NCBI GenBank assembly: GCA_011390755.1 | Contig: JAABRU010000009.1 | Location: forward strand, 1-64,000 | DNA length: 64,000 bases | Direction of reading: 5' to 3' | Source of the DNA: Desulfobacteraceae bacterium | Lineage (GTDB): Bacteria; Desulfobacterota; Desulfobacteria; Desulfobacterales; Desulfococcaceae | Shown: positions 1 to 64,000 of the stretch, piece by piece | Layout of the letters: the number at the start of each line of letters is the position of its first letter | How positions within the stretch are numbered: position 1 is the stretch's first letter | Made by a program: the position numbers and the translations under genes | Notes under the pieces: model-generated | Databases searched by the model: none | The model's input: the letters and a program-made list of their open reading frames with translations, nothing else | Told to the model about the DNA's origin: nothing

Positions 1-98
1 GATCTTTATCTCTTTTACCCTCTGTGTTTTTATTATTTTTTTACCGCAGAGAGGATTCTGTTTCCCAGTGACAGATCAGCGGATTTGGCCCGCTGCCG

Positions 99-222
99 AA
101 ATTACGGAGTGCCAAACTGAAAGTCCGGCAGTATTTTTCTGAATCATTTCAGTGTCCCGGACTTTCAGTTCGGGACTCCGGACAGATTCTTTCCTTACGT
201 CAGTGACATTGATGTGCGACAT
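99..222. repeat. Direct repeat, left copy, upstream of the type ISP-like gene
   Basis: This stretch contains ends reading GGAGTGCCAAACTGAAAG and ACTTTCAGTTCGGGACTCC around a core with TTTTTCTGAATCATTTCAG. A similar copy follows the gene at 3746-3887 in the same orientation, so the restriction-modification gene lies between direct repeats. The rest of 1-336 holds no gene; the stretch just before the repeat (about 72-98) resembles the palindromic family ending in GATTTGACCCACTA. Confidence 0.75.
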
Positions 223-336
223 CAGAAAATGTAAGATGTTCTGGAATTAACTGTCTGGAATTATTGAGTCAGTATTCCGCCTTTCATTACATTCTCCGGT
301 GTCCACTATAATAATAAATGCGAAAGAAGCGGAATA

Positions 337-3300
337 ATGATAAACACCTATATTGAGAATCTCAGCAGAAGATATAAAAACGGCAACACAACAGAGCATT
401 CATTCCGGGGAGACCTTCAGAAACTTTTTGAAGATCATGACAGCAATAAGGAATTTACCGTCACCAACGAACCCAAAAGAATTGAATGCGGTGCGCCGGA
501 TTTTATTGTCACAAAAAAGAAAATTCCGCTTGGGTATATTGAGGCCAAAGATATAGGTGTTTCCCTGGATAAAACAGAAAAAAGCGAACAGTTGAAAAGG
601 TACAGGGAAAGCCTTGAAAACCTTATCCTTACCGATTATCTTGAATTCCGCCTGTACCGTAACGGCAAACCGGTTACTTCCGTAAAAATAGCAGAAGTCA
701 AAGGCAAAGCAGTTGTTCCGCTTCCGGATTCATTCAAAGACCTTGAAAACCTTATCCGTAATTTCTGTACCCATGTGGGGCAGACCATAGAATCCCACCT
801 GAAACTTGCGGAAATGATGGCAGGCAAGGCAAAACTGATGCAGGCTGTGATTGAAAAAGCGGTTACGGGTGATGAGGAAAACGAACAGGACAGCACACTG
901 AAAGACCAGATGACCGCATTTCAGAAAATACTGATTCATGATATAAAACCTTCGGAATTTGCCGATATTTACGCGCAGACCATTGCCTACGGCATGTTTG
1001 CCGCCCGTCTGTATGATGAAACCCCGGAAGATTTTTCACGGCAGGAAGCCGCGGAACTGATACCGAAATCAAATCCTTTTCTGAGAAGCCTTTTTATTTA
1101 TATTGCCGGGCCGGATATTGACGACCGCATTCTGTGGATAGTGGATGATCTTGCTGATATTTTCAGGTTTACCAATGTGGCAAAGCTGATGGAAAATTTC
1201 GGCAGTGCCGAACAGAAAAAAGACCCGGTGATTCATTTTTATGAAACCTTTCTGGCAAAATACAATCCGAAACTCCGTAAAAGCCGCGGGGTATGGTACA
1301 CCCCGGAACCGGTTGTAAAGTTCATTGTGCGGGCTGTGGATGATATTCTGAAAACAGAATTCGGACTTCCCCGGGGTCTGGCAGATAATTCAAAAATAAA
1401 AACCGGTATGTTTGTGCAGGGTGTGGGAAAACAGAAAAAAGAAGTCCACAGGGTGCAGATTCTTGACCCTGCCACCGGAACCGGCACTTTTCTTGCGGAA
1501 GTCGTGAAGCATATTCATGAAAAATTCAAAGGCCAGCAGGGCATATGGAGCAGTTATGCTGAAGATCATCTTATTCCCCGTCTGAACGGTTTTGAAATCC
1601 TGATGGCCTCCTATGCGATGGCGCATCTGAAGCTCGGTCTGCTGCTGAAGGAAAGCGGTTTTCAGTCCAAAAAACAGGAACGGTTCAGAATATTCCTGAC
1701 CAACAGTCTGGAAGAAGCGCACGAAGGCACCGGAACGCTTTTCACAAGATGGCTTTCTAAAGAATCTTCCGAAGCCAATTTTATCAAGCAGGATACGCCG
1801 GTGATGGTGGTGATCGGGAATCCGCCCTACAGTGGGGAAAGTGTCAATAAAGGCGAATGGATTATGAACCTTATGGAAGATTATAAAAAAGAACCCGGTG
1901 AGAAGATAAAACTGCAAGAAAAAAATCCAAAATGGATAAACGATGATTATGTGAAATTTATAAGATACGGGCAGCATTTTATTGAAAAAAATAAGGAAGG
2001 TATTCTTGCTTTTATAAATAATCACAGCTTTTTGGACAATCCGACATTCCGGGGAATGCGATGGAATCTCCTTTCTGTATTCGACAAAATTTATATCATT
2101 GATCTGCATGGAAATTCCAAGAAAAAAGAATCCTGTCCCGATGGTTCCAAAGATGAAAATGTTTTTGATATTCAGCAAGGGGTTTCAATAAATATTTTCG
2201 TTAAAACAGGCAAAAAAAAGAAAAACCAACTTGGAGAAATTTTTCATTATGATCTATATGGGAATAGAGAAAGCAAATATGATTTATTGCGAAATCAAAC
2301 TATTAAAGATATTGGCTTTTCAAAACTTCCCAATGTAAAACCGCTTTATTTTTTTGTGCCGAAGGATTTTGAGATTCAGAAGAATTATGACAAAGGCTTT
2401 TTTGTGAATAATTTGTTTCCAATAAATTCCGTAGGAATTGTTACTTCAAGAGATACCTTTGTTACAGACACTAAAAGAGAATCTCTTATTGAAAGAATAA
2501 AATCATTTTTTATTCTTGATGAAACTCAGATTAAGTTAGAATTTGGTTTAAAAGAAAACAAATCATGGAAGATTGTTTCAGCAAAAAATAATGCTAACTG
2601 TTTTGATGAAAAGTACATTCATACTATTTATTATCGTCCTTTCGATATTCAATATATCTATTATGAACCTAATTTTATTGAGCGTTCAAGAAAACCTATC
2701 ATGCAGCATTTTCTTATAGGTGATAATGTCGGATTAATTGTTCCAAGACAAGCAATTACGGATAACTGGTCTCATATACAAGTATCAAAAAATATCATTG
2801 ATAACCGAATTCATTACAGCAATAAAGGTATTCCAATATTAGCACCTCTATATCTTTACCCAGAAGCAGACAGTCAACAAACTCTTGTCAACAATACGAA
2901 ACGAACCCCCAACGTGAACCCACAACTACTCAAAAAAATATCCGAATCCCTAAACCTCACCTTCACCCCGGAAAAAGAGGAAACAAAAGGCACCTTTGCG
3001 CCCATTGACATACTGGATTATATCTATGCGGTACTGCATTCCCCTGCCTACCGTGAAAAATACAAAGAATTTTTAAAAATTGACTTCCCCCGTGTACCCT
3101 ACCCCAAAGACGAAAAAACCTTTTGGCAGATGGTGAAAATCGGCGGGGAACTCCGCACGGTTCACCTGCTGGAAAACCCCATAGTGGAACAGTACATCAC
3201 CGCATACCCGGAAGGCGGGGATAACACCGTTTCCCGGAGCATCACCCGGAAAGACTTTGAAATAACCGACAAAAAAAAGAAAACCGGTCGTGTATGGATT

Positions 3301-3504
3301 AATGACAGCCAGTATTTTGCCGAAATACCCGTAACAGCATGGGAATTTTACATCGGCGGATACCGGCCAGCCCAAAAATGGCTGAAAGACAGAAAAGGCC
3401 GGACACTGAATTTTGATGAGATCCTGCATTATCAGAAAATCATAGCGGCCCTGCATCAGACCGACATGCTGATGAAGAAAACTGATAAGATAAGTTTTAT
3501 GTAA
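337..3504 (+). CDS. Type ISP-like restriction-modification enzyme (nuclease + N6-adenine methyltransferase)
   Basis: Single-chain DNA restriction and modification protein of 1055 residues. A PD-(D/E)xK-like nuclease motif is visible near the N-terminus (P54-D55, then E69-A-K71). The methyltransferase has the GVWYTPEPVVKFIV segment around residue 320, SAM-binding motif DPATGTGTF at about 377 and catalytic NPPY at 495-498. The C-terminal part resembles the target-recognition region of type ISP enzymes. Classical type ISP proteins (about 1500-1600 residues) carry a helicase between nuclease and methylase; none is visible here, so it should modify, and perhaps cut, without DNA translocation. It may methylate and cleave like a type IIG enzyme, or be a phage-defence relative. 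No separate specificity or helicase gene adjoins it. The ATG at 337 is the first in frame; its ribosome site is weak. Confidence 0.85.
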   Translation: MINTYIENLSRRYKNGNTTEHSFRGDLQKLFEDHDSNKEFTVTNEPKRIECGAPDFIVTKKKIPLGYIEAKDIGVSLDKTEKSEQLKRYRESLENLILTDYLEFRLYRNGKPVTSVKIAEVKGKAVVPLPDSFKDLENLIRNFCTHVGQTIESHLKLAEMMAGKAKLMQAVIEKAVTGDEENEQDSTLKDQMTAFQKILIHDIKPSEFADIYAQTIAYGMFAARLYDETPEDFSRQEAAELIPKSNPFLRSLFIYIAGPDIDDRILWIVDDLADIFRFTNVAKLMENFGSAEQKKDPVIHFYETFLAKYNPKLRKSRGVWYTPEPVVKFIVRAVDDILKTEFGLPRGLADNSKIKTGMFVQGVGKQKKEVHRVQILDPATGTGTFLAEVVKHIHEKFKGQQGIWSSYAEDHLIPRLNGFEILMASYAMAHLKLGLLLKESGFQSKKQERFRIFLTNSLEEAHEGTGTLFTRWLSKESSEANFIKQDTPVMVVIGNPPYSGESVNKGEWIMNLMEDYKKEPGEKIKLQEKNPKWINDDYVKFIRYGQHFIEKNKEGILAFINNHSFLDNPTFRGMRWNLLSVFDKIYIIDLHGNSKKKESCPDGSKDENVFDIQQGVSINIFVKTGKKKKNQLGEIFHYDLYGNRESKYDLLRNQTIKDIGFSKLPNVKPLYFFVPKDFEIQKNYDKGFFVNNLFPINSVGIVTSRDTFVTDTKRESLIERIKSFFILDETQIKLEFGLKENKSWKIVSAKNNANCFDEKYIHTIYYRPFDIQYIYYEPNFIERSRKPIMQHFLIGDNVGLIVPRQAITDNWSHIQVSKNIIDNRIHYSNKGIPILAPLYLYPEADSQQTLVNNTKRTPNVNPQLLKKISESLNLTFTPEKEETKGTFAPIDILDYIYAVLHSPAYREKYKEFLKIDFPRVPYPKDEKTFWQMVKIGGELRTVHLLENPIVEQYITAYPEGGDNTVSRSITRKDFEITDKKKKTGRVWINDSQYFAEIPVTAWEFYIGGYRPAQKWLKDRKGRTLNFDEILHYQKIIAALHQTDMLMKKTDKISFM

Positions 3505-3745
3505 TTAAAATATGATCTATAGTTTCGCATTTTTTTATAACCATTTGATTTTATTTTAACCACGGAATATACGAAATACACGAAAGACACAGAATATTAC
3601 CGGAACATATTTATCCTGTATTATTCATAAACCTGAACAAATCTCCGAATCATAAGGCTTCGGCTGAAAACCGGGGGGAAAGCCGCTATTGCGCATTTGT
3701 CTTATTTTCGGGCGACTGCCGGAATGTATGAATAATGCGGGTTAA

Positions 3746-3887
3746 GAAATTACGGAGTGCCAAACTGAAAGACTTCGGCGAGCCCGGTCGGGTTGTTTGG
3801 CAGTATTTTTCTGAATCATTTCAGTGTTCCAAACTTTCAGTTCGGAACTCCGGCAAATTATTTCTGCCTTAAGTCAATGACATTGAA
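3746..3887. repeat. Direct repeat, right copy, downstream of the type ISP-like gene
   Basis: Second copy of the repeat seen at 99-222, in the same orientation. It has the same GGAGTGCCAAACTGAAAG end and the same inner TTTTTCTGAATCATTTCAG, and both copies run on into a TGACATTG stretch. It contains about 20 extra bases (GACTTCGGCGAGCCCGGTCG) that the left copy lacks. The bases 3505-3745 between the gene and the repeat show no convincing gene. Confidence 0.7.
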
Positions 3888-4327
3888 TAGCGATTTGCAA
3901 AAATCTGACTTTTTACGGGTTCATCAATATTGCAGGATAAAAATCCAGGCAAGAAACGTAAAGAAATTGCAAAACCTGTCAAAGATGTTTTTAAGTTGGT
4001 CCCATCAGGCAAACATACGATCGGCAGGGATTTAGACAGATTAGAACCTACTCCGCCGCTGCAATACAGGATGCAATGAATATTATCACTAGGACTTACG
4101 CAGTTGAATTTTGATGAATCGGTAAAAAGTCCAAATTTCAAAAATTGCTGTTAATAAAATCAGTAAATTAATATGTATCAAAACCTGATTTTCGGACTTT
4201 TTACGAGATCGTCAAGTTTTAAAAACTTGAAAGTCGAGTATAATATCCCGTAAACAGTTTTTCATTTGATTTCTTTTTTTCAATATTATATTGGTACTGA
4301 ATTGCGGGTCAATGTCATTGACTTAAG
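3868..4327. repeat. Element bounded by an 18-bp perfect inverted repeat
   Basis: CTTAAGTCAATGACATTG at 3868-3885 and its exact complement CAATGTCATTGACTTAAG at 4310-4327 bracket about 460 bp without a convincing gene. A palindromic repeat (4111-4215) lies inside. The right end runs into a G-rich block (CCCTCCCTGAGGGAGGGG) that recurs at 17655 and 36365 next to similar CTTAAG ends, so this is probably one repeat family in several states of decay. Confidence 0.6.
4111..4215. repeat. MITE family B (TGATGAA...GACTTTTTAC ends), copy 1
   Basis: About 105 bp. Left end TTGATGAATCGGTAAAAAGT and right end GGACTTTTTACGAGATCGTC are imperfect inverted repeats. The core has TTAATAAAATCAGTAAATTA. Related copies lie at 13756-13859, 36501-36605 and about 61175-61281, and a single end lies at 3907-3927. 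Confidence 0.75.
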
Positions 4328-4396
4328 ACTCCCCTCCCTGAGGGAGGGGCAGGGGGAGGGTGAAAAGGGGCTTTAATTACAGTCCCCTTTCTGTAT

Positions 4397-4531
4397 CAAC
4401 AGTTCGGTAAAAAAAATTCGGACTGAATAATTTCAGCAGGTTGTAAAACGCAAAGAAAATATTCAGATTTAATGATTTCAGACAGTTATATTCTTATGCT
4501 CTGCAAATCAGAGAAAATTACCGAACCATTG
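4397..4531. mobile_element. MITE family A (CAACAGTTCGGTAA ends), copy 1
   Basis: This 135-bp element begins CAACAGTTCGGTAA and ends TTACCGAACCATTG, which are 14-bp inverted repeats with two mismatches. It is flanked by TGTAT on both sides (4392-4396 and 4532-4536), a likely 5-bp target duplication. It encodes nothing. A second copy lies at 27820-27953. Confidence 0.8.
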
Positions 4532-4650
4532 TGTATAGGTACTCGGCAAAAAATAAACCCTCTGAAACTGTTCGGCAGAAACATGCCCGGTTTTTGTTTA
4601 TTCTCTGCTGACGGGATGAACCGGGGGAATTATCTTTTTCCGGGTCCCAT
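4532..4650. repeat. Repeat shared with 31185-31302 in opposite orientation
   Basis: The complement of this stretch closely matches 31185-31302. Shared blocks include GATAATTCCCCCGGTTC, CATGTTTCTGCCG and TTTATTTTTTGCCGAGTACC. It has no recognisable gene. It starts directly at the right edge of the MITE at 4397-4531. Confidence 0.6.
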
Positions 4651-4669
4651 AATCTGACACCCCGCTATT

Positions 4670-4954
4670 ATGATAATGAAAGCGGGGGATACAAAAGAAT
4701 GGAAGCAGAGTTTCAGCCTCACCATGAAATATACCATATATGAATGGTGGTATTTCAGTGCAGCGATTCACTGGTATCCCGAAGGTGCTCAGCAGCAGTC
4801 CCTGGGATTCGGCTTTTTTGACTGGCATCCGGGAACCTTTTCCCTTCAGTGCAGTAATTATTCCGGAAACCGTTTTTCTTCGGGGGACCTGGCAGATAAT
4901 AACGGAAGTTTCAAAAACGGAGCGCTGTGTGCATTGCGGTCGTGGGTGTGGTAA
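4670..4954 (+). pseudogene. Possible gene remnant (EWWYF-containing segment)
   Basis: A 94-codon open frame includes YEWWYFSAAIHWYPEG and later GFGFFDWHPGTFSL. EWWYF followed by a glycine-rich beta segment is typical of AttH/lipocalin-like and carotenoid-hydratase-like proteins. The frame has no ribosome site and is far too short for those families, so at best it is a fragment. An overlapping minus-strand frame of 196 codons has no protein-like features and I do not call it. Confidence 0.25.
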
Positions 4955-5044
4955 TTGCTGCGCTCTGTATCCACACAGCCCAAAAACATCTCTTTTCTGC
5001 AAATGATATTCCTGATATGCCGAGTGCGAAAATGAAGGCGGAGA

Positions 5045-5270
5045 CCGGTTTTGCGCAGACACTTTCATATAAACGGCCATGACCGCAGGGTCACAACGAA
5101 GCATAAAAGTCACCGGTAATATGCAAAAACCGCTTCGCTTATTTTTTGCACTCCGGAGACTTTCATATAAAACGGCCATGATATGCATTCACAACGAAAC
5201 ATGAAAGCTGCACGGAGTGCGAAAATGAAGGCCGAAGAGCCGGTTTTTCGCAGACACTTTCATATAAAGG
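5045..5270. repeat. Cluster of ~50-bp units ACTTTCATATAAACGGCC...GCATGAAAGT
   Basis: The unit starts ACTTTCATATAAACGGCC, contains ATGACCGCAGGGTCACAACG and ends GAAGCATGAAAGT, so its termini are complementary (ACTTTCAT/ATGAAAGT). Units alternate with short palindromic cores (such as the one around 5130-5155 with TTTTTGCACTCCGG). The same units are clustered at 23158-23530 and 36095-36320. The last unit ends in AAAGGAGAAG, which is the ribosome site of the receiver gene at 5281. Confidence 0.75.
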
Positions 5271-5280
5271 AGAAGCGTAC

Positions 5281-5652
5281 ATGTCCCCTACCATACTGAT
5301 TATTGATGATGAAAAAAGAATCAGAATACTGCTGAGGATCATGCTGGAAAAAGAGGGATACAATATACTGGAGGCAGAAAACGGTGAAGAAGGTATCCGT
5401 CTGTTTCATTCCCATACTCCGGATCTGATCATCAGCGATATCATCATGCCGGAAAAAGAGGGTGTGGAAACCATCTGCGAACTCCGCCGCAGCAATCCGG
5501 AAGTGAAAATTATTGCCATTTCCGGCGGCGGCAGGCATCTTGCAGAAGATTATCTGCCACTGGCAAAAGAACTCGGGGCCGTAAAAATCATGAGAAAACC
5601 CATTTTCCGGGAGGATCTGATACAGACGGTTGCAGAGGTGCTGACACCGTGA
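5281..5652 (+). CDS. Stand-alone response regulator receiver protein (CheY-like)
   Basis: A single receiver domain of 123 residues without an output domain. The acidic pair D9-D10, phospho-acceptor D53 (IISDIIMP), S81 and K106 (MRKP) are all in place, so it should accept phosphate from a histidine kinase. No kinase or output partner is encoded nearby; it may act as a phosphate shuttle or by protein contact. The start follows AAAGGAGAAG with good spacing, and that ribosome site belongs to the end of a repeat unit, so the repeat has become part of the gene's leader. A few receiver-only proteins work in motility, but nothing here points to that. Confidence 0.9.
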   Translation: MSPTILIIDDEKRIRILLRIMLEKEGYNILEAENGEEGIRLFHSHTPDLIISDIIMPEKEGVETICELRRSNPEVKIIAISGGGRHLAEDYLPLAKELGAVKIMRKPIFREDLIQTVAEVLTP

Positions 5653-6021
5653 AAATTATGTTTTTCCGGCCCGGACACTATGATTTACTGAAAAAATGCA
5701 GCAAAGGAGTTGCCGGACGAAAGACTTCGGCAAGATCAGGCGAGTCGTTTGGCAGTGCCTGACAGATGACAGCCGCTCACAGACTTTCAGTAGATCGAAA
5801 AGTTTCCCCCGGATACGGTTTTACGACTGTCCCGGAGTGCAAAAATTATATTTTTGAACGGCCGCCGATCCCCGCTGACCCATGCAAAAATACAATTTTT
5901 GCACTCCTCCGGAAACTTTTCGATCTGCTGACTTTCCGCCTGCGGTTCCTCCGGAAGCGGCACATTCATATTTCAAATCGCCCTAATCTGAAAACCTGAA
6001 ACGAAGGAAGGAACGAATATT
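5653..6021. repeat. Intergenic stretch made of degenerate palindromic repeats
   Basis: No gene is visible. It holds a decayed member of family C (GAAAGACTTCGGCAAGATCA, then a right end TTTCAAATCGCCCTA near 5970-5985) interrupted by a module TTTCCCCCGGATACGG...GGAGTGCAAAAATT, which recurs near 24785-24840 and 30025-30085. The mazG ribosome site lies at its end. Confidence 0.55.
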
Positions 6022-6834
6022 TTGGAATATCCGAAAATTGATGCATTGAACCAACTGATTGCAAGACTGCGCGGCAAAAAAGGCTGCCCCTGGGACCGAA
6101 AACAGACACCGCAGACCATGGCCCTGTATCTTAGGGAAGAGGTCTATGAACTGGCGGATGCCATAGAAACAGGAGATCCCTCTCTGATATGTGAAGAACT
6201 GGGGGATGTACTTTTTCAGCTGCTCTTTATTGCAAAACTCTTTGAAGAAAAGGGACTGTTTGATATTGAAACCGCTGCAGGAAAAATTGAAGAAAAAATG
6301 ATCCGGCGCCATCCCCATGTGTTCGGAGACAGCAGGGTGGAAAATGCCGAAGATGTCCGTAATCGCTGGCAGCAGATCAAAAAAGAGGAAAAAAACAATC
6401 TTTCGGCAAAATCCATTCTGGATTCAGTCCCGCCCAAACTTCCGGCACTCATGCGGGCCTACCGGATTTCCGAACGGGCGGCCCGCACCGGCTTTGACTG
6501 GGATAATATTGCCGGTGTTATGGAAAAAACAGAAGAGGAATGGAAAGAATTCAGGGAAGAACTGGAAAAAAACGGGGATACGGGCCCTGACAGTGAGCAG
6601 AATAAAAAAACCGCCCTGGAATTCGGAGACATATTATTTACCCTGGTCAATGTGGCCCGCTTTGCCCGCATTCATCCGGAAACCGCCCTGGCCGGTGCAA
6701 CCCGCAAATTTGAACAGCGTTTTAAATACATGGAAGCAAAAGCCGCTGAAAAGGGAATCAGTATTGATGATGTCCCGCGTCCGGAAAAAGAAAGATTATG
6801 GAATGCGGCAAAAAATACCGCATCCGAATCCTGA
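6022..6834 (+). CDS. mazG: MazG nucleoside triphosphate pyrophosphohydrolase
   Basis: Hydrolyses (d)NTPs to monophosphates and pyrophosphate; it acts in the cytosol as a housecleaning enzyme and in lowering ppGpp-linked stress. The 270-residue length and two-domain build match the family. The N-terminal domain shows GCPWDRKQTPQTM and the metal-binding pattern EEVYELADAIE followed by EELGDVLFQLLF. The second domain repeats the pattern (EEEWKEFREELE, then LEFGDILFTLVN). I take TTG at 6022 as the start because AAGGAAGGA lies 11 bases upstream and no in-frame ATG is near. It is convergent with the universal stress protein gene. Confidence 0.93.
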   Translation: MEYPKIDALNQLIARLRGKKGCPWDRKQTPQTMALYLREEVYELADAIETGDPSLICEELGDVLFQLLFIAKLFEEKGLFDIETAAGKIEEKMIRRHPHVFGDSRVENAEDVRNRWQQIKKEEKNNLSAKSILDSVPPKLPALMRAYRISERAARTGFDWDNIAGVMEKTEEEWKEFREELEKNGDTGPDSEQNKKTALEFGDILFTLVNVARFARIHPETALAGATRKFEQRFKYMEAKAAEKGISIDDVPRPEKERLWNAAKNTASES

Positions 6835-6880
6835 CTGTAAAATGAAACAGTTCCGGCCGCGGTGCTGCATAAAGTCCCCA

Positions 6881-7333
6881 TCAGGAAATTCTGTACGGAT
6901 TGATGACAAACACGGGAACAGGAGCTGTTTTAATTACCCGATCCGCCACCGAACCGAAAAACGCTCTTTCCAGTCCCTTTCTCCCATGGGTTCCCATAAT
7001 AAGCATATCAATATCGCTGTTTTCAATATATTTCAGAATTTCTTCGGAAATATCACCGGAAACCACCTGTGCTTTTACCGCAGAACGCATCGGAAAAAAT
7101 TTGTCTTTGAATTCCTGCAGACATCTTTCCGCTCCCTCACAGATTTCATTTTCAAGTGTCTGAATTGAAATATTCGGAACATAAACAGCTTTGAAATATT
7201 GAAATGCACGCGCGACAAACAGAAGATGAATTTCTGCATCAAACTTTTCTGCCATTGTCAGCGCATAAGGAACAATTTTCGGAGATGTTTCAGATAAATC
7301 AACCGGAAACAGTATTCTTTTTACTTTTTTCAT
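6881..7333 (-). CDS. Universal stress protein, UspA family
   Basis: Cytosolic nucleotide-binding stress protein of about 150 residues. It begins MKKVKRILFPVDLSE, the usual UspA opening with the conserved aspartate, and ends with the ATP-binding pattern GTHGRKGLERAFFGS followed by VADRVIKTAPVPVFVI. Two ATGs stand side by side behind AAAGGAGGG; I prefer the inner one (7333) because its spacing is about 7 bases, against 4 for the one at 7336. The gene stands alone and is convergent with mazG. Confidence 0.92.
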   Translation of the reverse strand: MKKVKRILFPVDLSETSPKIVPYALTMAEKFDAEIHLLFVARAFQYFKAVYVPNISIQTLENEICEGAERCLQEFKDKFFPMRSAVKAQVVSGDISEEILKYIENSDIDMLIMGTHGRKGLERAFFGSVADRVIKTAPVPVFVINPYRIS

Positions 7334-7339
7334 CATATG

Positions 7340-7939
7340 CCCTCCTTTTGTTATTGCATTCACAGCTTATCTTCTATAGATTTCCGGAAATTACATTTCA
7401 CTGTGTTGTCAGTCGGAGATATACTCATGTATTATCTTCTCCCTGCCGCCTTGTGCAATTTTATTTCTGAAAATCTATCGCATTTAAGATAATTGTTTTG
7501 GGGTAGGTCGGGATGAACGCAGTGAACCCCGACATGCTGAATCTGCCGGGGTTCGTTCCTCACCCCAACTGCAGAAAACTCCAAAAATATTTTCTTAAAC
7601 ACTATATATGCAGGAAAAACTGTTTTCAAAAAGAGAACTTTCAATATTCATGCCATAGTGAATCATATAAATTGCATATATAAGATTATGAAAAACGGAA
7701 GTATTACAGACAATGTCAAAAAATACACGCAAAACCGTGTAAGAAAGGATGTCAGTATTTTTTACAGCATGTAAAAAATACGATTTTTTTCTGTCTGTCA
7801 TTTTTATACCATTACTTAAAAGATTTCCGGTTACCGCATTTCCCGAAAGTACTGCGTACATGAATTTTTCCTCTGCCGGATACCCCGAAATGTTTTAAGT
7901 ATCGGTATATACTTTTCACTGAATATTTTTCCGATTTTT
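7340..7939. other. Intergenic, no gene seen
   Basis: About 600 bp. A palindromic repeat lies near 7495-7580 (GGGTAGGTCGGGATGAACGC with its complement downstream). The rest is AT-rich with stops in all frames. Confidence 0.5.
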
Positions 7940-8713
7940 TCAGGATACAATTTTATCCAGAATCGCTTCTGTCTCCTGCCGCATATACTCCGGAACCGGT
8001 ATGCGCCATTCTTTTTCCGGATCCGTCCGGATTTGCGGCCACCAAAGGCTGAGAATCAGTTCTCCCCCGCTGAGTTCCGCTTTCTGAATATAGCGGATGC
8101 GGCCCCCTGCCCGAAAATATTCATCATTGAAAAGCACTTCCTGAACCCCCAGAGCCACATGGGCCGGAAGCGGATCCGCATAATTGCGGCGACGGATAAG
8201 ATGATTGACACGACTGACCACTGCGCCGATAACAGCACCGGGTATCAGTCCTGCCAAAAGACCGATCACCGCCCCTGCAAGGGCTTCGGGAATCCCCTCA
8301 TCCGCACCGATCATGCCGCCCGTCAGCAGACCGACCAGGGCGAAAAGAAAAGTCAGACAGCCCAGCTGAACCCGCCAGTCTCCTTTTTCTTCCTGCCACA
8401 GGGTTTCCCGCATGATTTTCCATTCTTCCTCCGAATAAGACCATTGCACCAGGGCGCGGTGGCGCAGAAAATCCTTCATCTTTGCGGTCGTCAGATGACT
8501 GCGTATGCGGAGAATGATCCAACCCAGAAAAAACAGGGCAAAGAGGATGCCGCCCAGTATGTAAAATACAATACTCCAGGAAGAAGCGGATAACTGCAAT
8601 GCAAAAGCAGTTATGAACAGAAACAGGGGAAGTATCATCAAACCTGCAAAAGTTGTCATTCCGGCAGTATAGGGTTTTTTGATCTGTATTCCGGTTTCGT
8701 AAGTGCTTTTCAT
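7940..8713 (-). CDS. Four-helix inner-membrane protein of unknown function
   Basis: I do not recognise the family. From the ATG at 8713, which follows GAGGAGG, the protein has about 257 residues. Hydrophobic segments lie near residues 20-40, 46-68, 110-130 and 138-165; the last two are glycine-rich (GLLTGGMIGADEG, GLLAGLIPGAVIGAVV), as in helix-packing pairs. The C-terminal 80 residues are soluble and beta-rich (RIRYIQKAELSGGELILSLW). The open frame extends 42 codons further upstream, but only the inner start has a ribosome site. A membrane-anchored sensor or PH-like domain is possible. Confidence 0.75.
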   Translation of the reverse strand: MKSTYETGIQIKKPYTAGMTTFAGLMILPLFLFITAFALQLSASSWSIVFYILGGILFALFFLGWIILRIRSHLTTAKMKDFLRHRALVQWSYSEEEWKIMRETLWQEEKGDWRVQLGCLTFLFALVGLLTGGMIGADEGIPEALAGAVIGLLAGLIPGAVIGAVVSRVNHLIRRRNYADPLPAHVALGVQEVLFNDEYFRAGGRIRYIQKAELSGGELILSLWWPQIRTDPEKEWRIPVPEYMRQETEAILDKIVS

Positions 8714-9118
8714 AATCAGACCTCCTCGGATCCGGTTTATGGTTCTCCAATTTTGGTTTTTCCGGGCACAGTTTTTGCCCTTGAACCGGATTGCTGAAAA
8801 ACGGCTGTTTCTGCCTCCGAAAACGTGAAAACAGGTCAAAAAAGGTATGTTTTCGGGCTCAGCAATTTTTGCTGGTGTCCTGCTCTGATTGAAAATCCTT
8901 ATTCACTGTGCTTTTGCAGGTGATTCTGAAAATTCTGTAATCTGTTTCGGAATCAGTGCATTAAGAAACGGGCGGTAAGGTTTTTTCAATTACCGCAGGA
9001 CACAAACGAATAATTCAGGTTAAGTAAAACAATGCAACAGAAGGAAATTATATTTTTATCAGGAGCTGCGCAGCGACTGTTTTATTACATAAATGGCAAG
9101 GAACTTTTGCACAGCTGC
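8714..9118. other. Intergenic, no gene seen
   Basis: Separates two minus-strand genes. No repeat family or promoter was recognised apart from the ribosome site of the membrane-protein gene at 8720-8728. Confidence 0.4.
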
Positions 9119-10588
9119 TTACACTTTTCCTGCAATTGCTCTGCCCAGATCTTCTGTATCCGTATTTTCGGTCCTGACATCTTTTATAATCCGTCCGTCG
9201 AAAAAAACAAGCACCCGGTCCGCGACCATGAGGATTTCATCCAGCTCCGCGGAAGAAAAAACAAGGGCCGTATTTTTTTTACAGTATTTCTGAAGGTGTT
9301 CCCATACCCAGTGCGCGGATTCCAGATCCAGCCCGCGGGTGGGATTTTCCAAAAGCAGCAGGGACGGATTTTCCGAAAGAAAGGACAAAAGAAGACGCTG
9401 CTGATTTCCGCCGGACAGGGAACGGGCCGTGGATTCGGCTTTGCCTCTGATGCGGAAATAATCAATGTTTTTTGCGGCTTTGCCCAAAGCCTCCGCCCAG
9501 CCCACCAGCAGGAATTTTCCCCGGTTGGTCAGGGCAAAATGTTCTGTAATACTCATATCGGGAATCAGTCCCTCTTCCAGACGGTCTGTGGGAAGAAAGC
9601 AGATTTTTTCCTTTCGGAAAGCATAATAATCTTTGCCTTTCATGTTTTTTCCTTTCAGACGGATATTTCCCCCGGCAGGAGAAATCAGACCGGCGGCGGC
9701 ACGGAGAAACACACCCTGACCGCTGCCTTCCAGACCCGCCAGTCCGACAATTTCTCTTTCTCTGACTGTTACACTGCATGAATGCAGCCCGGTTCTGCCT
9801 CCCCCGGCCGAAACATTTTCCATCTGCAAAATGTTTTTCCCCGGTTCCGCGGCACAGCGGGGGGGAGGAAGCGGGGCCTTTCCGAACATCATTTCCAGCA
9901 CTTTTTCTGTATCAAAGGGGGATGCGGATTCACCCGTGACTTTTCCATGACGCAGCACTGTAATCCGGTTGCAGAGAAAATCCACATCCTCCAGTTTGTG
10001 GGAAACCAGCACCACACTCCTGCCTTCCCCGGTCAGTTTTTTTAAAGCCCGGAACAGGGATTCTTTTTGCAGGGAAGATATGCCTGTGGTGGGTTCGTCC
10101 AGAATGAGCATCCGGGTTCCCAGGGCCAGCAGTCGGAGAATTTCCAGTTGCTGCCGTTCTCCCACCGTCAGGCGGAAAAGCTGTGCATCCGGGTCCAGAT
10201 CAAAATCCAGATGCCCGGCCATCTCCCGGAATGCGGCTGCAAATTTTCTGCGTCTGATTTTAAAACCCCGCACCTGTCCCAGCATGAAATTTTCCAACAC
10301 CGAAAGCCGGGGAAAATCCAGCGGATCCTGATAAAGCATTCCAATTCCCAGTGCTGCGGCTTCTTCCGGGCGATTATAATCCGCAATCTGTCCGTTGGCC
10401 AGAACAGAACCGGAAGTTTTCGGAATATAACCGGAAAGAATTTTCATCAGGGTGCTTTTTCCCGCACCGTTTTCCCCCAGAATACCATGAACGGTTCCCG
10501 GTTCAATGCAAAGACTGACACCGTCATTGGCACGCACAGAACCGTAATGTTTATGAATATTCCGCAGTTCGATTTTCAGGTTTTGCAT
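9119..10588 (-). CDS. Sugar/nucleoside-type ABC transporter ATPase with two ATP-binding domains
   Basis: An ATPase of about 489 residues of the RbsA/MglA (carbohydrate uptake type 2) class, in which one chain carries both nucleotide-binding domains. Domain 1 has Walker A GENGAGKST, signature TVGERQQLEI and Walker B MLILDEPTTG. Domain 2 has the degenerate P-loop typical of this class (GLEGSGQG, no GKS/T), signature LSGGNQQRLL and Walker B LLLLENPTRGLD. Such ATPases normally sit beside two permeases and a binding protein; none is in this window. The inner ATG at 10588 follows AAGGGA; an ATG ten codons upstream has no ribosome site. The substrate cannot be told. Confidence 0.88.
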   Translation of the reverse strand: MQNLKIELRNIHKHYGSVRANDGVSLCIEPGTVHGILGENGAGKSTLMKILSGYIPKTSGSVLANGQIADYNRPEEAAALGIGMLYQDPLDFPRLSVLENFMLGQVRGFKIRRRKFAAAFREMAGHLDFDLDPDAQLFRLTVGERQQLEILRLLALGTRMLILDEPTTGISSLQKESLFRALKKLTGEGRSVVLVSHKLEDVDFLCNRITVLRHGKVTGESASPFDTEKVLEMMFGKAPLPPPRCAAEPGKNILQMENVSAGGGRTGLHSCSVTVREREIVGLAGLEGSGQGVFLRAAAGLISPAGGNIRLKGKNMKGKDYYAFRKEKICFLPTDRLEEGLIPDMSITEHFALTNRGKFLLVGWAEALGKAAKNIDYFRIRGKAESTARSLSGGNQQRLLLSFLSENPSLLLLENPTRGLDLESAHWVWEHLQKYCKKNTALVFSSAELDEILMVADRVLVFFDGRIIKDVRTENTDTEDLGRAIAGKV

Positions 10589-10873
10589 GTTTTCCCTTAC
10601 AGTTTCGGATATTTTCAAAAGAATGTAAGCAAATCAGCATACTATCGGGCAAACATTTATAAGCAGTTGAAATCATTAAATTGAAAACAAACAGATGATT
10701 TTATCAACTGTCTGACTTTATCTGTTTTAGCAAAACATTCAGATTTTTTGTCCGCCAGTATGGCAAAACAGTGCAAATGAGCGGATTCCGGTTTTCAGGG
10801 TTTTATGAAAAGCGGGAGCCGGGAAATCTGCCGGATGACTTTCTGCACTGTTTTGATCTGTTACTGCTTTTTA

Positions 10874-12400
10874 TTATTTATGCTCTATCCGGTATTTTTC
10901 TTTTTCCAGATGCAGGATATGTCCGATGCAGGCGGGGATTTCATCCGGGTAATGACTGACATATATAATCCGGGTATTGGTATGCCTGCCGATATAATCC
11001 GCCCATGTCAGAATCATCTCCCGGTTTCCGGCATCCAGGCCCTGGCAGGGTTCGTCCAGAATGAGAAGGGCCGGGGATTTGACCATGGCGCGGGCCAGGA
11101 GTACCATGCGCTGTTCTCCGCAGGAAAGACGGTCAAAAAGACGTTCTGATTTATCTTCAATTCCCATCTCCGCCATCTGCTGCTTTGCTTTTTCCTTTTG
11201 CATGGCATCGGCACCGCGGTAAAGTCCGACCGAATCAAAAAAACCGGACAGCACCGCATCAAAGGCCGTGAGGGATTTGCGGTAGCGGATCTGAAATTCC
11301 GAAGAAACCAGCCCGATATGCTTTTTGATTTCCCATATGCTTTCCCCGCTGCCCCTGCGTTTTCCGAAAAGATAAATTTCGTTGGCATATGCCTGCAGAC
11401 TGTCTCCGGAAATCATGCGGAGGAGGGAGGTTTTTCCGGCACCGTTGGGGCCTGATACGGCCCAGTTTTCTCCGGGGCGGACAGTCCAGTTCAGATTTTC
11501 AAAAACAATTTTATTTCCGTAGCGGACTGCAAGGTTTTTCATTTCAATCAGGGGATCCGCCGGAGAGGCGGGCAAAGAGGAGGGGACTGATTTTTTATGA
11601 ATGGAAAAAGGGAGACGGGAGTGCTTTTTCTCGGACCGGGAAGCGGACACAGCCTGTTTCAGTATTTCTGAGCGAAGGCCCCGGAGCGTTACGCGGCAGT
11701 CCCGGACACAGAGAACATGGGAAATTTCCGGCAGAATTTCCGCTTCCCTGTGTGTAACCAGAATGATCTGCATATTTTCTTTTATCAGAGAACGGAGGGT
11801 TTTGCGCAGATCCCGGCGGGAATCCGCATCCAGACCGTCAAAAGGCTCATCCAGAATCAGGAGCCGGGGAATGCGGATCAGGGCACGGGCCATGAGTACT
11901 TTCCGCATTTCTCCGGTGGAAAGAAAACGGATGGGACGATCCGGCAGAAAGGGAATTCCCAAACGTTCGGCTATCTGTGTTACCGGGGGGGATTCCGGAT
12001 CTTCCGGGCAGATAATCTGCCGGGCAGTGGTCAGACTGTTCAGATTGCCGCTGAAGTAACGGGCATGATCCAGCTCTTCTTCCCTGGCAATCATGCGCCG
12101 CTGCAGTTCAAAAGAGATATAGGTGACAGCCCCGGCAGGAAGGAAGCGACGGACTTTTCCCCGCACAATGGGCAGTTCTCCGACCAAAGCCCGTACCAGG
12201 GAAGATTTCCCGGCTCCGTTGGGCCCCAGCACAGCCCAGTGCTGACCTTCACGGATTTCCCAGTCTGTATGGGACAGAATCCGGCGATCTCCCAGACGGA
12301 CACTGATATCTTTAAAAGAAATCAGCGGGGGGGAACTGTGGCAGTTTATTGCTTTGCCTGCCGAGCCCTTTTTCAATTGTGCCATCTGCGGGGGGGACAT
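10874..12400 (-). CDS. modF: ModF-like double ATP-binding protein
   Basis: A 508-residue protein with two ABC ATPase domains. It resembles ModF, the ATPase found beside molybdate genes in enterobacteria. Domain 1 shows GPNGAGKSS, LSTGEMRKVL and LLILDEPFDGLD. Domain 2 shows GPNGAGKTS, the ModF-like stretch LFGKRRGSGESIWEIKKHIG, LSCGEQRMVL and LLILDEPCQGLD. No membrane segment or permease is present. The ATG at 12400 overlaps the stop of the DHH-CBS gene by one base (TGATG), so the two are probably translationally coupled. A link to molybdenum or tungsten handling is inferred from similarity only; a translation-factor-like role is also possible. Confidence 0.82.
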   Translation of the reverse strand: MSPPQMAQLKKGSAGKAINCHSSPPLISFKDISVRLGDRRILSHTDWEIREGQHWAVLGPNGAGKSSLVRALVGELPIVRGKVRRFLPAGAVTYISFELQRRMIAREEELDHARYFSGNLNSLTTARQIICPEDPESPPVTQIAERLGIPFLPDRPIRFLSTGEMRKVLMARALIRIPRLLILDEPFDGLDADSRRDLRKTLRSLIKENMQIILVTHREAEILPEISHVLCVRDCRVTLRGLRSEILKQAVSASRSEKKHSRLPFSIHKKSVPSSLPASPADPLIEMKNLAVRYGNKIVFENLNWTVRPGENWAVSGPNGAGKTSLLRMISGDSLQAYANEIYLFGKRRGSGESIWEIKKHIGLVSSEFQIRYRKSLTAFDAVLSGFFDSVGLYRGADAMQKEKAKQQMAEMGIEDKSERLFDRLSCGEQRMVLLARAMVKSPALLILDEPCQGLDAGNREMILTWADYIGRHTNTRIIYVSHYPDEIPACIGHILHLEKEKYRIEHK

Positions 12401-13701
12401 CAGTCGGGAAGCATGTCATAGAGATAAAGCATCACATCCGAGCGGGTAACTATGCCAATCATATTTCCGGCATCAGTCACTACCGGCAGTCTTCCAATAT
12501 CATATTTTACCATAAGCTGTGCTGCCTGCATGGGGCTTCTGTCCGGACCGATGGTGATTACATCGGCATTCATAAATGCTTTCACCGGTGCCTTTTCCCC
12601 GGATTTCTTTTTGATTTTCCGGAAATCCCTGCGGGAAATGATACCGGTGATTTTTTCCCCTTCGATTACCGGCAGACCGGTACAACCCTTATCCCGCAGC
12701 AGCATCCCCACCTCTTTCATGGAAGTATCGGGAGAAACGGCAAAAACAGGAAAAGACATCAGATCACTGACCCGTACCGAGGCCTGCTGATTGCCTTCCA
12801 GCAAATCTGTTATCATCTCTTCCGCAGTATCGGGGTTGACAAAGTTCAGGGTTGCGGAACCGGCACCGGCATGACCGCCGCCGCCCAGACTCCGCATAAT
12901 TGCACCGATGTCCAGTCCGTCTGCATTGCTGCGCCCGATGACAAAGGATTTTCCCGGTTTTTTCCCGGTGAAAATGCCGAAAACAGCATCCGCATTCAGG
13001 ATTTCCCGGCACATATGCACCACCAGGGCCAGACTTCCCACATGTCCGTCAATGCCGAGCTTATGAAAACTGATATTATATCCCCTGATACGCCGGGTGT
13101 TTTCCGAGCGGAGCATTTCAAATAAAATATTTTTCTGCTTTTCACCGTACACCGGCCGCAGCCAGGAAGACAGCACATTCAGATCCGCTCCCTTTTCCAG
13201 CAGCCAGGCCGCAGCCAGTGCATCTTCGGGCCGGGTTGTGGGAAAAAGAAGATTGCCCGTGTCTTCATGAAGGGCGGTCAGAAAAAGGGTGGCCTGCACC
13301 GGGGTCGGTTGTATATTTTCGGCCCGCAGCTGCCGCACCATCAGGGTAATATTGGCCCCCATAGCCTCATGGCAGGTCTGGTTGGCACTGATATCCCCTT
13401 TGTCCGGATGATGATCCCAGAGAATCACTTCCAGATCTTCTTTCTGCCGCAGTTTTTTCATCCCGTCCAGTCGGTCCCATCTGTTTACATCCACCACAAT
13501 CAGACGGGTGATTTTTTCCGCTTCGATTTCATTGGGAGACAGTACATGAAACACTTCCTTATGTATGCTCATAAAGGCTTTGACATTGGGATTGATGTTT
13601 TTGGGGATAACCGGCACTGCTCTGGGATACAGCAGGGTGGCTGCGATCATGGATGCAAAGGCATCAAAATCGGTATTTTTATGAGATGTTACGATTTCCA
13701 T
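12400..13701 (-). CDS. DHH/DHHA1 phosphoesterase with two CBS domains
   Basis: A 433-residue cytosolic protein. The N-terminal DHH domain shows the motifs SHKNTDFDAFAS, VVDVN and WDHHPD. A DHHA1 domain ends in GRSNADGLDIG and SLGGGGHAGAGSA (about residues 250-285). Two CBS domains follow (around 315-365 and 375-430). The same DHH-CBS arrangement forms the front half of a long tRNA nucleotidyltransferase found in delta-proteobacteria; here the polymerase half is absent and the frame ends after the second CBS. It may hydrolyse small (cyclic) nucleotides under adenylate control. It is coupled to the ModF-like gene by a one-base overlap. The ribosome site is weak. Confidence 0.85.
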   Translation of the reverse strand: MEIVTSHKNTDFDAFASMIAATLLYPRAVPVIPKNINPNVKAFMSIHKEVFHVLSPNEIEAEKITRLIVVDVNRWDRLDGMKKLRQKEDLEVILWDHHPDKGDISANQTCHEAMGANITLMVRQLRAENIQPTPVQATLFLTALHEDTGNLLFPTTRPEDALAAAWLLEKGADLNVLSSWLRPVYGEKQKNILFEMLRSENTRRIRGYNISFHKLGIDGHVGSLALVVHMCREILNADAVFGIFTGKKPGKSFVIGRSNADGLDIGAIMRSLGGGGHAGAGSATLNFVNPDTAEEMITDLLEGNQQASVRVSDLMSFPVFAVSPDTSMKEVGMLLRDKGCTGLPVIEGEKITGIISRRDFRKIKKKSGEKAPVKAFMNADVITIGPDRSPMQAAQLMVKYDIGRLPVVTDAGNMIGIVTRSDVMLYLYDMLPD

Positions 13702-13755
13702 AATATAAGCGGGCTGTTTTTTTGTTTTTCAGATTATATTTTCGGGAAATTCAGC

Positions 13756-13859
13756 TTGATGAATATGTAAAAAGTCCGAAATACGGGGATTTCAGCAATT
13801 TAACATACTGATTTTACTAAGACTGAATTCCGGAAAAATGACTTTTTACCGGTTCATCA
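13756..13859. repeat. MITE family B, copy 2
   Basis: A 104-bp element. Its ends are TTGATGAATATGTAAAAAGT and GACTTTTTACCGGTTCATCA, with TTTAACATACTGATTTTACT inside. It matches 4111-4215 and 36501-36605. Confidence 0.75.
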
Positions 13860-13883
13860 GGCTTACAGGAGGGAATTTCAGAT

Positions 13884-14020
13884 ATACTCAGCACCGGAAT
13901 AAACCGAATTTCTGAATTTCAGACTCCGTTTTCTGTATGCTGAAATCTGCCGGTGATACAGAATCATTTCAGGCTGTCTCCTAATTCCGGGGCTTTTTAA
14001 GAAAGCGCAGTGTAAGTATA
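13884..14020. repeat. ~137-bp repeat, left arm of an inverted pair
   Basis: Its complement recurs at 15945-16078. Shared blocks include TATACTCAGCACCGGAATAA, ACTCCGTTTTC and AAAGCGCAGT. The pair brackets about 1.9 kb holding the AbrB-type gene, a membrane-protein gene and two other repeats. Confidence 0.65.
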
Positions 14021-14044
14021 TCTCTCCGGATTTATCCACTGCAC

Positions 14045-14251
14045 TCATAAACGTTCTGTTTCTCTGGTGAAATCTGTATTGATTCCCTTGAGAAAACCGC
14101 GCATTTCTACAGGTTTTTTCTCCGGAATCAACTCAATGCGGTCATCAAAAGGTATTATTTTTATTTTCTGCCCCGGTACAAGTTTGAATGATTCCCGTAT
14201 CTGTTTCGGAATAACAATCTGATAATCTGAAGAAATTTTTATGGATTGCAT
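14045..14251 (-). CDS. AbrB/MazE/SpoVT-type DNA-binding protein, orphan
   Basis: A 68-residue swapped-hairpin DNA-binding protein. The core SSDYQIVIPKQIRESFKL followed by PGQKIKIIPFDDRIELIP is typical of antitoxins of MazE/VapB kind. AGGAG stands 9 bases before the ATG. No toxin (PIN or MazF) follows: downstream lies only a repeat. It may be a solitary regulator or the survivor of a toxin-antitoxin pair whose toxin has been lost. Confidence 0.88.
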   Translation of the reverse strand: MQSIKISSDYQIVIPKQIRESFKLVPGQKIKIIPFDDRIELIPEKKPVEMRGFLKGINTDFTRETERL

Positions 14252-14299
14252 GAATATAATCTCCTGCGGTCCGGTCAGAATATGAAATGCATTGCAGTT

Positions 14300-15202
14300 T
14301 TATGTATTGTTCGGCACTTCCGCATGTATGGTTTCAGGTCGGATATTATCTTTATCCGGAAGTGTTTCGGCTTCCTCTGTCTGTTCTGTTTCATTTTCTT
14401 TCCAGGCAACCAGGGGTGTTTCCCGTGCTTCTTCTACAGTTTCCTCATGGTATTCCAGTCGGGCCTGCGGTTTTATGCCCCGGCTGTATTCCAGTTCCAG
14501 ACGGATTTTGTTCAGTTCCGCCTGATTGTCAATATTCCGTTTTGCCAGCAGATAACGCAGATAGATGACCCAGGCAAAAAGTCCGATCAGAGCAGCTGCC
14601 CCGGAAATGACCACCCATTTGAAACGCACCAGGGTATCCACGCTGACTTTGGCAATATAACCGACCATATTGGGCAGTACCCAGTACATGAAAACCAAAA
14701 GCAGAACCAGAAAACCGATGGTAAATATGTTGAAACTGCTTACAGTTGTCATCATCCGCTCAAATTCCGTACCGCTGTTTTTCTTTTGACTTTCTTTATC
14801 CCCCTCTTCTTTGTTTCTGATTGCATCTTCATGAAAAAGAGATACATAGGCTTTAACCGTAAATGCAAAAAGCAGGATAATACCGATGGGAATTCCCACG
14901 GCCGCCGTAAACCAGGCCCGGAAAGGAAAAGGGGTTTCTTTGACAACCAGTTTTCTTTGAAACTCACTCACCGGGCCGAAGGTTTTTTCAAAATAATATT
15001 TATTGAAATCACTCAGATTATTTCCGTCTGTCACATAAACAAGATTGCCGTTCTGATCGGAAAAATGCAGCATACTCTTGCTGCCGGATTTCATCATGGC
15101 CACAGCCAGAATTTCCAGTTCGATCAGAATCAGCACGACCGCGATAATGATAAATACGGTTTTATTGTCTTCCACCAGTGATGCAATATTTTTGTATTTC
15201 AT
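14300..15202 (-). CDS. Four-helix membrane protein of unknown function
   Basis: I do not recognise the family. From the ATG at 15202, which follows AAAGGAA, the protein has about 300 residues. Hydrophobic helices lie near residues 15-38, 102-125, 148-172 and 184-205. Between helices 1 and 2 is a polar domain of about 65 residues (likely periplasmic), and a charged tail of about 85 residues is rich in E. The layout is that of a membrane-bound sensor or scaffold without catalytic motifs. Upstream codons of the open frame run into a MITE and are not part of the gene. Confidence 0.75.
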   Translation of the reverse strand: MKYKNIASLVEDNKTVFIIIAVVLILIELEILAVAMMKSGSKSMLHFSDQNGNLVYVTDGNNLSDFNKYYFEKTFGPVSEFQRKLVVKETPFPFRAWFTAAVGIPIGIILLFAFTVKAYVSLFHEDAIRNKEEGDKESQKKNSGTEFERMMTTVSSFNIFTIGFLVLLLVFMYWVLPNMVGYIAKVSVDTLVRFKWVVISGAAALIGLFAWVIYLRYLLAKRNIDNQAELNKIRLELEYSRGIKPQARLEYHEETVEEARETPLVAWKENETEQTEEAETLPDKDNIRPETIHAEVPNNT

Positions 15203-15225
15203 ATAAATTCCTTTTTGCGGTATGT

Positions 15226-15331
15226 AGTGCTCTGTTTCATTTAAAATTGCAGGTCGGGTTAGCGAAGTGTAACCCGGCATTCGGATGTTCTGCTCCGAAA
15301 TATCTGCACAATTTTAAGTGAAACAATGCAG
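15226..15331. mobile_element. MITE family D, subtype with GTTTCA ends
   Basis: About 106 bp, from AGTGCTCTGTTTCATTTAAA to TTTTAAGTGAAACAATGCAG. The core is the palindromic module GGTCGGGTTAGCGAAGTG / AACCCGGC. The complement of this element is nearly identical to 61701-61807. It lies just upstream of the membrane-protein gene. Confidence 0.8.
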
Positions 15332-15333
15332 CA

Positions 15334-15472
15334 GGTTATTTCCTGAAAAGAAAGTACCGGAGGAGTGCCAAACTGAAAGTCCGGCAGTGTCTGACAGATG
15401 ACAGCCCGGTCACAGACTTTCAGTCTGTGATGCCTCCGGAAGCGGTACATTCATATTTGGAAATCGCCTTAT
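15334..15472. repeat. MITE family C (GGTGATTTCC...GGAAATCACC ends), copy 1
   Basis: Left end GGTTATTTCCTGAAAAG and right end TTTGGAAATCGCCTTA are inverted relative to each other. The core holds GGAGTGCCAAACTGAAAG and its complement. Other copies lie at 20828-20986, 28605-28746 and 33998-34134. Bases 15473-15944 hold no gene that I can support. Confidence 0.65.
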
Positions 15473-15944
15473 TTTCTCTCAACCGCTGTCTGGAAAGTCC
15501 TCTGTGAGTTACTGATACCGGGCATCCCCAAACCATGCGGATTTATTGTATTTGTGTATTATTTCAGGATATTGGATGTCTGCTGGGCATCTTTGAAAAA
15601 AGACTCTCAGATTCGGATCGGAAAGCAGCAGCAGAAATGTCCGGTACAGGCACGGACCGGGGAAGGCAGCAGGGTGTAAAACAGAAAAAATCCGAACAAC
15701 TGCCCGAAATACCCGGCAACCGAACCGATCCGATGCATTAAATTTATTTATCATGATAAGATATGATATTCAAGTTGTAAATAGCAGGATTCCGGAAAAA
15801 CTTCTGCTGTGCATAAGGGGATTAATGATAAGTACCCCGTCAATAATCCTGTAACATTTTTTGAGTTGAAAGTCTTTGAAACTGAAGTGCCATAAGTCAG
15901 AAATATGTTACAAAACTTTTGCTGAGGTATACTGTCCACCCGCA

Positions 15945-16078
15945 TATACTGCGCTTTCTGAAAAGCCCCGGAATCCGGGGACAGTCTGAAATGATTCCCC
16001 GTATCACCGGCAGATTTCAGCATACGGAAAACGGAGTCTGAAATTCAGAAGTTCAGTTTATTCCGGTGCTGAGTATAC
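15945..16078. repeat. ~134-bp repeat, right arm of an inverted pair
   Basis: Complement of 13884-14020. It ends CCGGTGCTGAGTATAC. Between here and the spermidine synthase gene lies a further imperfect palindrome (about 16082-16206, ends AACCCAAGTTG and CAACCTGGGTT). Confidence 0.65.
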
Positions 16079-16309
16079 TTATTAAAAACCCAAGTTGTCA
16101 CCTATCGGGGCAGTAAGCAAAAATCAGACTGTTACAGGATACTCAAAAGTTACCGGAACGAAAAATCAGCAGGTTGCGTTTATAGCTGGCAACCTGGGTT
16201 ATTAAAATGAAGTGGATATAAGATATCCGCAAAAATGCAGAGGTTTTTTAAAACCGTTTCCCGGATATTTATCAATATTAATTTTTAATTAACTGTCAGG
16301 AGAATATAA

Positions 16310-17167
16310 ATGAATAACGGCTTATACGCACTGGACAGAAGCGGGCAGTCTTTTGCCAATTATTTTCAGATTGAGCAGGTATTATATGACAGCAGAAGCA
16401 AATATCAGAAAATCACCGTGTTTGATACAGCGGACTGCGGCCGGATTCTGATGCTCGACGATTTTTTTAACGTAAGTACCCCTATGGAGGCCTTTTACCA
16501 CGAACCCATGTCCCATGTTCCCCTGGGCCTGGCAGGCAGACGCAGAAATGTGCTGATTATCGGGGGAGGGGATTTCGGAGTTGCCAGGCATGTTGTCAAA
16601 CACAAAGATGTGGAACAGCTGACACTTTGCGAGATGGACGGGCAGGTGCTGGACGTGTGCCGGGAGTTTTTTCCGGACTGGGCGGCCTGTGAAAAAGATC
16701 CCCGTATGCAGGTCCGGGTGGGAGACGGAGCCGCATATCTCAAAGACTGCCCCCCGCACTCCCTGGATGCCCTGATTATTGACTCCACGGATCCCTTTTT
16801 CAATGCATCGGTTCTGGTGACAGAGGATTTTTATAATGCCGCATACCGGGCTTTGCAGCCCGAAGGTGTGCTGATACAGATTGTTGCGGATTATTACTTT
16901 TACAAAAAAATCTGGCCAGATGTTCTTTCGGTGATAAAAGGCCATTTCCCGGCCTGCCGCCCTCTGTTTTTTTATGTTCCTTTTTATGTGCTGGGTTCCT
17001 GGGGGTTGCTGCTGGCAGGAAAAAACCGGGAACAACTGCGGTCGGAAAAAATTACCCGGGAATATCTGGACAGCATCGGCGGTGTGGAAACACTGACACC
17101 GGAGATTGTTGCCGGGGCTTTTTCTCTTCCGCCCTATATCCGGAATGAGCTGAAGGATTTTCTGTAA
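16310..17167 (+). CDS. speE: Spermidine synthase-like aminopropyltransferase
   Basis: Transfers an aminopropyl group from decarboxylated S-adenosylmethionine to putrescine in the cytosol. The 285 residues match the family length. A beta-strand N-terminal domain has LMLDDFFNVS; the catalytic domain has the YHEPMSHVPL stretch, the nucleotide-binding loop IIGGGDFGVARHV (GGGDFG where GGGDGG is usual), the acidic EMDG and the signature DALIIDSTDPFF, which includes the catalytic aspartate. AGGAG precedes the ATG at good spacing. No adometDC or speA gene adjoins it. A related substrate (cadaverine, agmatine) cannot be excluded because of the loop change. Confidence 0.88.
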   Translation: MNNGLYALDRSGQSFANYFQIEQVLYDSRSKYQKITVFDTADCGRILMLDDFFNVSTPMEAFYHEPMSHVPLGLAGRRRNVLIIGGGDFGVARHVVKHKDVEQLTLCEMDGQVLDVCREFFPDWAACEKDPRMQVRVGDGAAYLKDCPPHSLDALIIDSTDPFFNASVLVTEDFYNAAYRALQPEGVLIQIVADYYFYKKIWPDVLSVIKGHFPACRPLFFYVPFYVLGSWGLLLAGKNREQLRSEKITREYLDSIGGVETLTPEIVAGAFSLPPYIRNELKDFL

Positions 17168-17242
17168 ATACCGCGGCAGTGGGTCAAATCCCCTGATGAA
17201 TGAGATTTCCCATTGCAGGGTCGTACTGCATAGGCCCGTCAG

Positions 17243-17279
17243 ATCACGGCTTCTTCGGACAGTCTGAAAAAGCCGTGAT
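17243..17279 (+). terminator. Hairpin downstream of speE
   Basis: ATCACGGCTT at 17243-17252 pairs exactly with AAGCCGTGAT at 17270-17279. It lies 75 bp after the speE stop and has no T-run, so it may be a Rho-assisted end, an RNA-stabilising hairpin or a repeat end. Confidence 0.35.
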
Positions 17280-17597
17280 GAAAAATACTTTGGGGGTAAT
17301 CGTTCCGGTTTCTTCGGAGTGCTGCGCACATGGCCCCGGCGGATGCTGTATCACCCGCATGTTCATTATGCTGCGCCGGGCGGGGCTTTGTCATCCGGGA
17401 ACGGCCTGCGGCATCCTTCCCGCATGGATTTTTAGCTGCTGTTCCGGGTTCTGCCGAAAGACGGCCGGGCATCCTGAACCCCCGATTGAATCCGGGCTGC
17501 ATCCCTGAATTGTTTTCTGTGAAACATCAGACAGTTGTTTTGCAGGAATTTCATTTTGTGCCGGTGCGGAGACCGGTCGGTTCAATCCACATGGGTT
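17278..17597. repeat. ~320-bp direct repeat, left copy, bracketing the Rlo-like cassette
   Basis: Starts ATGAAAAATACTTTGGGGGT and continues to GTGCCGGTGCGGAGACCGG. The copy at 19794-20124 has the same order and orientation with scattered substitutions and small indels (for example the extra CTGCCGATCC near 19969). Short open frames inside both copies differ by frame-changing indels, so I regard it as non-coding. Confidence 0.85.
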
Positions 17598-17640
17598 AGA
17601 ATGCTCATGGTATGTGAAACAAATTGATAATTATATACTC

Positions 17641-17785
17641 AATGCCGTTTCCTTAAGACTTCCCTCCCCTGAGGGAGGGGCAGGGGGAGGGTGAAAACGG
17701 AGCATAAATTCAGACAGCTGCTGTCCCCCTCCCCTAACCCCTCCCGCCGGGGGAGGGGAACTTTCTGCTTAAGGAAACGGCATTG
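17641..17785. mobile_element. MITE with 17-bp perfect inverted ends at the 3' end of the RloB-like gene
   Basis: AATGCCGTTTCCTTAAG at the left and CTTAAGGAAACGGCATT at the right are perfect complements. Flanks ATTATATACTC (17630-17640) and ATTATATACGC (17786-17796) look like an 11-bp target duplication with one mismatch. The core is two G/C-rich blocks in opposite orientation. It ends right at the stop codon of the RloB-like gene, so it inserted into the end of that gene. Confidence 0.8.
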
Positions 17786-17786
17786 A

Positions 17787-18413
17787 TTATATACGCAATA
17801 ATTTGCTAACAAGAATATCTACATCTGTATAAGGATTTATTTTGTAAATTTTTTGCTTCATGCGTTTGGCATCATCTACGCTATGGTAATTTCTTACTTT
17901 CTTTGCATTTGCAATTGCATCTCCTGTATAATCTTTAAGAACAGTATAATGATTATCATTTTTTTTATAATCTGGCATATATCCATTATTTTTAAGAAAA
18001 TTTATTAAATCATCTCCTTTTTCAAAGACTTTTGTTGTATACTTGTAGTGTAATAGGAACCAGAACTCAAATGAGATACTTGAAAAAGCAATATTTATCC
18101 TGTTGGCATTTGCCTGATCAAAAGCCTGCGGATGCCTCGTGTAACCATCTTTATCTATAACTATCCAAATATCTTCGTAAGGATTCCTTTCCCGAATAGC
18201 TTCTTTTTTTAGAATTTTAGCTTGTTCAACTAATTCTTTTGCTGTATTTTTTGAAGAATCATATATCTCAATTCTTAATGCGGATAACCTGTTACTGATT
18301 GCTTTATCTCTTTTTAACCCATTAAAATAATTGGGTTCCGTTTTTTCACCTTCACAAAGAATTAGTATTCTGTCATTAGGTTGTATTTTTTTATTCTGTC
18401 TTTTTTTTGGCAT
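17787..18413 (-). CDS. RloB-like protein of an abortive-infection type system
   Basis: A protein of about 208 residues of the RloB family, which pairs with an SMC-like ATPase in phage-defence loci (AbiL-like and related). Visible hallmarks are ILILCEGEKTEPNYFNGL near the N-terminus, IWIVIDKDG in the middle and FSSISFEFWFLLHY in the second half. The acidic E and DxD positions are arranged like a TOPRIM nuclease centre; that is an inference from motif order. It overlaps the ATPase gene by 23 bases and follows it in the same direction, so the two form an operon. The ATG at 18413 has GGTGGAG almost touching it; a TTG nine codons upstream is an alternative. The DNA is strongly AT-rich compared with both sides. 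Confidence 0.85.
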   Translation of the reverse strand: MPKKRQNKKIQPNDRILILCEGEKTEPNYFNGLKRDKAISNRLSALRIEIYDSSKNTAKELVEQAKILKKEAIRERNPYEDIWIVIDKDGYTRHPQAFDQANANRINIAFSSISFEFWFLLHYKYTTKVFEKGDDLINFLKNNGYMPDYKKNDNHYTVLKDYTGDAIANAKKVRNYHSVDDAKRMKQKIYKINPYTDVDILVSKLLRI

Positions 18414-19698
18414 TCTCCACCCATTTATTAAAATTTCCAATTACAGGTAATGCACCGAATCTGCCGCTTAAATACCACTTGTCAAATGGAATATTTGATC
18501 TTACTTTCCTATAATCAAAATCGCTAACAGAATATAGTGAAGTAGCACCAAATTGATTCTTTTCCGTTAACCATATCTGGTCCCTTCTTAACAAATCCGG
18601 ATTTAATAAAGATGTATCATGCGTGGCAAATATCAATTGTGCATTATTGGGATTTGCATTTTGGAAAAGGTTTATTATATGCTGGGTTAATAACGGATGT
18701 AAACTGTTATTAAGTTCATCAACAATAAAAACCAGTCCATGATATAAAACATAAAGAATTTTACCTGCAAGATCATAAAGTTTAACAGTGCCAGCTGATT
18801 CTTCTGCTAAATCAAAAGAAATAGTCCCGATTTCTTTATCATTCTCAAATAATTTATGAAACATCTGTGGGCGATATTGTAAATCTTCAATAATCCTCTT
18901 TTTAATTTCATCAGGCATATCATGTGGGAAATTAATAATATCTTCAGCAAACGTCCTTTTATTAATATCAAGGTATTCAATACCTACATCAGCAATCTGC
19001 AAAAATTCACTTATAATTTGTTTATTAATGAAATGATCTTTTTTTAGACATTCCTGTGTGGTAAAGTCAGGTAGTGATATGCCATTCTCAGATAAATCTG
19101 ATATTATTATATTATTCTTGAAATATAAATAAATTTCCTCTAACACTTTGTTATTGCTATTTGCACATTTGGACAGAAAAAGATTATTCTTCAGAAGTTG
19201 TTTCTCAACAGAGCGAGCAGGACCTCTAAAATAATCACCAAAGTTAACTTTTTTACCTTTTTCTCTTAAAAACAAAGTGGCTTCCTGACCTTTAGGAAAA
19301 AATACCAATAATTCTTTTATGATTTCCTCGGAATTAAAAACAATTGTGTATCTGTATCTTATATGATTTTCTATGATAAATTCGATTTCAAATTCTGTGG
19401 GCAGATCTGCCCATTTTTTATCAAGTTTAAAGGGTTGATAATATTTAATTTTTTCATCAAGTTTCAAATCTGTTGACAGAACAATGAAGTCTTGTAATAC
19501 ATCAAATGCACTTATTATATTGCTTTTGCCAGATGCATTAGGCCCATATACTGCGGTAGTATTGAGAATTTTAATCTTATCTTCGTTCTTTGATTGAAAC
19601 ATACTGTCTGAATGCTCTTTAACATTTGTTGCTAAGGCACTTAGAGTAACAGGTTCTTTAATCGATCTGAAATTTTTTATCGTAAAATCTATTATCAT
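18391..19698 (-). CDS. AAA15-type (SMC-like) ATPase of an abortive-infection type system
   Basis: An ATPase of 435 residues. It starts MIIDFTIKNFRSIKEPVTLS, the usual beginning of the AAA15/RloA/AbiLi-like group. Walker A is YGPNASGKSN, Walker B VFIVDELNNSLHP, followed by IFATHDTSLL. Near the end, WYLSGRFGALP is a family signature. AGGAG lies 8 bases before the ATG at 19698. With the RloB-like gene it forms a two-gene operon. Related pairs are thought to sense phage and then damage nucleic acid; the trigger here is unknown. Base composition (AT-rich) and flanking direct repeats suggest a transferred cassette. Confidence 0.88.
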   Translation of the reverse strand: MIIDFTIKNFRSIKEPVTLSALATNVKEHSDSMFQSKNEDKIKILNTTAVYGPNASGKSNIISAFDVLQDFIVLSTDLKLDEKIKYYQPFKLDKKWADLPTEFEIEFIIENHIRYRYTIVFNSEEIIKELLVFFPKGQEATLFLREKGKKVNFGDYFRGPARSVEKQLLKNNLFLSKCANSNNKVLEEIYLYFKNNIIISDLSENGISLPDFTTQECLKKDHFINKQIISEFLQIADVGIEYLDINKRTFAEDIINFPHDMPDEIKKRIIEDLQYRPQMFHKLFENDKEIGTISFDLAEESAGTVKLYDLAGKILYVLYHGLVFIVDELNNSLHPLLTQHIINLFQNANPNNAQLIFATHDTSLLNPDLLRRDQIWLTEKNQFGATSLYSVSDFDYRKVRSNIPFDKWYLSGRFGALPVIGNFNKWVENAKKKTE

Positions 19699-19793
19699 TA
19701 TATTGCTCCTGTAAAATATCATTTATTGCTAAAAAAATGCAATATCTGATATTTTACAGGAAAAATCAAGTGGAAGTTAATTTTTTTACCTTT

Positions 19794-20124
19794 ATGAAAA
19801 ATACTTTGGGGGTAATCGTTCCGGTTTCTTCGGAGCACTGCACACACAGACCCGGCGGATGCTGTATCACCCGCATGTTTATTATGCCGGGCAGGGCGGG
19901 GCTTTGTCATCCGGGGACAGCCTGCTGCGGCATTCTTCCCGTATGGATTTTTAGCAGCCGTTCCGGGCGCTGCCGATCCCTGCCGAAGGACAGTCGGGCC
20001 TCCTGAACTCAGGATTGAATCCGGACTGCATCCCTGAATAGCTTTCTGTGAAACATCAGGCAGTTTTGCAGGAATTTCATTTTGTGCCGGTGCGGAGACA
20101 GGTCGCTTCAGTTCATACGGGTTC
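19794..20124. repeat. ~330-bp direct repeat, right copy, bracketing the Rlo-like cassette
   Basis: Second copy of 17278-17597, same orientation. It runs into the last codons of the membrane-protein gene ending at 20113, so this copy may be the one in its original place and the left copy the duplicate. Confidence 0.85.
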
Positions 20125-20655
20125 GCTTTTTTTTGCAAAACTAAGAGACGTTGCTATATCGGAAAGTTGTTCCCGGATATAATGGAATGTTTCATCTTTC
20201 TCGTCCCGGGTGTGTTCAAAAATAAGACATTTTCCGTTCTTAATTTTTTTTCTTGCGTCATCCGGGTGGTCAACTCTCAGAATCAGTGATAATTCAAACA
20301 TATCTCCCTGCCCCCGCCTGCCATGTATGTCTGCAACTGAAACATAGGCACCGTTAATCCTTTCCGGCGGAAGAGTCCAAAAACGCAGACCATGCCGAAA
20401 AGTGGAAATACGATTAAACCTCAAAGTAAACTTCCAGTATCCTGATAACCAGATCAGCGCTCCCGCAAAAGCCACAATGGGTCCGAAGACACCTGCCATT
20501 TTGATATCCGGGTCTGCCAGAGGATCACCTGTGCAGTAAAGAGCCAATCCTCCAAGCCCGGTTAATATTATAAAAAAAGAAAAACCCGCATGATCAGGGC
20601 TGGGACCTTTGCTCAGAATCGCTATCCTTTTTTCTTTGTTTACGTAAATTCTCAT
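20113..20655 (-). CDS. Two-helix membrane protein with PH-like soluble part, unknown
   Basis: About 180 residues from the ATG at 20655, which has AGAGGA upstream. After a short N-terminal strand (MRIYVNKEKRIAILSKG) two hydrophobic helices follow near residues 23-45 and 55-75. The C-terminal 100 residues are soluble with beta-rich stretches (FELSLILRVDHPDD). This is the general plan of bacterial PH-domain membrane proteins, but no family signature was recognised. Its last codons lie in the direct repeat. Confidence 0.65.
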   Translation of the reverse strand: MRIYVNKEKRIAILSKGPSPDHAGFSFFIILTGLGGLALYCTGDPLADPDIKMAGVFGPIVAFAGALIWLSGYWKFTLRFNRISTFRHGLRFWTLPPERINGAYVSVADIHGRRGQGDMFELSLILRVDHPDDARKKIKNGKCLIFEHTRDEKDETFHYIREQLSDIATSLSFAKKSEPV

Positions 20656-20827
20656 AATCAAATCCTCTCTGTTTGTGAAAATGCTTTTAGCCTGCATTAT
20701 TCACACGTTTTAGTCCATAGCAGATAAGTTACTGATTAATTTGCTTATACAAAAACACGGCGTAAAAACTCAGTTTTCTGTGTCTTCCTGTATTTACTGT
20801 AAAAAACTGATTTGTGAATAATTCAGG

Positions 20828-20986
20828 TTAGGTGATTTCCTGAAAAAAATGTACCGAAGGAGTGCCAAACGGAAAGACTTCGGCGAGATCAGTCGAGTCG
20901 TCTGTGAGCGGGACTGTCATCCGCCGGACACTGCCGGACTTTCCGTCCGGCACTCCTTTGGCATCATCTTTTCCGGAAATCACCTA
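20828..20986. mobile_element. MITE family C, copy 2
   Basis: About 159 bp. TTAGGTGATTTCC at the left and GGAAATCACCTAA at the right are perfect 13-bp inverted ends. The core has GGAGTGCCAAACGGAAAG and the complement GACTTTCCGTCCGGCACTCC at the other side. Confidence 0.8.
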
Positions 20987-21057
20987 ATGCTGACAATGCG
21001 GCAGGGAGAGAGCGTAAAAGCACTTCCGCTCTTCGGATTATCAGAAAAGGGGTGGGT

Positions 21058-22791
21058 TCATGGGCTGCCCTGTTTTTTTTGCAGTATGATAAGATGAAGC
21101 AGCAGGGCGCAGAAAGCCGGAAACAGAAAAAACCGGTCCAAAGCAAGATAATCCTCCTGTGCCGGGAGAAAATTTTCCCAGTTTCCCCATTCACCGCTGC
21201 GGCATTCCGAAAGATCGGATTCTTCCGGGGAAAAAAAATTGGCTGCAAAACCTGCCTCCCCTTTTCCGGAGCGGATACTGTAAACTCCCGGCTCATCTGT
21301 GTGTATACTGATTTTTCCGAGAATTTCCGGGATTTCTTTTTCGCGCCGGTCCGGAAATGTCACCTGCACTTTCCGGACAGATTTGTCCGGAATGAAAGAC
21401 ACTTCTTTTCCTGCACGGACATTGAATTCTTTCAGCCCCGGCAGCTCCGCAATCCGCCAGTGCATCAGATTCCAGATCAGCCCCGGCCATGCCGGACTGA
21501 GGGGGAGCGTGGATGTCTGCACATTCATGCGGATACGGATTTCATTGATCCCGGAGGCGCGTTCCGAATATGTCAGCAGGGGGATGTCTCCCGCCGATAT
21601 CAGGGCAGTTCCCGGAAAATCTTTCTCTGCACCTGCCCCCCAGATCAGGCCTTCTGGCCGGATTCCCTTCAGGAGCGGATGGGAATAATCCGCTACAAAA
21701 GGGCCTTTATATGCCCGTGCATTCTGTTCCGATACCAGAAATACTGTCCAGGTTTCCCCTTCTTTTTGCAGGGATTCCCGTCTGTCTGTAAAAAGAATAT
21801 GCCGGACAGGGACATGGAAATCCGCCAGTCCGGAAGCCCGGACAGCCCGCTGCACAACAGCATGAAGTGCAGGGTTTACAATGCGGATACCGGTTCCGGC
21901 CTTTTTTTCCGGAGGAGGAAAGAGAAGCAGTTCATTGTCTTCCTTCAGGGCATCTTCCGGCAGCCGGGCGGAAAAGAGGGATTTTTCCCTCATCCCGAAA
22001 ACCATTTCTTTCCGGATACCCGGTTCAAGGGACAGAAATTCATCTTTCCCCATGACATGCAGTTTTGTTTCTGTTTTCCGGGGGGAATAATGGCAGACTT
22101 CCAGCAGAACCCGGTCTTTTCCCTCCGAATGGCTGCGGACCCCGTTTACAAAAGCTGTATTGGGCAGGGCTTTCCCCACGGCAATCCAGCGGACACCCGG
22201 AGAAAGCGGGAAGGCCGGAGCCCGGTCGGAAATAATCAGAATGAGTCCTTCTTTTCCGCTGATTTCCTTTGCCCCGGCCAGTGCCTCTTCCAGTCGGGAG
22301 GCCGGAGCAAAACAGGACCAGTGCTTCAGTATTCCGGAATGATCTGCAAGAGAAAAGGAGGTGCGGGGCAGCATTTCTGTTTTGTCCCCGGCCAGCATCA
22401 CACGGACAGGATGAAAAGAACGGGAATCCAGAATTTTTTGCATTGCACCCGCTCCTTTCTCCCTGAAACTGTGTCCCTTTTCCGCAGCACGCATGGACAG
22501 GGAATTGTCCAGAATGAGCGTAAGGGGCCGGACGTTTCCTTTTATCCTTACGCGGGGGCCTGCGGCAGCCGTCACAAGGCAGCAGATGATAAGCAGTTCC
22601 AGAAAAAAAAGCAGAGAAGACCGCAGTTTTCTGATGCGGATACCGCTCTGATCCGGCGGATCGGAATTTTCCCAGAGAATCAGACTGGAGACAATATGCT
22701 CCCGATGTTTCCGGCGCAGCATGTAAATAAGCACCAGAAGAGGAACTGCGGCAAATCCCCATAAAGCATGGGGAAAAAGAAAGGACAGCAT
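21058..22791 (-). CDS. BatA-like membrane protein with N-terminal aerotolerance domain and VWA domain
   Basis: A 577-residue inner-membrane protein. It begins with the BatA-type N-terminus (MLSFLFPHALWGFAAVPLLVLIYMLRRK, shown here in shortened sense: first helix, then a basic patch) and a second helix near residue 60. The VWA domain carries a MIDAS metal site, LILDNSLSMR (DxSxS), and a later LILIISDR. A last helix precedes the C-terminus (FLFPAFCALLLHLIIL). BatA proteins usually lie in an operon with a MoxR ATPase and a DUF58 protein; neither is here, so this is a solitary member. GAGG stands upstream of the ATG. The long plus-strand frame on the other side is its shadow. Confidence 0.82.
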   Translation of the reverse strand: MLSFLFPHALWGFAAVPLLVLIYMLRRKHREHIVSSLILWENSDPPDQSGIRIRKLRSSLLFFLELLIICCLVTAAAGPRVRIKGNVRPLTLILDNSLSMRAAEKGHSFREKGAGAMQKILDSRSFHPVRVMLAGDKTEMLPRTSFSLADHSGILKHWSCFAPASRLEEALAGAKEISGKEGLILIISDRAPAFPLSPGVRWIAVGKALPNTAFVNGVRSHSEGKDRVLLEVCHYSPRKTETKLHVMGKDEFLSLEPGIRKEMVFGMREKSLFSARLPEDALKEDNELLLFPPPEKKAGTGIRIVNPALHAVVQRAVRASGLADFHVPVRHILFTDRRESLQKEGETWTVFLVSEQNARAYKGPFVADYSHPLLKGIRPEGLIWGAGAEKDFPGTALISAGDIPLLTYSERASGINEIRIRMNVQTSTLPLSPAWPGLIWNLMHWRIAELPGLKEFNVRAGKEVSFIPDKSVRKVQVTFPDRREKEIPEILGKISIHTDEPGVYSIRSGKGEAGFAANFFSPEESDLSECRSGEWGNWENFLPAQEDYLALDRFFLFPAFCALLLHLIILQKKQGSP

Positions 22792-22941
22792 ACAAAGCCT
22801 CTTATATCAGAATTGTTGTCAGACAGGTTCTATTTTTGCAGTACCTTATCTTTTTTGAACAGAAAAAGCAAATTCTCCTTGCACTGTTTCACTGTCGGAT
22901 ATATAGACATCGTGAAATAAGACAATCTCCCGGATGATCAG

Positions 22942-23142
22942 CCCTACAACGTCACTTAGACATATTCCGGAATAATTTGGCAAATCCGGAACTGATTACA
23001 GGATAATAATCTGTAACAAAGCATATTTATGAGATTATATCCGGCAATCATTTCTGTCAGTCTGTTCTGCACAGATTTATATCTCATAAAATCCTTTGGA
23101 ATACGCAAATTTTATGAGACATGGCTAAGTGACGTTGTAGGG
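22942..23142. mobile_element. 201-bp MITE with 18-bp perfect inverted ends
   Basis: CCCTACAACGTCACTTAG at 22942-22959 and its exact complement CTAAGTGACGTTGTAGGG at 23125-23142. TCAG flanks both ends (22938-22941 and 23143-23146), a probable 4-bp target duplication. The inside is AT-rich and non-coding. This is the only copy of this family in the window. Confidence 0.85.
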
Positions 23143-23157
23143 TCAGAATACCGGGGA

Positions 23158-23530
23158 GTTTATATGAAAGTCTTTCACCGCAGGTCGGGTTAGCGAAGCG
23201 TAACCCGACACAAATATATGATATTGTTGGGTTACGCTTCGCTAACCCAACCTACTTTCATGTTTCGTTGTAACCATGCGGTCATGGCCGTTTATATGAA
23301 AGTCTGTCACCGTAGGGTGCGTTAGCGAAGCGTAACGCACCGAACCGGAGATATTACGGTGCGTTACGGCTAGCGCCTAACGCACCCTACCTGCCTACTT
23401 TCATGCTTCGTTGTGACCCTGCGGTCATGGCCGTTTATATGAAAGTGTCTGCGAAAAACCGGCCTCCGCCTTACTTTTCGCACTCCGCGCAGCTTTCATG
23501 CTTCGTTGTGAGTCACGGCTCATGGGGTTT
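23158..23530. repeat. Cluster of ACTTTCAT...ATGAAAGT units with exchangeable palindromic cores
   Basis: At least three units as at 5045-5270 follow each other (GTTTCGTTGTAACCATGCGG, CTTCGTTGTGACCCTGCGG and so on). Between them sit three different inverted-repeat cores: one with GGTCGGGTTAGCGAAGCG, one with GGGTGCGTTAGCGAAGCG and one with GCGAAAAACCGGCCTCCGCC. The bases 22792-23563 hold no gene. Confidence 0.75.
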
Positions 23531-23563
23531 ATAAAATAATATTAAAAATCAGGTAACAGATAT

Positions 23564-24577
23564 ATGAAAAAGAAAAAACAGGAACGGCGGCCCTGGATCA
23601 TTTTAATGATACTGGCAGGATTATGGATTATTTTTTTCCCCTGGTTCTATGAAGACTTTCTTTCACAATATTATTATATGCCTTTTCTGGGGATTATAGC
23701 CGCCACCGTTGCCAATACCACACCCGCTGCGGCCGGAATTGTATATTTCCCCATACTGACCCGCCTGGAAGTCTCCCCCATTATGGCCGTCCAGTTTACA
23801 ATGATCATTCAGGCCTACGGCATGGGACTGGGCACATTCAAATGGTTTCTTGTCAACAAAAAACTTTTTATATTCAATGTCATTCCCGTATGCCTGCTGG
23901 GGGGAATAACCGGCATCATTTTCAGTATATTACTGTATCCCATCGGAAATCCGGATCTGCTGACCCTGATATTCAATTTTATTGCTTTCCTCTTTACCCA
24001 GGTTATCTTCTTTTCCATACTGCGGAAAAGGCAGTATCCCAATTACACTGTTGAACTGAATGTCCGGAATATTATGATTCTTTTGTCCTTTTCTTTACTG
24101 GGGGGGCTGATCTCCGGCTGGATCGGTTTCGGCATTGATACCATTTTTTATTTTATTCTTACACTGGTATTCAGAATCAATCCGGCCATCTCTATTGTCA
24201 CCAGCATTTCTCTTATGGCGGCCCTGTCCATGGTCGGAACCCTGCTGAATATTTTTTTTCGGGAAGTCCCCTATTCCTTATGGTATTCTGCGGTTCCGGG
24301 TGTCACGGTTGCCGGGCTTTTTCTGGCTGCATTTCTGGCCATGAAGCTGGGGGCCAGAAATGTGCTTTTGTTATTTACCATGCTCCTGAGTGTAGATTTT
24401 TTTACAACCCTCTGGACCCAGCAGACGATTCCCCTCAGTACCAGTGTGCGGATGATTATTACCTACTGTCTGACAATATATCTGGTTTATATTCATGTAA
24501 AAATTTTTAAACAGAGTTATAAAAAAATGGACAGGGGCCTGGGAGAGTTCAAACCGGACGATGCTCCGGAAGAGTAA
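23564..24577 (+). CDS. TauE/SafE family membrane permease (sulfite/organosulfonate exporter-like)
   Basis: A 337-residue membrane protein with about eight hydrophobic helices. The first repeat has FLGIIAATVANTTPAAAGIV and YFPIL, and the second SLLGGLISGWIGFGIDTIFY followed by SIVTSISLMA. Both are the positions where TauE/SafE proteins carry their conserved glycine-rich half-repeats. Members export sulfite, sulfoacetate or related anions. The gene stands alone, so the substrate is open; in a sulfate reducer a sulfur oxyanion is plausible. The ribosome site before the ATG is poor. Confidence 0.83.
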   Translation: MKKKKQERRPWIILMILAGLWIIFFPWFYEDFLSQYYYMPFLGIIAATVANTTPAAAGIVYFPILTRLEVSPIMAVQFTMIIQAYGMGLGTFKWFLVNKKLFIFNVIPVCLLGGITGIIFSILLYPIGNPDLLTLIFNFIAFLFTQVIFFSILRKRQYPNYTVELNVRNIMILLSFSLLGGLISGWIGFGIDTIFYFILTLVFRINPAISIVTSISLMAALSMVGTLLNIFFREVPYSLWYSAVPGVTVAGLFLAAFLAMKLGARNVLLLFTMLLSVDFFTTLWTQQTIPLSTSVRMIITYCLTIYLVYIHVKIFKQSYKKMDRGLGEFKPDDAPEE

Positions 24578-25035
24578 TCGCTTTTCTGACCCCGGCCTTT
24601 TTCCATTTCTGTCATTCTTCCCCTCTTTTCCCGCAGCTTTTTTAAGCTGTCCGAAAACTGTCTTTCGGTATTCTGAACCCCTGTTTTTACCGGTTTCCAC
24701 AATCGGTTTCGGAGATTTTCGGATAGACTCTTAAGTCTGCATTATTCACAGCTCCCGCCAAAATCAGCATCAGCAGATCGAAATTTTTCCCCGGATACGG
24801 TTTTACAACTGTCCCGGAGTGCAAAAATTGTATTTCTGCACAGCCGCAGCTTCCGCGCAGTTGTTTTCCCCGGCTCTGAATCTGCCGAAAAAAAGGATTT
24901 AAAAAAAAAATTTACAAAAATGTATTAAAAATCGCATCTATGCTACATTTTTGTATTCTGATGCCTGATTTACGTCCTTTGGATACAGATAATATTATCC
25001 ATATATAACAATATTTTATACCAAATAATACTGAA
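24578..25035. other. Intergenic; palindromic-repeat fragment and promoter region
   Basis: Near 24780-24860 the module TTTCCCCGGATACGGTTTTA...GGAGTGCAAAAATTG recurs (also near 5815 and 30028). The rest is AT-rich and leads into the sigma-54 promoter at 25036. No gene seen. Confidence 0.5.
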
Positions 25036-25051
25036 TGGCATACTTGTTGCT
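25036..25051 (+). promoter_or_regulatory. Sigma-54 (-24/-12) promoter of the nitrogen locus
   Basis: TGGCATACTTGTTGCT: the GG and GC elements are separated as in the consensus TGGCAC-N5-TTGCW with one mismatch. It lies 64 bp before the ACT-domain gene, followed by amtB and glnB, the classic nitrogen-controlled genes. Confidence 0.8.
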
Positions 25052-25114
25052 TATACATTCACAAGAAAGTCCTGAATTAATATTACAGCCAGAATGGAGG
25101 AGGAAACAAATTAC

Positions 25115-25813
25115 ATGTCTTTCGTGAATGCAGCATCGGACAGAAACAGATACAGAGATACGGGGGATGATTCCGCTTATTATCACAAAACAAATGTATG
25201 CACCGGAAGTTTTGTGTGGAATTCTACCCGGACTTCCACCCCGGGTGTACGTTCCGTAACGGTTATCGCAAAAGAATGCCCCATGATTTTTTCCAAAGCC
25301 GTGGGCGTATTATCACTCAATGATTTTGATATCCTGGATGCACGGAGCTACCGGCAGAACAGCAGCACACTGGGGGCCTTTAAAGTAAAAGCACTGCCCG
25401 GATCTGACAGTGAAAAGGAAAGATTTGTGCGGGCAGAACAGCAGTTAAAAGATGTTCTTGACGGCAGGATGAACCTGAATATGGAATTCCGTAAAAAAAT
25501 GTCCGCCCGCACTGCAGGTTTTCCGAACCTGTCACAGCAGGCCTCCCTGCAGGTGGAAATTGACAATGAAAGCTCTTTTCTGTTTACGCTGATTGAAGTG
25601 AAAACAGATGATTTTCCGGGGGTACTTTTTGCAGTGAGTGATGCCATACTGAAAAGCGGGCTGGATATTTGGAATGCCGGAATATCCACGGTGAACGGGA
25701 AAATATGCGACACATTTTATGTAAAAGATCAAAACGGAAAAAAAATAATGGCGGAAGACGAAATTGCCGCCATACGGTCAAAAATGCGAACTTCCTATAG
25801 TATGATGCGATGA
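25115..25813 (+). CDS. GlnD-like protein reduced to two ACT domains
   Basis: About 232 residues that correspond to the C-terminal ACT-ACT part of GlnD, the PII uridylyltransferase. The first ACT has VRSVTVIAKECPMIFSKAVG and LSLNDFDILDARSYRQ. The second has FTLIEVKTDDFPGVLFAVSD and LDIWNAGISTVNGKICDTFY. The nucleotidyltransferase and HD domains of GlnD are absent. In GlnD these ACT domains bind glutamine, so a glutamine-sensing partner for PII or AmtB is a reasonable inference. ATG 25115 follows GGAGGAGG by 11 bases; an ATG seven codons upstream contains that site and is less likely. It is the first gene of the sigma-54-driven group with amtB and glnB. Confidence 0.85.
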   Translation: MSFVNAASDRNRYRDTGDDSAYYHKTNVCTGSFVWNSTRTSTPGVRSVTVIAKECPMIFSKAVGVLSLNDFDILDARSYRQNSSTLGAFKVKALPGSDSEKERFVRAEQQLKDVLDGRMNLNMEFRKKMSARTAGFPNLSQQASLQVEIDNESSFLFTLIEVKTDDFPGVLFAVSDAILKSGLDIWNAGISTVNGKICDTFYVKDQNGKKIMAEDEIAAIRSKMRTSYSMMR

Positions 25814-25960
25814 GGATGATTCCTGAATGCAGAAATAAGCGATAAAGCAATTACTGCGGATTCATATTTTAAAACCAGGCAGTATCCAGAATTATTTATC
25901 AATAATTCTGGATAAATACAAAGATAAGTGATAATCAGAAAAAGGAGGATATATTTAATT

Positions 25961-27256
25961 ATGAAAATGAAAAGTTTTTTCATCTGTGCATGTCTGCTGC
26001 TGCTGCCGTTTTCCAGTGCTTTTGCCGAAGATGTACTCAACTCCGGCGATACCGCATGGGTTATTGTTTCCACAGCCCTGGTCATGATGATGACCCCGGC
26101 CGGTCTGGCCCTGTTTTACGGCGGAATGTCCCGCTATAAGAATCTGCTCAATACCTTCGCCATGACCTTTGTTTCCTACTGTCTGGCCAGTATTGTCTGG
26201 GTAATGTGGGGATACAGCATTGCTTTCGGTACGGATATTGGCAAATTTATTGGCGGTTTCAACCATATTTTCCTCAGCGGTATAGACGTAAACAGTCTTT
26301 CCGGCACAATTCCCACCTATGTTTTTGTGGTCTTTCAGATGACTTTTGCCGGAATTACTGTTGCACTGGTACTGGGTTCCGTAGTAGACAGAATGAAATT
26401 TTCAGCCTGGATTGTTTTTACGGTTCTGTGGGTAACCATCGTGTATGCACCGGTATGTCACTGGGCATGGGGCGGTGGCTGGATGCACAGTATCGGGGCA
26501 CTGGATTTTGCCGGGGGAAATGTCGTCCATATCAATGCGGGTGTGGCCGGACTGGTACTGAGCTTAATGCTGGGCAAACGGATCGGTTACGGCAAAGATG
26601 CCATGTTTCCTTCCAGTGTCACCCTGACAGCATTGGGAGCTGCCATGCTATGGTTCGGCTGGTTCGGTTTTAACGCCGGAAGTCAGTTGGCGGCAGACGG
26701 CGTTGCTGCTTCGGCATTTCTGGTCACCAATACCTCTGCTGCCATGGGTGCTCTTTCCTGGATGTTTGCAGAATGGATTATCAATAAAAAACCCACCGTG
26801 CTGGGAATCGCTTCCGGAGCCGTTGCCGGACTGGTGAGTATTACACCTGCGGCCGGTTTTGTTAATATGCCGGCATCTCTGGTGATCGGTCTGGTAGCCG
26901 GTGTATTCGGTTTTTACAGTGTGGCGGTTCTGAAACATAAACTGGGATACGACGACTCTCTGGATGCTTTCGGTGTTCACGGCATGTGCGGTATGTGGGG
27001 TGCCATTGCTACGGGACTGTTTGCCAATCCTGCCGTTTCCGGGGCAAGCGGACTGTTTTACGGCAACCCGAAACAGCTGGGTATTCAGTTACTGTCCATC
27101 ATCGGAACCGCTGCCTATTCCGGACTGTTTACCTTCATCATCGTAATGATTACCAAAGTCATCACGGGCGGAATCCGGGTTGAGAATGAGCAGGAAATGC
27201 AGGGACTGGACAATGCCATTCACGGGGAAAGAGGTTTTGAAATAGATTTATCCTGA
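25961..27256 (+). CDS. amtB: Ammonium transporter
   Basis: Trimeric inner-membrane channel for ammonium uptake, 431 residues. A signal peptide of about 22 residues (ending SSAFAED) is followed by eleven predicted helices. The two pore histidines lie in GGNVVHINAGVAG and AFGVHGMCGMWGA, and the family patterns GGMSRYKNLLNT and WFGWFGFNAGS are present. AAAGGAGG stands 12 bases before the ATG at 25961; a GTG 11 codons upstream is an unlikely start. It lies between the ACT-domain gene and the PII gene, which should gate it at high glutamine. Confidence 0.96.
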   Translation: MKMKSFFICACLLLLPFSSAFAEDVLNSGDTAWVIVSTALVMMMTPAGLALFYGGMSRYKNLLNTFAMTFVSYCLASIVWVMWGYSIAFGTDIGKFIGGFNHIFLSGIDVNSLSGTIPTYVFVVFQMTFAGITVALVLGSVVDRMKFSAWIVFTVLWVTIVYAPVCHWAWGGGWMHSIGALDFAGGNVVHINAGVAGLVLSLMLGKRIGYGKDAMFPSSVTLTALGAAMLWFGWFGFNAGSQLAADGVAASAFLVTNTSAAMGALSWMFAEWIINKKPTVLGIASGAVAGLVSITPAAGFVNMPASLVIGLVAGVFGFYSVAVLKHKLGYDDSLDAFGVHGMCGMWGAIATGLFANPAVSGASGLFYGNPKQLGIQLLSIIGTAAYSGLFTFIIVMITKVITGGIRVENEQEMQGLDNAIHGERGFEIDLS

Positions 27257-27298
27257 AAATACGGATGCTGAATATGTATGTTCCTTAATTTCTGTTAC

Positions 27299-27396
27299 GG
27301 AATGAGTCTGAAATAAGCAGATCATTTCATTCGCAGACCTGTTGAGTGACGGCTGTTATAGATTTTCAGACGGAAAAGTTATTTCGTACCGGTTCC
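27299..27396. mobile_element. MITE family F, copy 1 (unoccupied), between amtB and glnB
   Basis: About 98 bp, from GGAATGAGTCTGAAATAA to TTATTTCGTACCGGTTCCT. The ends are imperfect inverted repeats (AGGAA...GAAATAA). It serves as the empty counterpart of 27801-28040, which carries a family A element. Confidence 0.7.
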
Positions 27397-27436
27397 TAAA
27401 CAGGCATATTCAGCATTCAGCATTCAACATTAATAA

Positions 27437-27800
<364 letters not shown>

Positions 27801-27802
<2 letters not shown>

Positions 27803-28040
27803 GAATGAGTCTGAAATAACAACTGTTCGGTAAAAAAATTCTGACTGAATAATTTCAGTAAGTTATAAAATGCACCAAAATATTCAGATTTAAATTATTT
27901 CAGACACTTATATTTTTATGCTCTGTAAATCAGAAAAAATTACCGGACTATTGAAATAAACTGCTCATTTCATTCTGCAGACCCGTTGAAAGACGGCTGT
28001 TCCGATTTTCAGACGGGAAAGTTATTTCGTACCGGTTCCT
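27801..28040. mobile_element. MITE family F, copy 2, carrying a nested family A element
   Basis: From AGGAATGAGTCTGAAATAA to TTATTTCGTACCGGTTCCT, like 27299-27396, but interrupted at 27820-27953. The first bases overlap the glnB stop codon. Confidence 0.75.
27820..27953. mobile_element. MITE family A, copy 2, nested
   Basis: A 134-bp element with ends CAACTGTTCGGTAA and TTACCGGACTATTG. The flanks AAATAA (27814-27819 and 27954-27959) are a 6-bp target duplication; the unoccupied sequence at 27310-27320 shows a single GAAATAA. It is similar throughout to 4397-4531. Confidence 0.85.
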
Positions 28041-28167
28041 TAATATCAGAATTCGGTAATGGAACAAATCCTTTGGTCGGTCATGAAAAAACAGAATCTC
28101 TGTGTTCTCCGGACTTATAAAAATCAAACGGTTTGATCCACTGCCCGGAATTCAGATTTTTTCCCAT

Positions 28168-28214
28168 AAAAAGCAGTGCGGGATATTCACCATCCGCCCT
28201 GCTTTTTTGTTTTT
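28168..28214 (+). terminator. Likely Rho-independent terminator
   Basis: AAAAAGCAGTGCGG pairs with CCGCCCTGCTTTTT and the T-run continues (TTGTTTTTTG). It could end transcription of the amtB-glnB group, although it lies some 370 bp after glnB. Confidence 0.5.
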
Positions 28215-28368
28215 TGTCTGCCCTCCCCTCTCTCAGCAGGGCAATGCTGCTGACCTAAGGCCGGAGGATTGTCATAGTTACAGTTGGCAAGTCTTTTCCT
28301 GAATTGGTTCAGTATGTCAAACTGTAAGCAGGGGCGGTGCGTTACGGCCTTGGGGCCTAACGCACCCC

Positions 28369-28473
28369 AGTGCATTGTCATAGCTTAATTTTAGGGTAAA
28401 CGGATTTCAGTTTATAATTGTGTAAATAAATTATGCGATGCCCGGCCCTGATTTTTAGCTCTGACAAAGCACT
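28369..28473. mobile_element. MITE family D1, copy 1
   Basis: A 105-bp element from AGTGCATTGTCATAGCTTAA to TTTAGCTCTGACAAAGCACT. It is almost identical to 30735-30839. TA flanks its right end, as expected if an IS630/Tc1-like transposase moved it. Confidence 0.85.
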
Positions 28474-28581
28474 AGTACACCACGGCGTAAATACGTACAC
28501 AGTTTATAAACACCGGATGCCCTGATTTAAAAGGGTTTGCAGGGCCGGAAAACTGTGTACGAACTTCTGCCTTGGTGTACT
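28474..28581. mobile_element. MITE family E, abutting a family D1 element
   Basis: A 108-bp palindromic element, from AGTACACCACGGCG to GCCTTGGTGTACT, with inner arms ACGTACACAGTTT and AAACTGTGTACG. It starts where the preceding element ends (ACT-AGT junction). No gene. Confidence 0.7.
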
Positions 28582-28604
28582 AGGGGAAATGCTATTCTGA
28601 GTCC

Positions 28605-28746
28605 TTAGGCGATTTCCGAATATGAATGTACCGAATCTGAAGGAGTCGCAGGCGGAAAGTCTGTGAGCGGGACTGTCATCCGCCGGACACTGCCGGACTT
28701 TCCGTCCGGCACTCCTCCGGTATCATCTTTTCCGAAAAATCACCTT
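28605..28746. repeat. MITE family C, copy 3
   Basis: From TTAGGCGATTTCCGAA to TTTTCCGAAAAATCACCTTA, with the core GGACTGTCATCCGCCGGACA also found in the copy at 20828-20986. Confidence 0.7.
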
Positions 28747-28749
28747 ACA

Positions 28750-29019
28750 TCATTCTGACAGGATCCAGGCCTCCCCCTGATTATCGTACATAACACTGTT
28801 TTCTATTCTGCCCTTTACAGCTGCGCCACTGGCAAAACGGAGGAACAGCTCATTTCTGCCTGAAATCATGTATGTTCCTTTGGTATATCTTTCATTTTGC
28901 AAAACAAGGAAAGTTCCGTCTTTGTAGAAACGGGTGATATTGTTTAAATTTTTCCTTTGCCTGTAAGTTGCCCTTACTTCTTTTTTATCTCTTTGTGCAA
29001 GCAGATTTATGGTAAGCAT
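28750..29019 (-). CDS. Small protein of unknown function
   Basis: A protein of about 89 residues. The readable features are a hydrophobic start (MLTINLLAQ), a basic stretch (KKEVRATYRQRKN) and beta-strand pattern FYKDGTFLVLQNERYTKGTY followed by SGRNELFLRFASG, as in small beta-barrel (lipocalin-like) domains. It follows the DUF4124-like gene by about 40 bases, so they may be cotranscribed. Start uncertain: ATG 29019 has AAAGG 14 bases upstream; a TTG at 29043 is possible. Confidence 0.5.
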   Translation of the reverse strand: MLTINLLAQRDKKEVRATYRQRKNLNNITRFYKDGTFLVLQNERYTKGTYMISGRNELFLRFASGAAVKGRIENSVMYDNQGEAWILSE

Positions 29020-29061
29020 TATTAAAAAATATACCTTTCCCAATATGCACCGGGTGGGTTT

Positions 29062-30003
29062 TCAGTTGGCTGTGCATCCTGCACTTATATCTGTTATGTC
29101 CCATCTTTCAGAAACAGGCCGGTTTTTGTGATAATAGCTGTATATTTTTTCATCTTTCCGTATAACATCGGATCGGTTTCCACCGATATTATTTAGATTC
29201 ACTGTAATATATTCTGTATCCCCATCTTTACTTTTGCAGGTGATATCCACTTTCAGATTTTCGCAGTATTCCCCCTCTGAAACTCTCCCTCTCACTTTCA
29301 GTGTATTACTGCTGCTGAAAGCACTTACATCAAATCTGTATCCGTTGTATTCATAAAGTCCTCTTGATATTTCACGGAATCCTGTCTTTTTCTTTACCTG
29401 TTTTGAATATGAGCCGGATACGGATTTTATGTTTTTGGGCGGCGATGCTCTGACCGGTACGGAAGTGTGTCCGTAGTTTCTGTCTGTATTTCCTCTGGCT
29501 ATGGTTCTTCTTACAGGTTCCGGTCTGCTTTCTGTCTGTTCCCATGAATCTTCAATAAGACCCGGATCTTTGGGGGGTGAATCCGTATAATGTTTTATTC
29601 CGTTTTCATCAGTCCATTTATACATTCTCCGTTTTTTTGCTATGTATATTTTACGGGGCCGTGTTTTGGATGTCTGAATATCCGTCACTTTACTACCGCT
29701 TGACGAAGGGGACGGGGCATTTGTCCGGACTCCGGTATAATCTGAAGTGTCATAGATAATTTCTTTGGACGGCAGGGGAGCGGAACTTCTGTATTGCCAT
29801 TTTTCGGGGATATATTGATTGACATATACAAAAACCCGGTTTATATCCCATCCGGCTTTATCTTTGATAAAATGTATTGCTTTGGAAGTGTACAGATTCT
29901 CCGGATTTCTGTGATGAATACCGAAAACGGTGCATAAAAAGCATATGGTAAGTATCAAAGTGAAAATAATAAACGATTTAAGTTGGCTATTATTTTTTTT
30001 CAT
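29062..30003 (-). CDS. Membrane-anchored protein with DUF4124-like segment
   Basis: A 313-residue protein. One N-terminal helix (residues 9-29) anchors or exports it. The segment RMYKWTDENGIKHYTDSPP (near residue 130) is the DUF4124 signature, found in many periplasmic proteobacterial proteins. A Ser/Pro-rich linker and a C-terminal beta-rich domain (about 215-313) with two cysteines (YCENLKVDITCKSKDG) follow. The role is unknown; a periplasmic envelope protein is likely. The ribosome site (GGAAGAGAAAG) is moderate. Confidence 0.7.
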   Translation of the reverse strand: MKKNNSQLKSFIIFTLILTICFLCTVFGIHHRNPENLYTSKAIHFIKDKAGWDINRVFVYVNQYIPEKWQYRSSAPLPSKEIIYDTSDYTGVRTNAPSPSSSGSKVTDIQTSKTRPRKIYIAKKRRMYKWTDENGIKHYTDSPPKDPGLIEDSWEQTESRPEPVRRTIARGNTDRNYGHTSVPVRASPPKNIKSVSGSYSKQVKKKTGFREISRGLYEYNGYRFDVSAFSSSNTLKVRGRVSEGEYCENLKVDITCKSKDGDTEYITVNLNNIGGNRSDVIRKDEKIYSYYHKNRPVSERWDITDISAGCTAN

Positions 30004-30093
30004 TCTTTCTCTTCCGATTCAGTTTGTTTCCCCGGATACGGTTTTACGACTGTCCCGGAGTGCAAAAATTGTATTTTTGCAATACCGCAAAAG

Positions 30094-30408
30094 TCACACA
30101 GTCCTATTTTGCCGGGCAAGATTCATCCATTCTTCCAATAATTGTTCCAAAAGTTTTTGGGAATGTTTAGCAGATCGTGTATGTGTCCTGAAACGTTTTC
30201 GATGGTTTGACATCCGTTTTCGTTCCTCCGGCAAATCTTCGGCATCAGTCTTTGAAAATGCCTCACCTGTTTGCTCAATTGTACATGGATGGGGAATTGT
30301 CTCCCATGCTCCCGATCTTTGAATAATCCTGCGGGTTGCCCCTTTCTGTCCGGCTGTTCTCAGAATATGCTGTATAAGCTCCCGAAATTCGCTTTCCCGA
30401 TCATTATT
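30094..30408 (-). pseudogene. Gene fragment cut off by a MITE
   Basis: On the minus strand a frame reads for about 104 codons (NNDRESEFRELIQHILRTAG at its front, LEEWMNLARQNRTV at its end) to a TGA at 30094-30096. It is rich in charged residues, with predicted helices and a natural-looking stop, but it lacks a start: the reading enters directly from the MITE end at 30409. I do not know the family. Confidence 0.5.
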
Positions 30409-30839
30409 AGTGTTCTGTCAACATTTATCTGACGGGTTATATCAAACATTATCGGAAATAAGGTTTTTCTGTCATTTTTTTATTTCCGGCAAAGTCTGCT
30501 GTAACACGGTTTTGAAAACCGTGCGTGCCGCAGAATGCGGATCACCCGTTTTTACCCATCAGTTTAACTTTGACAGAGCACTAGTGCTTTGTCAAAGTTA
30601 AATTGACGGGTATGCAGCACCCTGAAATTTCGCAGGGGTGTATTGCATACGCCCGCCATACGGCAAACCGGGGCCTATGCAGTACGCCCCTGCAGGAGTG
30701 ACTTAACCCGTCATTTTAACGTTGACAGTGTACTAGTGCATTGTCATAGCTTAATTTTAGGGTAAACGGATTTCAGTTTATAACTGTGTAAATAAATTAT
30801 GCGATGCCCAACCCTGATTTTTAGCTCTGACAAAGCACT
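30409..30839. mobile_element. Train of three abutting family D MITEs
   Basis: Three elements follow without spacer: 30409-30582 (AGTGTTCTGTCAAC ... GTTTAACTTTGACAGAGCAC), 30583-30734 (AGTGCTTTGTCAAAGTTA ... AACGTTGACAGTGTACT) and 30735-30839 (AGTGCATTGTCATAGC ... TGACAAAGCACT). Each junction reads ACTAGTG, containing TA. The second has the GGGGTGTATTGCATACGCCC core also found at 53352-53493. Confidence 0.8.
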
Positions 30840-30848
30840 ACACAGAAA

Positions 30849-30930
30849 TTCCGTAACATTTTCTGCAGGGGCAATCCCCTGTGGTTGCCCGGCAAAGGTT
30901 TACCCCTGCGGATGTTACAAAATTTTTGAC
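30849..30930. repeat. Palindromic repeat with GTAACATTTTCTGCAGGGGC ends
   Basis: GTAACATTTTCTGCAGGGGC at the left and ACCCCTGCGGATGTTAC at the right are imperfect complements. Non-coding. Confidence 0.55.
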
Positions 30931-31078
30931 GAGGTGCTTATGATGAAGCTGCATATAGATTTTCAGAAAAATAATTGCAGTTTTTCAAAATGGTATTCAG
31001 CATAATTTCAGATAGATAAAAACACCATTTAATGCAATTCATTATCTGAAAAACTATAGGTACTCCTTTCATCTGTTG

Positions 31079-31165
31079 GTAGTGGGTAAAACCGGTTGAT
31101 TTGAAATTCCCCTCCCCCGGCGGGAGGGGGTAGGGGAGGGGGATTCAACCGATTTGACCCACTAC
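31079..31165. repeat. Palindromic repeat with TAGTGGGTAAAACCGGTTGA ends
   Basis: The left end and TCAACCGATTTGACCCACTA at the right are inverted repeats; the core is a G/C-rich block (CCCTCCCCCGGCGGGAGGGG). Related ends occur at 32554-32683, 43827 and 44366-44388. A repeat shared with 4532-4650 follows at 31185-31302. The whole interval 30840-31462 has no gene. Confidence 0.65.
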
Positions 31166-31462
31166 CCATCCGTTCAGGCGGGTTTAGGGACTCAGAAAAA
31201 GATAATTCCCCCGGTTCGCCCCGTCAGCAGAGACGAAACAAAGGTTTGGCATGTTTCTGCCGGACAGTTTCAGAGGGTTTATTTTTTGCCGAGTACCTTA
31301 TGTTCCCTGTTTTGTTCATCTTCACGGGACGCAGATATTCCCACGCTGAGCGTCAATGGCATTGAGTTAAGGAATGACCGGTTTCCGAAACTCTGTCCCG
31401 GAGGGACAGAAAAATAATAGCCAGGCAGTTTACTGCCGGGAATCACTGCCGTTTTTCCCTTT

Positions 31463-32440
31463 TCAGATTTCTTCCTGAATACGCGCGATGGCTTCGGCGG
31501 CGGCTTCCCGAATCTCCTTTGAAAATTCTCCCTGCTCGATTTTTGAAAGATAGGGAATATCTTTTCTGCTGCCGCAGATTCCGATAATATAAAGCATATC
31601 CCCTTTGGCCCCTTCATCAGCAGAATGAAATTTTTCCCACAAGATACAGTTTATCTGCCCGGCCAGCGCCCGATCCTGCTCGGCAAGACTTTCAGCACTT
31701 ACCATTGCACCCAGCCGCAGGGGCCATTTTTCATGACAGAGCAGATCGGCAAGGGCCGGAAACACCGTTTTGTGTTCCAGCATCATGGCGGTCAGGTCCC
31801 CGGCTCTGCCTTCTGTGAGCATCTGCTCCAAAGAATCTGCACTGAGATGCGCGGGATTCCGCTCTGCCAGAACGGCTGCAATTTCTTCCGCGTGTATGTT
31901 TCCGGTCCGGCGGAAATGCGGATTCCATATCAGAACCGGAACCGAACGCACGTCATCTGCGGATGCTTTTTCCGGAAACATTTCCGCATCAGTTATCTGC
32001 AGGCGGATTTGCTGCCCATGCACTGCCATGGGCAGCAGTTGCCGCACAGTACGGGGGCAGAAAGGACAGTTCCGGGCAATATAAAGGCGGAGAGAAATCG
32101 GTGTGCGGATAAGGGACAGCCGCTTCCGCAAAGATTCCGGAATTTCCGCTTTTTCCGGGCCCAGAGCTTCCAGAAAGGGGGGCAGTTCTCTGCCCAGGGG
32201 CAGGGCCCGGTACTGAATGCCCCGGGGCAGCAGAATTGCGGGAAGTGTTTCCCCCTCTTTTGCATCACGGAAAATAATACGGATACGGGACGCGGATTCC
32301 GCCAGACTGCTGCAGAATGCCTCCAATACGGCACTGCGCGGGTCCGGCGTGGAAACAAAATGAATTTCAACTTCCCCCCGCGCTTTATGATTCCATTCTT
32401 TGATTTCCTGTTTTTCCTGCGGTGTCATTTCTTTTAACAT
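31463..32440 (-). CDS. Thioredoxin-fold protein with CPFC motif and HEAT-like tail
   Basis: A 325-residue cytosolic protein. Residues about 20-105 and 115-190 look like two tandem thioredoxin folds, as in the AhpF N-terminus and archaeal glutaredoxin-like proteins. The second carries LYIARNCPFCPRTVRQLLPM (active-site CPFC) and the cis-proline loop VRSVPVLIW. The C-terminal 130 residues are helical repeats (LADLLCHEKWPLRLGAMVSA, IGICGSRKDIPYLSKIEQGE) like HEAT/PBS repeats. It is probably a disulfide reductase or a redox adaptor. No reductase gene lies next to it. Confidence 0.75.
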   Translation of the reverse strand: MLKEMTPQEKQEIKEWNHKARGEVEIHFVSTPDPRSAVLEAFCSSLAESASRIRIIFRDAKEGETLPAILLPRGIQYRALPLGRELPPFLEALGPEKAEIPESLRKRLSLIRTPISLRLYIARNCPFCPRTVRQLLPMAVHGQQIRLQITDAEMFPEKASADDVRSVPVLIWNPHFRRTGNIHAEEIAAVLAERNPAHLSADSLEQMLTEGRAGDLTAMMLEHKTVFPALADLLCHEKWPLRLGAMVSAESLAEQDRALAGQINCILWEKFHSADEGAKGDMLYIIGICGSRKDIPYLSKIEQGEFSKEIREAAAEAIARIQEEI

Positions 32441-32553
32441 AAAAAAATTGCTTTTTGTGACAGTATCAGATAATAATTTTTTTGAAGATATTTTATTTAA
32501 CAGGCAAAGAACAAAGAATCAATAAGAGATTCGCCGGACTTTCCGCTTTTTGA

Positions 32554-32683
32554 CAGTGGGTCAAAAAGGCTGATGCATTCAGTATCTGACGCTAAGGCTG
32601 TATGGCACAGGCCCGGCATGGGCGGCTTCGGGGCGTATGCAGTATGCCCCCGGAGAAAAAAAATCAACGGATTTGACCCGCCG
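32554..32683. repeat. Palindromic repeat with CAGTGGGTCAAAAAGGCTGA ends
   Basis: The right end TCAACGGATTTGACCCGCC is complementary to the left. Inside lies CGGGGCGTATGCAGTATGCC, a module also seen within family D elements at 30583 and 53352. The interval 32441-32730 has no gene. Confidence 0.55.
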
Positions 32684-32730
32684 CCCGCTTTTTCTCCGGC
32701 GGCGGCAAAGAGGGAAATCAGCATACTGCT

Positions 32731-33417
32731 ATGAATGAATTTCGGCAAAAACTGGCAGAAATCAATAAAGAAAATATCCGGCAGTATCTTTGCCGTCTCC
32801 GCGCGCCCTGTTATGAAAGCGGGCTCCTGCGGACGGCTTTCCCGGATCTGCGCATTCTGAACGCATCCCCTTTGGCACTGTACCGCAGTCATTTTCTTTT
32901 ATTCCATCTGCTCTACCGTATGCAGGAGGACTTTTATGCAGAAGATAAATATCTCCATATTCATTTTATGCGCACTTTTCTGGCAGCATATCCGGAAACA
33001 GGGAAATGCCGCTTTTACGATGCGCATTCCGGAAGATTCTGTAAAGTCCGGAGCGCGGGGGGGGAATACTACTGCGAATTTCATCTCCGGAAAACCGGTG
33101 AACATGCTCTGGATGAATTGTCCGCGAAATATTTTTATCTGGATGAAGAAAATTTTTACCATCTGGACGAAGAAAGCGCGGCCGCTTTTATGGACGGCAC
33201 ATGGGAACTGCTTTCCCGCTTCCGGGACTATGAAGAAAGTCTGAAAATACTGGGTATCCGCGGCACACCGGATACGGACACGGTGAAAAGAAAATTCCGT
33301 GAACTTGCCAAAATATACCATCCGGACAAAGGTGCCCGGAACCATGAAAAATTCAACCGCATCAACCGGGCCTACCGGTTGCTGCTCAGAATGATTCCGA
33401 ATATGGCATCCTCCTGA
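32731..33417 (+). CDS. Protein with C-terminal DnaJ domain and Cys/His-rich middle
   Basis: A 228-residue cytosolic co-chaperone candidate. Residues 165-225 form a J-domain: LKILGIRGTPDTDTVKRKF, then KIYHPDKG with the HPD motif essential for Hsp70 stimulation, then FNRINRAYRLL. The N-terminal part matches DnaJ-related proteins of proteobacteria. In the middle CRFYDAHSGRFCKVR and YYCEFH could bind zinc. No Hsp70 gene is adjacent. The ribosome site (GAGGG) is 17 bases from the ATG, longer than usual. Confidence 0.8.
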   Translation: MNEFRQKLAEINKENIRQYLCRLRAPCYESGLLRTAFPDLRILNASPLALYRSHFLLFHLLYRMQEDFYAEDKYLHIHFMRTFLAAYPETGKCRFYDAHSGRFCKVRSAGGEYYCEFHLRKTGEHALDELSAKYFYLDEENFYHLDEESAAAFMDGTWELLSRFRDYEESLKILGIRGTPDTDTVKRKFRELAKIYHPDKGARNHEKFNRINRAYRLLLRMIPNMASS

Positions 33418-33472
33418 AAAAATTCGGGGAGGCTGTGTTTTTCCTGACAATGCATAAAAAAAGGAAAGTAAA

Positions 33473-33886
33473 ATGAAAATCCTCAGAAGTATCCCTCTTT
33501 TTTTGATTCTGCTCATTTTTTATAATCTGCTGGAACTGGCAAATGCCGGTTCGGAAACCGGAAGCATCGTCGGCACTGTTCTTTTTTCATTCCGCATGGT
33601 TTCCAATGCACAGGTCAGCATTGATATCAGTACACTGCTCATTGTTGTCGGACTTCATGCGCTGTATTTTGAAATTCTCAAATCATTGCGCTCTTCCGTA
33701 TCCACTATTATCCACCTGACCCTTTCCCTGATCGTCTTTATTGTTTTTCTGGTGGAGTTTATCGTGGTAAAACATGCGGGAACCCCGTGTTTTCTGATTC
33801 TGACCTTTATGTCCCTGCTGGTTGTCATTGCCGGTTTTACGGTCAGCATATCATCCTCCCGCCGGGATATTATGCTGGAAAGATAA
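33473..33886 (+). CDS. Four-helix inner-membrane protein, unknown
   Basis: A 137-residue protein that is nearly all hydrophobic: helices near 5-25, 48-68, 78-100 and 104-127, with a short basic tail (SSSRRDIMLER). AAAAAAGGAAAG precedes the ATG. It follows the DnaJ-domain gene by 55 bases on the same strand and may be cotranscribed. Confidence 0.7.
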   Translation: MKILRSIPLFLILLIFYNLLELANAGSETGSIVGTVLFSFRMVSNAQVSIDISTLLIVVGLHALYFEILKSLRSSVSTIIHLTLSLIVFIVFLVEFIVVKHAGTPCFLILTFMSLLVVIAGFTVSISSSRRDIMLER

Positions 33887-33997
33887 TGGGAAACTGTTCT
33901 TTTTTCTGTCATGAAATGCTTGACTTTATGCAAAAATCAACATAATTGAACAAGAAGCGGTCCTGCTGAAAACAATGATGGAAAACTCCCGATGAAT

Positions 33998-34134
33998 TTA
34001 GGCGATTTCCAAATATGAATGTACCGCTTCCTGAAGGAGTCACAAACTGAATATTTGTGACCGGACTGTCAGTTGTCAGACACTGCCGGATTTCAGTTTG
34101 GCACTCCTTTCATTTTTTTCAGGAAATCACCTTA
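33998..34134. mobile_element. MITE family C, copy 4
   Basis: From TTAGGCGATTTCC to CAGGAAATCACCTTAG, 137 bp. It ends 52 bases before the next start codon. Confidence 0.75.
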
Positions 34135-34185
34135 GCGGACAAATCGGAACGCAATAAGGGGAGAGGCAATAAGGGAGAGAATGAT

Positions 34186-34983
34186 ATGCCGGATAAAAAA
34201 TACAATCTGATTTTTGAAGGAAAAACTGCAGAGGGTCAGCAGCGCGGCAGGGTTGCCAAAAATCTGATGGCCCTGCTGAAAACCGATGAAAAAGGGGTGA
34301 AACGTCTTTTTTCGGGGGAGCCTGCCATCATTAAGAAGAATCTGGACAGCGATAAGGCCAAAAAATACAAAGAGGCCATGAATACAGCCGGGGCTTTGTG
34401 CCGTATTGAAGAAATCGGGGGAACGACTGCCCCTCCTCCGCCCCCTGCCATAAAAAACAAAAAAGGTCCGAGTGACCCAGAGGCCGCGGATCCGGCAGAA
34501 AGCGGAAAACCCGAAATGATCCTCTGCCCCCATTGTAATTACCGGCAGAAAAACGCGGACAGATGCATTATGTGCGGCGGTTCGATTACAGAAATCATTG
34601 AAGCAGCGCCGCAGATTCAGCCCATGAAAAATCACCGTCCCATCCAGCGGCTTCCCAAAGCCGGGGAGATCCTTCTGACCAATATCGAATCCATACCGGG
34701 CCGGGAGATTGTGGAACATTTCGGGCTGGTATCCGGAAATACCGTCCGGGCCAGGCATATGGGCAAAGATATTATGGCCGGCCTGAAAAATCTGCTGGGG
34801 GGCGAATTAAAGGAGTATACCATACTTTTGCAGGAATCACAGGAACAGGCCATTGAGAGAATGAAAGAACAGGCCCGGCAGCTGGGGGCCAATGCGGTCA
34901 TCAATGTGCGTTTTTCCACATCCTCCGTAACCCAGGGGGCAGCAGAACTCTGCGCTTACGGTACGGCCATCAGAATTAAATAA
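34186..34983 (+). CDS. Zinc-ribbon protein with YbjQ-like C-terminal domain
   Basis: About 265 residues from the ATG at 34186, which follows GGGAGAG. The N-terminal 75 residues (KYNLIFEGKTAEGQQRG, LFSGEPAIIKKNLD) resemble a domain common in delta-proteobacterial proteins of unknown role. Next come a proline-rich linker, a zinc ribbon (CPHCNYRQ, CIMCGG near 120-140) and a C-terminal YbjQ/DUF74 domain (ILLTNIESIPGREIVEHFG, then QARQLGANAVINVRF). YbjQ proteins form pentamers; function unknown. Further upstream codons of the open frame lie in a MITE and are not coding. Confidence 0.78.
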   Translation: MPDKKYNLIFEGKTAEGQQRGRVAKNLMALLKTDEKGVKRLFSGEPAIIKKNLDSDKAKKYKEAMNTAGALCRIEEIGGTTAPPPPPAIKNKKGPSDPEAADPAESGKPEMILCPHCNYRQKNADRCIMCGGSITEIIEAAPQIQPMKNHRPIQRLPKAGEILLTNIESIPGREIVEHFGLVSGNTVRARHMGKDIMAGLKNLLGGELKEYTILLQESQEQAIERMKEQARQLGANAVINVRFSTSSVTQGAAELCAYGTAIRIK

Positions 34984-35127
34984 AAATGCTCAATGATCAC
35001 AGACTGTAATATTCAGGACTTTCATTCTTTTATATGAAACAGTTCACTATTACCCACATTTCGCTTTTTACACTCCAACTATTTGAATTTATTAAATCCA
35101 ATTTTTCGTTCATGTAAAAAGTTATCG

Positions 35128-35301
35128 TGTAATGTAACATTGTCTTTGAGAAAGGAGTGCGAAAATTATTTTTCGCCCAGGCTCCGAAGGAGCGCGGGTG
35201 AAAGACCGCTCCGCCCAACTTTCGCACTCCGGGTTTCTCTGAATAAAATACCGAATATCATCAGTATGAAACAATTTTCTCAAAGGGTATGTTACATTAC
35301 A
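35128..35301. mobile_element. 174-bp MITE with 13-bp perfect ends and 9-bp target duplication
   Basis: TGTAATGTAACAT at 35128-35140 and ATGTTACATTACA at 35289-35301 are perfect complements. AAGTTATCG stands at 35119-35127 and again at 35302-35310. The core contains GGAGTGCGAAAATTATTTTT and its complement ACTTTCGCACTCC. It sits inside a larger palindrome whose arms are CACATTTCGCTT (about 35055) and AAGCGAAATGTG (about 35347). The interval 34984-35361 has no gene. Confidence 0.88.
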
Positions 35302-35361
35302 AAGTTATCGAAAAAACAATTTAATTTTCAAATTGTTATAAAGATAAGCGAAATGTGGCTA

Positions 35362-35850
35362 TTATTCTGCTGACTGCTCTTTTTCCAGTTCCTCTTTGCC
35401 CATGGCCCAGAAGGGCATTCCGTCTTTGGTACGGCGGATTTTGTATTCGGAATATTCCCCTTTTTTGACTTTTGCAGCCATAAAAATATCTTTTTCCCCG
35501 ATTTCTGCCCATACCCCTTTGATTTTTACCGTATCCCCTTTGCGTATGCCGGTGCTGCCCGGTTCCACAAACCAGCGGGGGCCAAGATGCACCGTAATTT
35601 TGTCTCCGTCCTGATCCCTTACAATCAGGCCCGCACCGGGAGACATGCCTGGCATGGGAGTAAATTCTATTATATCAATCACTTCTCCCTTCAGCCTGTC
35701 CCGCTCGCTGTTTTTATACAGCCGGTTATAAGCTCCGCTGATTTCCCATCCGCCCATATCCTTTTCTTTTTCATTCTGATTCTCCTGTGCCGCAGCACTG
35801 TGTAAGGAAAACAGAAGCAGCAGGACGGCAATTATTGAATATTTTTTCAT
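35362..35850 (-). CDS. Exported OB-fold-like protein, unknown
   Basis: About 162 residues with a signal peptide (SIIAVLLLLFSLHSAAAQE). The mature part has beta-strand patterns and glycine turns: GEVIDIIEFTPMPGMSPG, KITVHLGPRWFVEPG, RKGDTVKIKGVWAEIGEKD and a final RRTKDGMPFWAMG. This spacing is that of a small beta-barrel (OB-like) periplasmic domain of the sort found in many delta-proteobacteria. Three ATGs are in a row; the third (35850) has the best spacing to AGGAGA. Confidence 0.7.
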   Translation of the reverse strand: MKKYSIIAVLLLLFSLHSAAAQENQNEKEKDMGGWEISGAYNRLYKNSERDRLKGEVIDIIEFTPMPGMSPGAGLIVRDQDGDKITVHLGPRWFVEPGSTGIRKGDTVKIKGVWAEIGEKDIFMAAKVKKGEYSEYKIRRTKDGMPFWAMGKEELEKEQSAE

Positions 35851-36059
35851 CATCATTTCTCCTGTTAAAAGTTTATCATCAGAGTCTTCCTGTTTGCAGC
35901 CGCGGATATTTTATACAGGGTATAATAATGACAGATCATTTATTTGGCAAGAACATGCGGATTTTTTTGCCCTTTGCATAAACAATGGTTCGGACAGTTT
36001 TGGAAGATGAAGGTTTGTAAAAAATGAACATACTGAAATTAAAAGATTTCGTACCTGTT

Positions 36060-36320
36060 GGGGGGGCAGCTCCCCCTAACGAATCGGGCAGACACTTACA
36101 TAGAAACCCCGATGAGCCGTGACTCACAGCGAAGCATGAAAATCTCTCCCCGGACTCGTTACGGGGCTCTGCCCCGTAACACCGGTGGTGAGGCTCCGCC
36201 TCATACTGTGTACGGGGCGGAGCCCCGGAAAAATGCGTTACGGGCAGAGTCCCGTAACGAGTTGTAAAGGACTTTCATATAAACGTCCATGAGCCGTGAC
36301 TCACAACGAAGCATGAAAGT
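36060..36320. repeat. Cluster of ACTTTCAT...ATGAAAGT units and GTTACGGGGC palindromes
   Basis: Units like those at 5045 and 23158 recur (GACTTTCATATAAACGTCCA, GAGCCGTGACTCACAACG, AAGCATGAAAGT). Between them lie palindromes of GTTACGGGGCTCTGCCCCG and GTACGGGGCGGAGCCCCGG type. The interval 35857-36500 holds no gene that I can support. Confidence 0.7.
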
Positions 36321-36500
36321 TTCAACCCGTTCCCGGGCTCTGCCCCAATGCCATTACGTTAAGACTCCCCTCCCCTGAGAGAGGGGCAAAACAGCTTTCG
36401 GGACAGACTCCGGGAACCCGGCAGTTTTGGCTCTTCAGGAAATCAGGCAATGCAGGCATTGACAAATTATTAATTTTATACTTAATTATAATTGTCGAAG

Positions 36501-36605
36501 TTGATGAACCCGTAAAAAGTCAGATTTTTGAAGAGCAATGTTAATAAAATCAGCAGATTCATGTGCATCAGAACCTGATTTTCCGGATTTTTACGGGATC
36601 ATCAA
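36501..36605. repeat. MITE family B, copy 3
   Basis: From TTGATGAACCCGTAAAAAGT to TTTTTACGGGATCATCAA, 105 bp, with GTTAATAAAATCAGCAGATT inside. It ends 31 bases before the mechanosensitive channel gene. Confidence 0.8.
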
Positions 36606-36636
36606 GATTAACCGCTTATTTTTTAAGGAGAAGTTT

Positions 36637-39162
36637 ATGAATTATCCCAATCTTTTTTACCGAAAATGCATCAAAATTTTTTTTCTGTCTCTTCTTTCAC
36701 TCCTGTGCTGTATCAGCATTGCTGTCGGGGAAGAAGAGGAAACAGCTTACACAGATACAGACGATCTCCGGCAGTCTGTTGAGACAAGTCTTCAGGTGGA
36801 AAAAAACAATCTTGCCAATCTGGAAGATGAAATATCTCTTCTGGCAGAAAGTGAAAAAAAACTGACTGACGAACGCAAATTTTACAGAATACAGATATCC
36901 ACATACAGTAATCTGCTGCATCTGCCCGATGTGAGCAGTGAAGAACTGGAAACGGCAATGAACAGTCATCAGATTACTGTGAATAATATTGAGGAACATC
37001 TCAAAGATCTTATTCAGAAAAAAGATATTTTTAAAAAACGTCTGATACAGGCTGAAGAACAGTATATGCTCAATGAAAAGCAGTTTTATGAAATCAATAC
37101 AGCGGGGCAGAACAGCAGTGAAACCCAGGATCTGGTGGAAAAATTGCAGTCTCTGATGAAACTGCTGGGTATGAAAATCAAGCATTTGGAAACGCTGGTG
37201 GATTTTTATGAAAAACAAAGTGCCGCACTGACAGAAATCCGGAATGAATTTTCCGGCTTTTCCGGAAAATTTGCCCAGCAGATACAGGAAAGAAAAAAAG
37301 AACAGTTGTTTGTGCGCAAAGATAATCCCCTGGTGCTCCTGAATTTTGCAAAAATATCCGCAGAAGTGAAAACACTGCATCAGACCGTTTCCCGCTTTTT
37401 TTCAGCCGCCTACTGGAAAAAAACCGCTTCGGATATTTGGCGTTTCAGCGGTTTTTTCGCTTCCGGTTTCTTCCTGCTGCTGCTGTTTCTCTTCACGGGC
37501 GGCAGGGCAAATCGTATGATGCACTGTTCTGAAGATCAGAACATCCGGGATTATCCGTGGATAACAATGACAGTCGGAATATTCCGGGCTTCTCTGTCTC
37601 TTTTTATCGTGACTGTGTTTGTTTATTTTTTTTTCACACTGCACAAAATTTATGTCATTCTTCCTTTTGTGAAAGTCATTTTCCGCATACTGCTGATTCT
37701 GCTGTTCACCCGGTGGACCCTGAATGTATGCACACACTTCACTTCATTTCCCCCCCATCGTCTTTCCCCCCTCCGATCCGGCATTCATCTGATTTGTTAT
37801 CTGACAATGATTTATGTGATTTCGGAATGGCTGCTGGGAGAAAACAGTGTGATCCTTCTTCTGATCCGGCTTGTGTCTGAAATTCTTGTATTTGCCCTGT
37901 GCCTTGCTTTCTGGAAGGCCTGCCGGAATCATTCTGCCTCGGCACCCTCCGCTGATTCTGCAAAACATTTCAGGGGCCGGAATGCTGCGGAGGCAGTTTC
38001 CTACATCATTCTGGCAGGCGGAATGATTCCGGAATTCTTCGGATACGGCTTTTTTGCTGTTTTCTGGTACAGTGCCTGGGGATACACCTGGATCATTCTT
38101 TTATGGGCAGTGCTGATTTTTCTGAGCCTGCGGGAATGGCATCAGAAGAAAAAAGGGGTAAGCGGGCAGGAGGACGGGGATACCCCCTTTCATTCGGACA
38201 GCATCAAATGGTTTGCCATGCTGCTTTGCTGGCCTTTATGGGGATTTGCGGTTTTTATCGCTCTTTTTGCAGTCTGGGGCGGAAGGGAATCTCTTTTTTC
38301 GGCCCTGGCGGATATATGGAAATCCCCTCTGCAGATCGGCGGAATTTCCTTAAGCATCAACGGATTTATCTATGCCTTTATCATCCTTTCCCTCATCCAT
38401 GTCAGCACCCGGCTCTGGAAAGATCGCCTGGCAGATGTCATATTTCCCCTTGAAAAAATTGACCGGGGCACAAAAAATTCCATCACCAGTATCACGATAT
38501 ATATTGTCTGGGGACTGGGAATTATTCTTTCCCTCAGTCTTATCGGTATCAGCGCGGCTTCTCTGGCCGTGGTTTTCGGGGCAATGAGTGTGGGGCTTGG
38601 TTTCGGTCTGCAGAATATTTTCAATAATTTTATCAGCGGCATTATTTTGCTGTTTGAACGTCCCATACAGGTGGGGGATGTGGTGGAAATTAACGGCATA
38701 TGGGGAGAAATAAAAAAAATCAATATCCGTTCCACCCAGGTGCAGACCTATGACAATGCATCTTTGATCATTCCCAATTCCGAATTTATCAGCAGCCAGG
38801 TAACCAACTGGAGTTTTAAGGATATGCGCATACGGCGGCGACTGGCTGTCGGGGTTGCCTACGGTTCGGATCTGGAACTGGTGCGGAATATTCTGCTGGA
38901 TCTTACGCAAAATACCCCGCATGTTTTAACCGATCCCGCGCCGAGTATTGTATTTGACGGATTCGGCGACAGCTCCATCAACTTTATTATCCGTTACTGG
39001 ACCCATCTGGATTATTTCTTCACAACACAGACGGATATTTTTTTTGAAATCAACCGGATTTTCAAAGAAAAAGGTATATCCATCCCCTTTCCCCAGCGGG
39101 ATGTTCATCTTTTCCGGACAGATACAGACAGTATTCCGAAAGATTTGCAGAAAACCGAATGA
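36637..39162 (+). CDS. Large MscS-family mechanosensitive channel
   Basis: An 841-residue inner-membrane channel that would release solutes upon osmotic downshock. A signal sequence (KIFFLSLLSLLCCISIAVGE) is followed by a periplasmic coiled-coil domain of about 200 residues, then about nine helices and the MscS core near residues 640-720: GAMSVGLGFGLQNIFNNFIS (pore helix 3), IILLFERPIQVGDVVEI and IPNSEF. The plan is that of MscK/MscM-type channels. ATG 36637 follows AAGGAG; the longer open frame begins in a MITE and is not real. The corA gene follows after 15 bases, probably in one transcript. Confidence 0.9.
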   Translation: MNYPNLFYRKCIKIFFLSLLSLLCCISIAVGEEEETAYTDTDDLRQSVETSLQVEKNNLANLEDEISLLAESEKKLTDERKFYRIQISTYSNLLHLPDVSSEELETAMNSHQITVNNIEEHLKDLIQKKDIFKKRLIQAEEQYMLNEKQFYEINTAGQNSSETQDLVEKLQSLMKLLGMKIKHLETLVDFYEKQSAALTEIRNEFSGFSGKFAQQIQERKKEQLFVRKDNPLVLLNFAKISAEVKTLHQTVSRFFSAAYWKKTASDIWRFSGFFASGFFLLLLFLFTGGRANRMMHCSEDQNIRDYPWITMTVGIFRASLSLFIVTVFVYFFFTLHKIYVILPFVKVIFRILLILLFTRWTLNVCTHFTSFPPHRLSPLRSGIHLICYLTMIYVISEWLLGENSVILLLIRLVSEILVFALCLAFWKACRNHSASAPSADSAKHFRGRNAAEAVSYIILAGGMIPEFFGYGFFAVFWYSAWGYTWIILLWAVLIFLSLREWHQKKKGVSGQEDGDTPFHSDSIKWFAMLLCWPLWGFAVFIALFAVWGGRESLFSALADIWKSPLQIGGISLSINGFIYAFIILSLIHVSTRLWKDRLADVIFPLEKIDRGTKNSITSITIYIVWGLGIILSLSLIGISAASLAVVFGAMSVGLGFGLQNIFNNFISGIILLFERPIQVGDVVEINGIWGEIKKINIRSTQVQTYDNASLIIPNSEFISSQVTNWSFKDMRIRRRLAVGVAYGSDLELVRNILLDLTQNTPHVLTDPAPSIVFDGFGDSSINFIIRYWTHLDYFFTTQTDIFFEINRIFKEKGISIPFPQRDVHLFRTDTDSIPKDLQKTE

Positions 39163-39177
39163 GTCAGGAGGCAGAAA

Positions 39178-40251
39178 ATGTTTTTTCCAGGCATCCGCAG
39201 TACAAAAAAAATCGGCGCAGCTCCGGGAACACTGGTGCATGTGGGAGAGCGGAGAGCAGAAAAGGTGCGGATTTCCCTCATCCGTTATAATGAAAATACA
39301 ATGGATGAATACCCGGATATATCACCCGATGAATGCTGCATTTTCCCGGAAAAAGCAGAACCGGGCATCATCTGGATTCATGTCCGGGGTCTGCATGAAT
39401 CCGGGATTATCCATAAAATCGGAGAACGTTTCCGGATTCATCCCCTGGTTCTGGAAGACGTGCTCAATACCGTACAGCGGCCCAAATCGGAAGAATATGA
39501 AGAATGCTTTTTTACGGTACTCAAAAGCATCCGTATCCGAGGGGAGGATATCCGGGAAATCATCATGGAACAGGTGAGCATTCTCATCGGCAAAGATTTT
39601 GTCATTTCATTCCAGGAAAGTGAAGATGAACTCTTCGGGCAGGTGTATAAACGTCTCCGAAGCCGTATGGGGCGTATTCGGCGGGCAGGCAGTGATTATC
39701 TGGCCTATGCCATTATGGACACACTGACGGACCATTATTTTTCAGTGATTGAAATGCTGGAAGGGGAAATGGAGTCCATAGAAGAAAATCTGATTCATGA
39801 TCCCGATACACATATCCTGGAAGGAATTTATCACCTGAAGCGGCAGATTATCCGTATCCGTAAGTCTGTGCTGCCATTGCGGGAAATGGCCCTCGGTCTG
39901 GAGCGGTCCGAAAGTGAATTTATCCGTGATACCACCCGCATTTATCTGCGCGATCTTTATGACCATGTCATTCAGATTGCAGACAGCTTTGAGCATTTCA
40001 GAGAAATGTCCGGCAATCTCCTGGATCTGTACCACAGCAGTGTCAGCAACCGGATGAGCGAAGTGATGAAAGTGCTCACCATTATCTCCACCATTTTCAT
40101 CCCTTTGGGATTTATCGCCGGAGTCTACGGAATGAATTTTAAATATATGCCCGAGCTGGAATTCCGCTGGGGATATTTTATGGTCTGGGGACTGATTGTG
40201 ACAGTCTTTAGCTCCATGATCTTTTTTTTCAGAAAAAAAAGGTGGATATGA
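39178..40251 (+). CDS. corA: CorA family Mg2+/Co2+ transporter
   Basis: A 357-residue divalent cation channel. A cytosolic alpha/beta funnel domain (HPLVLEDVLNTVQRPKSEEY, then EQVSILIGKDFVISFQE) leads through a long helix into two membrane helices. The first ends in the selectivity motif YGMNF at about residue 318, and the short basic tail FFFRKKRWI follows the second. AGGAGG precedes the ATG. It is downstream of the MscS-type channel, a sensible pairing for osmotic and ionic balance. Confidence 0.94.
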   Translation: MFFPGIRSTKKIGAAPGTLVHVGERRAEKVRISLIRYNENTMDEYPDISPDECCIFPEKAEPGIIWIHVRGLHESGIIHKIGERFRIHPLVLEDVLNTVQRPKSEEYEECFFTVLKSIRIRGEDIREIIMEQVSILIGKDFVISFQESEDELFGQVYKRLRSRMGRIRRAGSDYLAYAIMDTLTDHYFSVIEMLEGEMESIEENLIHDPDTHILEGIYHLKRQIIRIRKSVLPLREMALGLERSESEFIRDTTRIYLRDLYDHVIQIADSFEHFREMSGNLLDLYHSSVSNRMSEVMKVLTIISTIFIPLGFIAGVYGMNFKYMPELEFRWGYFMVWGLIVTVFSSMIFFFRKKRWI

Positions 40252-40701
40252 AAAAGGCAGCAGTATTGTCCCTGTGGGAGGGGAGTCTTAAGGAACACGG
40301 AGAAAATAAAAAGTTCCGGAGGGATGATACATACCAGCCCGGAAATTTTTTTCCGAATCCCTAAGGCCGGACACTATTATCCGCAGATTACGCAGATTGT
40401 TTTCGGAAAACCTGAAGGAAATATTTTGCAGGTCGGTAATCCCGGAGGGACCCGGGATATAGTATTGAAGAACAGTTTCATGAATAATTCAGGTAATAAA
40501 TTTGGTAAGGTAAATACCTTATCAATGATCCTGTAACATAATTTATTGGATGAGATCACTGTACAGGCCAACAATTATTTTATATTGCAGCCACGAATTG
40601 CACAAATTACACGAATTACGGTTTGTACGATTCGTGCGGATTCGTGTCATTCGTGGCTGATTTAAATAATAAATGTTATAAAATATATGGTAAGGTCATT
40701 A
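40252..40701. other. Intergenic with a palindrome at 40588-40664
   Basis: GCCACGAATTGCAC near 40591 and GTCATTCGTGGC near 40647 are inverted repeats around CACGAATTACGGTTTGTACG. The rest (for example TAAATTTGGTAAGGTAAATA near 40497 with a match near 15820) is repeat debris. No gene seen. Confidence 0.5.
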
Positions 40702-41256
40702 TTATTCCATATTGGACCGGATTCCGGAAATCACCTGCAGGGCGCGGATGGCTTCCGGGAGGCCGATTTTATGGTTATTATCTGCATCCCATTTTAGTCT
40801 TTCCGCTTCCACAGACTCACTGCAGTCATCATCTGCAGGCCCGGTCATGGCTTCAATATCAGTCATAGCCGTCCCGCCCGCTTCTTCTGCAACAATTTTC
40901 CCTCCCCGGGGATTTGTGACCAGGAGCTTTGAACCGTTTCTGTAAACATTGATAATGACAGTTTCTCCGGGGACAGCGCCGCCCGGCTGGCTGCTTTCAT
41001 GATATATCGGGATGGAAATATTGCAGGTTTCATATTCCTGCCGTAATCCGTCCCTGTCTTCGGCTGCCGGAGATAAGGGAATCTGATTTCCATCTGTAAC
41101 AACAATAAGAAAGTTCTCTTTGGTTCCGGAAGTAATCTGTGTTCCGTTAACCGTCAGTGTTCCGGCTATGACAAAGGGCAGAGGGGGCCATGACGCTCCC
41201 CGGACCGGTGATGCAATACTGATACAAATACAGATTGTTATCATTTTAATTAACAT
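40702..41256 (-). CDS. Secreted protein with dockerin-like C-terminus
   Basis: A 184-residue exported protein. The N-terminus is a signal peptide (MITICICISIASPVRGA). A beta-rich part contains PFVIAGTLTVNGTQITSG and PGETVIINVYRNG, as in carbohydrate-binding or transport-associated domains. The last 25 residues, WDADNNHKIGLPEAIRALQV, follow the calcium-binding DxDxNxxxxxxE pattern of dockerin-like tails common in Desulfobacterota surface proteins. Two cysteines may pair. GGGGGAAAG precedes the ATG. Confidence 0.72.
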   Translation of the reverse strand: MLIKMITICICISIASPVRGASWPPLPFVIAGTLTVNGTQITSGTKENFLIVVTDGNQIPLSPAAEDRDGLRQEYETCNISIPIYHESSQPGGAVPGETVIINVYRNGSKLLVTNPRGGKIVAEEAGGTAMTDIEAMTGPADDDCSESVEAERLKWDADNNHKIGLPEAIRALQVISGIRSNME

Positions 41257-41401
41257 AATCTTTCCCCCGCAGAAAAAACAATTGTCTGTATCCGTTTCAG
41301 GATCATTGAAGTGGATATTCGCCGGAAATCTGAATTCGTAAGTGCCGGATCCCGAATATCTCCGTTCTTTCTTCAGGCGGACATCATTCCGCCGTATGAA
41401 A

Positions 41402-41428
41402 GGCCCGCAGAGATATTCCCTGCGGGCC
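41402..41428 (-). terminator. Hairpin downstream of the lipoprotein gene
   Basis: GGCCCGCAG and CTGCGGGCC are perfect 9-bp arms around GAGATATTCC. Read on the minus strand it is followed by TTTC, so a weak terminator for the PRC-barrel/lipoprotein transcript is plausible. Bases 41257-41580 contain no gene. Confidence 0.45.
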
Positions 41429-41580
41429 GGACAGTTTACCGTTTACCCGGTTTTGCTACTGGTCGCAGTCGCTGTTTTCCGAACCATCACTTTCTCAGCG
41501 ACCATGCGTTCTCCGGCTCATTACTGTTTTCATGAAATCTTTCTTTCATATGTCTGAAACCTGCAGGATCCGGCAGAAAT

Positions 41581-41955
41581 TCAATCTATATCCCCGTCAT
41601 TGTCTATGAAAAATTTCTCATATTCCCCATCTTCAATATAGAAGACTGATGATGTGCCGCCGGGTTCTTCAGCGTTGTCCTCATGGATGGTGATGTAGAA
41701 TTCGCCACTGAAATTATTGAATTCATCACACTGATCTGTCATATCATACCATTCCCCCAGGCTGAACTGATCCAGCACAGTGCCGTCAGAGGCTCTGTGG
41801 AGTTTGACAGTATATTCTTCATTATCCATATTGCATACGGTAATAACGGAATCCTCGTCATCATCCCCGTTGCAGCCTGCCAGCACTGACAGAGAGAGAA
41901 TCAGCACGGCGGCAGTACATACACGAAGCATTTTTCCCCATACATTTTTTTCCAT
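41581..41955 (-). CDS. Small lipoprotein, unknown
   Basis: A 124-residue protein with a lipobox (LSLSVLAGC; Cys about residue 28) followed by an acidic stretch (NGDDDED), so it should be lipidated and periplasmic. The mature part is acidic and beta-rich, ending EYEKFFIDNDGDID. Its ribosome site GGAAGGAG lies in the last codons of the PRC-barrel gene two bases upstream, which marks an operon. Confidence 0.78.
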   Translation of the reverse strand: MEKNVWGKMLRVCTAAVLILSLSVLAGCNGDDDEDSVITVCNMDNEEYTVKLHRASDGTVLDQFSLGEWYDMTDQCDEFNNFSGEFYITIHEDNAEEPGGTSSVFYIEDGEYEKFFIDNDGDID

Positions 41956-41957
41956 AT

Positions 41958-42725
41958 CTAGCTCCTTCCCATAGCAGCCAGTTCACCTGCCCAGTATCCC
42001 TGCTGACCGTAATGTTCATGCAGTCCGGTCTCATAATCCCGTGTCAGCAGAGATTCATCCGTGTATTCAGGTGACTGTTTTATGGCATCGCGGGTAAGGC
42101 TGATGAATACTTTCGAATCATTCCAACTGACGTGATCTATCCATCGGGTTGAAACCAGAACCTTTTTCCCGGGCCACCAGTTTGTTGTATCAATAATCAG
42201 ATAGCGGATCGCCCAGGTCTTATCATCAATGATAAAATCATCAACGTGACCAATCTCGCCGTCTGTGGCCTGGATGTAGTATTCACTCACAGCGCGGGTG
42301 CTGCGCAAATCGGTATCCCATGATTTTTCATCTTTGCCTGATTCTTTCAGATTTTTACGGTCACGCAAAATTTCGGAACTGGCTCCCCACATGTGCGGCC
42401 CGTTCCGGTAGCCCGGCCATCCGTAATACCCATTGTAATTCTCCTCAAACTGCTGCGAGACGGGTTTGTCAGTGTCCAGGGCCGGGCTGTCCTCAATCTG
42501 CTTTTTGCTCAGACTGACGGTGATGTGTTTCTCAGATCGGTTCGCTGAAACCAGCGCATACGGGGAAATCAGCACCTGTCGGCCCGTGAGCCAGTTTCCC
42601 GTGTCCGCGACCAGATAGCGGATTGCCCAGTACCGGTCATCGAAGAAGAATTCCCTGACCTTTCCTATTTCCCCGTCAAGGCTGTCCAGTTTGTAACCCT
42701 TCAGTGTTTTGGCTTTGTTTAGCAT
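41958..42725 (-). CDS. Protein with two PRC-barrel domains
   Basis: A 255-residue protein with two copies of the PRC-barrel pattern. The first has KLDSLDGEIGKVREFFFDDR and WAIRYLVADTGNWLTGRQVL; the second has IQATDGEIGHVDDFIIDDKT and WAIRYLIIDTTNWWPGKKVL. Such proteins are common in stress-gene islands, often beside BON proteins, and their role is unknown. It follows the BON gene by about 130 bases and may share its sigma-54 promoter, with a hairpin between. AAAGGA precedes the ATG. Confidence 0.88.
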   Translation of the reverse strand: MLNKAKTLKGYKLDSLDGEIGKVREFFFDDRYWAIRYLVADTGNWLTGRQVLISPYALVSANRSEKHITVSLSKKQIEDSPALDTDKPVSQQFEENYNGYYGWPGYRNGPHMWGASSEILRDRKNLKESGKDEKSWDTDLRSTRAVSEYYIQATDGEIGHVDDFIIDDKTWAIRYLIIDTTNWWPGKKVLVSTRWIDHVSWNDSKVFISLTRDAIKQSPEYTDESLLTRDYETGLHEHYGQQGYWAGELAAMGRS

Positions 42726-42795
42726 AATAATCGTCCTTTTATTTTTTGAGGTTATGCCTCATCTCAATTTTTCCTTTCCGAAATACAACATGACA

Positions 42796-42826
42796 GACCC
42801 GCCACCCGAAAAGTCGGTGGCGGGCC
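42796..42826 (-). terminator. Strong hairpin between BON and PRC-barrel genes
   Basis: GACCCGCCACC and GGTGGCGGGCC form an 11-bp stem with one G-T pair and a nine-base loop. There is no long T-run, so it may be a partial terminator or a processing site. Confidence 0.45.
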
Positions 42827-42851
42827 GGTTTCAGACGGTATCAGATGCAGT

Positions 42852-43580
42852 TCAGTTGACGGTCATGCTGTTGTCCACTTTTTTTACGCCGTGAACATCG
42901 CTCACAAGTTTGGTGACAAGGGCTTTCTCAGCATTGTTCGCTGCTTTGCCTTTCAGTGTGACCACACCATCTTCGGTCCCCACAGTGGTTTTCAGGGCAC
43001 TGGTTGAGCGGTGATTCAGCAGTGTTGTCCTGACCAGGGCAGTGACGGAGGCATCATCAATTACCGCAGGTGCCACTGTCATCTCATTGCTGACTTTTTT
43101 AACACCTTCCACATCTCCGGCGTATTCGCTCGTCAGGTCCTTCTGGGCCATGTTGTCAGCTTCACCGCGCAGGGTGACTTTCCCGTCTTTTGCCAAAACC
43201 TCGGTTCCAATCGCATTCACGTTCCGATGGAACAGAAGGGTGGATTTCACTTTGGTAATGAGCCATGCATCCGAGTACTCCTCAGGGGCCTCACCTTTTA
43301 CTTCCAGTTTGTTTTCCACGCTTTTGACTCCGCTCAGGTCAGAAACCGTCTCCCCGGCCAGCGATTTGCGGGATTCTTCGGAAACAGTCCCGGTCAGGGT
43401 GACAGCGCCTTTATCGGAATTGATTGTAATATCATCGCCTTTGAGGTATGTCCTGAACACATAGGACTGTTTTGCAGATGATTCGATGCGGTCATCCGTA
43501 TCGGATGCGTACAGCGGGCTGACCAGAAACAGGGATGCCGCGGTTAGTGCCAGTGCCAGATGACAGACTGTTTTTTTCAT
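42852..43580 (-). CDS. Periplasmic protein with three BON domains
   Basis: A 242-residue exported protein of the OsmY type. After a signal peptide (ALALTAASLFLVSPLYASD) it carries three BON domains at about residues 30-95, 105-165 and 175-242. Each has the pattern ...GAVTLTGTVSEESRK... GVKSVENKL, DGKVTLRGEADNMAQK ... GVKKVSNEM and DGVVTLKGKAANNAEK ... GVKKVDNSM. BON proteins bind phospholipid or envelope and protect during osmotic stress. A sigma-54 element lies 90 bases upstream, with paired activator boxes beyond it. Confidence 0.92.
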   Translation of the reverse strand: MKKTVCHLALALTAASLFLVSPLYASDTDDRIESSAKQSYVFRTYLKGDDITINSDKGAVTLTGTVSEESRKSLAGETVSDLSGVKSVENKLEVKGEAPEEYSDAWLITKVKSTLLFHRNVNAIGTEVLAKDGKVTLRGEADNMAQKDLTSEYAGDVEGVKKVSNEMTVAPAVIDDASVTALVRTTLLNHRSTSALKTTVGTEDGVVTLKGKAANNAEKALVTKLVSDVHGVKKVDNSMTVN

Positions 43581-43669
43581 GGTTCTTTTTCCTTTCCTTG
43601 ATTGTAATTTTTTTGCAGTTCCCCGGAATACATTTTCCGGGCGTTCACTGACTCACTGCTTTCTGTTAT

Positions 43670-43685
43670 TTCAATTTTTGTGCCA
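43670..43685 (-). promoter_or_regulatory. Sigma-54 promoter of the BON gene (site A)
   Basis: On the minus strand TGGCACAAAAATTGAA: perfect -24 TGGCAC, -12 TTGAA where TTGCA is consensus. It stands about 90 bases upstream of the BON start. Confidence 0.75.
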
Positions 43686-43787
43686 TGTTTCCAATATCCG
43701 GGGGTATATCTCCCATCATTCTGATTTTTAAAAATATACTGATTAGAAAATAGTTAGGGGACAGCATTGTCAGGCATATATAAAAAA

Positions 43788-43818
43788 GGTCATATTTGAC
43801 ATTATGTTACATATGACC
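43788..43818. promoter_or_regulatory. Paired activator boxes, site A
   Basis: Box 1 GGTCATATTTGAC (43788) and box 2 GTTACATATGACC (43806) start 18 bp apart, about 105-130 bp upstream of the sigma-54 element. See sites B to F for the same layout. Confidence 0.75.
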
Positions 43819-43891
43819 TTTTTTTGTAGTGGGGGCAAATCCGTTGATCCTTACATTCCCCTGCCCCCAATGCTGCTGCCTTAAGGCTGGA

Positions 43892-44117
43892 GGAGTGTCA
43901 AACTTACAGTTTGGCAGGTGTGCTAAACTGTAGCCGTGCTAAACTGTAAGTTCAGCACTCCGGAGGAAGGAGTGTCAAACTTACAGTTTGGCAGGTGTGC
44001 TAAACTGTAGTCGTGCTAAACTGTAAGTTCAGCACTCCGGAGGAAGGAATGCCAAACTTACAGTTTGGCAGGTGTGCTAAACTGTAGTCGTGCTAAACTG
44101 TAAGTTCGGCACTCCGG
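43892..44117. repeat. 77-bp tandem repeat, three copies
   Basis: Units begin at 43892, 43969 and 44046 (GGAGTGTCAAACTTACAGTT, then GGCAGGTGTGCTAAACTGTA, TGCTAAACTGTAAGTTCAGC). Each unit is itself a palindrome (GTGTCAAACTTACAG/CTGTAAGTTCAGCAC). The array is enclosed by ends of the TAGTGGG family (43827 and 44366-44388). It has no spacers and no cas genes nearby. Confidence 0.9.
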
Positions 44118-44426
44118 TTTTTCTTAAGGCAGCAGTATTGCCCTCAGTTGGTCTGTCAAATAAATTTTTTACCCTTTTAAAAAGTCAGGACTGAGGAGTC
44201 CAAACTGAAAGTTTGGAAGACTGCCAAACGACTCGACTTAGCTCGCCGAAGTCTTTCAGGCCTCGACGTGAGCTCCGCCGAACGTTTGGCACTCCTCCGC
44301 AGCTTTTCTGAGTGTACAGAAATATATTTGACAGTTCACTCAGGGGAGAGGAGACTTTATCACATCAAGGGATTTGACCCACTAGCGGTATTCGATTCCT
44401 GTCTCTGATTTTCGTGCTGTTTTGGG

Positions 44427-44799
44427 GGTGTCCTCATTTCTGTCTGGGTGAACAAAACGAAGGCAGATCCAGGCAAAAAAAGATAAAGGACTGTCAGACC
44501 CCACATCCAGAGCCATTCTTCCCGAAGCAGGACGGGCGAGCAGTTCGATATCCCTTATTTCCGGTGCAGGTTTCCGTCTGCGTCCAGGATCTTGATGCCG
44601 AAGAGATCTTTTTCCATGGACAAGGCGTGGGTTGCGCACGATATACATGGATCGTAAGCGCGGATCATGATCCCAACTTCGTGCTCCAGCTTTTCGCGAT
44701 CCACCTGCCCGCTGTGAATTGACCTGACTGCCACCTGTTTGAGCGAGAAATCAATAGCACCGGCGTTGGCATTCGTCGGCGTAATAATGTTGAAGGATT
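44427..44799 (-). pseudogene. Chimeric pseudogene: hydrogenase large-subunit tail joined to exporter tail
   Basis: Bases 44541-44799 match 54735-54995, the last 80 codons of the hydrogenase large subunit with its DPCISCATH site, at clearly more than 90 percent identity by eye. Bases 44427-44525 match 62100-62201, the last codons of the ABC-2 permease gene (FAWICLRFVHP), joined behind it. Both parents are in this window on the same strand. The frame could start at 44821, but without the N-terminal RxCGxC half it cannot make a hydrogenase. Confidence 0.88.
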
Positions 44800-44917
44800 C
44801 GCAAAAAATATTTTTTAACATACTGTATTTAAAACATTTAATTACTTCATTAAAAATATGCTTTTCCCCGATTTTGAAATATTCCTTGGATATAAAAAAC
44901 TTTTAAAAATCATCAGG

Positions 44918-46123
44918 TTAGAGAGTATTTTTTCCTGAACCCCCAATTTTAAGGCTATCGATAGACTCAGTATGCTCCAGAACTACCCGGTACGCATCCA
45001 TCCCGCGACTGCGAAATGCCTCTGCTGAGCCCCAGAGATACAGTCGAAAACGACGATAAAGTTTGTCTCCCCAGCGGTTGATAATTTCATCCCGTGCGGT
45101 TTCCAGATTCTCAGCCCATGCCTTGCAGGTGAGGTAGTAATTTCGCCGGTCGTTATAGACCTCCAACACCTCCCACGGGCTTTTCGCCACTTCGGCCAAA
45201 AACGCGTGCAGGCAGAAATAGGCATGGTCGCCCGGAAAGATGTAGCGGGACACGAAAGTGGGCTTGGAATACTTTTCCCGGTAGGCGCTGGCATCAAGGT
45301 AGACGCGCCCTCCGGGTTTCAGTAACTCCTGAAGATGCCGCAGCACGGCCGGATAGTCGGGAAGATGCTCCATCACCCCAAGAATAACAATGGCATCGTA
45401 AGGAACGGGGGAACTGTGCTCCCAGAAATCCTGGTTAAACACTCTGCAGGGAAGTTGCTGCTTTGCGATCAGGTCGGTCAGAAAGATATTGGACTGCTGT
45501 GAAATGGTCAGGGAAGTGACCTGAATGCCGCGTCTTCCGGCATGTTCTGTGAAACTGCCCCAGCCACCGCCAACATCCAGGACGCGATCTCCCGGTTTCA
45601 GCCCGCAGGCATCGATGGCAAAATCAAGTTTGCGTCGTTGGGCGGTTTCCAGGCTCTCATCGTCCCCTTCGAAAACGGCCTGCGAATAGCAGCGGGTCGG
45701 GTCCATGAACTTGAGATAAAATTCGTTGCTGAAGTCATAGTGTCCTGCAATGGCCTGCCGGTTGCTCCGTACCCGGCCGACAAAGTATGGCGCTATTCGC
45801 TGCCACAGGGAGTGCAGCGGATGGCGGTCGCTCAATAGCCCGCGGAGACTGGCAAACCCCAGCATGTCACCGGCAACATCCAGACTGCCGGCCATGTAAG
45901 CTTCGCAAATTTTCACCTCATCCAATTTGAGCAGCGCCGCCAGGCCCTGACGATCCTCCACCAGTATCCTGACTGCGGGGTCACCTTTTCCCAGACGATA
46001 GACATGCCCGCCCCATAACCGGATCTCAATCGGGAGCCGTAGCTTGTCGGCGATCCGTTTTTGAATCCGCTGGAAGATTTTGTCATAACCCGTTACCAAT
46101 GAAACCTCGGTAATTTGTTCCAT
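44918..46123 (-). CDS. Cyclopropane-fatty-acyl-phospholipid synthase-like methyltransferase
   Basis: A 401-residue enzyme expected to methylenate unsaturated fatty acids of membrane phospholipids using S-adenosylmethionine. The C-terminal catalytic part has HYDFSNEFYLKFMDPTRCYS (substrate-proximal region), SAM motif VLDVGGGWGSF (GGG where LDIGCGWG is usual), ITSLTISQQ-like segment and VILGVMEHLPDY. The N-terminal 120 residues match the lipid-binding SCP2-like part of such enzymes. The changed motif means a different lipid substrate is possible. AAAGGAGATAAGG precedes the ATG. It may be read from the sigma-54 promoter of the small gene upstream. Confidence 0.85.
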   Translation of the reverse strand: MEQITEVSLVTGYDKIFQRIQKRIADKLRLPIEIRLWGGHVYRLGKGDPAVRILVEDRQGLAALLKLDEVKICEAYMAGSLDVAGDMLGFASLRGLLSDRHPLHSLWQRIAPYFVGRVRSNRQAIAGHYDFSNEFYLKFMDPTRCYSQAVFEGDDESLETAQRRKLDFAIDACGLKPGDRVLDVGGGWGSFTEHAGRRGIQVTSLTISQQSNIFLTDLIAKQQLPCRVFNQDFWEHSSPVPYDAIVILGVMEHLPDYPAVLRHLQELLKPGGRVYLDASAYREKYSKPTFVSRYIFPGDHAYFCLHAFLAEVAKSPWEVLEVYNDRRNYYLTCKAWAENLETARDEIINRWGDKLYRRFRLYLWGSAEAFRSRGMDAYRVVLEHTESIDSLKIGGSGKNTL

Positions 46124-46415
46124 CCTTATCTCCTTTCATTTCAGAAAATGCCTCTTCCGCAGAATCTGCGGTCAGAGGTCGGTGAAAAATAGAACATTGC
46201 CTTCCATGTATGGCTAAGATGGTTTTTGCGTAAACTATCAAAATCAAACAAAAGAAAGGTAATACTCTAATATTTATTTAAATCCATCTACCTACAGATT
46301 CGGCTGAAGGGCTATTAATATTAATTTTATAGAGCTAAACATCTGTTCTCTATTTCGATAGTTCTTCATAAAACTTCCATTCTCAGTCAAAATGTGAGAA
46401 ACAGCACCGAAGCAC
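46124..46415. other. Intergenic, no gene seen
   Basis: AT-rich stretch between the methyltransferase gene and the 29-codon gene. No repeat family or terminator recognised. Confidence 0.4.
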
Positions 46416-46505
46416 TTACCGTCGTCTTTTCCAATAGTAACCGCCTCCACCGCCAAAGACCAATACCAACACTACAATGAGAATGATTAGACCTGTCGTA
46501 CTCAT
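46416..46505 (-). CDS. 29-residue hydrophobic protein
   Basis: A tiny gene reading MSTTGLIILIVVLVLVFGGG, then GGYYWKRRR and stop. GGGAGGAAATTACC gives a strong ribosome site at the right spacing, and a sigma-54 promoter stands about 90 bases upstream. The pattern (single helix, glycine run, basic tail) resembles small membrane proteins of the DUF3309 sort that occur in stress-gene islands. Function unknown; it may help membrane stress responses. Confidence 0.8.
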   Translation of the reverse strand: MSTTGLIILIVVLVLVFGGGGGYYWKRRR

Positions 46506-46594
46506 GGTAATTTCCTCCCTTTAATTTGTTGTAATTTTTTGTTAGTTCCCGGAACACTTTTTCCGGGCGAGTCATTTTCACTGCTTTTTATACA

Positions 46595-46610
46595 TTCAAT
46601 TTTTGTGCCG
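46595..46610 (-). promoter_or_regulatory. Sigma-54-like promoter (site B)
   Basis: On the minus strand CGGCACAAAAATTGAA, one base off the TGGCAC -24 element and with TTGAA at -12. It lies about 90 bases upstream of the 29-codon gene. Confidence 0.65.
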
Positions 46611-46708
46611 GGTTTCCAACATTTAGCATCACGTCCCCCATCATTTTGATTTATATAAATAATCAGTTAAAATGACATTAACAGGCGTTCATTATCTGCC
46701 ATATAAAA

Positions 46709-46740
46709 AGGATTATATTTGACCATTAGTCATATTTGAC
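46709..46740. promoter_or_regulatory. Paired activator boxes, site B
   Basis: Box 1 GGATTATATTTGACC (46709) and box 2 AGTCATATTTGACA (46727), starts 18 bp apart, about 100-130 bp upstream of the site B promoter element. Confidence 0.65.
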
Positions 46741-46815
46741 ATTTTTCTGGGGGTATGGGCCTACAAGCCCAGGCAGCAGACTTAAGCAGCATAAAATCCT
46801 TTTCAGTTCCAGGCA

Positions 46816-47619
46816 TTAATCGGTCATCCCTCCCGGCTTCACTTCGGTGACCATCACAGGGCTGAAGGCTTTACAGTTGTCGGCGTAATCCCATCGCTCA
46901 ATCAGGCAGCGTCCTTCGGATATACCGCTACCCCAACGTACCAGGTTAACCGAGTTCGGGATGCCGCCACGGACCCGTGACGACACGGCTGTTCCCGCCT
47001 GCACGGCCCACATTGGCCTCACGGGGTCAGGCAGCGCAATCACGTAGGGCAGATGGATGTGCCCGCCCATCACCAAATCGCCGCCGGCAGCTGCCCAGCG
47101 CCGCAGTGCGGTGGCGTACCCGCGCAGCCGGTCATGAACATCCTCTGCACGCCGTACGGCGAAGGGTTGATGGACCACCACCACGCGCAGTTGCTCCGGG
47201 CTGGCACCCGCCAGGTATCCTGCCACCCGCTCTGTCTGTTCCGTGGACACCTCTCCGTTTGTGTGCCGATACCAGCGCGTTGTGTTCACGCAGACCACCA
47301 GCAAATCGCGCGAGGAATGCACGGGCTCCAGTTCGTCGCCAAATGCGGTGCAGTGTCGGGCGTAAGGGTGAAAGATACGGGCGATCAGGTCGAAGAGCGG
47401 AATGTCGTGGTTGCCCGGAATGGCCAGCACCGGAGCAGCGAGCCTGTCAACAAAGCTTCGCGCATCGCGGAACTGGCCGGGACGGGCACGCTGAGTGATG
47501 TCGCCCGAGAGCACCACCAGGTCGGGCCGCTGTTGCAGCGATAGCGCGGCAAGCGCTTCGACAACCGGCAGTTTCTCTGTGCCGAAATGTGTGTCGGATA
47601 TCTGCAACAGGATAGTCAT
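46816..47619 (-). CDS. Calcineurin-like metallophosphoesterase
   Basis: A 267-residue phosphoesterase with all metal-ligand motifs: DTHFG (residues 9-13), SGDIT, GNHD, VVHQP and GHIH. The closest plan is that of cyclic-nucleotide phosphodiesterase-like (CpdA/Icc) enzymes, but lipid-linked phosphates are also possible substrates, given the lipid kinase it is coupled to. The start overlaps the kinase gene's stop by four bases (ATGA). The pair is visibly more GC-rich than the genes on both sides and probably arrived together from another proteobacterium. Confidence 0.88.
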   Translation of the reverse strand: MTILLQISDTHFGTEKLPVVEALAALSLQQRPDLVVLSGDITQRARPGQFRDARSFVDRLAAPVLAIPGNHDIPLFDLIARIFHPYARHCTAFGDELEPVHSSRDLLVVCVNTTRWYRHTNGEVSTEQTERVAGYLAGASPEQLRVVVVHQPFAVRRAEDVHDRLRGYATALRRWAAAGGDLVMGGHIHLPYVIALPDPVRPMWAVQAGTAVSSRVRGGIPNSVNLVRWGSGISEGRCLIERWDYADNCKAFSPVMVTEVKPGGMTD

Positions 47620-48638
47620 GAGCCGTCCTGTCCGGGATCGGTTGCCACCTCTTCGGACCTCGGCTTGAGGAGATAGAGTGGTTTGGGGGACACCCGGAAA
47701 TCCAGAGGTACACGCATCCAGGTTACCTCGCCGTCTAAAGCCACCTTCACAGCGCGGTGCCCCATCAATACGAGCCGGGGCGCTACGACCATGCGATGGA
47801 ACCTGAAGCTCTCCACATTACTCTCTTCACCGAGGGTCCCGATGGTGCCGCGGAGCATCAGCAGGAGCATCGAAAACATTCCGATCGGCCGCAGCATCAC
47901 TGCTGCGATGCAGCCCTCGTCGAGCGCGTGCGCCTCATGCATGCCCATCTGCTCCATCTGCAGCCGGTTGTTGCAGACGATGAGTGTCAGCGTCGTCACG
48001 TCGCGGGCGCTTGCACTGAGTTCGATGGAAAGCCGCATCTGACGGTGCCTGGCCAGCAATGTGACAAAAGCAGACCCGATCGCCACCAGACGACTGCGGC
48101 CGAACCGCGCCTTGTCGGCCTCGCGGTACTGGATCAGCTCGGGGTAGAGGCCGAGGCTCGCGTTGACGAGAAATACCCGATCGTTGATCAAACCCACCTG
48201 TACCGGTGCCGGTACAGAATAAAGCAAAGCCTGTGCAGCGGCGGCGGCATTGTTGGGAATGCCGTGCGTCCTGGCAAAGTAGTTGAAAGTTCCCTGTGGC
48301 AGGATGCCCATGGCGCAGCCTTCGGCGTACGCGGCCTGCGCCACCGAACTGATCGTGCCATCGCCCCCCACGGCAACGACGGCAGTATGCCGGGCAATGG
48401 CCGTCACGGCTGCCTGAGTTGCGACGCCTGCAAGTTCATCGGGGCGGGCGCACAGCAATTCACCGGTTCTCCCGGCCGCCCTCAGCGACTCTTCGATCAT
48501 ATGGCGTGTCGTATCAGGATTGTTGCTACCTGAAGCAGCATTGATGATGAACAGCAGCGGTGAAGCGGGATCTATTTCGGGACAGCGCGACGGTTTCGGT
48601 TCTGAGGGGGTAAGGAAGGTGGTGAGAGGTGTTGACAT
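47616..48638 (-). CDS. Diacylglycerol/lipid kinase family protein
   Basis: A 340-residue YegS/DgkB-type lipid kinase. Visible motifs are LLFIINAASGSNN (nucleotide site), VVAVGGDGTISSVAQA with the catalytic GGDGT, and GILPQGTFNYFARTHGIP. The C-terminal half has the usual beta-sandwich ending VALDGEVTWMRVPLDFRVSP. It would phosphorylate diacylglycerol or a similar membrane lipid. GC-rich like its partner phosphoesterase, with which it shares a four-base overlap. The ribosome site (CAGG) is weak. Confidence 0.88.
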   Translation of the reverse strand: MSTPLTTFLTPSEPKPSRCPEIDPASPLLFIINAASGSNNPDTTRHMIEESLRAAGRTGELLCARPDELAGVATQAAVTAIARHTAVVAVGGDGTISSVAQAAYAEGCAMGILPQGTFNYFARTHGIPNNAAAAAQALLYSVPAPVQVGLINDRVFLVNASLGLYPELIQYREADKARFGRSRLVAIGSAFVTLLARHRQMRLSIELSASARDVTTLTLIVCNNRLQMEQMGMHEAHALDEGCIAAVMLRPIGMFSMLLLMLRGTIGTLGEESNVESFRFHRMVVAPRLVLMGHRAVKVALDGEVTWMRVPLDFRVSPKPLYLLKPRSEEVATDPGQDGS

Positions 48639-48798
48639 AGCAGTAAACCTGTTGGTTACTGACGGGACAACAAACTCCTGTCAGTGATTGTTTGGGAGAG
48701 ATTTACGGTCGCTCCCATATTAAACTGCAACCGAAGCCCCATAATGATGCAGGCAGGGCAAACAACACCATTAAATTTTTTAACACATGCTACCTACT

Positions 48799-48816
48799 CA
48801 AGGGCACCGGTGCCCT
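48799..48816 (-). terminator. Perfect 18-bp palindrome after the lipase-like gene
   Basis: AAGGGCACCGGTGCCCTT lies about 20 bases past the stop of the lipase-like gene. It has no loop and no T-run; it could be a terminator stem or a dimeric protein site. Otherwise 48639-48836 holds nothing recognisable. Confidence 0.35.
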
Positions 48817-48836
48817 TGCCCACCCAACCCCACAAA

Positions 48837-50258
48837 TTACAGTCCAAACAAACCGCTCCCCGGACAGGTATTGATAAAACAGCCCGAAGAACCCGCCTCT
48901 ATGATGTCCGAGCCCTGGGGCATGGAATCTTCAAAGGTCTCCAGCACAGGGGAAAAGCGCTGCTTCTCCTCTTCGGGCATATAGGCCAGTTCATCAAGGC
49001 TGGCTGCCACATGCTCCCAGAAATCGTATCTGTCAAATTTCCCTTCCACCATGTTAAGATGGTCAAAATCCGGGCAGATCACGGCTTTTCTGAAGTTCAT
49101 GCGATCCGTAAAATCTTTAAGATGAATCTTGTTGGATTCAATGGAGAGCCAGTTTTTATCCTCCTCCACGGTAAACATGGGTTCGTTGGCACTATCTTTT
49201 TTCAGAAAAAAGGCACTTTGAAGGGGCACCATGCCGTCATTGGCCATGTAATGAAACACATCTTCCCCTGTGCTTCCCCTGGAGGGTATTTCAGCTATAA
49301 ACTGTGTCGTCACCTCAAGGCCGGCATGATCCGTAAATGACAGGTTCAACCAGTTGAGAGCGGCGGCACCCCCAATACCCAAATCCGTGTCATAACCGCC
49401 GTAGGCGATGATCCTGCCGAAATACCGGGCATCCCGGTTCATCTCATCCAGGGTGCCAAAAGAACGATCCGGCAGATAGAGCATGGCATCGGACTGGTTC
49501 GTTTCCAGCATCGGGTTTTCCATATTGGCGTCCATAACAGAGAGATGATGCTCATCCCCCAGGTCAGAAGAAAGGAAAAACTGCCGGTATGGTATGCCGT
49601 TTTCCGGCCCGTCAAAATTATCCCAGCCAAGCCCCATAGTACCGATATCCGACACATTGACCTCATAACTATCCGTATATCCATAGATATAGGAGGCAAG
49701 ATCGTCTTCATGATCTTTACCGGATATTGCAAGAAGACCCCAGTCGGGTACTGCCGCCGGTGAGCCATGATGGGGAGTAGCCAGGGTCACAAGCCCCAGA
49801 ACGCGATTGCCTTCATTGCCCTCCCCATAACGGGTCATGTAGGAGCGGGATACCAGTCCTCCCCGGCTGTGTGCCAAAAGCAGAACCGGCCTCTCCTGAC
49901 CAAATTGGGCAATAATGGCATCCCCCAGCTCTTTGGCATTTCCCGAATGACCGTCGTAGCCAATCAGTTTTTCGGTGTTGTGGTGAAACCGCCATATTTC
50001 ATATCTGCTGGAAAACGCATCGTGTTCCGATACCCAGTTAAGAAAGATGTCCCACCGGTCTTCATCTTCCTTGAAACTGTTGTCACCGTGGACCAGAATC
50101 AGCGGAATCCTGTCCGGAGACTGATCGCTCTCTACGACCAGTCCGAAGAACTCTTCATCCGCCAGTGCGACACCGTCTGTCATTTTGGTCGGGACAGAAA
50201 ATATGGTCATCAGTGTAAAAAACAGCATTGAAAGAATAACAGTATGTTTTTTCATCAT
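48837..50258 (-). CDS. Secreted alpha/beta hydrolase (lipase-like)
   Basis: A 473-residue exported enzyme. The signal peptide ends near VALADEE. The hydrolase core shows IPLILVHGDNSF (oxyanion region), the nucleophile elbow LLLAHSRGGLVSRSY and LVTLATPHHGSPA, as in triacylglycerol lipases and PGAP1-like esterases. Later histidines (DFDHLNMVEG) supply a candidate for the catalytic histidine. The tail ends in two cysteines (SSGCFINTCPGSGLFGL). AGAGGAA precedes the double ATG. It follows the 53-codon gene by about 45 bases and is probably cotranscribed from the site C promoter. Confidence 0.85.
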   Translation of the reverse strand: MMKKHTVILSMLFFTLMTIFSVPTKMTDGVALADEEFFGLVVESDQSPDRIPLILVHGDNSFKEDEDRWDIFLNWVSEHDAFSSRYEIWRFHHNTEKLIGYDGHSGNAKELGDAIIAQFGQERPVLLLAHSRGGLVSRSYMTRYGEGNEGNRVLGLVTLATPHHGSPAAVPDWGLLAISGKDHEDDLASYIYGYTDSYEVNVSDIGTMGLGWDNFDGPENGIPYRQFFLSSDLGDEHHLSVMDANMENPMLETNQSDAMLYLPDRSFGTLDEMNRDARYFGRIIAYGGYDTDLGIGGAAALNWLNLSFTDHAGLEVTTQFIAEIPSRGSTGEDVFHYMANDGMVPLQSAFFLKKDSANEPMFTVEEDKNWLSIESNKIHLKDFTDRMNFRKAVICPDFDHLNMVEGKFDRYDFWEHVAASLDELAYMPEEEKQRFSPVLETFEDSMPQGSDIIEAGSSGCFINTCPGSGLFGL

Positions 50259-50302
50259 TTCCTCTTATTTATAATTTAAATAGGTTCTATCAAAATGTCT
50301 AA

Positions 50303-50464
50303 TTAACTTACCCAAACTCCCTCTCTTAAAATCAAAAGGTCAGATTGATTTGGCTCAAAGAGTGCAAGCACCTCGTCAAAACCGGATTGTTGAAGTTCTT
50401 TTACATCTGATTCGGCATCCTCGTGTGATGGATATGTTGCCACGATGTCTTTGTTTTTGTCCAT
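50303..50464 (-). CDS. 53-residue protein resembling the N-terminus of a general stress protein
   Basis: Reads MDKNKDIVATYPSHEDAESD, then VKELQQSGFDEVLALFEP, and stops after REGVWVS. AGAGAGGAGG gives a strong ribosome site. The FxSHEDAExxVKELQxxGFD pattern is that of the N-terminal part of YflT/DUF1269-like general stress proteins, which are about three times longer. It may be a genuine mini-protein or a truncated one. Confidence 0.7.
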   Translation of the reverse strand: MDKNKDIVATYPSHEDAESDVKELQQSGFDEVLALFEPNQSDLLILREGVWVS

Positions 50465-50574
50465 GATCCTCCTCTCTCTGCTGATAATTTCATTTATTCT
50501 CTACTCTCCTAATAATATTCTTTAATATTTACAGAATAGAAAAAAAGAGTGCCATTACTCAGGGAGTTTCCCAA

Positions 50575-50660
50575 AAATAAACTTCCCGTTTTTCTGTCTG
50601 AATGTCGGGTTACGCTGCGCTAACCCGACCTACTTTGGGTAGATTATTTTTGTCGAAGTC
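50575..50660. repeat. Palindromic module GTCGGGTTACGCTGCGCTAA
   Basis: AATAAACTTCCCG and similar arms surround the module TCGGGTTACGC-TGCGCTAACCCGACC, which also sits in the cores of the elements at 15226, 23158 and 61701. Confidence 0.5.
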
Positions 50661-50679
50661 CCTCATGCTTTTATACACT

Positions 50680-50768
50680 AATGCTTTGTCAGGATTGAAA
50701 TTGTGAGTTGTAAAAATCGGATTTTTCTGTACACCTGAACTCACATATTCAAAGTTGACAGAACACTG
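50680..50768. mobile_element. MITE family D between a sigma-54 promoter and its genes
   Basis: From AATGCTTTGTCAGGATTG to CAAAGTTGACAGAACACT, 89 bp. Its right end is 14 bases from the -12 element at 50783, so it sits about where transcription should begin. Its inner part resembles 61596-61700. Confidence 0.75.
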
Positions 50769-50782
50769 ATTGCTTTTCTTAT

Positions 50783-50798
50783 TGCATTCTCTGTGCAA
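50783..50798 (-). promoter_or_regulatory. Sigma-54-like promoter (site C)
   Basis: On the minus strand TTGCACAGAGAATGCA: two mismatches to TGGCAC-N5-TTGCA. It is now 320 bases from the first gene because of repeats inserted downstream. Confidence 0.5.
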
Positions 50799-50897
50799 GA
50801 TTCTCCGATACTCAGGCATTTGATTTATCATTCTGATTTTAAAGCGGAATCAGTCAAAAATCATTTACATGGCATTCATTGAAATCAATATAAAAAA

Positions 50898-50928
50898 GGC
50901 CATATATGCTCATAGGGTATATAGGACC
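50898..50928. promoter_or_regulatory. Paired activator boxes, site C
   Basis: Box 1 GGCCATATATG (50898) and box 2 GGGTATATAGGACC (50915), 17 bp apart; the most diverged of the six sites. It lies 100-130 bp upstream of the site C promoter element. Confidence 0.55.
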
Positions 50929-50987
50929 TTATTTTAGAACACATACGTTGTAAATGACTGAAAACTAATTCCACTTAACTTTTATAT

Positions 50988-51509
50988 TCAAGAATCTTTG
51001 TGGTGTAAGGAATTTTCAAACTCTTTACGATTATAAAACCCGTCGTCCAAAATCTCTGTATCAATTGTATCATCGTGAATATAATGGCGGAACATAATTA
51101 ATTCGTAGTCACGATCAATTTCGGATACTCTATTGAACCGTCTTGCTTTGACAAAAGTATTATAATCTATTTGGTTTGTAAGCACCTTTTTTTGTTCTTT
51201 ATTTAAATTCACCATTCCTATTGGTACAATAAGGTGTTCATCGCCATCCTTGTTTAAAAATCCATGCACACCATCGCTTACAGAAACATGGTAAGTGTTG
51301 TAACCAACCTCTATCAAAGAATCATCAACCTCAACATCAAGATAAACAACCCGTTCAGCTTTTTTATTAACCAGTAAATTGGTCACTTTCCCAATAGTGC
51401 GATTTTCGGCATCTATAACATCCCAGCCCCTTACATCATAATAATCGGACGCTACTTTATAATCGGAAAGCTCTTCTAAATAGTACAGGTTCTTATTATT
51501 GTCAGACAT
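50988..51509 (-). CDS. PRC-barrel domain protein, AT-rich
   Basis: A 173-residue protein. The PRC-barrel pattern is seen in VRGWDVIDAENRTIGKVTNL followed by ERVVYLDVEVDDSL and LIVPIGMVNLNKEQ. The protein is acidic and lacks a signal peptide. AAAGGA lies before ATG 51509; a TTG six codons upstream includes that site. It follows the TM/tandem-repeat protein gene by 24 bases. Both are more AT-rich than their surroundings and look like genes of Bacteroidota, which I infer from composition and style only. Confidence 0.85.
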   Translation of the reverse strand: MSDNNKNLYYLEELSDYKVASDYYDVRGWDVIDAENRTIGKVTNLLVNKKAERVVYLDVEVDDSLIEVGYNTYHVSVSDGVHGFLNKDGDEHLIVPIGMVNLNKEQKKVLTNQIDYNTFVKARRFNRVSEIDRDYELIMFRHYIHDDTIDTEILDDGFYNRKEFENSLHHKDS

Positions 51510-51533
51510 AATTATTATTCCTTTCAAAATTAT

Positions 51534-52280
51534 TTAATTCATTTTATACAGAAGGTCCGCTGCTTTACTAAAGAAAGTTTTAACTTCATCTTTCTGATCA
51601 AGAGTAAGTACTCCCGGTTTTATTGATTCTGATGCAATTTTTAATTCTGCAACTTCATTTATCAATCCCGGATATTTAGCCTTTTGGATGTTTTGCAATA
51701 CATTGGTTAAAATATCATCCGCCTTTCTAATGCTATCCGCATGTGTTGTTACAAAGGAATCTTTTTCAATCATTTCTGCATATTCCCTTACCTTTTCTAA
51801 ATCTGCCTGAACTTCGTATCCAACTTCACCGGCCATAGCATTTGTAGCTTCGATTAATTTTGAAAGAGTTTCATTTGTATATTCATGATCCAGACTCATC
51901 TTATTTTTGCCGGTTTCCACAAAATTTATATAAGCCGCCACGGTACTGTTATTTTCCTTCACATTTATGAGGTCTGTTTCCTTAGTATCTGTAAGTTCGG
52001 ATGTGAGGTCTGTTTCCTTAGTATCTGTAAGTTCGGATGTAAGGTCTGTTTCCTTAGTATCTGTAAGTTCGGATGTAAGGTCTGTTTCCTTAGTATCTGT
52101 AAGTTCGGATGTAAGGTCTGTTTCCTTAGTATCTATGAGTTCGGATGTTTTGGGCACTTCATTCGTTTCCCCATTGTAATCATTAAATGCCAGGAAATAA
52201 ATAAGTATTGCAATTACTACGAGTACCAATAATATCCACGGCCACACCAGTTTTTTCTTTTCAATTTTAATTTCTGTCAT
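51534..52280 (-). CDS. Single-helix membrane protein with five 12-residue repeats
   Basis: A 248-residue protein. A basic start (MTEIKIEKKKLVWPW) leads into one helix (ILLVLVVIAILIYFLAF), then five copies of a 12-residue unit TSELTDTKETDL, then a helical domain of about 130 residues (EYTNETLSKLIEATNAMAGE, LEKVREYAEMIEKD). It probably spans the inner membrane with a long repeat stalk in the periplasm. It is the first gene of an operon with the PRC-barrel gene, behind an excellent sigma-54 promoter. Family unknown. Confidence 0.82.
   Translation of the reverse strand: MTEIKIEKKKLVWPWILLVLVVIAILIYFLAFNDYNGETNEVPKTSELIDTKETDLTSELTDTKETDLTSELTDTKETDLTSELTDTKETDLTSELTDTKETDLINVKENNSTVAAYINFVETGKNKMSLDHEYTNETLSKLIEATNAMAGEVGYEVQADLEKVREYAEMIEKDSFVTTHADSIRKADDILTNVLQNIQKAKYPGLINEVAELKIASESIKPGVLTLDQKDEVKTFFSKAADLLYKMN
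51970..52149. repeat. 36-bp in-frame tandem repeat, five copies
   Basis: Unit AGGTCTGTTTCCTTAGTATC + TGTAAGTTCGGATGTA, nearly identical in all copies; the last unit differs (CTATGAGTTCGG). It keeps the reading frame and codes the stalk of the protein 51534-52280. Near-identity at DNA level suggests recent slippage. Confidence 0.95.
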
Positions 52281-52394
52281 AATAGTCTCCTTAAGTAAGA
52301 TAATAAATTTATTTTAACGATTCAGATAATTCAATTTATTTTGCCATTTTTTTCCTCCTTTTGATCGATTTTTCTTATTTCATTATATTTTATA

Positions 52395-52410
52395 TGCAAT
52401 CTTTGTGCCA
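52395..52410 (-). promoter_or_regulatory. Sigma-54 promoter (site D)
   Basis: On the minus strand TGGCACAAAGATTGCA: a perfect match to the -24/-12 consensus TGGCAC-N5-TTGCA. It stands 115 bases upstream of the repeat-stalk protein gene. Confidence 0.9.
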
Positions 52411-52510
52411 AGCTTCCAACACCCAGGATTGTGTCACCCATCATTTTGATTTTTATGAATAATTTGTTAAAAAGACGATTTCAGAGCAATCATTAACCGT
52501 CAATATAAAA

Positions 52511-52542
52511 AGTCATATTTACTCGAAAGGTCACATATGACC
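52511..52542. promoter_or_regulatory. Paired activator boxes, site D
   Basis: Box 1 AGTCATATTTA (52511) and box 2 GGTCACATATGACC (52529), 18 bp apart; box 2 is a near-perfect palindrome. They lie 100-130 bp upstream of the site D promoter. Confidence 0.8.
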
Positions 52543-52670
52543 GATTTGCAGCACGCTCCGCCTCAATCAGCACTCATTTCCCCAAACCCCCGCTTTTCCG
52601 GCTATAAAAATCCATATGATAAGTGAATACAGTCTGATCCGCCTCCGGCACACGGTGTGCTGCAAAAAAA

Positions 52671-53352
52671 TTATAAAATCACCTTCCCGGATAGTCGGTC
52701 GGCCAGTTTGGGTAAGGTCATTCCCTGAACGACAATGGAGAAGATGACGATGATATAAGTGATGGTGATAATAGTTGTCCGCTCAGGAACATAGGGCAGG
52801 GACAGTGCCAGGGCAACCGAGATGCCGCCGCGCAGGCCTCCCCAGGTCATCATGGTAACCACTCCCTGACTGAATGGCCTGAAAGGCCGCATGGCCAGCA
52901 CCGCTCCCCCGACACATGCCCAGCGGGCAAAGAGGGTGATAACTATGGAGAAAAGTCCGGAAATGAATAACTTGAGATTAAAAGGTATGATCAGTATTTC
53001 CAGGCCAATCAGCATAAACAGGATGGCATTGAGAATTTCATCGATCAGTTCCCAAAAATCGTCAAGACGTTCCTGTGTGTGGTCGGACATGGCAAAGGTG
53101 CGACCGTGATTGCCAATAAGTAAACCCGCTACGACCATTGCAATCGGACCGGATATATGGAATCGGTCGGCAAAGGCATAACCGCCCATGACCATGGCCA
53201 GGGTGATAAGCACTTCCACCTGGTAGTTGTCGATCCGTTTCAGCATCTGATAGGCAACCACACCGATTGCCATGCCAAGCACGAACCCTCCGCCGACTTC
53301 CTTGAAAAAAAGCTTTGCCACATGGGTGATAGAAAGTTCTACTTCGCCCTGA
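52671..53352 (-). pseudogene. Na+/H+ antiporter (CPA1/NhaP type), N-terminal half lost
   Basis: The open frame gives the C-terminal half of an NhaP-like antiporter: TLAMVMGGYAFADRFHISGP, ILFMLIGLEILIIPF, MTWGGLRGGISVALALSLPY and a last helix. A full protein has about 400 residues or more. The frame has codons upstream of the possible ATG at 53321 (QGEVELSITHV) and stops making sense exactly where a family D MITE begins at 53352. Beyond the MITE follow the activator boxes of site E, so the promoter and first six or so helices have been replaced. An internal start could still make a partial membrane protein, but it is unlikely to transport. Confidence 0.85.
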
Positions 53353-53493
53353 GTGCTCTGTCAAAGTTAATCTGACGGGTATGCAAAGCTGTAGGGGCGT
53401 ATTGCATACGCCCGCCGGTTGGCGTTCCGGGGCGTATGCAATAAGCCCCTGCAGAAATAATATCACCCGTCATTCAAATGTTGACAGAACACT
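53352..53493. mobile_element. MITE family D2 inside the antiporter locus
   Basis: From AGTGCTCTGTCAAAGTTA to ATGTTGACAGAACACT, 142 bp, with inner ends TCTGACGGGT/ACCCGTCA and the core GTAGGGGCGTATTGCATACG. It resembles 30583-30734. Confidence 0.85.
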
Positions 53494-53505
53494 ACCATAA
53501 TAAAA

Positions 53506-53536
53506 GGTCATGTTTAACCGGTGGTCATATATGACA
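53506..53536. promoter_or_regulatory. Paired activator boxes, site E (no promoter left)
   Basis: Box 1 GGTCATGTTTA (53506) and box 2 GGTCATATATGACA (53523), 17 bp apart. The place where a sigma-54 element should lie, toward the antiporter, is occupied by the MITE at 53352-53493. Confidence 0.75.
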
Positions 53537-53549
53537 TTTTCGGGGACTC

Positions 53550-54462
53550 TTACTTTCTCCGCCATGTCTCTACTTCGATAAAAATGCGCTTAACCATTGG
53601 GTAGGATCGTTTGATTGCACTGTCCAGGCCTGCCACTGTCACCTCAACCGCTGTCGCCAGGATCGGGTCCACAAAATCGACGCTGATGTTCACGAGAATA
53701 AAGTCAGGCCCCATGTGCATGGTCAATATTTCATTGATTTGTTTGATTTCTTTGAACGAACAGGCGATTTCCCGTATTCCCTGGACGACCTCTTTATTGG
53801 CACTTTCTCCGATCAACAGACTTTTTGTTTCGAATGCCAGTAAAAAGGCGGTTGCCGCCAGTATCAGCCCGATAATGACGGCTGCGGCTGCGTCATAAAC
53901 AGGGCTGGCTGTAACATCGCTGAGAAGAATTCCCACAAATGCGACGAAAAGACCGATGATTGCAGCAGAATCCTCTAACAGCACAATAAATATGGAGGGG
54001 TCTTTACCTCTGTGAATGGCCTGAATATAGCCCCAAGTGCCTTTTGATTTGGCGAATTCCTTCAGAGCGATATACCAAGTGGTTCCTTCAAAAACCAATG
54101 CAAGGCATATCACGACGTAATTGACGTAAGATTGTTTTACCGGCACCGGAGAAAGGAGATGGTCTATCCCCTTGTACATGGATAGTCCCGCACCGCCGGC
54201 AAAGAGTACGATGGCAACAACAAAGCCCCAGAAGTAAATCTCCTTGCCGTGACCGAAAGGAAATTCATTATCGGCGGGCATTTTTGCCCGCCGCAATCCG
54301 TACAGCAGCAGAATCTGGTTGCCTGTATCGGCGCACGAGTGGATTGCTTCCGACAGCATGGCCGAACTTCCGGTCATCAGGGACGCGACAACTTTGGTCA
54401 CCGCTATCAGGAAATTGCCGGCCAGAGCCGCAGTAGATAACCTTTCGGGAAGATGCCGCCAT
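53550..54462 (-). pseudogene. Cation diffusion facilitator family transporter, frameshifted near its start
   Basis: A CDF-type metal exporter. The main frame (53550-54401) has SSAMLSEAIHSCADTGNQIL, EFPFGHGKEIYFWGFV, five helices and the cytoplasmic C-terminal domain. The true start is ATG 54462, with GGAGAGG upstream, giving MAASSRKVIY. At 54432 there is one base too many (TAC-T-GCG); without it the frame continues AALAGNFLIAVTKVVAS, as in the family. So the gene has a +1 frameshift at codon 11. A GTG at 54401 could restart translation but would lose the first helix. Sequencing error is possible and would be the simplest alternative. Confidence 0.85.
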
Positions 54463-54465
54463 ATG

Positions 54466-54546
54466 TTAGCCTCTCCAGTCTGAAGCCAGCAGGCCCTTGT
54501 CGTTGGCCAGTGCCCTCGCGGTGTCTATAAGCTTTTGTGCGTTCAT
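54466..54546 (-). pseudogene. Remnant of class I fructose-bisphosphate aldolase (first 22 codons)
   Basis: Reads [20 protein letters not shown] followed by ASDWRG and stop. The beginning is that of class I aldolases (MNxxxLxxTARALVxxxKGLLAxDE). GGAGG precedes the ATG. All but the first 22 codons are missing and the following bases form the leader of the CDF gene. Confidence 0.75.
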
Positions 54547-54740
54547 CTTTGATACCTCCATTCAATTATTAACAGGCCATGCTCCGGCACTGGTGTCGAA
54601 GTATATGCGTTCTGTTTTTTGGTCTGATTCCATTTCCAGTTGCGTATTTCCGGCAGATCCCCGCCGTGTTTATCAATATATATTCTGTGTTCGATGAGCT
54701 TATCCTGCATCATCTGCTTCAGATAATCCCCTTTAGCAGT
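54543..54740 (-). pseudogene. Remnant of phosphoketolase (C-terminal end)
   Basis: This frame contains [20 protein letters not shown] followed by [13 protein letters not shown], the C-terminal end of xylulose-5-phosphate/fructose-6-phosphate phosphoketolases. The rest of that about 800-residue enzyme is missing. Its stop overlaps the start of the aldolase remnant, as in an operon. Confidence 0.78.
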
Positions 54741-54751
54741 TTCGATATCCG

Positions 54752-56176
54752 TTATTTCCGGTGCAGGTTTCCGTCTGCGTCCAGGATATTGATGCCGAAA
54801 AGATCCTCTTCCATTGACAAGGCGTGGGTTGCGCACGATATACACGGATCGTACGCTCGGATCATGATCCCAACCTCGTGCTCCAGCTTTTCGCGATCCA
54901 CCTGCCCGCTGCGAATGGACCGGACTGCCACCTGTTTGAGCGAGAAATCAATGGCACCGGCGTTGGCATTCGTCGGCGTAATAATGTTGGCTGCACGGAT
55001 GTAGCCGTCGTCATCCCACCGGAAATGATGGATCAGCAAGCCCCGAGGTGCTTCCACGATACCCACCCCTTCCCCGGCCTTGTACTCTGCGGGAGCGGCC
55101 GGTTCCCATTCGGTGATCCCCGGATCCGCCAGTATCTGTTCTGCGCGCTCGATGGCATAGACCGCCGATATATACCGGGCAAAGTGCTGCGCCAGCGTCT
55201 CCTGGGCCACCTGGCCGAACCCGGAGCGAAATTTCTCCATCAGTCGGCCGGCCTGCTCGGTACCGGCAACCCCGGCAGCGTTGACCCGCGCCATGGGTCC
55301 GGCCCGATACATGCCATCCGAAGCCCCCGCCGACGGCAGGCAGGCCGCTTTGGCATAGCTGTAGTTTATGTTTTTTTCCCCGATATGATCGAGGTACGCG
55401 CCGGCCGGAAAATCGGCCGCCACCGAGCCGCCGGGGTCAATGATGCGCACCGTTCCATCGTACAATGCCATCCGGTCGTCGCTGACGAGGGCTAGGAAAT
55501 ATGTGTCCAGTCGGCCAAGACCGGCGTAATCCTGCATCGCTTTCCGGAGCCGGGGAAACCACAATTCGTCGCAGAGCTTCAGGAGCGTTTCCTTCACCTG
55601 CCGCACGCCTTTCAGAAACCGTTGCCGCTCCGCTTCTGTCATGCCTTTGTTAAGCCCGCCCGGTACAGCCGCGTTGGGGTGAACGGCCTGGACCCCGAAC
55701 GCGGAGATGATGGTTTGCGTCACGTTGCGCATGGACACGACCTGCCGCAGGACCTGGGGATATGTTGCGTAGATCGTCGGGAGCCCTCTCTGCGCCAGCG
55801 GCAGATCCGGCAGAAGCAGGTCCGCCCCCGCCAGAACAAACATATGCAGCAGATGGTCGCTCACATGCTCGCAGGCCAGCATCAGTTCCCTCAACATTGC
55901 CACCGGGCGCGGCGGTTCCAGTCCCAGCCCGTTCTCCAGAGCCTTGACCGAGGCCAGGTGATGGGGTACGGGGCAGACACCGCAGATGCGCGGGGTTATC
56001 AATAGTGCTTTTGAAGCGTGATGGCCGCATAAAAATGCCTCAAAGCCCCGAAACTCAAGGAGCTGGGCCTGCGCCTGGGCGACGTTTCCCTCTTCGTCCA
56101 AATTGATCGAAACATTCATTTTCCCTTCGATGCGCGTGATTGATGCCACGTTGATCTTTTCTGTTCTCACGATCAT
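54752..56176 (-). CDS. NiFe hydrogenase large subunit (group 3-like)
   Basis: A 474-residue catalytic subunit of a NiFe hydrogenase. Both metal-ligand motifs are complete: R63-ICGVC and, at 443-451, DPCISCATH. Twenty-three residues follow the last histidine, of the length expected for a C-terminal processing peptide. The sequence style and the small partner are those of cytosolic group 3 (Mvh/Hox-like) enzymes rather than of periplasmic group 1. It starts inside the stop of the small-subunit gene (4-base overlap). Maturation genes and a protease are not in the window. Confidence 0.93.
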
Positions 56177-56700
56177 TTCTCCTTTAGGGTCACCTGTTTT
56201 AACACCCGTTCCAAAAAATCCGCCAGCAGGCGGGGGGGCGGCGGGCAGCCCGGCAGGGAGAAATCCACGTCAACATAGGCATTGATGGGCAGGATTTCGC
56301 CGGTCAGGGCTGACAGCAATTCATCAGGTATGGTCTTCTCACCTGTCCGGAGAGAGGGCGCGTTCTGATAGGCGGTTTCCAGCAAAGTGGCCTGCTCATG
56401 AAGATTGGCCAGACCGGGGATGCCGCCAAAGGTGGCACAGGACCCGAAAGCTACGATGTACCGCGCCCGCTGCCGGACCTGCCGCAGGTCCGCAATATCC
56501 TCCTCGGTTCGGGCCACGCCGGTCAGCATCAGGATATCCACCTCGCCATAATCCCGGGCGCTCATGAAAAGCGGCGCATAAACCAGATCCACCTTATCGT
56601 CGAGGAGATCCAGCAGTACATGCCCCATGTCGGCCATTGCCACCTCGCAGCCGTCACAGGCGCAAAGGTCCTGTATGGCCAGGGTTGCCTTTCTCTTCAT
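56173..56700 (-). CDS. NiFe hydrogenase small subunit (Mvh/Hox-Y type)
   Basis: A 175-residue iron-sulfur subunit with the proximal-cluster cysteines: CACDGC (residues 13-18), FGSCATFGGIPG and SLPGCPPPP. It has no Tat signal and is short, as in group 3 hydrogenases, so it should stay in the cytosol. It transfers electrons between the NiFe site and the Fe-S/membrane partner encoded upstream, with which it overlaps by four bases (ATGA). Confidence 0.93.
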   Translation of the reverse strand: MKRKATLAIQDLCACDGCEVAMADMGHVLLDLLDDKVDLVYAPLFMSARDYGEVDILMLTGVARTEEDIADLRQVRQRARYIVAFGSCATFGGIPGLANLHEQATLLETAYQNAPSLRTGEKTIPDELLSALTGEILPINAYVDVDFSLPGCPPPPRLLADFLERVLKQVTLKEK

Positions 56701-57542
56701 GCGCGCACCTCTTCCCCTTCCTGCTCCCGGTTGACCTGCCGCAGCAGGCCCATGTAAAGATCATAATGCCGGAATGCATAGGGACACACGCCTACGCACA
56801 GGCCGCATAATGCGCAGAGGTAAACATGCTCGACGATGGCTTTGCGTTCCGAGGGCAACGCGCTGCCCTGATACTGTTTCAGATAGCGGCGCACTTTCAG
56901 TGCCGGCGCCTGTTCGGGCAAGCCGTTGCCGGCTTCATATTCGGGACACACCTCGACACACTTGCCGCACCGGCTGCACGCACTGCTAAAGGTCTGAAAG
57001 GCGGCCGGTGAGTGTCCGTTGGTAAAGCGATACGCCACAGTGCCCACTGCGTGCGATACGAATCCGCCGCCGAAAAGAGACACCAGCAGCCAGACCATGG
57101 TGCCGGTGACGTGAATGGTGGATGCCCAGCCCGATGCGGCAGGCAGTATCCCGAGGATGCTCAGCAGCAGATCAAGCCCGCTGACCGCAATCACGCAGAT
57201 CAGGACGGCATCGACGTAGAACATGCGGCCGGAAGCCACCCGGAATGATCGGCTGCCGGAAAACCGGGCAAGCACTCCCATAAATCCGATGGCCGTCAGC
57301 AAGCCCATCCCGCCGTGCATCCAGGTGATTACCCGGCCGCCTCCATTCAGGATTGCCCCCCAACTGCTGAAGTACAGGATCTCCATGATGATACCGGTGA
57401 TCAATGCCCCGACCATTCCCACATGGAACAGAGTTGATAAGGGATTGACCAGGAATGTCTTTTGAACCAGCAACGAAGTCAAACCCGGCTTTTTCAGGTT
57501 AAGTGACAACAGTTTCGGTTTTGGTCCAAACCAATAATTCAT
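56697..57542 (-). CDS. Membrane electron carrier: cytochrome b-like helices fused to an HdrC-like ferredoxin
   Basis: A 281-residue protein. Residues about 30-180 contain four or five helices with histidines at helix ends (STLFHVGMVG, ITWMHGGMGLL, STIHVTGTM, GFVSHAVGTV), as in NarI/HdrE-type b-haem subunits. The C-terminal part binds two [4Fe-4S] clusters (CSRCGKCVEVCP and CALCGLCVGVCP), as in HdrC/GlpC. It would pass electrons between the hydrogenase and the quinone pool or the Tat-exported ferredoxin. AAGGAG lies inside the end of the preceding gene. The layout is unusual for a group 3 hydrogenase. Confidence 0.85.
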   Translation of the reverse strand: MNYWFGPKPKLLSLNLKKPGLTSLLVQKTFLVNPLSTLFHVGMVGALITGIIMEILYFSSWGAILNGGGRVITWMHGGMGLLTAIGFMGVLARFSGSRSFRVASGRMFYVDAVLICVIAVSGLDLLLSILGILPAASGWASTIHVTGTMVWLLVSLFGGGFVSHAVGTVAYRFTNGHSPAAFQTFSSACSRCGKCVEVCPEYEAGNGLPEQAPALKVRRYLKQYQGSALPSERKAIVEHVYLCALCGLCVGVCPYAFRHYDLYMGLLRQVNREQEGEEVRA

Positions 57543-57546
57543 TCCA

Positions 57547-58410
57547 CTACTCCTTCCGGTGTTTTTCTATCGGTTGCTCTACTGGCGGTTGCTCCATTCG
57601 GTTTTTGCGCCATTTAAGGCCATTGTAAACCAAGCCGCCGATTATGGGAATCCAGCCAAAGTGTGCGAGCTGGGTGATGTCCGCCTTCATTCCCGCCTCC
57701 CCCGAATATCGGGGGGTGAAGCCGAAAAGGCGGGACATCATTCCTGTATTCAATGCCTCAGGCGCGAACAGGATGAGCGTGTTCGTCTGCTCCGGATAGA
57801 GAAGGACGCCCCCCATCTCCTGTGCCTTCTGCATCCCTAATTCCCGCATTTCGTCAAAATGCCCAAAGGACAATGCGTCGTAGCCATAGGCATGACAGAC
57901 GTCCACGCAGGCCGGGTTGGCACCGGCGACGATCCGGTCGTAGCACATATCACATTTATAAACTTTGCCCTGAGAGGGTTCATAGTGCAAGGACTTTGGG
58001 AAGGGACAGACATTGACGCAGGACAGACAGCCGATGCAGAGGTTCTCATTCAGGATCACAGCCCCCAGAGCCGTCTTTGTCAGTGCTTTGCCTTCACATA
58101 CCCGTGTACAGGGGGAATCGAAGCAGTGCATGCAGTGAGTTGAAACCGGCAAGGGTCTGGCATCTTTACCTTGCGGATAGGTAAGGGTAACCTGGGTATA
58201 GAAAGTGCCGGGATGCTCCCCGCCGTGCTGCTTCCCGCATGCCCCGACGCATTTTTCGCAGAAGGAGCATCGGGTCGTGTCTGTCAGGATGGCAAATTCC
58301 TTGCCATGGCCGGCCGCGGGCCTGCCTTCGCCGCCCAAAAATGCCGTAGGCAGCACGACAGCGCTGTTTTTGAAGAAATCCCGCCTTGACCATCCGCTTT
58401 GGTTTTCCAT
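57547..58410 (-). CDS. Tat-exported ferredoxin with four [4Fe-4S] clusters and membrane anchor
   Basis: A 287-residue HybA/DmsB-like electron carrier. The Tat signal has SRRDFFKNSAVVLPTAFLGG. Cysteine sets follow: CSFCEKCVGACGKQHG, CMHCFDSPCTRVCE, CIGCLSCVNVCPFP and CDMCYDRIVAGANPACVDVC. A hydrophobic stretch near the C-terminus (HFGWIPIIGGLVYNGL) should anchor it on the periplasmic side. AAAGGAGG precedes ATG 58410. It lies between the oxidoreductase and the membrane subunit. Confidence 0.9.
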   Translation of the reverse strand: MENQSGWSRRDFFKNSAVVLPTAFLGGEGRPAAGHGKEFAILTDTTRCSFCEKCVGACGKQHGGEHPGTFYTQVTLTYPQGKDARPLPVSTHCMHCFDSPCTRVCEGKALTKTALGAVILNENLCIGCLSCVNVCPFPKSLHYEPSQGKVYKCDMCYDRIVAGANPACVDVCHAYGYDALSFGHFDEMRELGMQKAQEMGGVLLYPEQTNTLILFAPEALNTGMMSRLFGFTPRYSGEAGMKADITQLAHFGWIPIIGGLVYNGLKWRKNRMEQPPVEQPIEKHRKE

Positions 58411-58432
58411 GACTCTGCCTCCTTTCAATTTT

Positions 58433-60430
58433 TCAGGCCAGTTTCCCCTCGCGCGCCAGTTCATCTGCCACATCATCCAGGCCCAGTTCGTGCAGTTTGG
58501 CACGGGTCGGGAAGCCGCTTTCGGTACTCCAGCCCCTGAGGTCGTAGTAGCGATCCATCATCCGGCGGTAGAGATCGGGATTGAGCCTTTGCGGCTCGTC
58601 CGGATGCATGGACGGTTGCTCCTCAAAGTAGCGGCTGATACTGGCATCCTCGATACGGGTCTTGCCCTGCCGGACGTGCAAAGCCCGCATGAGGTTGTAG
58701 CATCGTTCCGTGGCCTTGTGCATGTCGTCAAGCGACCAATCGGTGCCCACCACGGCGTTAAACAGCCGTACCTCAGCCGTGTAATCTCCCACCATGTCCG
58801 CCGTCGCGGTGGAATAGGTCATGGGGAACGACTGGTCACACACGCAAATGCTGCATTTCATAACAGAGCGGTTTTCATGCCAGATGACCACAATCTCTTT
58901 GTCACGGTACCCCATCTCCTCGTCATCCGGCCAGCCTGCAAAGGCATATTCGGTGCCATAGACCTTGCGACCGATGACCTTGAGCTGCTCGTAGGGGACA
59001 GGTGAGCCGTCCGTCCATTCCTTTACGGCACGGTGATAACTCTGCACGGCGCCGTGTGTCGAATTCATCGGGTCGCGACCGCGCGTGGCCCACACTCCGG
59101 CGCTGATTACCCACATGGGAAAGTGGACGAATTGCAAATACCGGCCGTCCCAGTGGGGGCCGTAGCCACGCTTGTGTGTCTGCCACACCAGATCCTCCAG
59201 TCCCAGCTTTTCGGCTGCCCGCGGGGTTCCCTCGGCAAAGATATCTCCGTCCCCTTTTCGATAAGCTATTGCCTGGATGAACTGCACGGCCTGTTCCGGC
59301 GTAAACCCAAGATATGCCTCAGACTCAGCCTTGGGATACACGGCCGGGCCATTCCTGTTCAAAGACAACTCCCGGCCCATAAGCGTCTGTAACCTGCCGG
59401 CGTTGTAGCAGTTCTGGATAAACCAGTTCATGCCTTCGAACATTTCCCAATGGTTCAGGCCCAGCCAGTCGCACAGCTTGGCAATTTCGAAACCGCCGGC
59501 TTCGACATCGGAATCTCCCTTCAGCATCGCTGAACCGGCAGTGCCGACACAGTGCATGACACCGGAAAGCATTCCGGTGCCTATGTAGTGCATCGGCACA
59601 TTCTCATAATAGTCCTGAAACGGCATCGTGCATTCGCCGCAAGAGGTGCATCCGGACTGCTTGCGCACGCAATACCTGTCGTACCGGGTGAACAGTTTTC
59701 GGGGTGAACCGGTTCCGGCGGGGCTCCCCTGTGGAAGCTCGTCCGCGATCTTGCGCGTCTCATATAACAGCACATCCGGCCTGGCCACTTTTATGGCACA
59801 CCGGCCCCCGTTCACCACGACAGCCTTGAGCTTTTTCGAGCCCATGACGGCGCCAAAGCCGCCCTGTCCGCAGGCGTTCCCTGTTTTCGTCAGAATGATG
59901 GCCAGGCGCACGAGGTTCTCACCGGCCGGCCCGATGGCGGCGATAGCCGCTTCTCGGCCGTGCGCCTGCATCAGCATTTCATGCGTGTTCAGGGTCGTCA
60001 ATCCCTTGAGATTGGATGCATCCCGCAGTTCGGCATACCCGTCTTCAATATACAGATAGGTCAGGGAGGGTGCCTGCCCCACCAGCAGGATGGCATCGTA
60101 GCCTGCGAATTTGAGCTGCTTGGCAAAGTCGCCGCCGAAACCGGAACCGGCCACCCAGGGCTGCGGATATCCCTGCGGCGCGATGCCCACTACCTCGCTG
60201 CGCCCCGAGGTTGGGGCCGGCGTACCCGCGCAGGGTCCCGTGGTAAAGACCAGCGGGGCATCGGGGCTGTACTCCGAAGGGAAAGGCTTGCCTACGGTCT
60301 CGTCCCAGATCAGCTTGAGCCCAAGGCCATAACCACCGATGAAATCGGGGACGTACTGACCTGTATCCAACTCCCGGATCACATTGGTCGTCAGATTCAC
60401 TTTCAGAATTTTGCCAGCGTAACCGTTCAT
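58433..60430 (-). CDS. Aldehyde ferredoxin oxidoreductase family protein (tungsten/molybdopterin)
   Basis: A 665-residue enzyme expected to hold a bis-pterin tungsten (or molybdenum) centre and one [4Fe-4S] cluster. The first domain shows YAGKILKVNLTT, FIGGYGLGLKLIWDE and FTTGPCAGTPAPTSGR, typical for pterin binding, then GQGGFGAVMGSKKLKAVVV. The cluster motif reads CTSCGEC (CxxCxxC), one residue shorter than the CxxCxxxC I expect in this family, with more cysteines before it and at KCSICVC. It may oxidise aldehydes or reduce acids. No export signal is visible, while both neighbouring ferredoxins have one. ATG 60430 overlaps the upstream gene by four bases, after GGGAGGAG. Confidence 0.9.
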   Translation of the reverse strand: MNGYAGKILKVNLTTNVIRELDTGQYVPDFIGGYGLGLKLIWDETVGKPFPSEYSPDAPLVFTTGPCAGTPAPTSGRSEVVGIAPQGYPQPWVAGSGFGGDFAKQLKFAGYDAILLVGQAPSLTYLYIEDGYAELRDASNLKGLTTLNTHEMLMQAHGREAAIAAIGPAGENLVRLAIILTKTGNACGQGGFGAVMGSKKLKAVVVNGGRCAIKVARPDVLLYETRKIADELPQGSPAGTGSPRKLFTRYDRYCVRKQSGCTSCGECTMPFQDYYENVPMHYIGTGMLSGVMHCVGTAGSAMLKGDSDVEAGGFEIAKLCDWLGLNHWEMFEGMNWFIQNCYNAGRLQTLMGRELSLNRNGPAVYPKAESEAYLGFTPEQAVQFIQAIAYRKGDGDIFAEGTPRAAEKLGLEDLVWQTHKRGYGPHWDGRYLQFVHFPMWVISAGVWATRGRDPMNSTHGAVQSYHRAVKEWTDGSPVPYEQLKVIGRKVYGTEYAFAGWPDDEEMGYRDKEIVVIWHENRSVMKCSICVCDQSFPMTYSTATADMVGDYTAEVRLFNAVVGTDWSLDDMHKATERCYNLMRALHVRQGKTRIEDASISRYFEEQPSMHPDEPQRLNPDLYRRMMDRYYDLRGWSTESGFPTRAKLHELGLDDVADELAREGKLA

Positions 60431-61065
60431 AATTTTCGCTCCTCCCTCGGTACATAAGTCAGGGCTCGTCCGCCGCCTGCCTCTGAACAGACGTAAATGC
60501 AGGCCGGTCCATCCTTTCTGTCCCTGCACAGGTCGCATTTGATAGCTATTTTGTCCGTGATATCAAAGCTGACGCGGGATGGTGTGTATGTGCATGCCTC
60601 GACGCACTTGCGACAGCCGATGCACTTTGCCTGATTGACCAATCTTGCGCCGGTCCCTTCATTGATGATCATGGCTCCTTCGACAGGACAGGCAGCGTAG
60701 CAATCGGGTGCAGCGCACTGCTGGCAAAACATGGGCGTGCGCATGTAATGCTCTGCAAATTCTGTTTTCCACATGACGCTGGAAAACCGGGGATTGGTGT
60801 TTCCCCCGTGCACCAGCGCACACGCCAAAACGCACCTTTCGCACCCGACGCATTTATCCGAATCCCACCGGATGTAGTCGGATGGGGGTACTGCTACTCT
60901 GTTCCCGGTCACCGCAGGTTCAGTTTCCGGCCGGGATTCCCGCAATATGACAAAGCCGCCCGCGGAGAGGAGTACGCCACCGGCAGCGCCCGCCGCCACA
61001 CCCCTGAGAAAATTCCGCCGCGATATCTCTTTTTCAGGTTCTCTTTTCAAACCAAAATCTTCCAT
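60427..61065 (-). CDS. Tat-exported ferredoxin with four [4Fe-4S] clusters
   Basis: A 212-residue electron carrier, first gene of the oxidoreductase-hydrogenase operon. The Tat signal is SRRNFLRGVAAGAAGGVLLS. The cluster motifs are CVGCERCVLAC, CQQCAAPDCYAACP, CIGCRKCVEACTYTP and CDLCRDRKDGPACIYVC. It is probably the electron partner of the oxidoreductase. GGAGGAG precedes ATG 61065. The nearest good promoter is the sigma-54 element at 61818-61833, now 750 bases upstream behind MITEs. Confidence 0.9.
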   Translation of the reverse strand: MEDFGLKREPEKEISRRNFLRGVAAGAAGGVLLSAGGFVILRESRPETEPAVTGNRVAVPPSDYIRWDSDKCVGCERCVLACALVHGGNTNPRFSSVMWKTEFAEHYMRTPMFCQQCAAPDCYAACPVEGAMIINEGTGARLVNQAKCIGCRKCVEACTYTPSRVSFDITDKIAIKCDLCRDRKDGPACIYVCSEAGGGRALTYVPREERKL

Positions 61066-61174
61066 GTTCTCCTCCCCGGATGTGCGTTTACTTATGCCGG
61101 ATCCTTCAGAACAGCCATATATACCATTACTCAATAAATTTCCGCTTACCCGGATTTCCGAAAAATGCCCGGAT

Positions 61175-61281
61175 ATTGGATTCCCCCGTAAAAAGTCCGG
61201 AAATCAAGTTTTGACACATATTAATTATTTGATTTTATTAATATCAGATGTTGGAAATCCGACTTTTTACAGGTTCATCAA
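61175..61281. repeat. MITE family B, copy 4
   Basis: Left end CCCCGTAAAAAGTCCGG (degenerate) and right end GACTTTTTACAGGTTCATCAA, with TTGATTTTATTAATATCAGA in the core, mirror orientation to the copy at 36501. Confidence 0.65.
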
Positions 61282-61435
61282 ATCATATTTTCTAAAAAAA
61301 AATAATTTGTAATCGAACACGAACAATTTCAACAAAAGACTTTTTGAATTGTTCAGATTCCCCCGCAACTTGAACTTTTATAAAACAAAAAAATGATTTT
61401 ACCCCACCACTGTCAAAATTTGTGCATTTGTCACT

Positions 61436-61807
61436 ACTGCATTGTCAACATTTAAATGACGGGTATGCAACATATTGAATTTTTTTGTAGGGTGGGCAAA
61501 AGCGCAGCGCTGCCCACCGATTCAGGTGGGCACGGAAAAACATGTGCCCACCCTACAAAAAATTCAACCCGTCATTTAAACCTTGACAAAACACTACTGC
61601 TTCGTCAACTTTAAAATTATGTGTTAAAAAATCGGATTTTTCCAAAAAATCCGATTTTTCAGTGCAAATGAAGTCACAGATTCAAAATTGAAAATGCACT
61701 ACTGCATTGTTTCACTTAAAATTGTGCAGGTATTTCGGAGCAGAACATCCGAATGCCGGGTTACGCTTCGCTAACCCGACCTACAATTTTAAATGAAACA
61801 GAGCACT
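61436..61807. mobile_element. Train of three abutting family D MITEs before the oxidoreductase operon
   Basis: 61436-61595 (ACTGCATTGTCAACATTT ... CTTGACAAAACACT, with a core GTAGGGTGGGCAAAAGCGCA), 61596-61700 (ACTGCTTCGTCAACTTTA ... TTGAAAATGCACT) and 61701-61807 (ACTGCATTGTTTCACTTA ... AAATGAAACAGAGCACT). Each junction reads CACTACTGC. The third matches 15226-15331 in reverse. The last end is 10 bases from the sigma-54 -12 element. Confidence 0.85.
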
Positions 61808-61817
61808 ACATTTTATA

Positions 61818-61833
61818 TGCAATCTTTGCGCCA
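61818..61833 (-). promoter_or_regulatory. Sigma-54 promoter (site F) of the oxidoreductase-hydrogenase operon
   Basis: On the minus strand TGGCGCAAAGATTGCA: one mismatch to TGGCAC-N5-TTGCA. It shares flanking bases with site D (ATGCAATCTTTG), but is separated from the first gene by 750 bases of MITEs. Confidence 0.8.
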
Positions 61834-61930
61834 GGCTCCCAACACTCATGTGGTGTCACTCATCGTATTGATTTTCAGGAATAATTAGTAAAAAACTTTT
61901 TCAGAGCAGGGACTGACAGTCACATAAACA

Positions 61931-61962
61931 GGTCATATTTGCCCGAATGGTCATATATGACC
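61931..61962. promoter_or_regulatory. Paired activator boxes, site F
   Basis: Box 1 GGTCATATTTG (61931) and box 2 GGTCATATATGACC (61949), 18 bp apart; the clearest copy, with box 2 a perfect 14-bp palindrome. They lie about 100-130 bp upstream of the site F promoter. Confidence 0.85.
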
Positions 61963-62095
61963 TCCTTGTGGCGCGCTCCGCACAGCCCATACATGAAATT
62001 CGGGGGCCGGTTTAAACCCGACCCGGATACGGAACTGAAACTCATGGCCGGTTCATATAAAAACCGACTGATTTTCCTGCATCTCCTGAAATAAG

Positions 62096-63265
62096 TCAGG
62101 GTGTGCCTTCATTTCTGCCCGGGTGAACAAAACGAAGGCAGATCCAGGCAAAGAAAAGATAAAGGAGTGTCAGACCCCACATCCAAAGCCATTCTTCCCG
62201 AACCTGACGGAAGGAGGCGCCCATCTGAGTCAGCCGCAATCCCCCGGAGATTCCCCAGGTGCTTGGCAGGAGCATGGAAACCGCCCTTATCCAGTGGGGC
62301 ATACTTTCCACCGGCCAGGAAAATCCTGATATCAGCACCGCAATCATTGAGCTCCATACAATCATGACAATGGACGTTTCCCTGGTTTTGAAAAACTCTG
62401 CCAGCACCTGGCCCAGCAGAATGACCGACAGCAGAAAAGGCAGCAGAAACAGAGAAATCATTGCAATGCCTGTCCGCATGGGAAAATCCCAGAACCGGTA
62501 AATCACCCCGTAGATGAAAAGGATATGGATAAGATAAAGGGACAGGCAGGCAATTGTCCGTGAAATAATTTTTACCATGGGACCGCCCCGGCGCAGGGTG
62601 ACGTTTTTGCCCGCCATGATCTGCTCCCTGCGGGTCCCGGATATCATTCCGATTCCAATGAGCATGGTCTGCTGCAAAATCAGTATCAGAACGCCCGGGA
62701 CAATATAGGTGCCATAGCCCATGTGGGGATTGAATAATGATATGCTGACCAGGTTGAGCGGGGAACGGTCTGTCCCGGCCTTATCCGCCGACCATCCCCG
62801 TGCCTGGAAACGGCGGATCTGAATGCCTGCCGATACTGTGCGAACTGTTTTCACCAGCCCGGTCATGGCCTGTCTGTAGATCAGAAAATACGTTGCGTCC
62901 ACATATGCCGATACATAGGCCGGATGCCCCTGAAGGACATCTTTCTCAAAGCCTTGAGGAATCACCAGGGCTGCACTGTAGCGTCCTGAAGCGATCTCCT
63001 TTTGCGCGGTATCAGGATTCCGGGAACGACCTTCCACCCTGAGCATTTCCGAGGCATCTGCCATGCGGATAAGCTGCCTGCTGAGTGCGGAGTTGTCCTG
63101 ATCAATGACGGTCAGGGGCACCTGCTTCAGCACTTCCCCGGCATAAGGAAGCGGATAGATAAATGAATAAAAGACAATGGCCGCGCCCATGATAACCAGC
63201 ACGCCCGGATCCCTGAAAATCAATTTCAGTTCCGTCATTATATTAAAGAAAATATCCCTTATCAT
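62096..63265 (-). CDS. ABC-2 type transporter permease (YhhJ/YbhR-like)
   Basis: A 389-residue membrane permease with the usual plan: one N-terminal helix (LVIMGAAIVFYSFIYPL), a large periplasmic domain of about 130 residues (VPLTVIDQDNSALSRQLIRM, GRYSAALVIPQGFEKD) and five C-terminal helices with EFFKTRETSIVMIVWSSMIA and SGFSWPVESMP. This is the drug/lipid exporter group fed by an HlyD-type adaptor and an ABC ATPase, which should lie just outside the window. It overlaps the second permease gene by four bases. A copy of its last codons is part of the pseudogene at 44427-44799. Confidence 0.9.
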   Translation of the reverse strand: MIRDIFFNIMTELKLIFRDPGVLVIMGAAIVFYSFIYPLPYAGEVLKQVPLTVIDQDNSALSRQLIRMADASEMLRVEGRSRNPDTAQKEIASGRYSAALVIPQGFEKDVLQGHPAYVSAYVDATYFLIYRQAMTGLVKTVRTVSAGIQIRRFQARGWSADKAGTDRSPLNLVSISLFNPHMGYGTYIVPGVLILILQQTMLIGIGMISGTRREQIMAGKNVTLRRGGPMVKIISRTIACLSLYLIHILFIYGVIYRFWDFPMRTGIAMISLFLLPFLLSVILLGQVLAEFFKTRETSIVMIVWSSMIAVLISGFSWPVESMPHWIRAVSMLLPSTWGISGGLRLTQMGASFRQVREEWLWMWGLTLLYLFFAWICLRFVHPGRNEGTP

Positions 63266-64000
63266 GACTTTCCCCAGTAACGGCTGTCCTTCATGTGGTT
63301 CTTCAGCAGGGGAACCAGGCCGATTCCCACTACGGGGAAAATAAGCAGAATCAAAAGATCCGGCAGAGATTCAGCCGGTTCTGCACTTCGGAGGGTCTGC
63401 TCCAGAAAGATGTGAAGATAGTGTGTCAGCGGCAGCATACTGCTCCAGGCCTTTCCGAGGGCCGGCATTCTCTCCTGAGGGAAGGTCAGCCCCACAAAAG
63501 CAAAGGCGGTTCCGGAAAAAAAAGAGGCCGAGCTGAGGGCCATGCGCAGGCCGGGATTGAGAAAGACCAGGATGATGCCGCAGGCCAGGTAGGCAATCAC
63601 CAGGAAAAGTGTGGCCGTAATCAGGCCGGACAGAGAACCTCTCAGGGGAACACCAAAACCCATAAGGATAATGGCCAGCATTGCCAGACCCAGCAGACTG
63701 AATGAAATAAAATATACGGTCAGTTTTCCTGCCACTGCTTTCCACACACTTCCGCCCGCTGTTTCCAGCCATTTTCCGGCAGTGCTGTTCTTGAATTCGC
63801 TGCCCAGGGCCATAACCGCTGTCATGAGGATAAAAATCTGGAAGAAGGTGGGACAGAGAGCTGCTGCAAGAAAATACATGTAATTGAGCTGGGGATTGAA
63901 CAGTACATGCCGGTCAAGATGAACAGGTTCCACGCGGGCCATGGCCGCTTCCTCCATTTCTCCGCGCCGCAGCCTGGAGTGAAAGTTGATCCCCGCGGAA
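63262..64000 (-). CDS. Second ABC-2 type permease, cut by the window end
   Basis: The reading frame continues to base 64000 (SAGINFHSRLRRGEMEEAAM at its visible start), so the N-terminal part is missing. The visible part has VLFNPQLNYMYFLAAALCPT, the GSEFKNSTAGKWLETAGGS cytosolic loop, LVIAYLACGIILVFLNPGLR and FVGLTFPQERMP, as in the partner permease of YhhJ-type exporters. With the neighbouring permease it forms a heterodimer or tandem exporter; the ATPase and adaptor genes are expected beyond the window. Confidence 0.88.
   Translation of the reverse strand, partial: SAGINFHSRLRRGEMEEAAMARVEPVHLDRHVLFNPQLNYMYFLAAALCPTFFQIFILMTAVMALGSEFKNSTAGKWLETAGGSVWKAVAGKLTVYFISFSLLGLAMLAIILMGFGVPLRGSLSGLITATLFLVIAYLACGIILVFLNPGLRMALSSASFFSGTAFAFVGLTFPQERMPALGKAWSSMLPLTHYLHIFLEQTLRSAEPAESLPDLLILLIFPVVGIGLVPLLKNHMKDSRYWGKS

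Follow-up and report, generated by a model that had tools for sequence, protein, structure and literature searches.

Two-box sites upstream of sigma-54-type promoters and a candidate enhancer-binding protein in Desulfobacterales

To our knowledge, the roles of most enhancer-binding proteins (EBPs) of Desulfobacteria are still open. The accessible text of a 2025 survey reports that EBP counts are highest in Desulfobacteria (PMC12316311). Among the closest described systems is the PEP-CTERM box with PrsK/PrsR, for which the available part of the paper describes PrsR as a two-component response regulator and motif 1 as 17 nt ending in TTTACA, approximately 63 nt from motif 2 (Haft et al. 2006, PMC1569441). 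The one-component EBP regulons of Desulfovibrio vulgaris Hildenborough mostly comprise between one and four operons, with 6, 9, and 12 in the three largest, according to the sections at hand of Kazakov et al. (2015, PMC4641369). Here, we analyzed a window of 64 kb, i.e., the whole stretch of Desulfobacteraceae DNA under study, and its two-box sites very probably are, judging from sequence, tandem upstream activator sites of a sigma-54 regulon read by a bacterial EBP (bEBP) of the P0001/P0002 type.

The first-pass annotation had listed six sites with a common two-box layout (43788, 46709, 50898, 52511, 53506, and 61931), and the excess of palindromes over shuffled sequence bears this out. Fourteen palindromes with at most 3 mismatches occur in the window compared to 2.05 expected, and none of 100 shuffles reached 14. 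Eleven of them are boxes of the six sites, while the other three lie at 16378, 49833, and 56667; at site 52511, the proximal box deviates from the palindrome by more than 3 mismatches. When the sites are read in the sense of transcription (minus strand), each of the two boxes forms an almost complete 14-bp dyad; this replaces the earlier description of the first box as a half-site, and the distal box is usually closer to a perfect palindrome than the proximal one. The tight box spacing of 17–18 bp was reproduced. For site 43788, the palindrome scan and the block alignment place the distal box (box 1) at 43805..43818 and the proximal box (box 2) at 43788..43801. The remaining box pairs, also on the minus strand, span 46711..46741 (site 46709), 50898..50928, 52511..52542, 53506..53536, and 61931..61962, the last with a perfect palindrome as its distal box.

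The -24/-12 elements that had been placed about 100 bp behind five of the six sites are all present, at a fixed distance, on the minus strand: TGGCACAAAAATTGAA at 43670..43685 (site 43788, 1 mismatch), CGGCACAAAAATTGAA at 46595..46610 (site 46709, 2 mismatches), the weak element TTGCACAGAGAATGCA (TTGCAC-N5-ATGCA) at 50783..50798 (site 50898, 2 mismatches), the perfect match TGGCACAAAGATTGCA at 52395..52410 (site 52511, 0 mismatches), and TGGCGCAAAGATTGCA at 61818..61833 (site 61931, 1 mismatch). Site 53506 is an orphan or decayed site without a downstream -24/-12 element, and an inverted-repeat element comes after its boxes. Taken alone, the -24/-12 element barely exceeds chance expectation in the window, with 29 occurrences against 21.2 expected and 5 of 100 shuffles reaching 29, so that the evidence lies in the fixed arrangement. 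This arrangement also contains an IHF-like conserved block, which at site 43788 reads AATCAGAATGATG (43714..43726, minus strand, counted by hand) and lies 41 bp upstream of -24.

The genes behind the sites are likewise encoded on the minus strand. A BON-domain protein of 242 aa (42852..43580) lies 84 bp past the modelled site 43788 and is followed by a PRC-barrel protein of 255 aa (41958..42725), relatives of which follow sites in three other genomes. Site 46709 precedes a 29-residue membrane peptide ORF with a ribosome-binding site (46416..46505), for which no Pfam family scored above its cut-off, and a cyclopropane-fatty-acid-synthase-like methyltransferase (44918..46123) is a possible second gene of this unit. 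Behind site 50898 are a 53-aa ORF with a ribosome-binding site (50303..50464), whose family matches, heat-stress YflT being one, were all below cut-off, and a lipase-like alpha/beta-hydrolase (48837..50258). Site 52511 is followed by a repeat protein of 248 aa (51534..52280) whose N-terminus includes a hydrophobic stretch and for which the family search gave no match, and by another PRC-barrel protein (50988..51527). The Na+/H+ antiporter ORF (52671..53321) had been counted among the genes behind the sites, but site 53506 lacks a promoter and the ORF, covering Pfam positions 175–372 of 375, is apparently 5'-truncated. For the oxidoreductase unit (TAT ferredoxin-type protein and aldehyde ferredoxin oxidoreductase, 58433..61134), the proposed site and -24/-12 element are in place, but membership is uncertain because the first start with a ribosome-binding site follows approximately 750 bp past the promoter, with inverted-repeat elements in between.

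For the genome-wide scan, a search model (R1) was built from the five window blocks, and a second model (R2) was trained on sites of further genomes as well. Both include the -24/-12 element and the IHF-like block, so these features are partly selected in their matches; a dyad-only search, a count of exact palindromes, and a -24/-12 test behind exact palindromes are free of this bias. In the own genome, R1 added 13 places (E<=1.2e-6) to the window blocks, of which 12 have a -24/-12 element, and both models together gave 20 sites, 18 with the element. Seventeen of these 18 elements lie at 131–137 or 146–147 bp, and the eighteenth lies behind C191:5897. Contrary to the earlier description, the regulon is not local, since 14 of the 20 sites are outside the window. 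The dyad-only pattern recovered 9 distinct sites in the same genome, window sites 43788 and 53506 among them. A good -24/-12 element follows at the same distance in 7 of these 9, all except a site on contig C55 and window site 53506. None of the 20 box pairs overlaps a greedily called ORF of at least 150 aa compared to 70% of random segments; the pairs are intergenic, and a motif equally common inside genes is ruled out for these sites.

Across 146 genomes of the order, the exact palindrome occurs in 26 copies and its reversed control in 1. A -24/-12 element follows at +114 to +134 behind 18 of 20 tested exact palindromes, and an equally good score is reached at 102 of 3400 random positions. 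This promoter test, the reversed-control count, and the palindrome excess in the window rule out an origin by chance. Among the 82 sites picked by R1 or R2, the distance from the boxes to -24 is 128–134 bp in 77, and the others (123, 143, 143, 145, and 153 bp) are near whole helical turns; in these model-picked sites, the dyads thus lie upstream at distances typical of activator sites (approximately 80–150 bp) and in helical phase. A relaxed IHF pattern is found at 40–42 bp in 53 of the same 82 model-picked sites, the strict IHF consensus in 5. The genome has matches to one rpoN and to four HU/IHF-family genes.

The window contains no activator gene, as stated by the first-pass annotation, and the candidate was found elsewhere in the genome as a one-component EBP with two copies, P0001 (contig C307) and P0002 (contig C191). 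The suggested search for a bEBP gene near further sites was rewarded, as one of the two copies is located 152 bp from a site. In both proteins, Sigma54_activat, AAA lid, and HTH_8 score above the Pfam cut-offs, and N-terminal PAS_4/PAS_9 matches (E ~2e-4) stay below them. The GAFTGA loop is present in P0002 and reads GAFTSA in P0001, a variant absent from the tolerated ones in the part of the catalogue of Kazakov et al. available to us (PMC4641369). A structure prediction of P0001 from 9 sequences (mean pLDDT 55.7, pTM 0.30) was, at this low confidence, used for element order only and suggests a PAS-like order of strands and helices. In a PDB sequence search, known bEBPs were matched over AAA+ and HTH, and none of the 36 matches listed covered the PAS-like part.

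Co-occurrence was assessed for one protein family, the P0001 relatives (E<=1e-140), and for sites at E<=1e-9. Relatives are present in 27 of the 146 genomes, and sites in 26 of these 27 versus 9 of the 119 others (Fisher p 4e-20, or 2.8e-18 without G000, G001, and G003), with counts that are not independent because the genomes are related. Of the 27, no more than 11 contain the exact palindrome. For 21 of 30 relatives, the start of a site lies 33–456 bp behind the end of the activator match, and this holds for 16 of 23 after leaving out genomes whose sites trained R2. At 80 bEBP loci of named genomes, R2 matched (E<=1e-8) only at five full-length orthologs (L077–L081), 59–756 bp behind the activator match; R1, whose training did not include these loci, recovers four of the five orthologs (E 8e-13, 1e-5, 3e-5, and 0.06). 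In eight of the 30 relatives, the match begins no earlier than residue 128, so that these proteins have a different N-terminal part. Nine site-bearing genomes have no relative at E<=1e-140. Two of these (G006 and G115) keep a broken one beside a site, and no ortholog was found in the other seven (G008, G116, G145, G039, G055, G081, and G085), where the best bEBPs are 45–57% identical and, among the matches listed, no bEBP at E<=1e-78 is near a site. In these seven, the motif may be read by a different activator, or the draft assemblies may lack the gene; G081, G145, and G116 are 65–87% complete.

The genome-wide scan, the recurrence in relatives, the co-occurrence and adjacency of the bEBP, and the phased geometry support the core proposal of enhancer sites for one sigma-54 activator before stress-type genes. 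In the mechanism we propose, a one-component bEBP with PAS-like sensor, coiled coil, AAA+ ATPase, and Fis-type HTH would bind two GGTCATATATGACC dyads 17–18 bp apart. The DNA that separates boxes and promoter would be bent, with IHF or a similar protein as the probable agent, at the AATCARNATGATR block 40–42 bp upstream of -24, letting the AAA+ ring reach RNA polymerase-sigma-54 at TGGCAC-N5-TTG and open the promoter by ATP hydrolysis. Many operons could thereby be switched on together, predicted targets being envelope upkeep (BON, PRC-barrel, FtsH, Band-7/HflKC-like, DUF883- and holin-like proteins, PLD-type synthase), oxidative defence (peroxiredoxin and, in G001, superoxide dismutase), and metal and energy functions. 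The dyads might instead belong to a different regulator, with another bEBP driving the promoters and the PAS-type protein a mere neighbour or target. The seven ortholog-free genomes speak for this, as do the distance of 4.7 kb between P0001 and its nearest site and the position of the site behind the bEBP gene, which would put the following operon and not the bEBP itself under its control. However, with a site within 456 bp of the match end in most relatives, and a near-constant distance to -24 whose outliers keep to whole turns, as a looping activator requires, we regard this as unlikely.

It is very improbable that a single mobile or recently duplicated element with promoter-like sequence gave rise to the blocks, their likeness reflecting copying and not control. 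Copying would account for the 78% identity per column of the five window blocks over 162 columns, spacer included, for two G001 blocks (L052 6637 and 17470) that are near-identical together with their downstream ORFs, and for the inverted-repeat elements beside at least two window sites. Across genomes, however, the boxes, the IHF-like block, and the -24/-12 element are retained amid diverging spacers, and neither the helical phasing of the outlier distances nor the co-occurrence with one bEBP family fits this explanation. Somewhat doubtful, yet a real possibility, is that the regulon and activator are as proposed and serve one specific signal (e.g., oxygen exposure, lipid damage, or dormancy) rather than broad stress, which is compatible with the mechanism above. 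The most widespread clusters downstream of the retrieved sites, namely an ABM-domain protein (12 genomes), a B12 radical SAM protein (9 genomes), and a glycosyltransferase cluster (11 genomes, by single linkage that mixes families), are no classic stress list. On the other hand, BON, PRC-barrel, FtsH, Band-7, DUF883-like, peroxiredoxin, superoxide dismutase, and PLD-type genes turn up repeatedly among targets or neighbours, and genes for envelope and oxidative stress make up the greater part of the targets. One of the sites precedes a PEP-CTERM gene.

The gene content thus suggests a stress or redox role. Tentatively, with a little less than even confidence, we propose that one sigma-54 activator family runs a general stress response in many Desulfobacterales through an enhancer switch with a PAS-like sensor. 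If true, an ATP-driven switch would do the job done elsewhere by RpoS, SigB, or EcfG, with some twenty operons under control, most of them clustered in stress islands. For a large predicted regulon, the analysis supplies a sequence signature, a target list, and a candidate activator, and many family-less small proteins are marked as likely co-regulated envelope or stress factors.

NorR, FhlA, NifA, and PspF resemble the candidate in combining AAA+ with a Fis-type HTH, and their sensor domains and dyads differ from those proposed here. The best NCBIfam scores were to the FhlA, NifA, and NorR models, and an NtrC, NifA, NorR, FhlA, or PspF equivalog was rejected, as every curated cut-off was missed among the best 25 of 30 (P0001) and 25 of 28 (P0002) matches. 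In the open-licence PMC papers searched, GGTCATATATGACC does not occur as a text string, and among the papers listed none describes this regulon, judged by title and start of abstract. As with DVU3305, sigma-54-dependent control would extend to stress genes (UspA-type there) in a sulfate reducer, although the accessible text describes that protein as a two-component response regulator with few target operons (Rajeev et al. 2011, PMC3333781); its main text contains no GGTCA or TGACC string. The PEP-CTERM box, as far as the available part of the paper goes, likewise combines a conserved non-coding block, an activator motif upstream of a sigma-54 element, and a phylogenetic profile tied to one bEBP (PMC1569441). 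Unlike PrsR, our candidate is a one-component protein with a tandem GGTCATATATGACC dyad and a spacer of approximately 100 nt; identity is ruled out by motif, spacing, the missing receiver domain, and 311.8 bits for P0001 against the PrsR model TIGR02915 (cut-off 502.6). The accessible text on D. vulgaris Hildenborough, compared without its motif figure, names no GGTCATATATGACC-type motif and describes PAS-type one-component bEBPs, dyads upstream of sigma-54 promoters, and regulators often near their targets, resembling the arrangement proposed here (PMC4641369). With 18 promoter-bearing sites in one genome, the regulon proposed here would be larger than those.

The six two-box sites that the first-pass annotation had placed in the window (starts at 43788, 46709, 50898, 52511, 53506 and 61931) proved real: the palindrome GGTCATATATGACC, with up to three mismatches, occurs there 14 times against 2.05 expected, and the boxes of the six sites account for 11 of these matches. 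Five are followed, as described, by a −24/−12 element on the minus strand (43670, 46595, 50783, 52395 and 61818), an element that by itself barely exceeds chance in the window (29 versus 21.2 expected). With all five blocks oriented along transcription, the alignment covers 162 columns, on average 78% identical, and runs from a distal dyad through a proximal dyad 17–18 bp further, a T-rich tract and a AAAATCARAATGATG block to TGGCAC-N5-TTGCA. The antiporter and the oxidoreductase unit, both counted among the targets, fared less well. The antiporter keeps its boxes at 53506, but these are followed by an inverted-repeat element instead of a promoter, and its ORF covers just the last half of the family model. 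The aldehyde ferredoxin oxidoreductase unit does have a site and promoter upstream, but starts about 750 bp past the promoter, with inverted repeats between, and is an uncertain target. A GCAGTAGTG-like stretch comes after each of these successive inverted-repeat elements (61065–61830); one related inverted-repeat end has 8 window matches versus 0.3 expected, including 53479, 50753 and 30408. The C-terminal end of a hydrogenase large-subunit-like ORF (54752–56176) recurs as a separate ORF at 44555–44821, with a similar ORF adjoining (regions 44382–44821 and 54543–55004).

Across the 6.9-Mb own genome, a dyad-only pattern gave 9 distinct sites, 7 of them with a −24/−12 at the same distance. With R1, a sequence-only profile built from the window's five blocks, 18 places score E ≤ 1.2e-6, namely these blocks and 13 further ones, of which only that on contig C55 lacks a −24/−12. 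R2, a further profile whose 27 training sites include 17 from this genome, also found the box pair at 53490 and rendered C191:5897 significant (E 0.25 by R1). The whole-genome scan thus yields 20 sites, 18 with a −24/−12, and the regulon is not local as first thought: six sites lie on the window contig C291 and the others on seven contigs (four on C307, three on C249, two each on C355 and C191, one each on C252, C54 and C55). The motif is not equally common inside genes, as 0 of 20 box pairs overlap ORFs of at least 150 aa versus 70% of random segments (greedy ORF choice). Sites cluster: C307, with its four, is 31 kb long and C249, with three, 12 kb, and the family genome G001 has five inside 41 kb of its single 4.46-Mb contig. 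The strong box pair on C55 (L042:7417–7534), devoid of a −24/−12, stands about 420 bp ahead of an ATP-synthase beta-like gene.

The geometry was followed over 82 distinct sites (86 minus 4 identical), all picked by R1 or R2. Box starts are 17 bp apart in 57 and 18 bp in 25, and the distal box lies 128–134 bp from the −24 in 77 of 82, ties in the −24 search being resolved towards 134 bp; the five outliers (123, 143, 143, 145 and 153 bp) are roughly whole helical turns off 132. A WATCARNNNNWTR block 40–42 bp upstream of the −24 is present in 53 sites versus 1.4% in shuffled spacers, and DNA bending by IHF may occur here; WATCARNNNNTTR, which we take to be the strict IHF consensus form, fits 5 of 82. 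In the own genome, rpoN has one match and the HU/IHF family four.

The search for an activator gene near further sites led to two bEBPs on site-bearing contigs of the own genome, P0001 (C307) and P0002 (C191), which are 74% identical. A site begins 152 bp past the end of the P0002 match; for P0001, the closest site is 4.7 kb away, upstream of the start. In both, Sigma54_activat, AAA lid and HTH_8 exceed the Pfam cut-off and PAS matches fall below it; a receiver domain was matched in neither, and no NCBIfam cut-off was reached among the best 25 matches of each. The genome holds 27 bEBP matches at E ≤ 1e-60, and none of the 24 listed is on C291.

Sites and P0001 relatives occur together. Among six family genomes, R1 sites (E ≤ 0.001) and full-length relatives at 74–75% identity are both confined to the own genome (G000), G001 and G003; G002 has a partial relative (60%), and G004 and G005 reach 48% at best. 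In an order-level sample of 146 genomes, evenly drawn from a larger group, relatives (E ≤ 1e-140) were found in 27 and R2 sites (E ≤ 1e-9) in 35, with both in 26 (Fisher p 4.1e-20; 2.8e-18 without G000, G001 and G003). In G095, the one relative-bearing genome outside these 26, sites are weaker, the best at E 6.1e-7. The strict cut matters because 84 of 146 genomes show some R2 match at E ≤ 0.01, many of them partial. Free of profile bias, the exact palindrome occurs in 26 copies versus 1 for the reversed control, 19 of them in 11 of the 27 relative-bearing genomes and 7 in 6 of the 119 others. Within 17 fetched loci, 18 of 20 tested copies have their best −24/−12 (searched from +60 to +219) at +114 to +134, where it scores 14 or more out of 16, four of these copies being from the relative-free genomes G006, G085, G116 and G145; the two failing copies (G011, G015) also come from genomes without a relative. 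Of 3400 random positions in these loci, 102 reach the same threshold between +110 and +139, on one strand or the other.

The 27 genomes yield 30 relatives; in 8 of these the alignment begins no earlier than residue 128, and the N-terminal part therefore differs. Among the sites listed, 21 of the 30 are followed on the same strand by a site starting 33–456 bp past the match end (16 of 23 when the seven from genomes with R2-training sites are excluded); for G003 the closest site lies upstream, and four relatives have no site on their own contig down to about E 6e-6. Across 80 bEBP loci from named genomes, R2 matches (E ≤ 1e-8) are confined to L077–L081, the five full-length orthologs (70–74% identity); R2 was trained on sites of four of these (not L080), R1 on none, and R1 matches four of the five. 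Other bEBP loci gave weak matches (L106, E 0.005, and L126, E 0.28, by R2; L120, E 0.046, by R1). In G006, a site directly follows an activator remnant (C61, L226:6075–6635) with the PAS part fused to the HTH part, no AAA+ and stops upstream, and in G115 the regulator is split in two pieces with a site adjoining. In the seven other site-bearing genomes no ortholog was found, and only in G039 does a bEBP (E ≤ 1e-78, among the matches listed) share a contig with a listed site, about 177 kb apart. In G001, near-identical sites 11 kb apart (L052:6637–6789 and 17470–17622) precede near-identical ORFs, the first lying downstream of a bEBP whose N-terminal part is different.

In the window, the targets are BON and PRC-barrel genes; a 29-residue membrane peptide and, further along, a cyclopropane-synthase-like gene; a 53-aa protein and a lipase-like hydrolase; and a 248-aa protein with a PRC-barrel. 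Elsewhere in the genome they comprise DUF883- and holin-like proteins (FtsH and the candidate activator bEBP lie further along), a peroxiredoxin, a P-type metal ATPase after a 133-aa ORF, BON and Band-7 proteins, a GGDEF-EAL protein, an ABM protein, a glycosyltransferase, a PEP-CTERM protein and several family-less proteins; G001 has a superoxide dismutase downstream of a site. Over 65 fetched sites with 209 downstream proteins (operons guessed from spacing), the commonest clusters are ABM proteins (12 genomes), glycosyltransferases (11; single linkage, families mixed) and a B12 radical SAM protein (9), with FtsH, PRC-barrel and two BON clusters in 3–4 genomes each. A sulphur oxygenase reductase (L036:5869–6777 on C307; Pfam SOR, E 4e-148) stands amid regulon genes, in what is presumed to be a relative of sulfate reducers.

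The computational evidence supports the regulon and its candidate activator well. The activator would bind the boxes, and stress defence may be the purpose of the regulon; to our knowledge, such bacteria have no RpoS. The regulon counts as large, since the biggest EBP regulons described for D. vulgaris comprise 6, 9 and 12 operons (PMC4641369).
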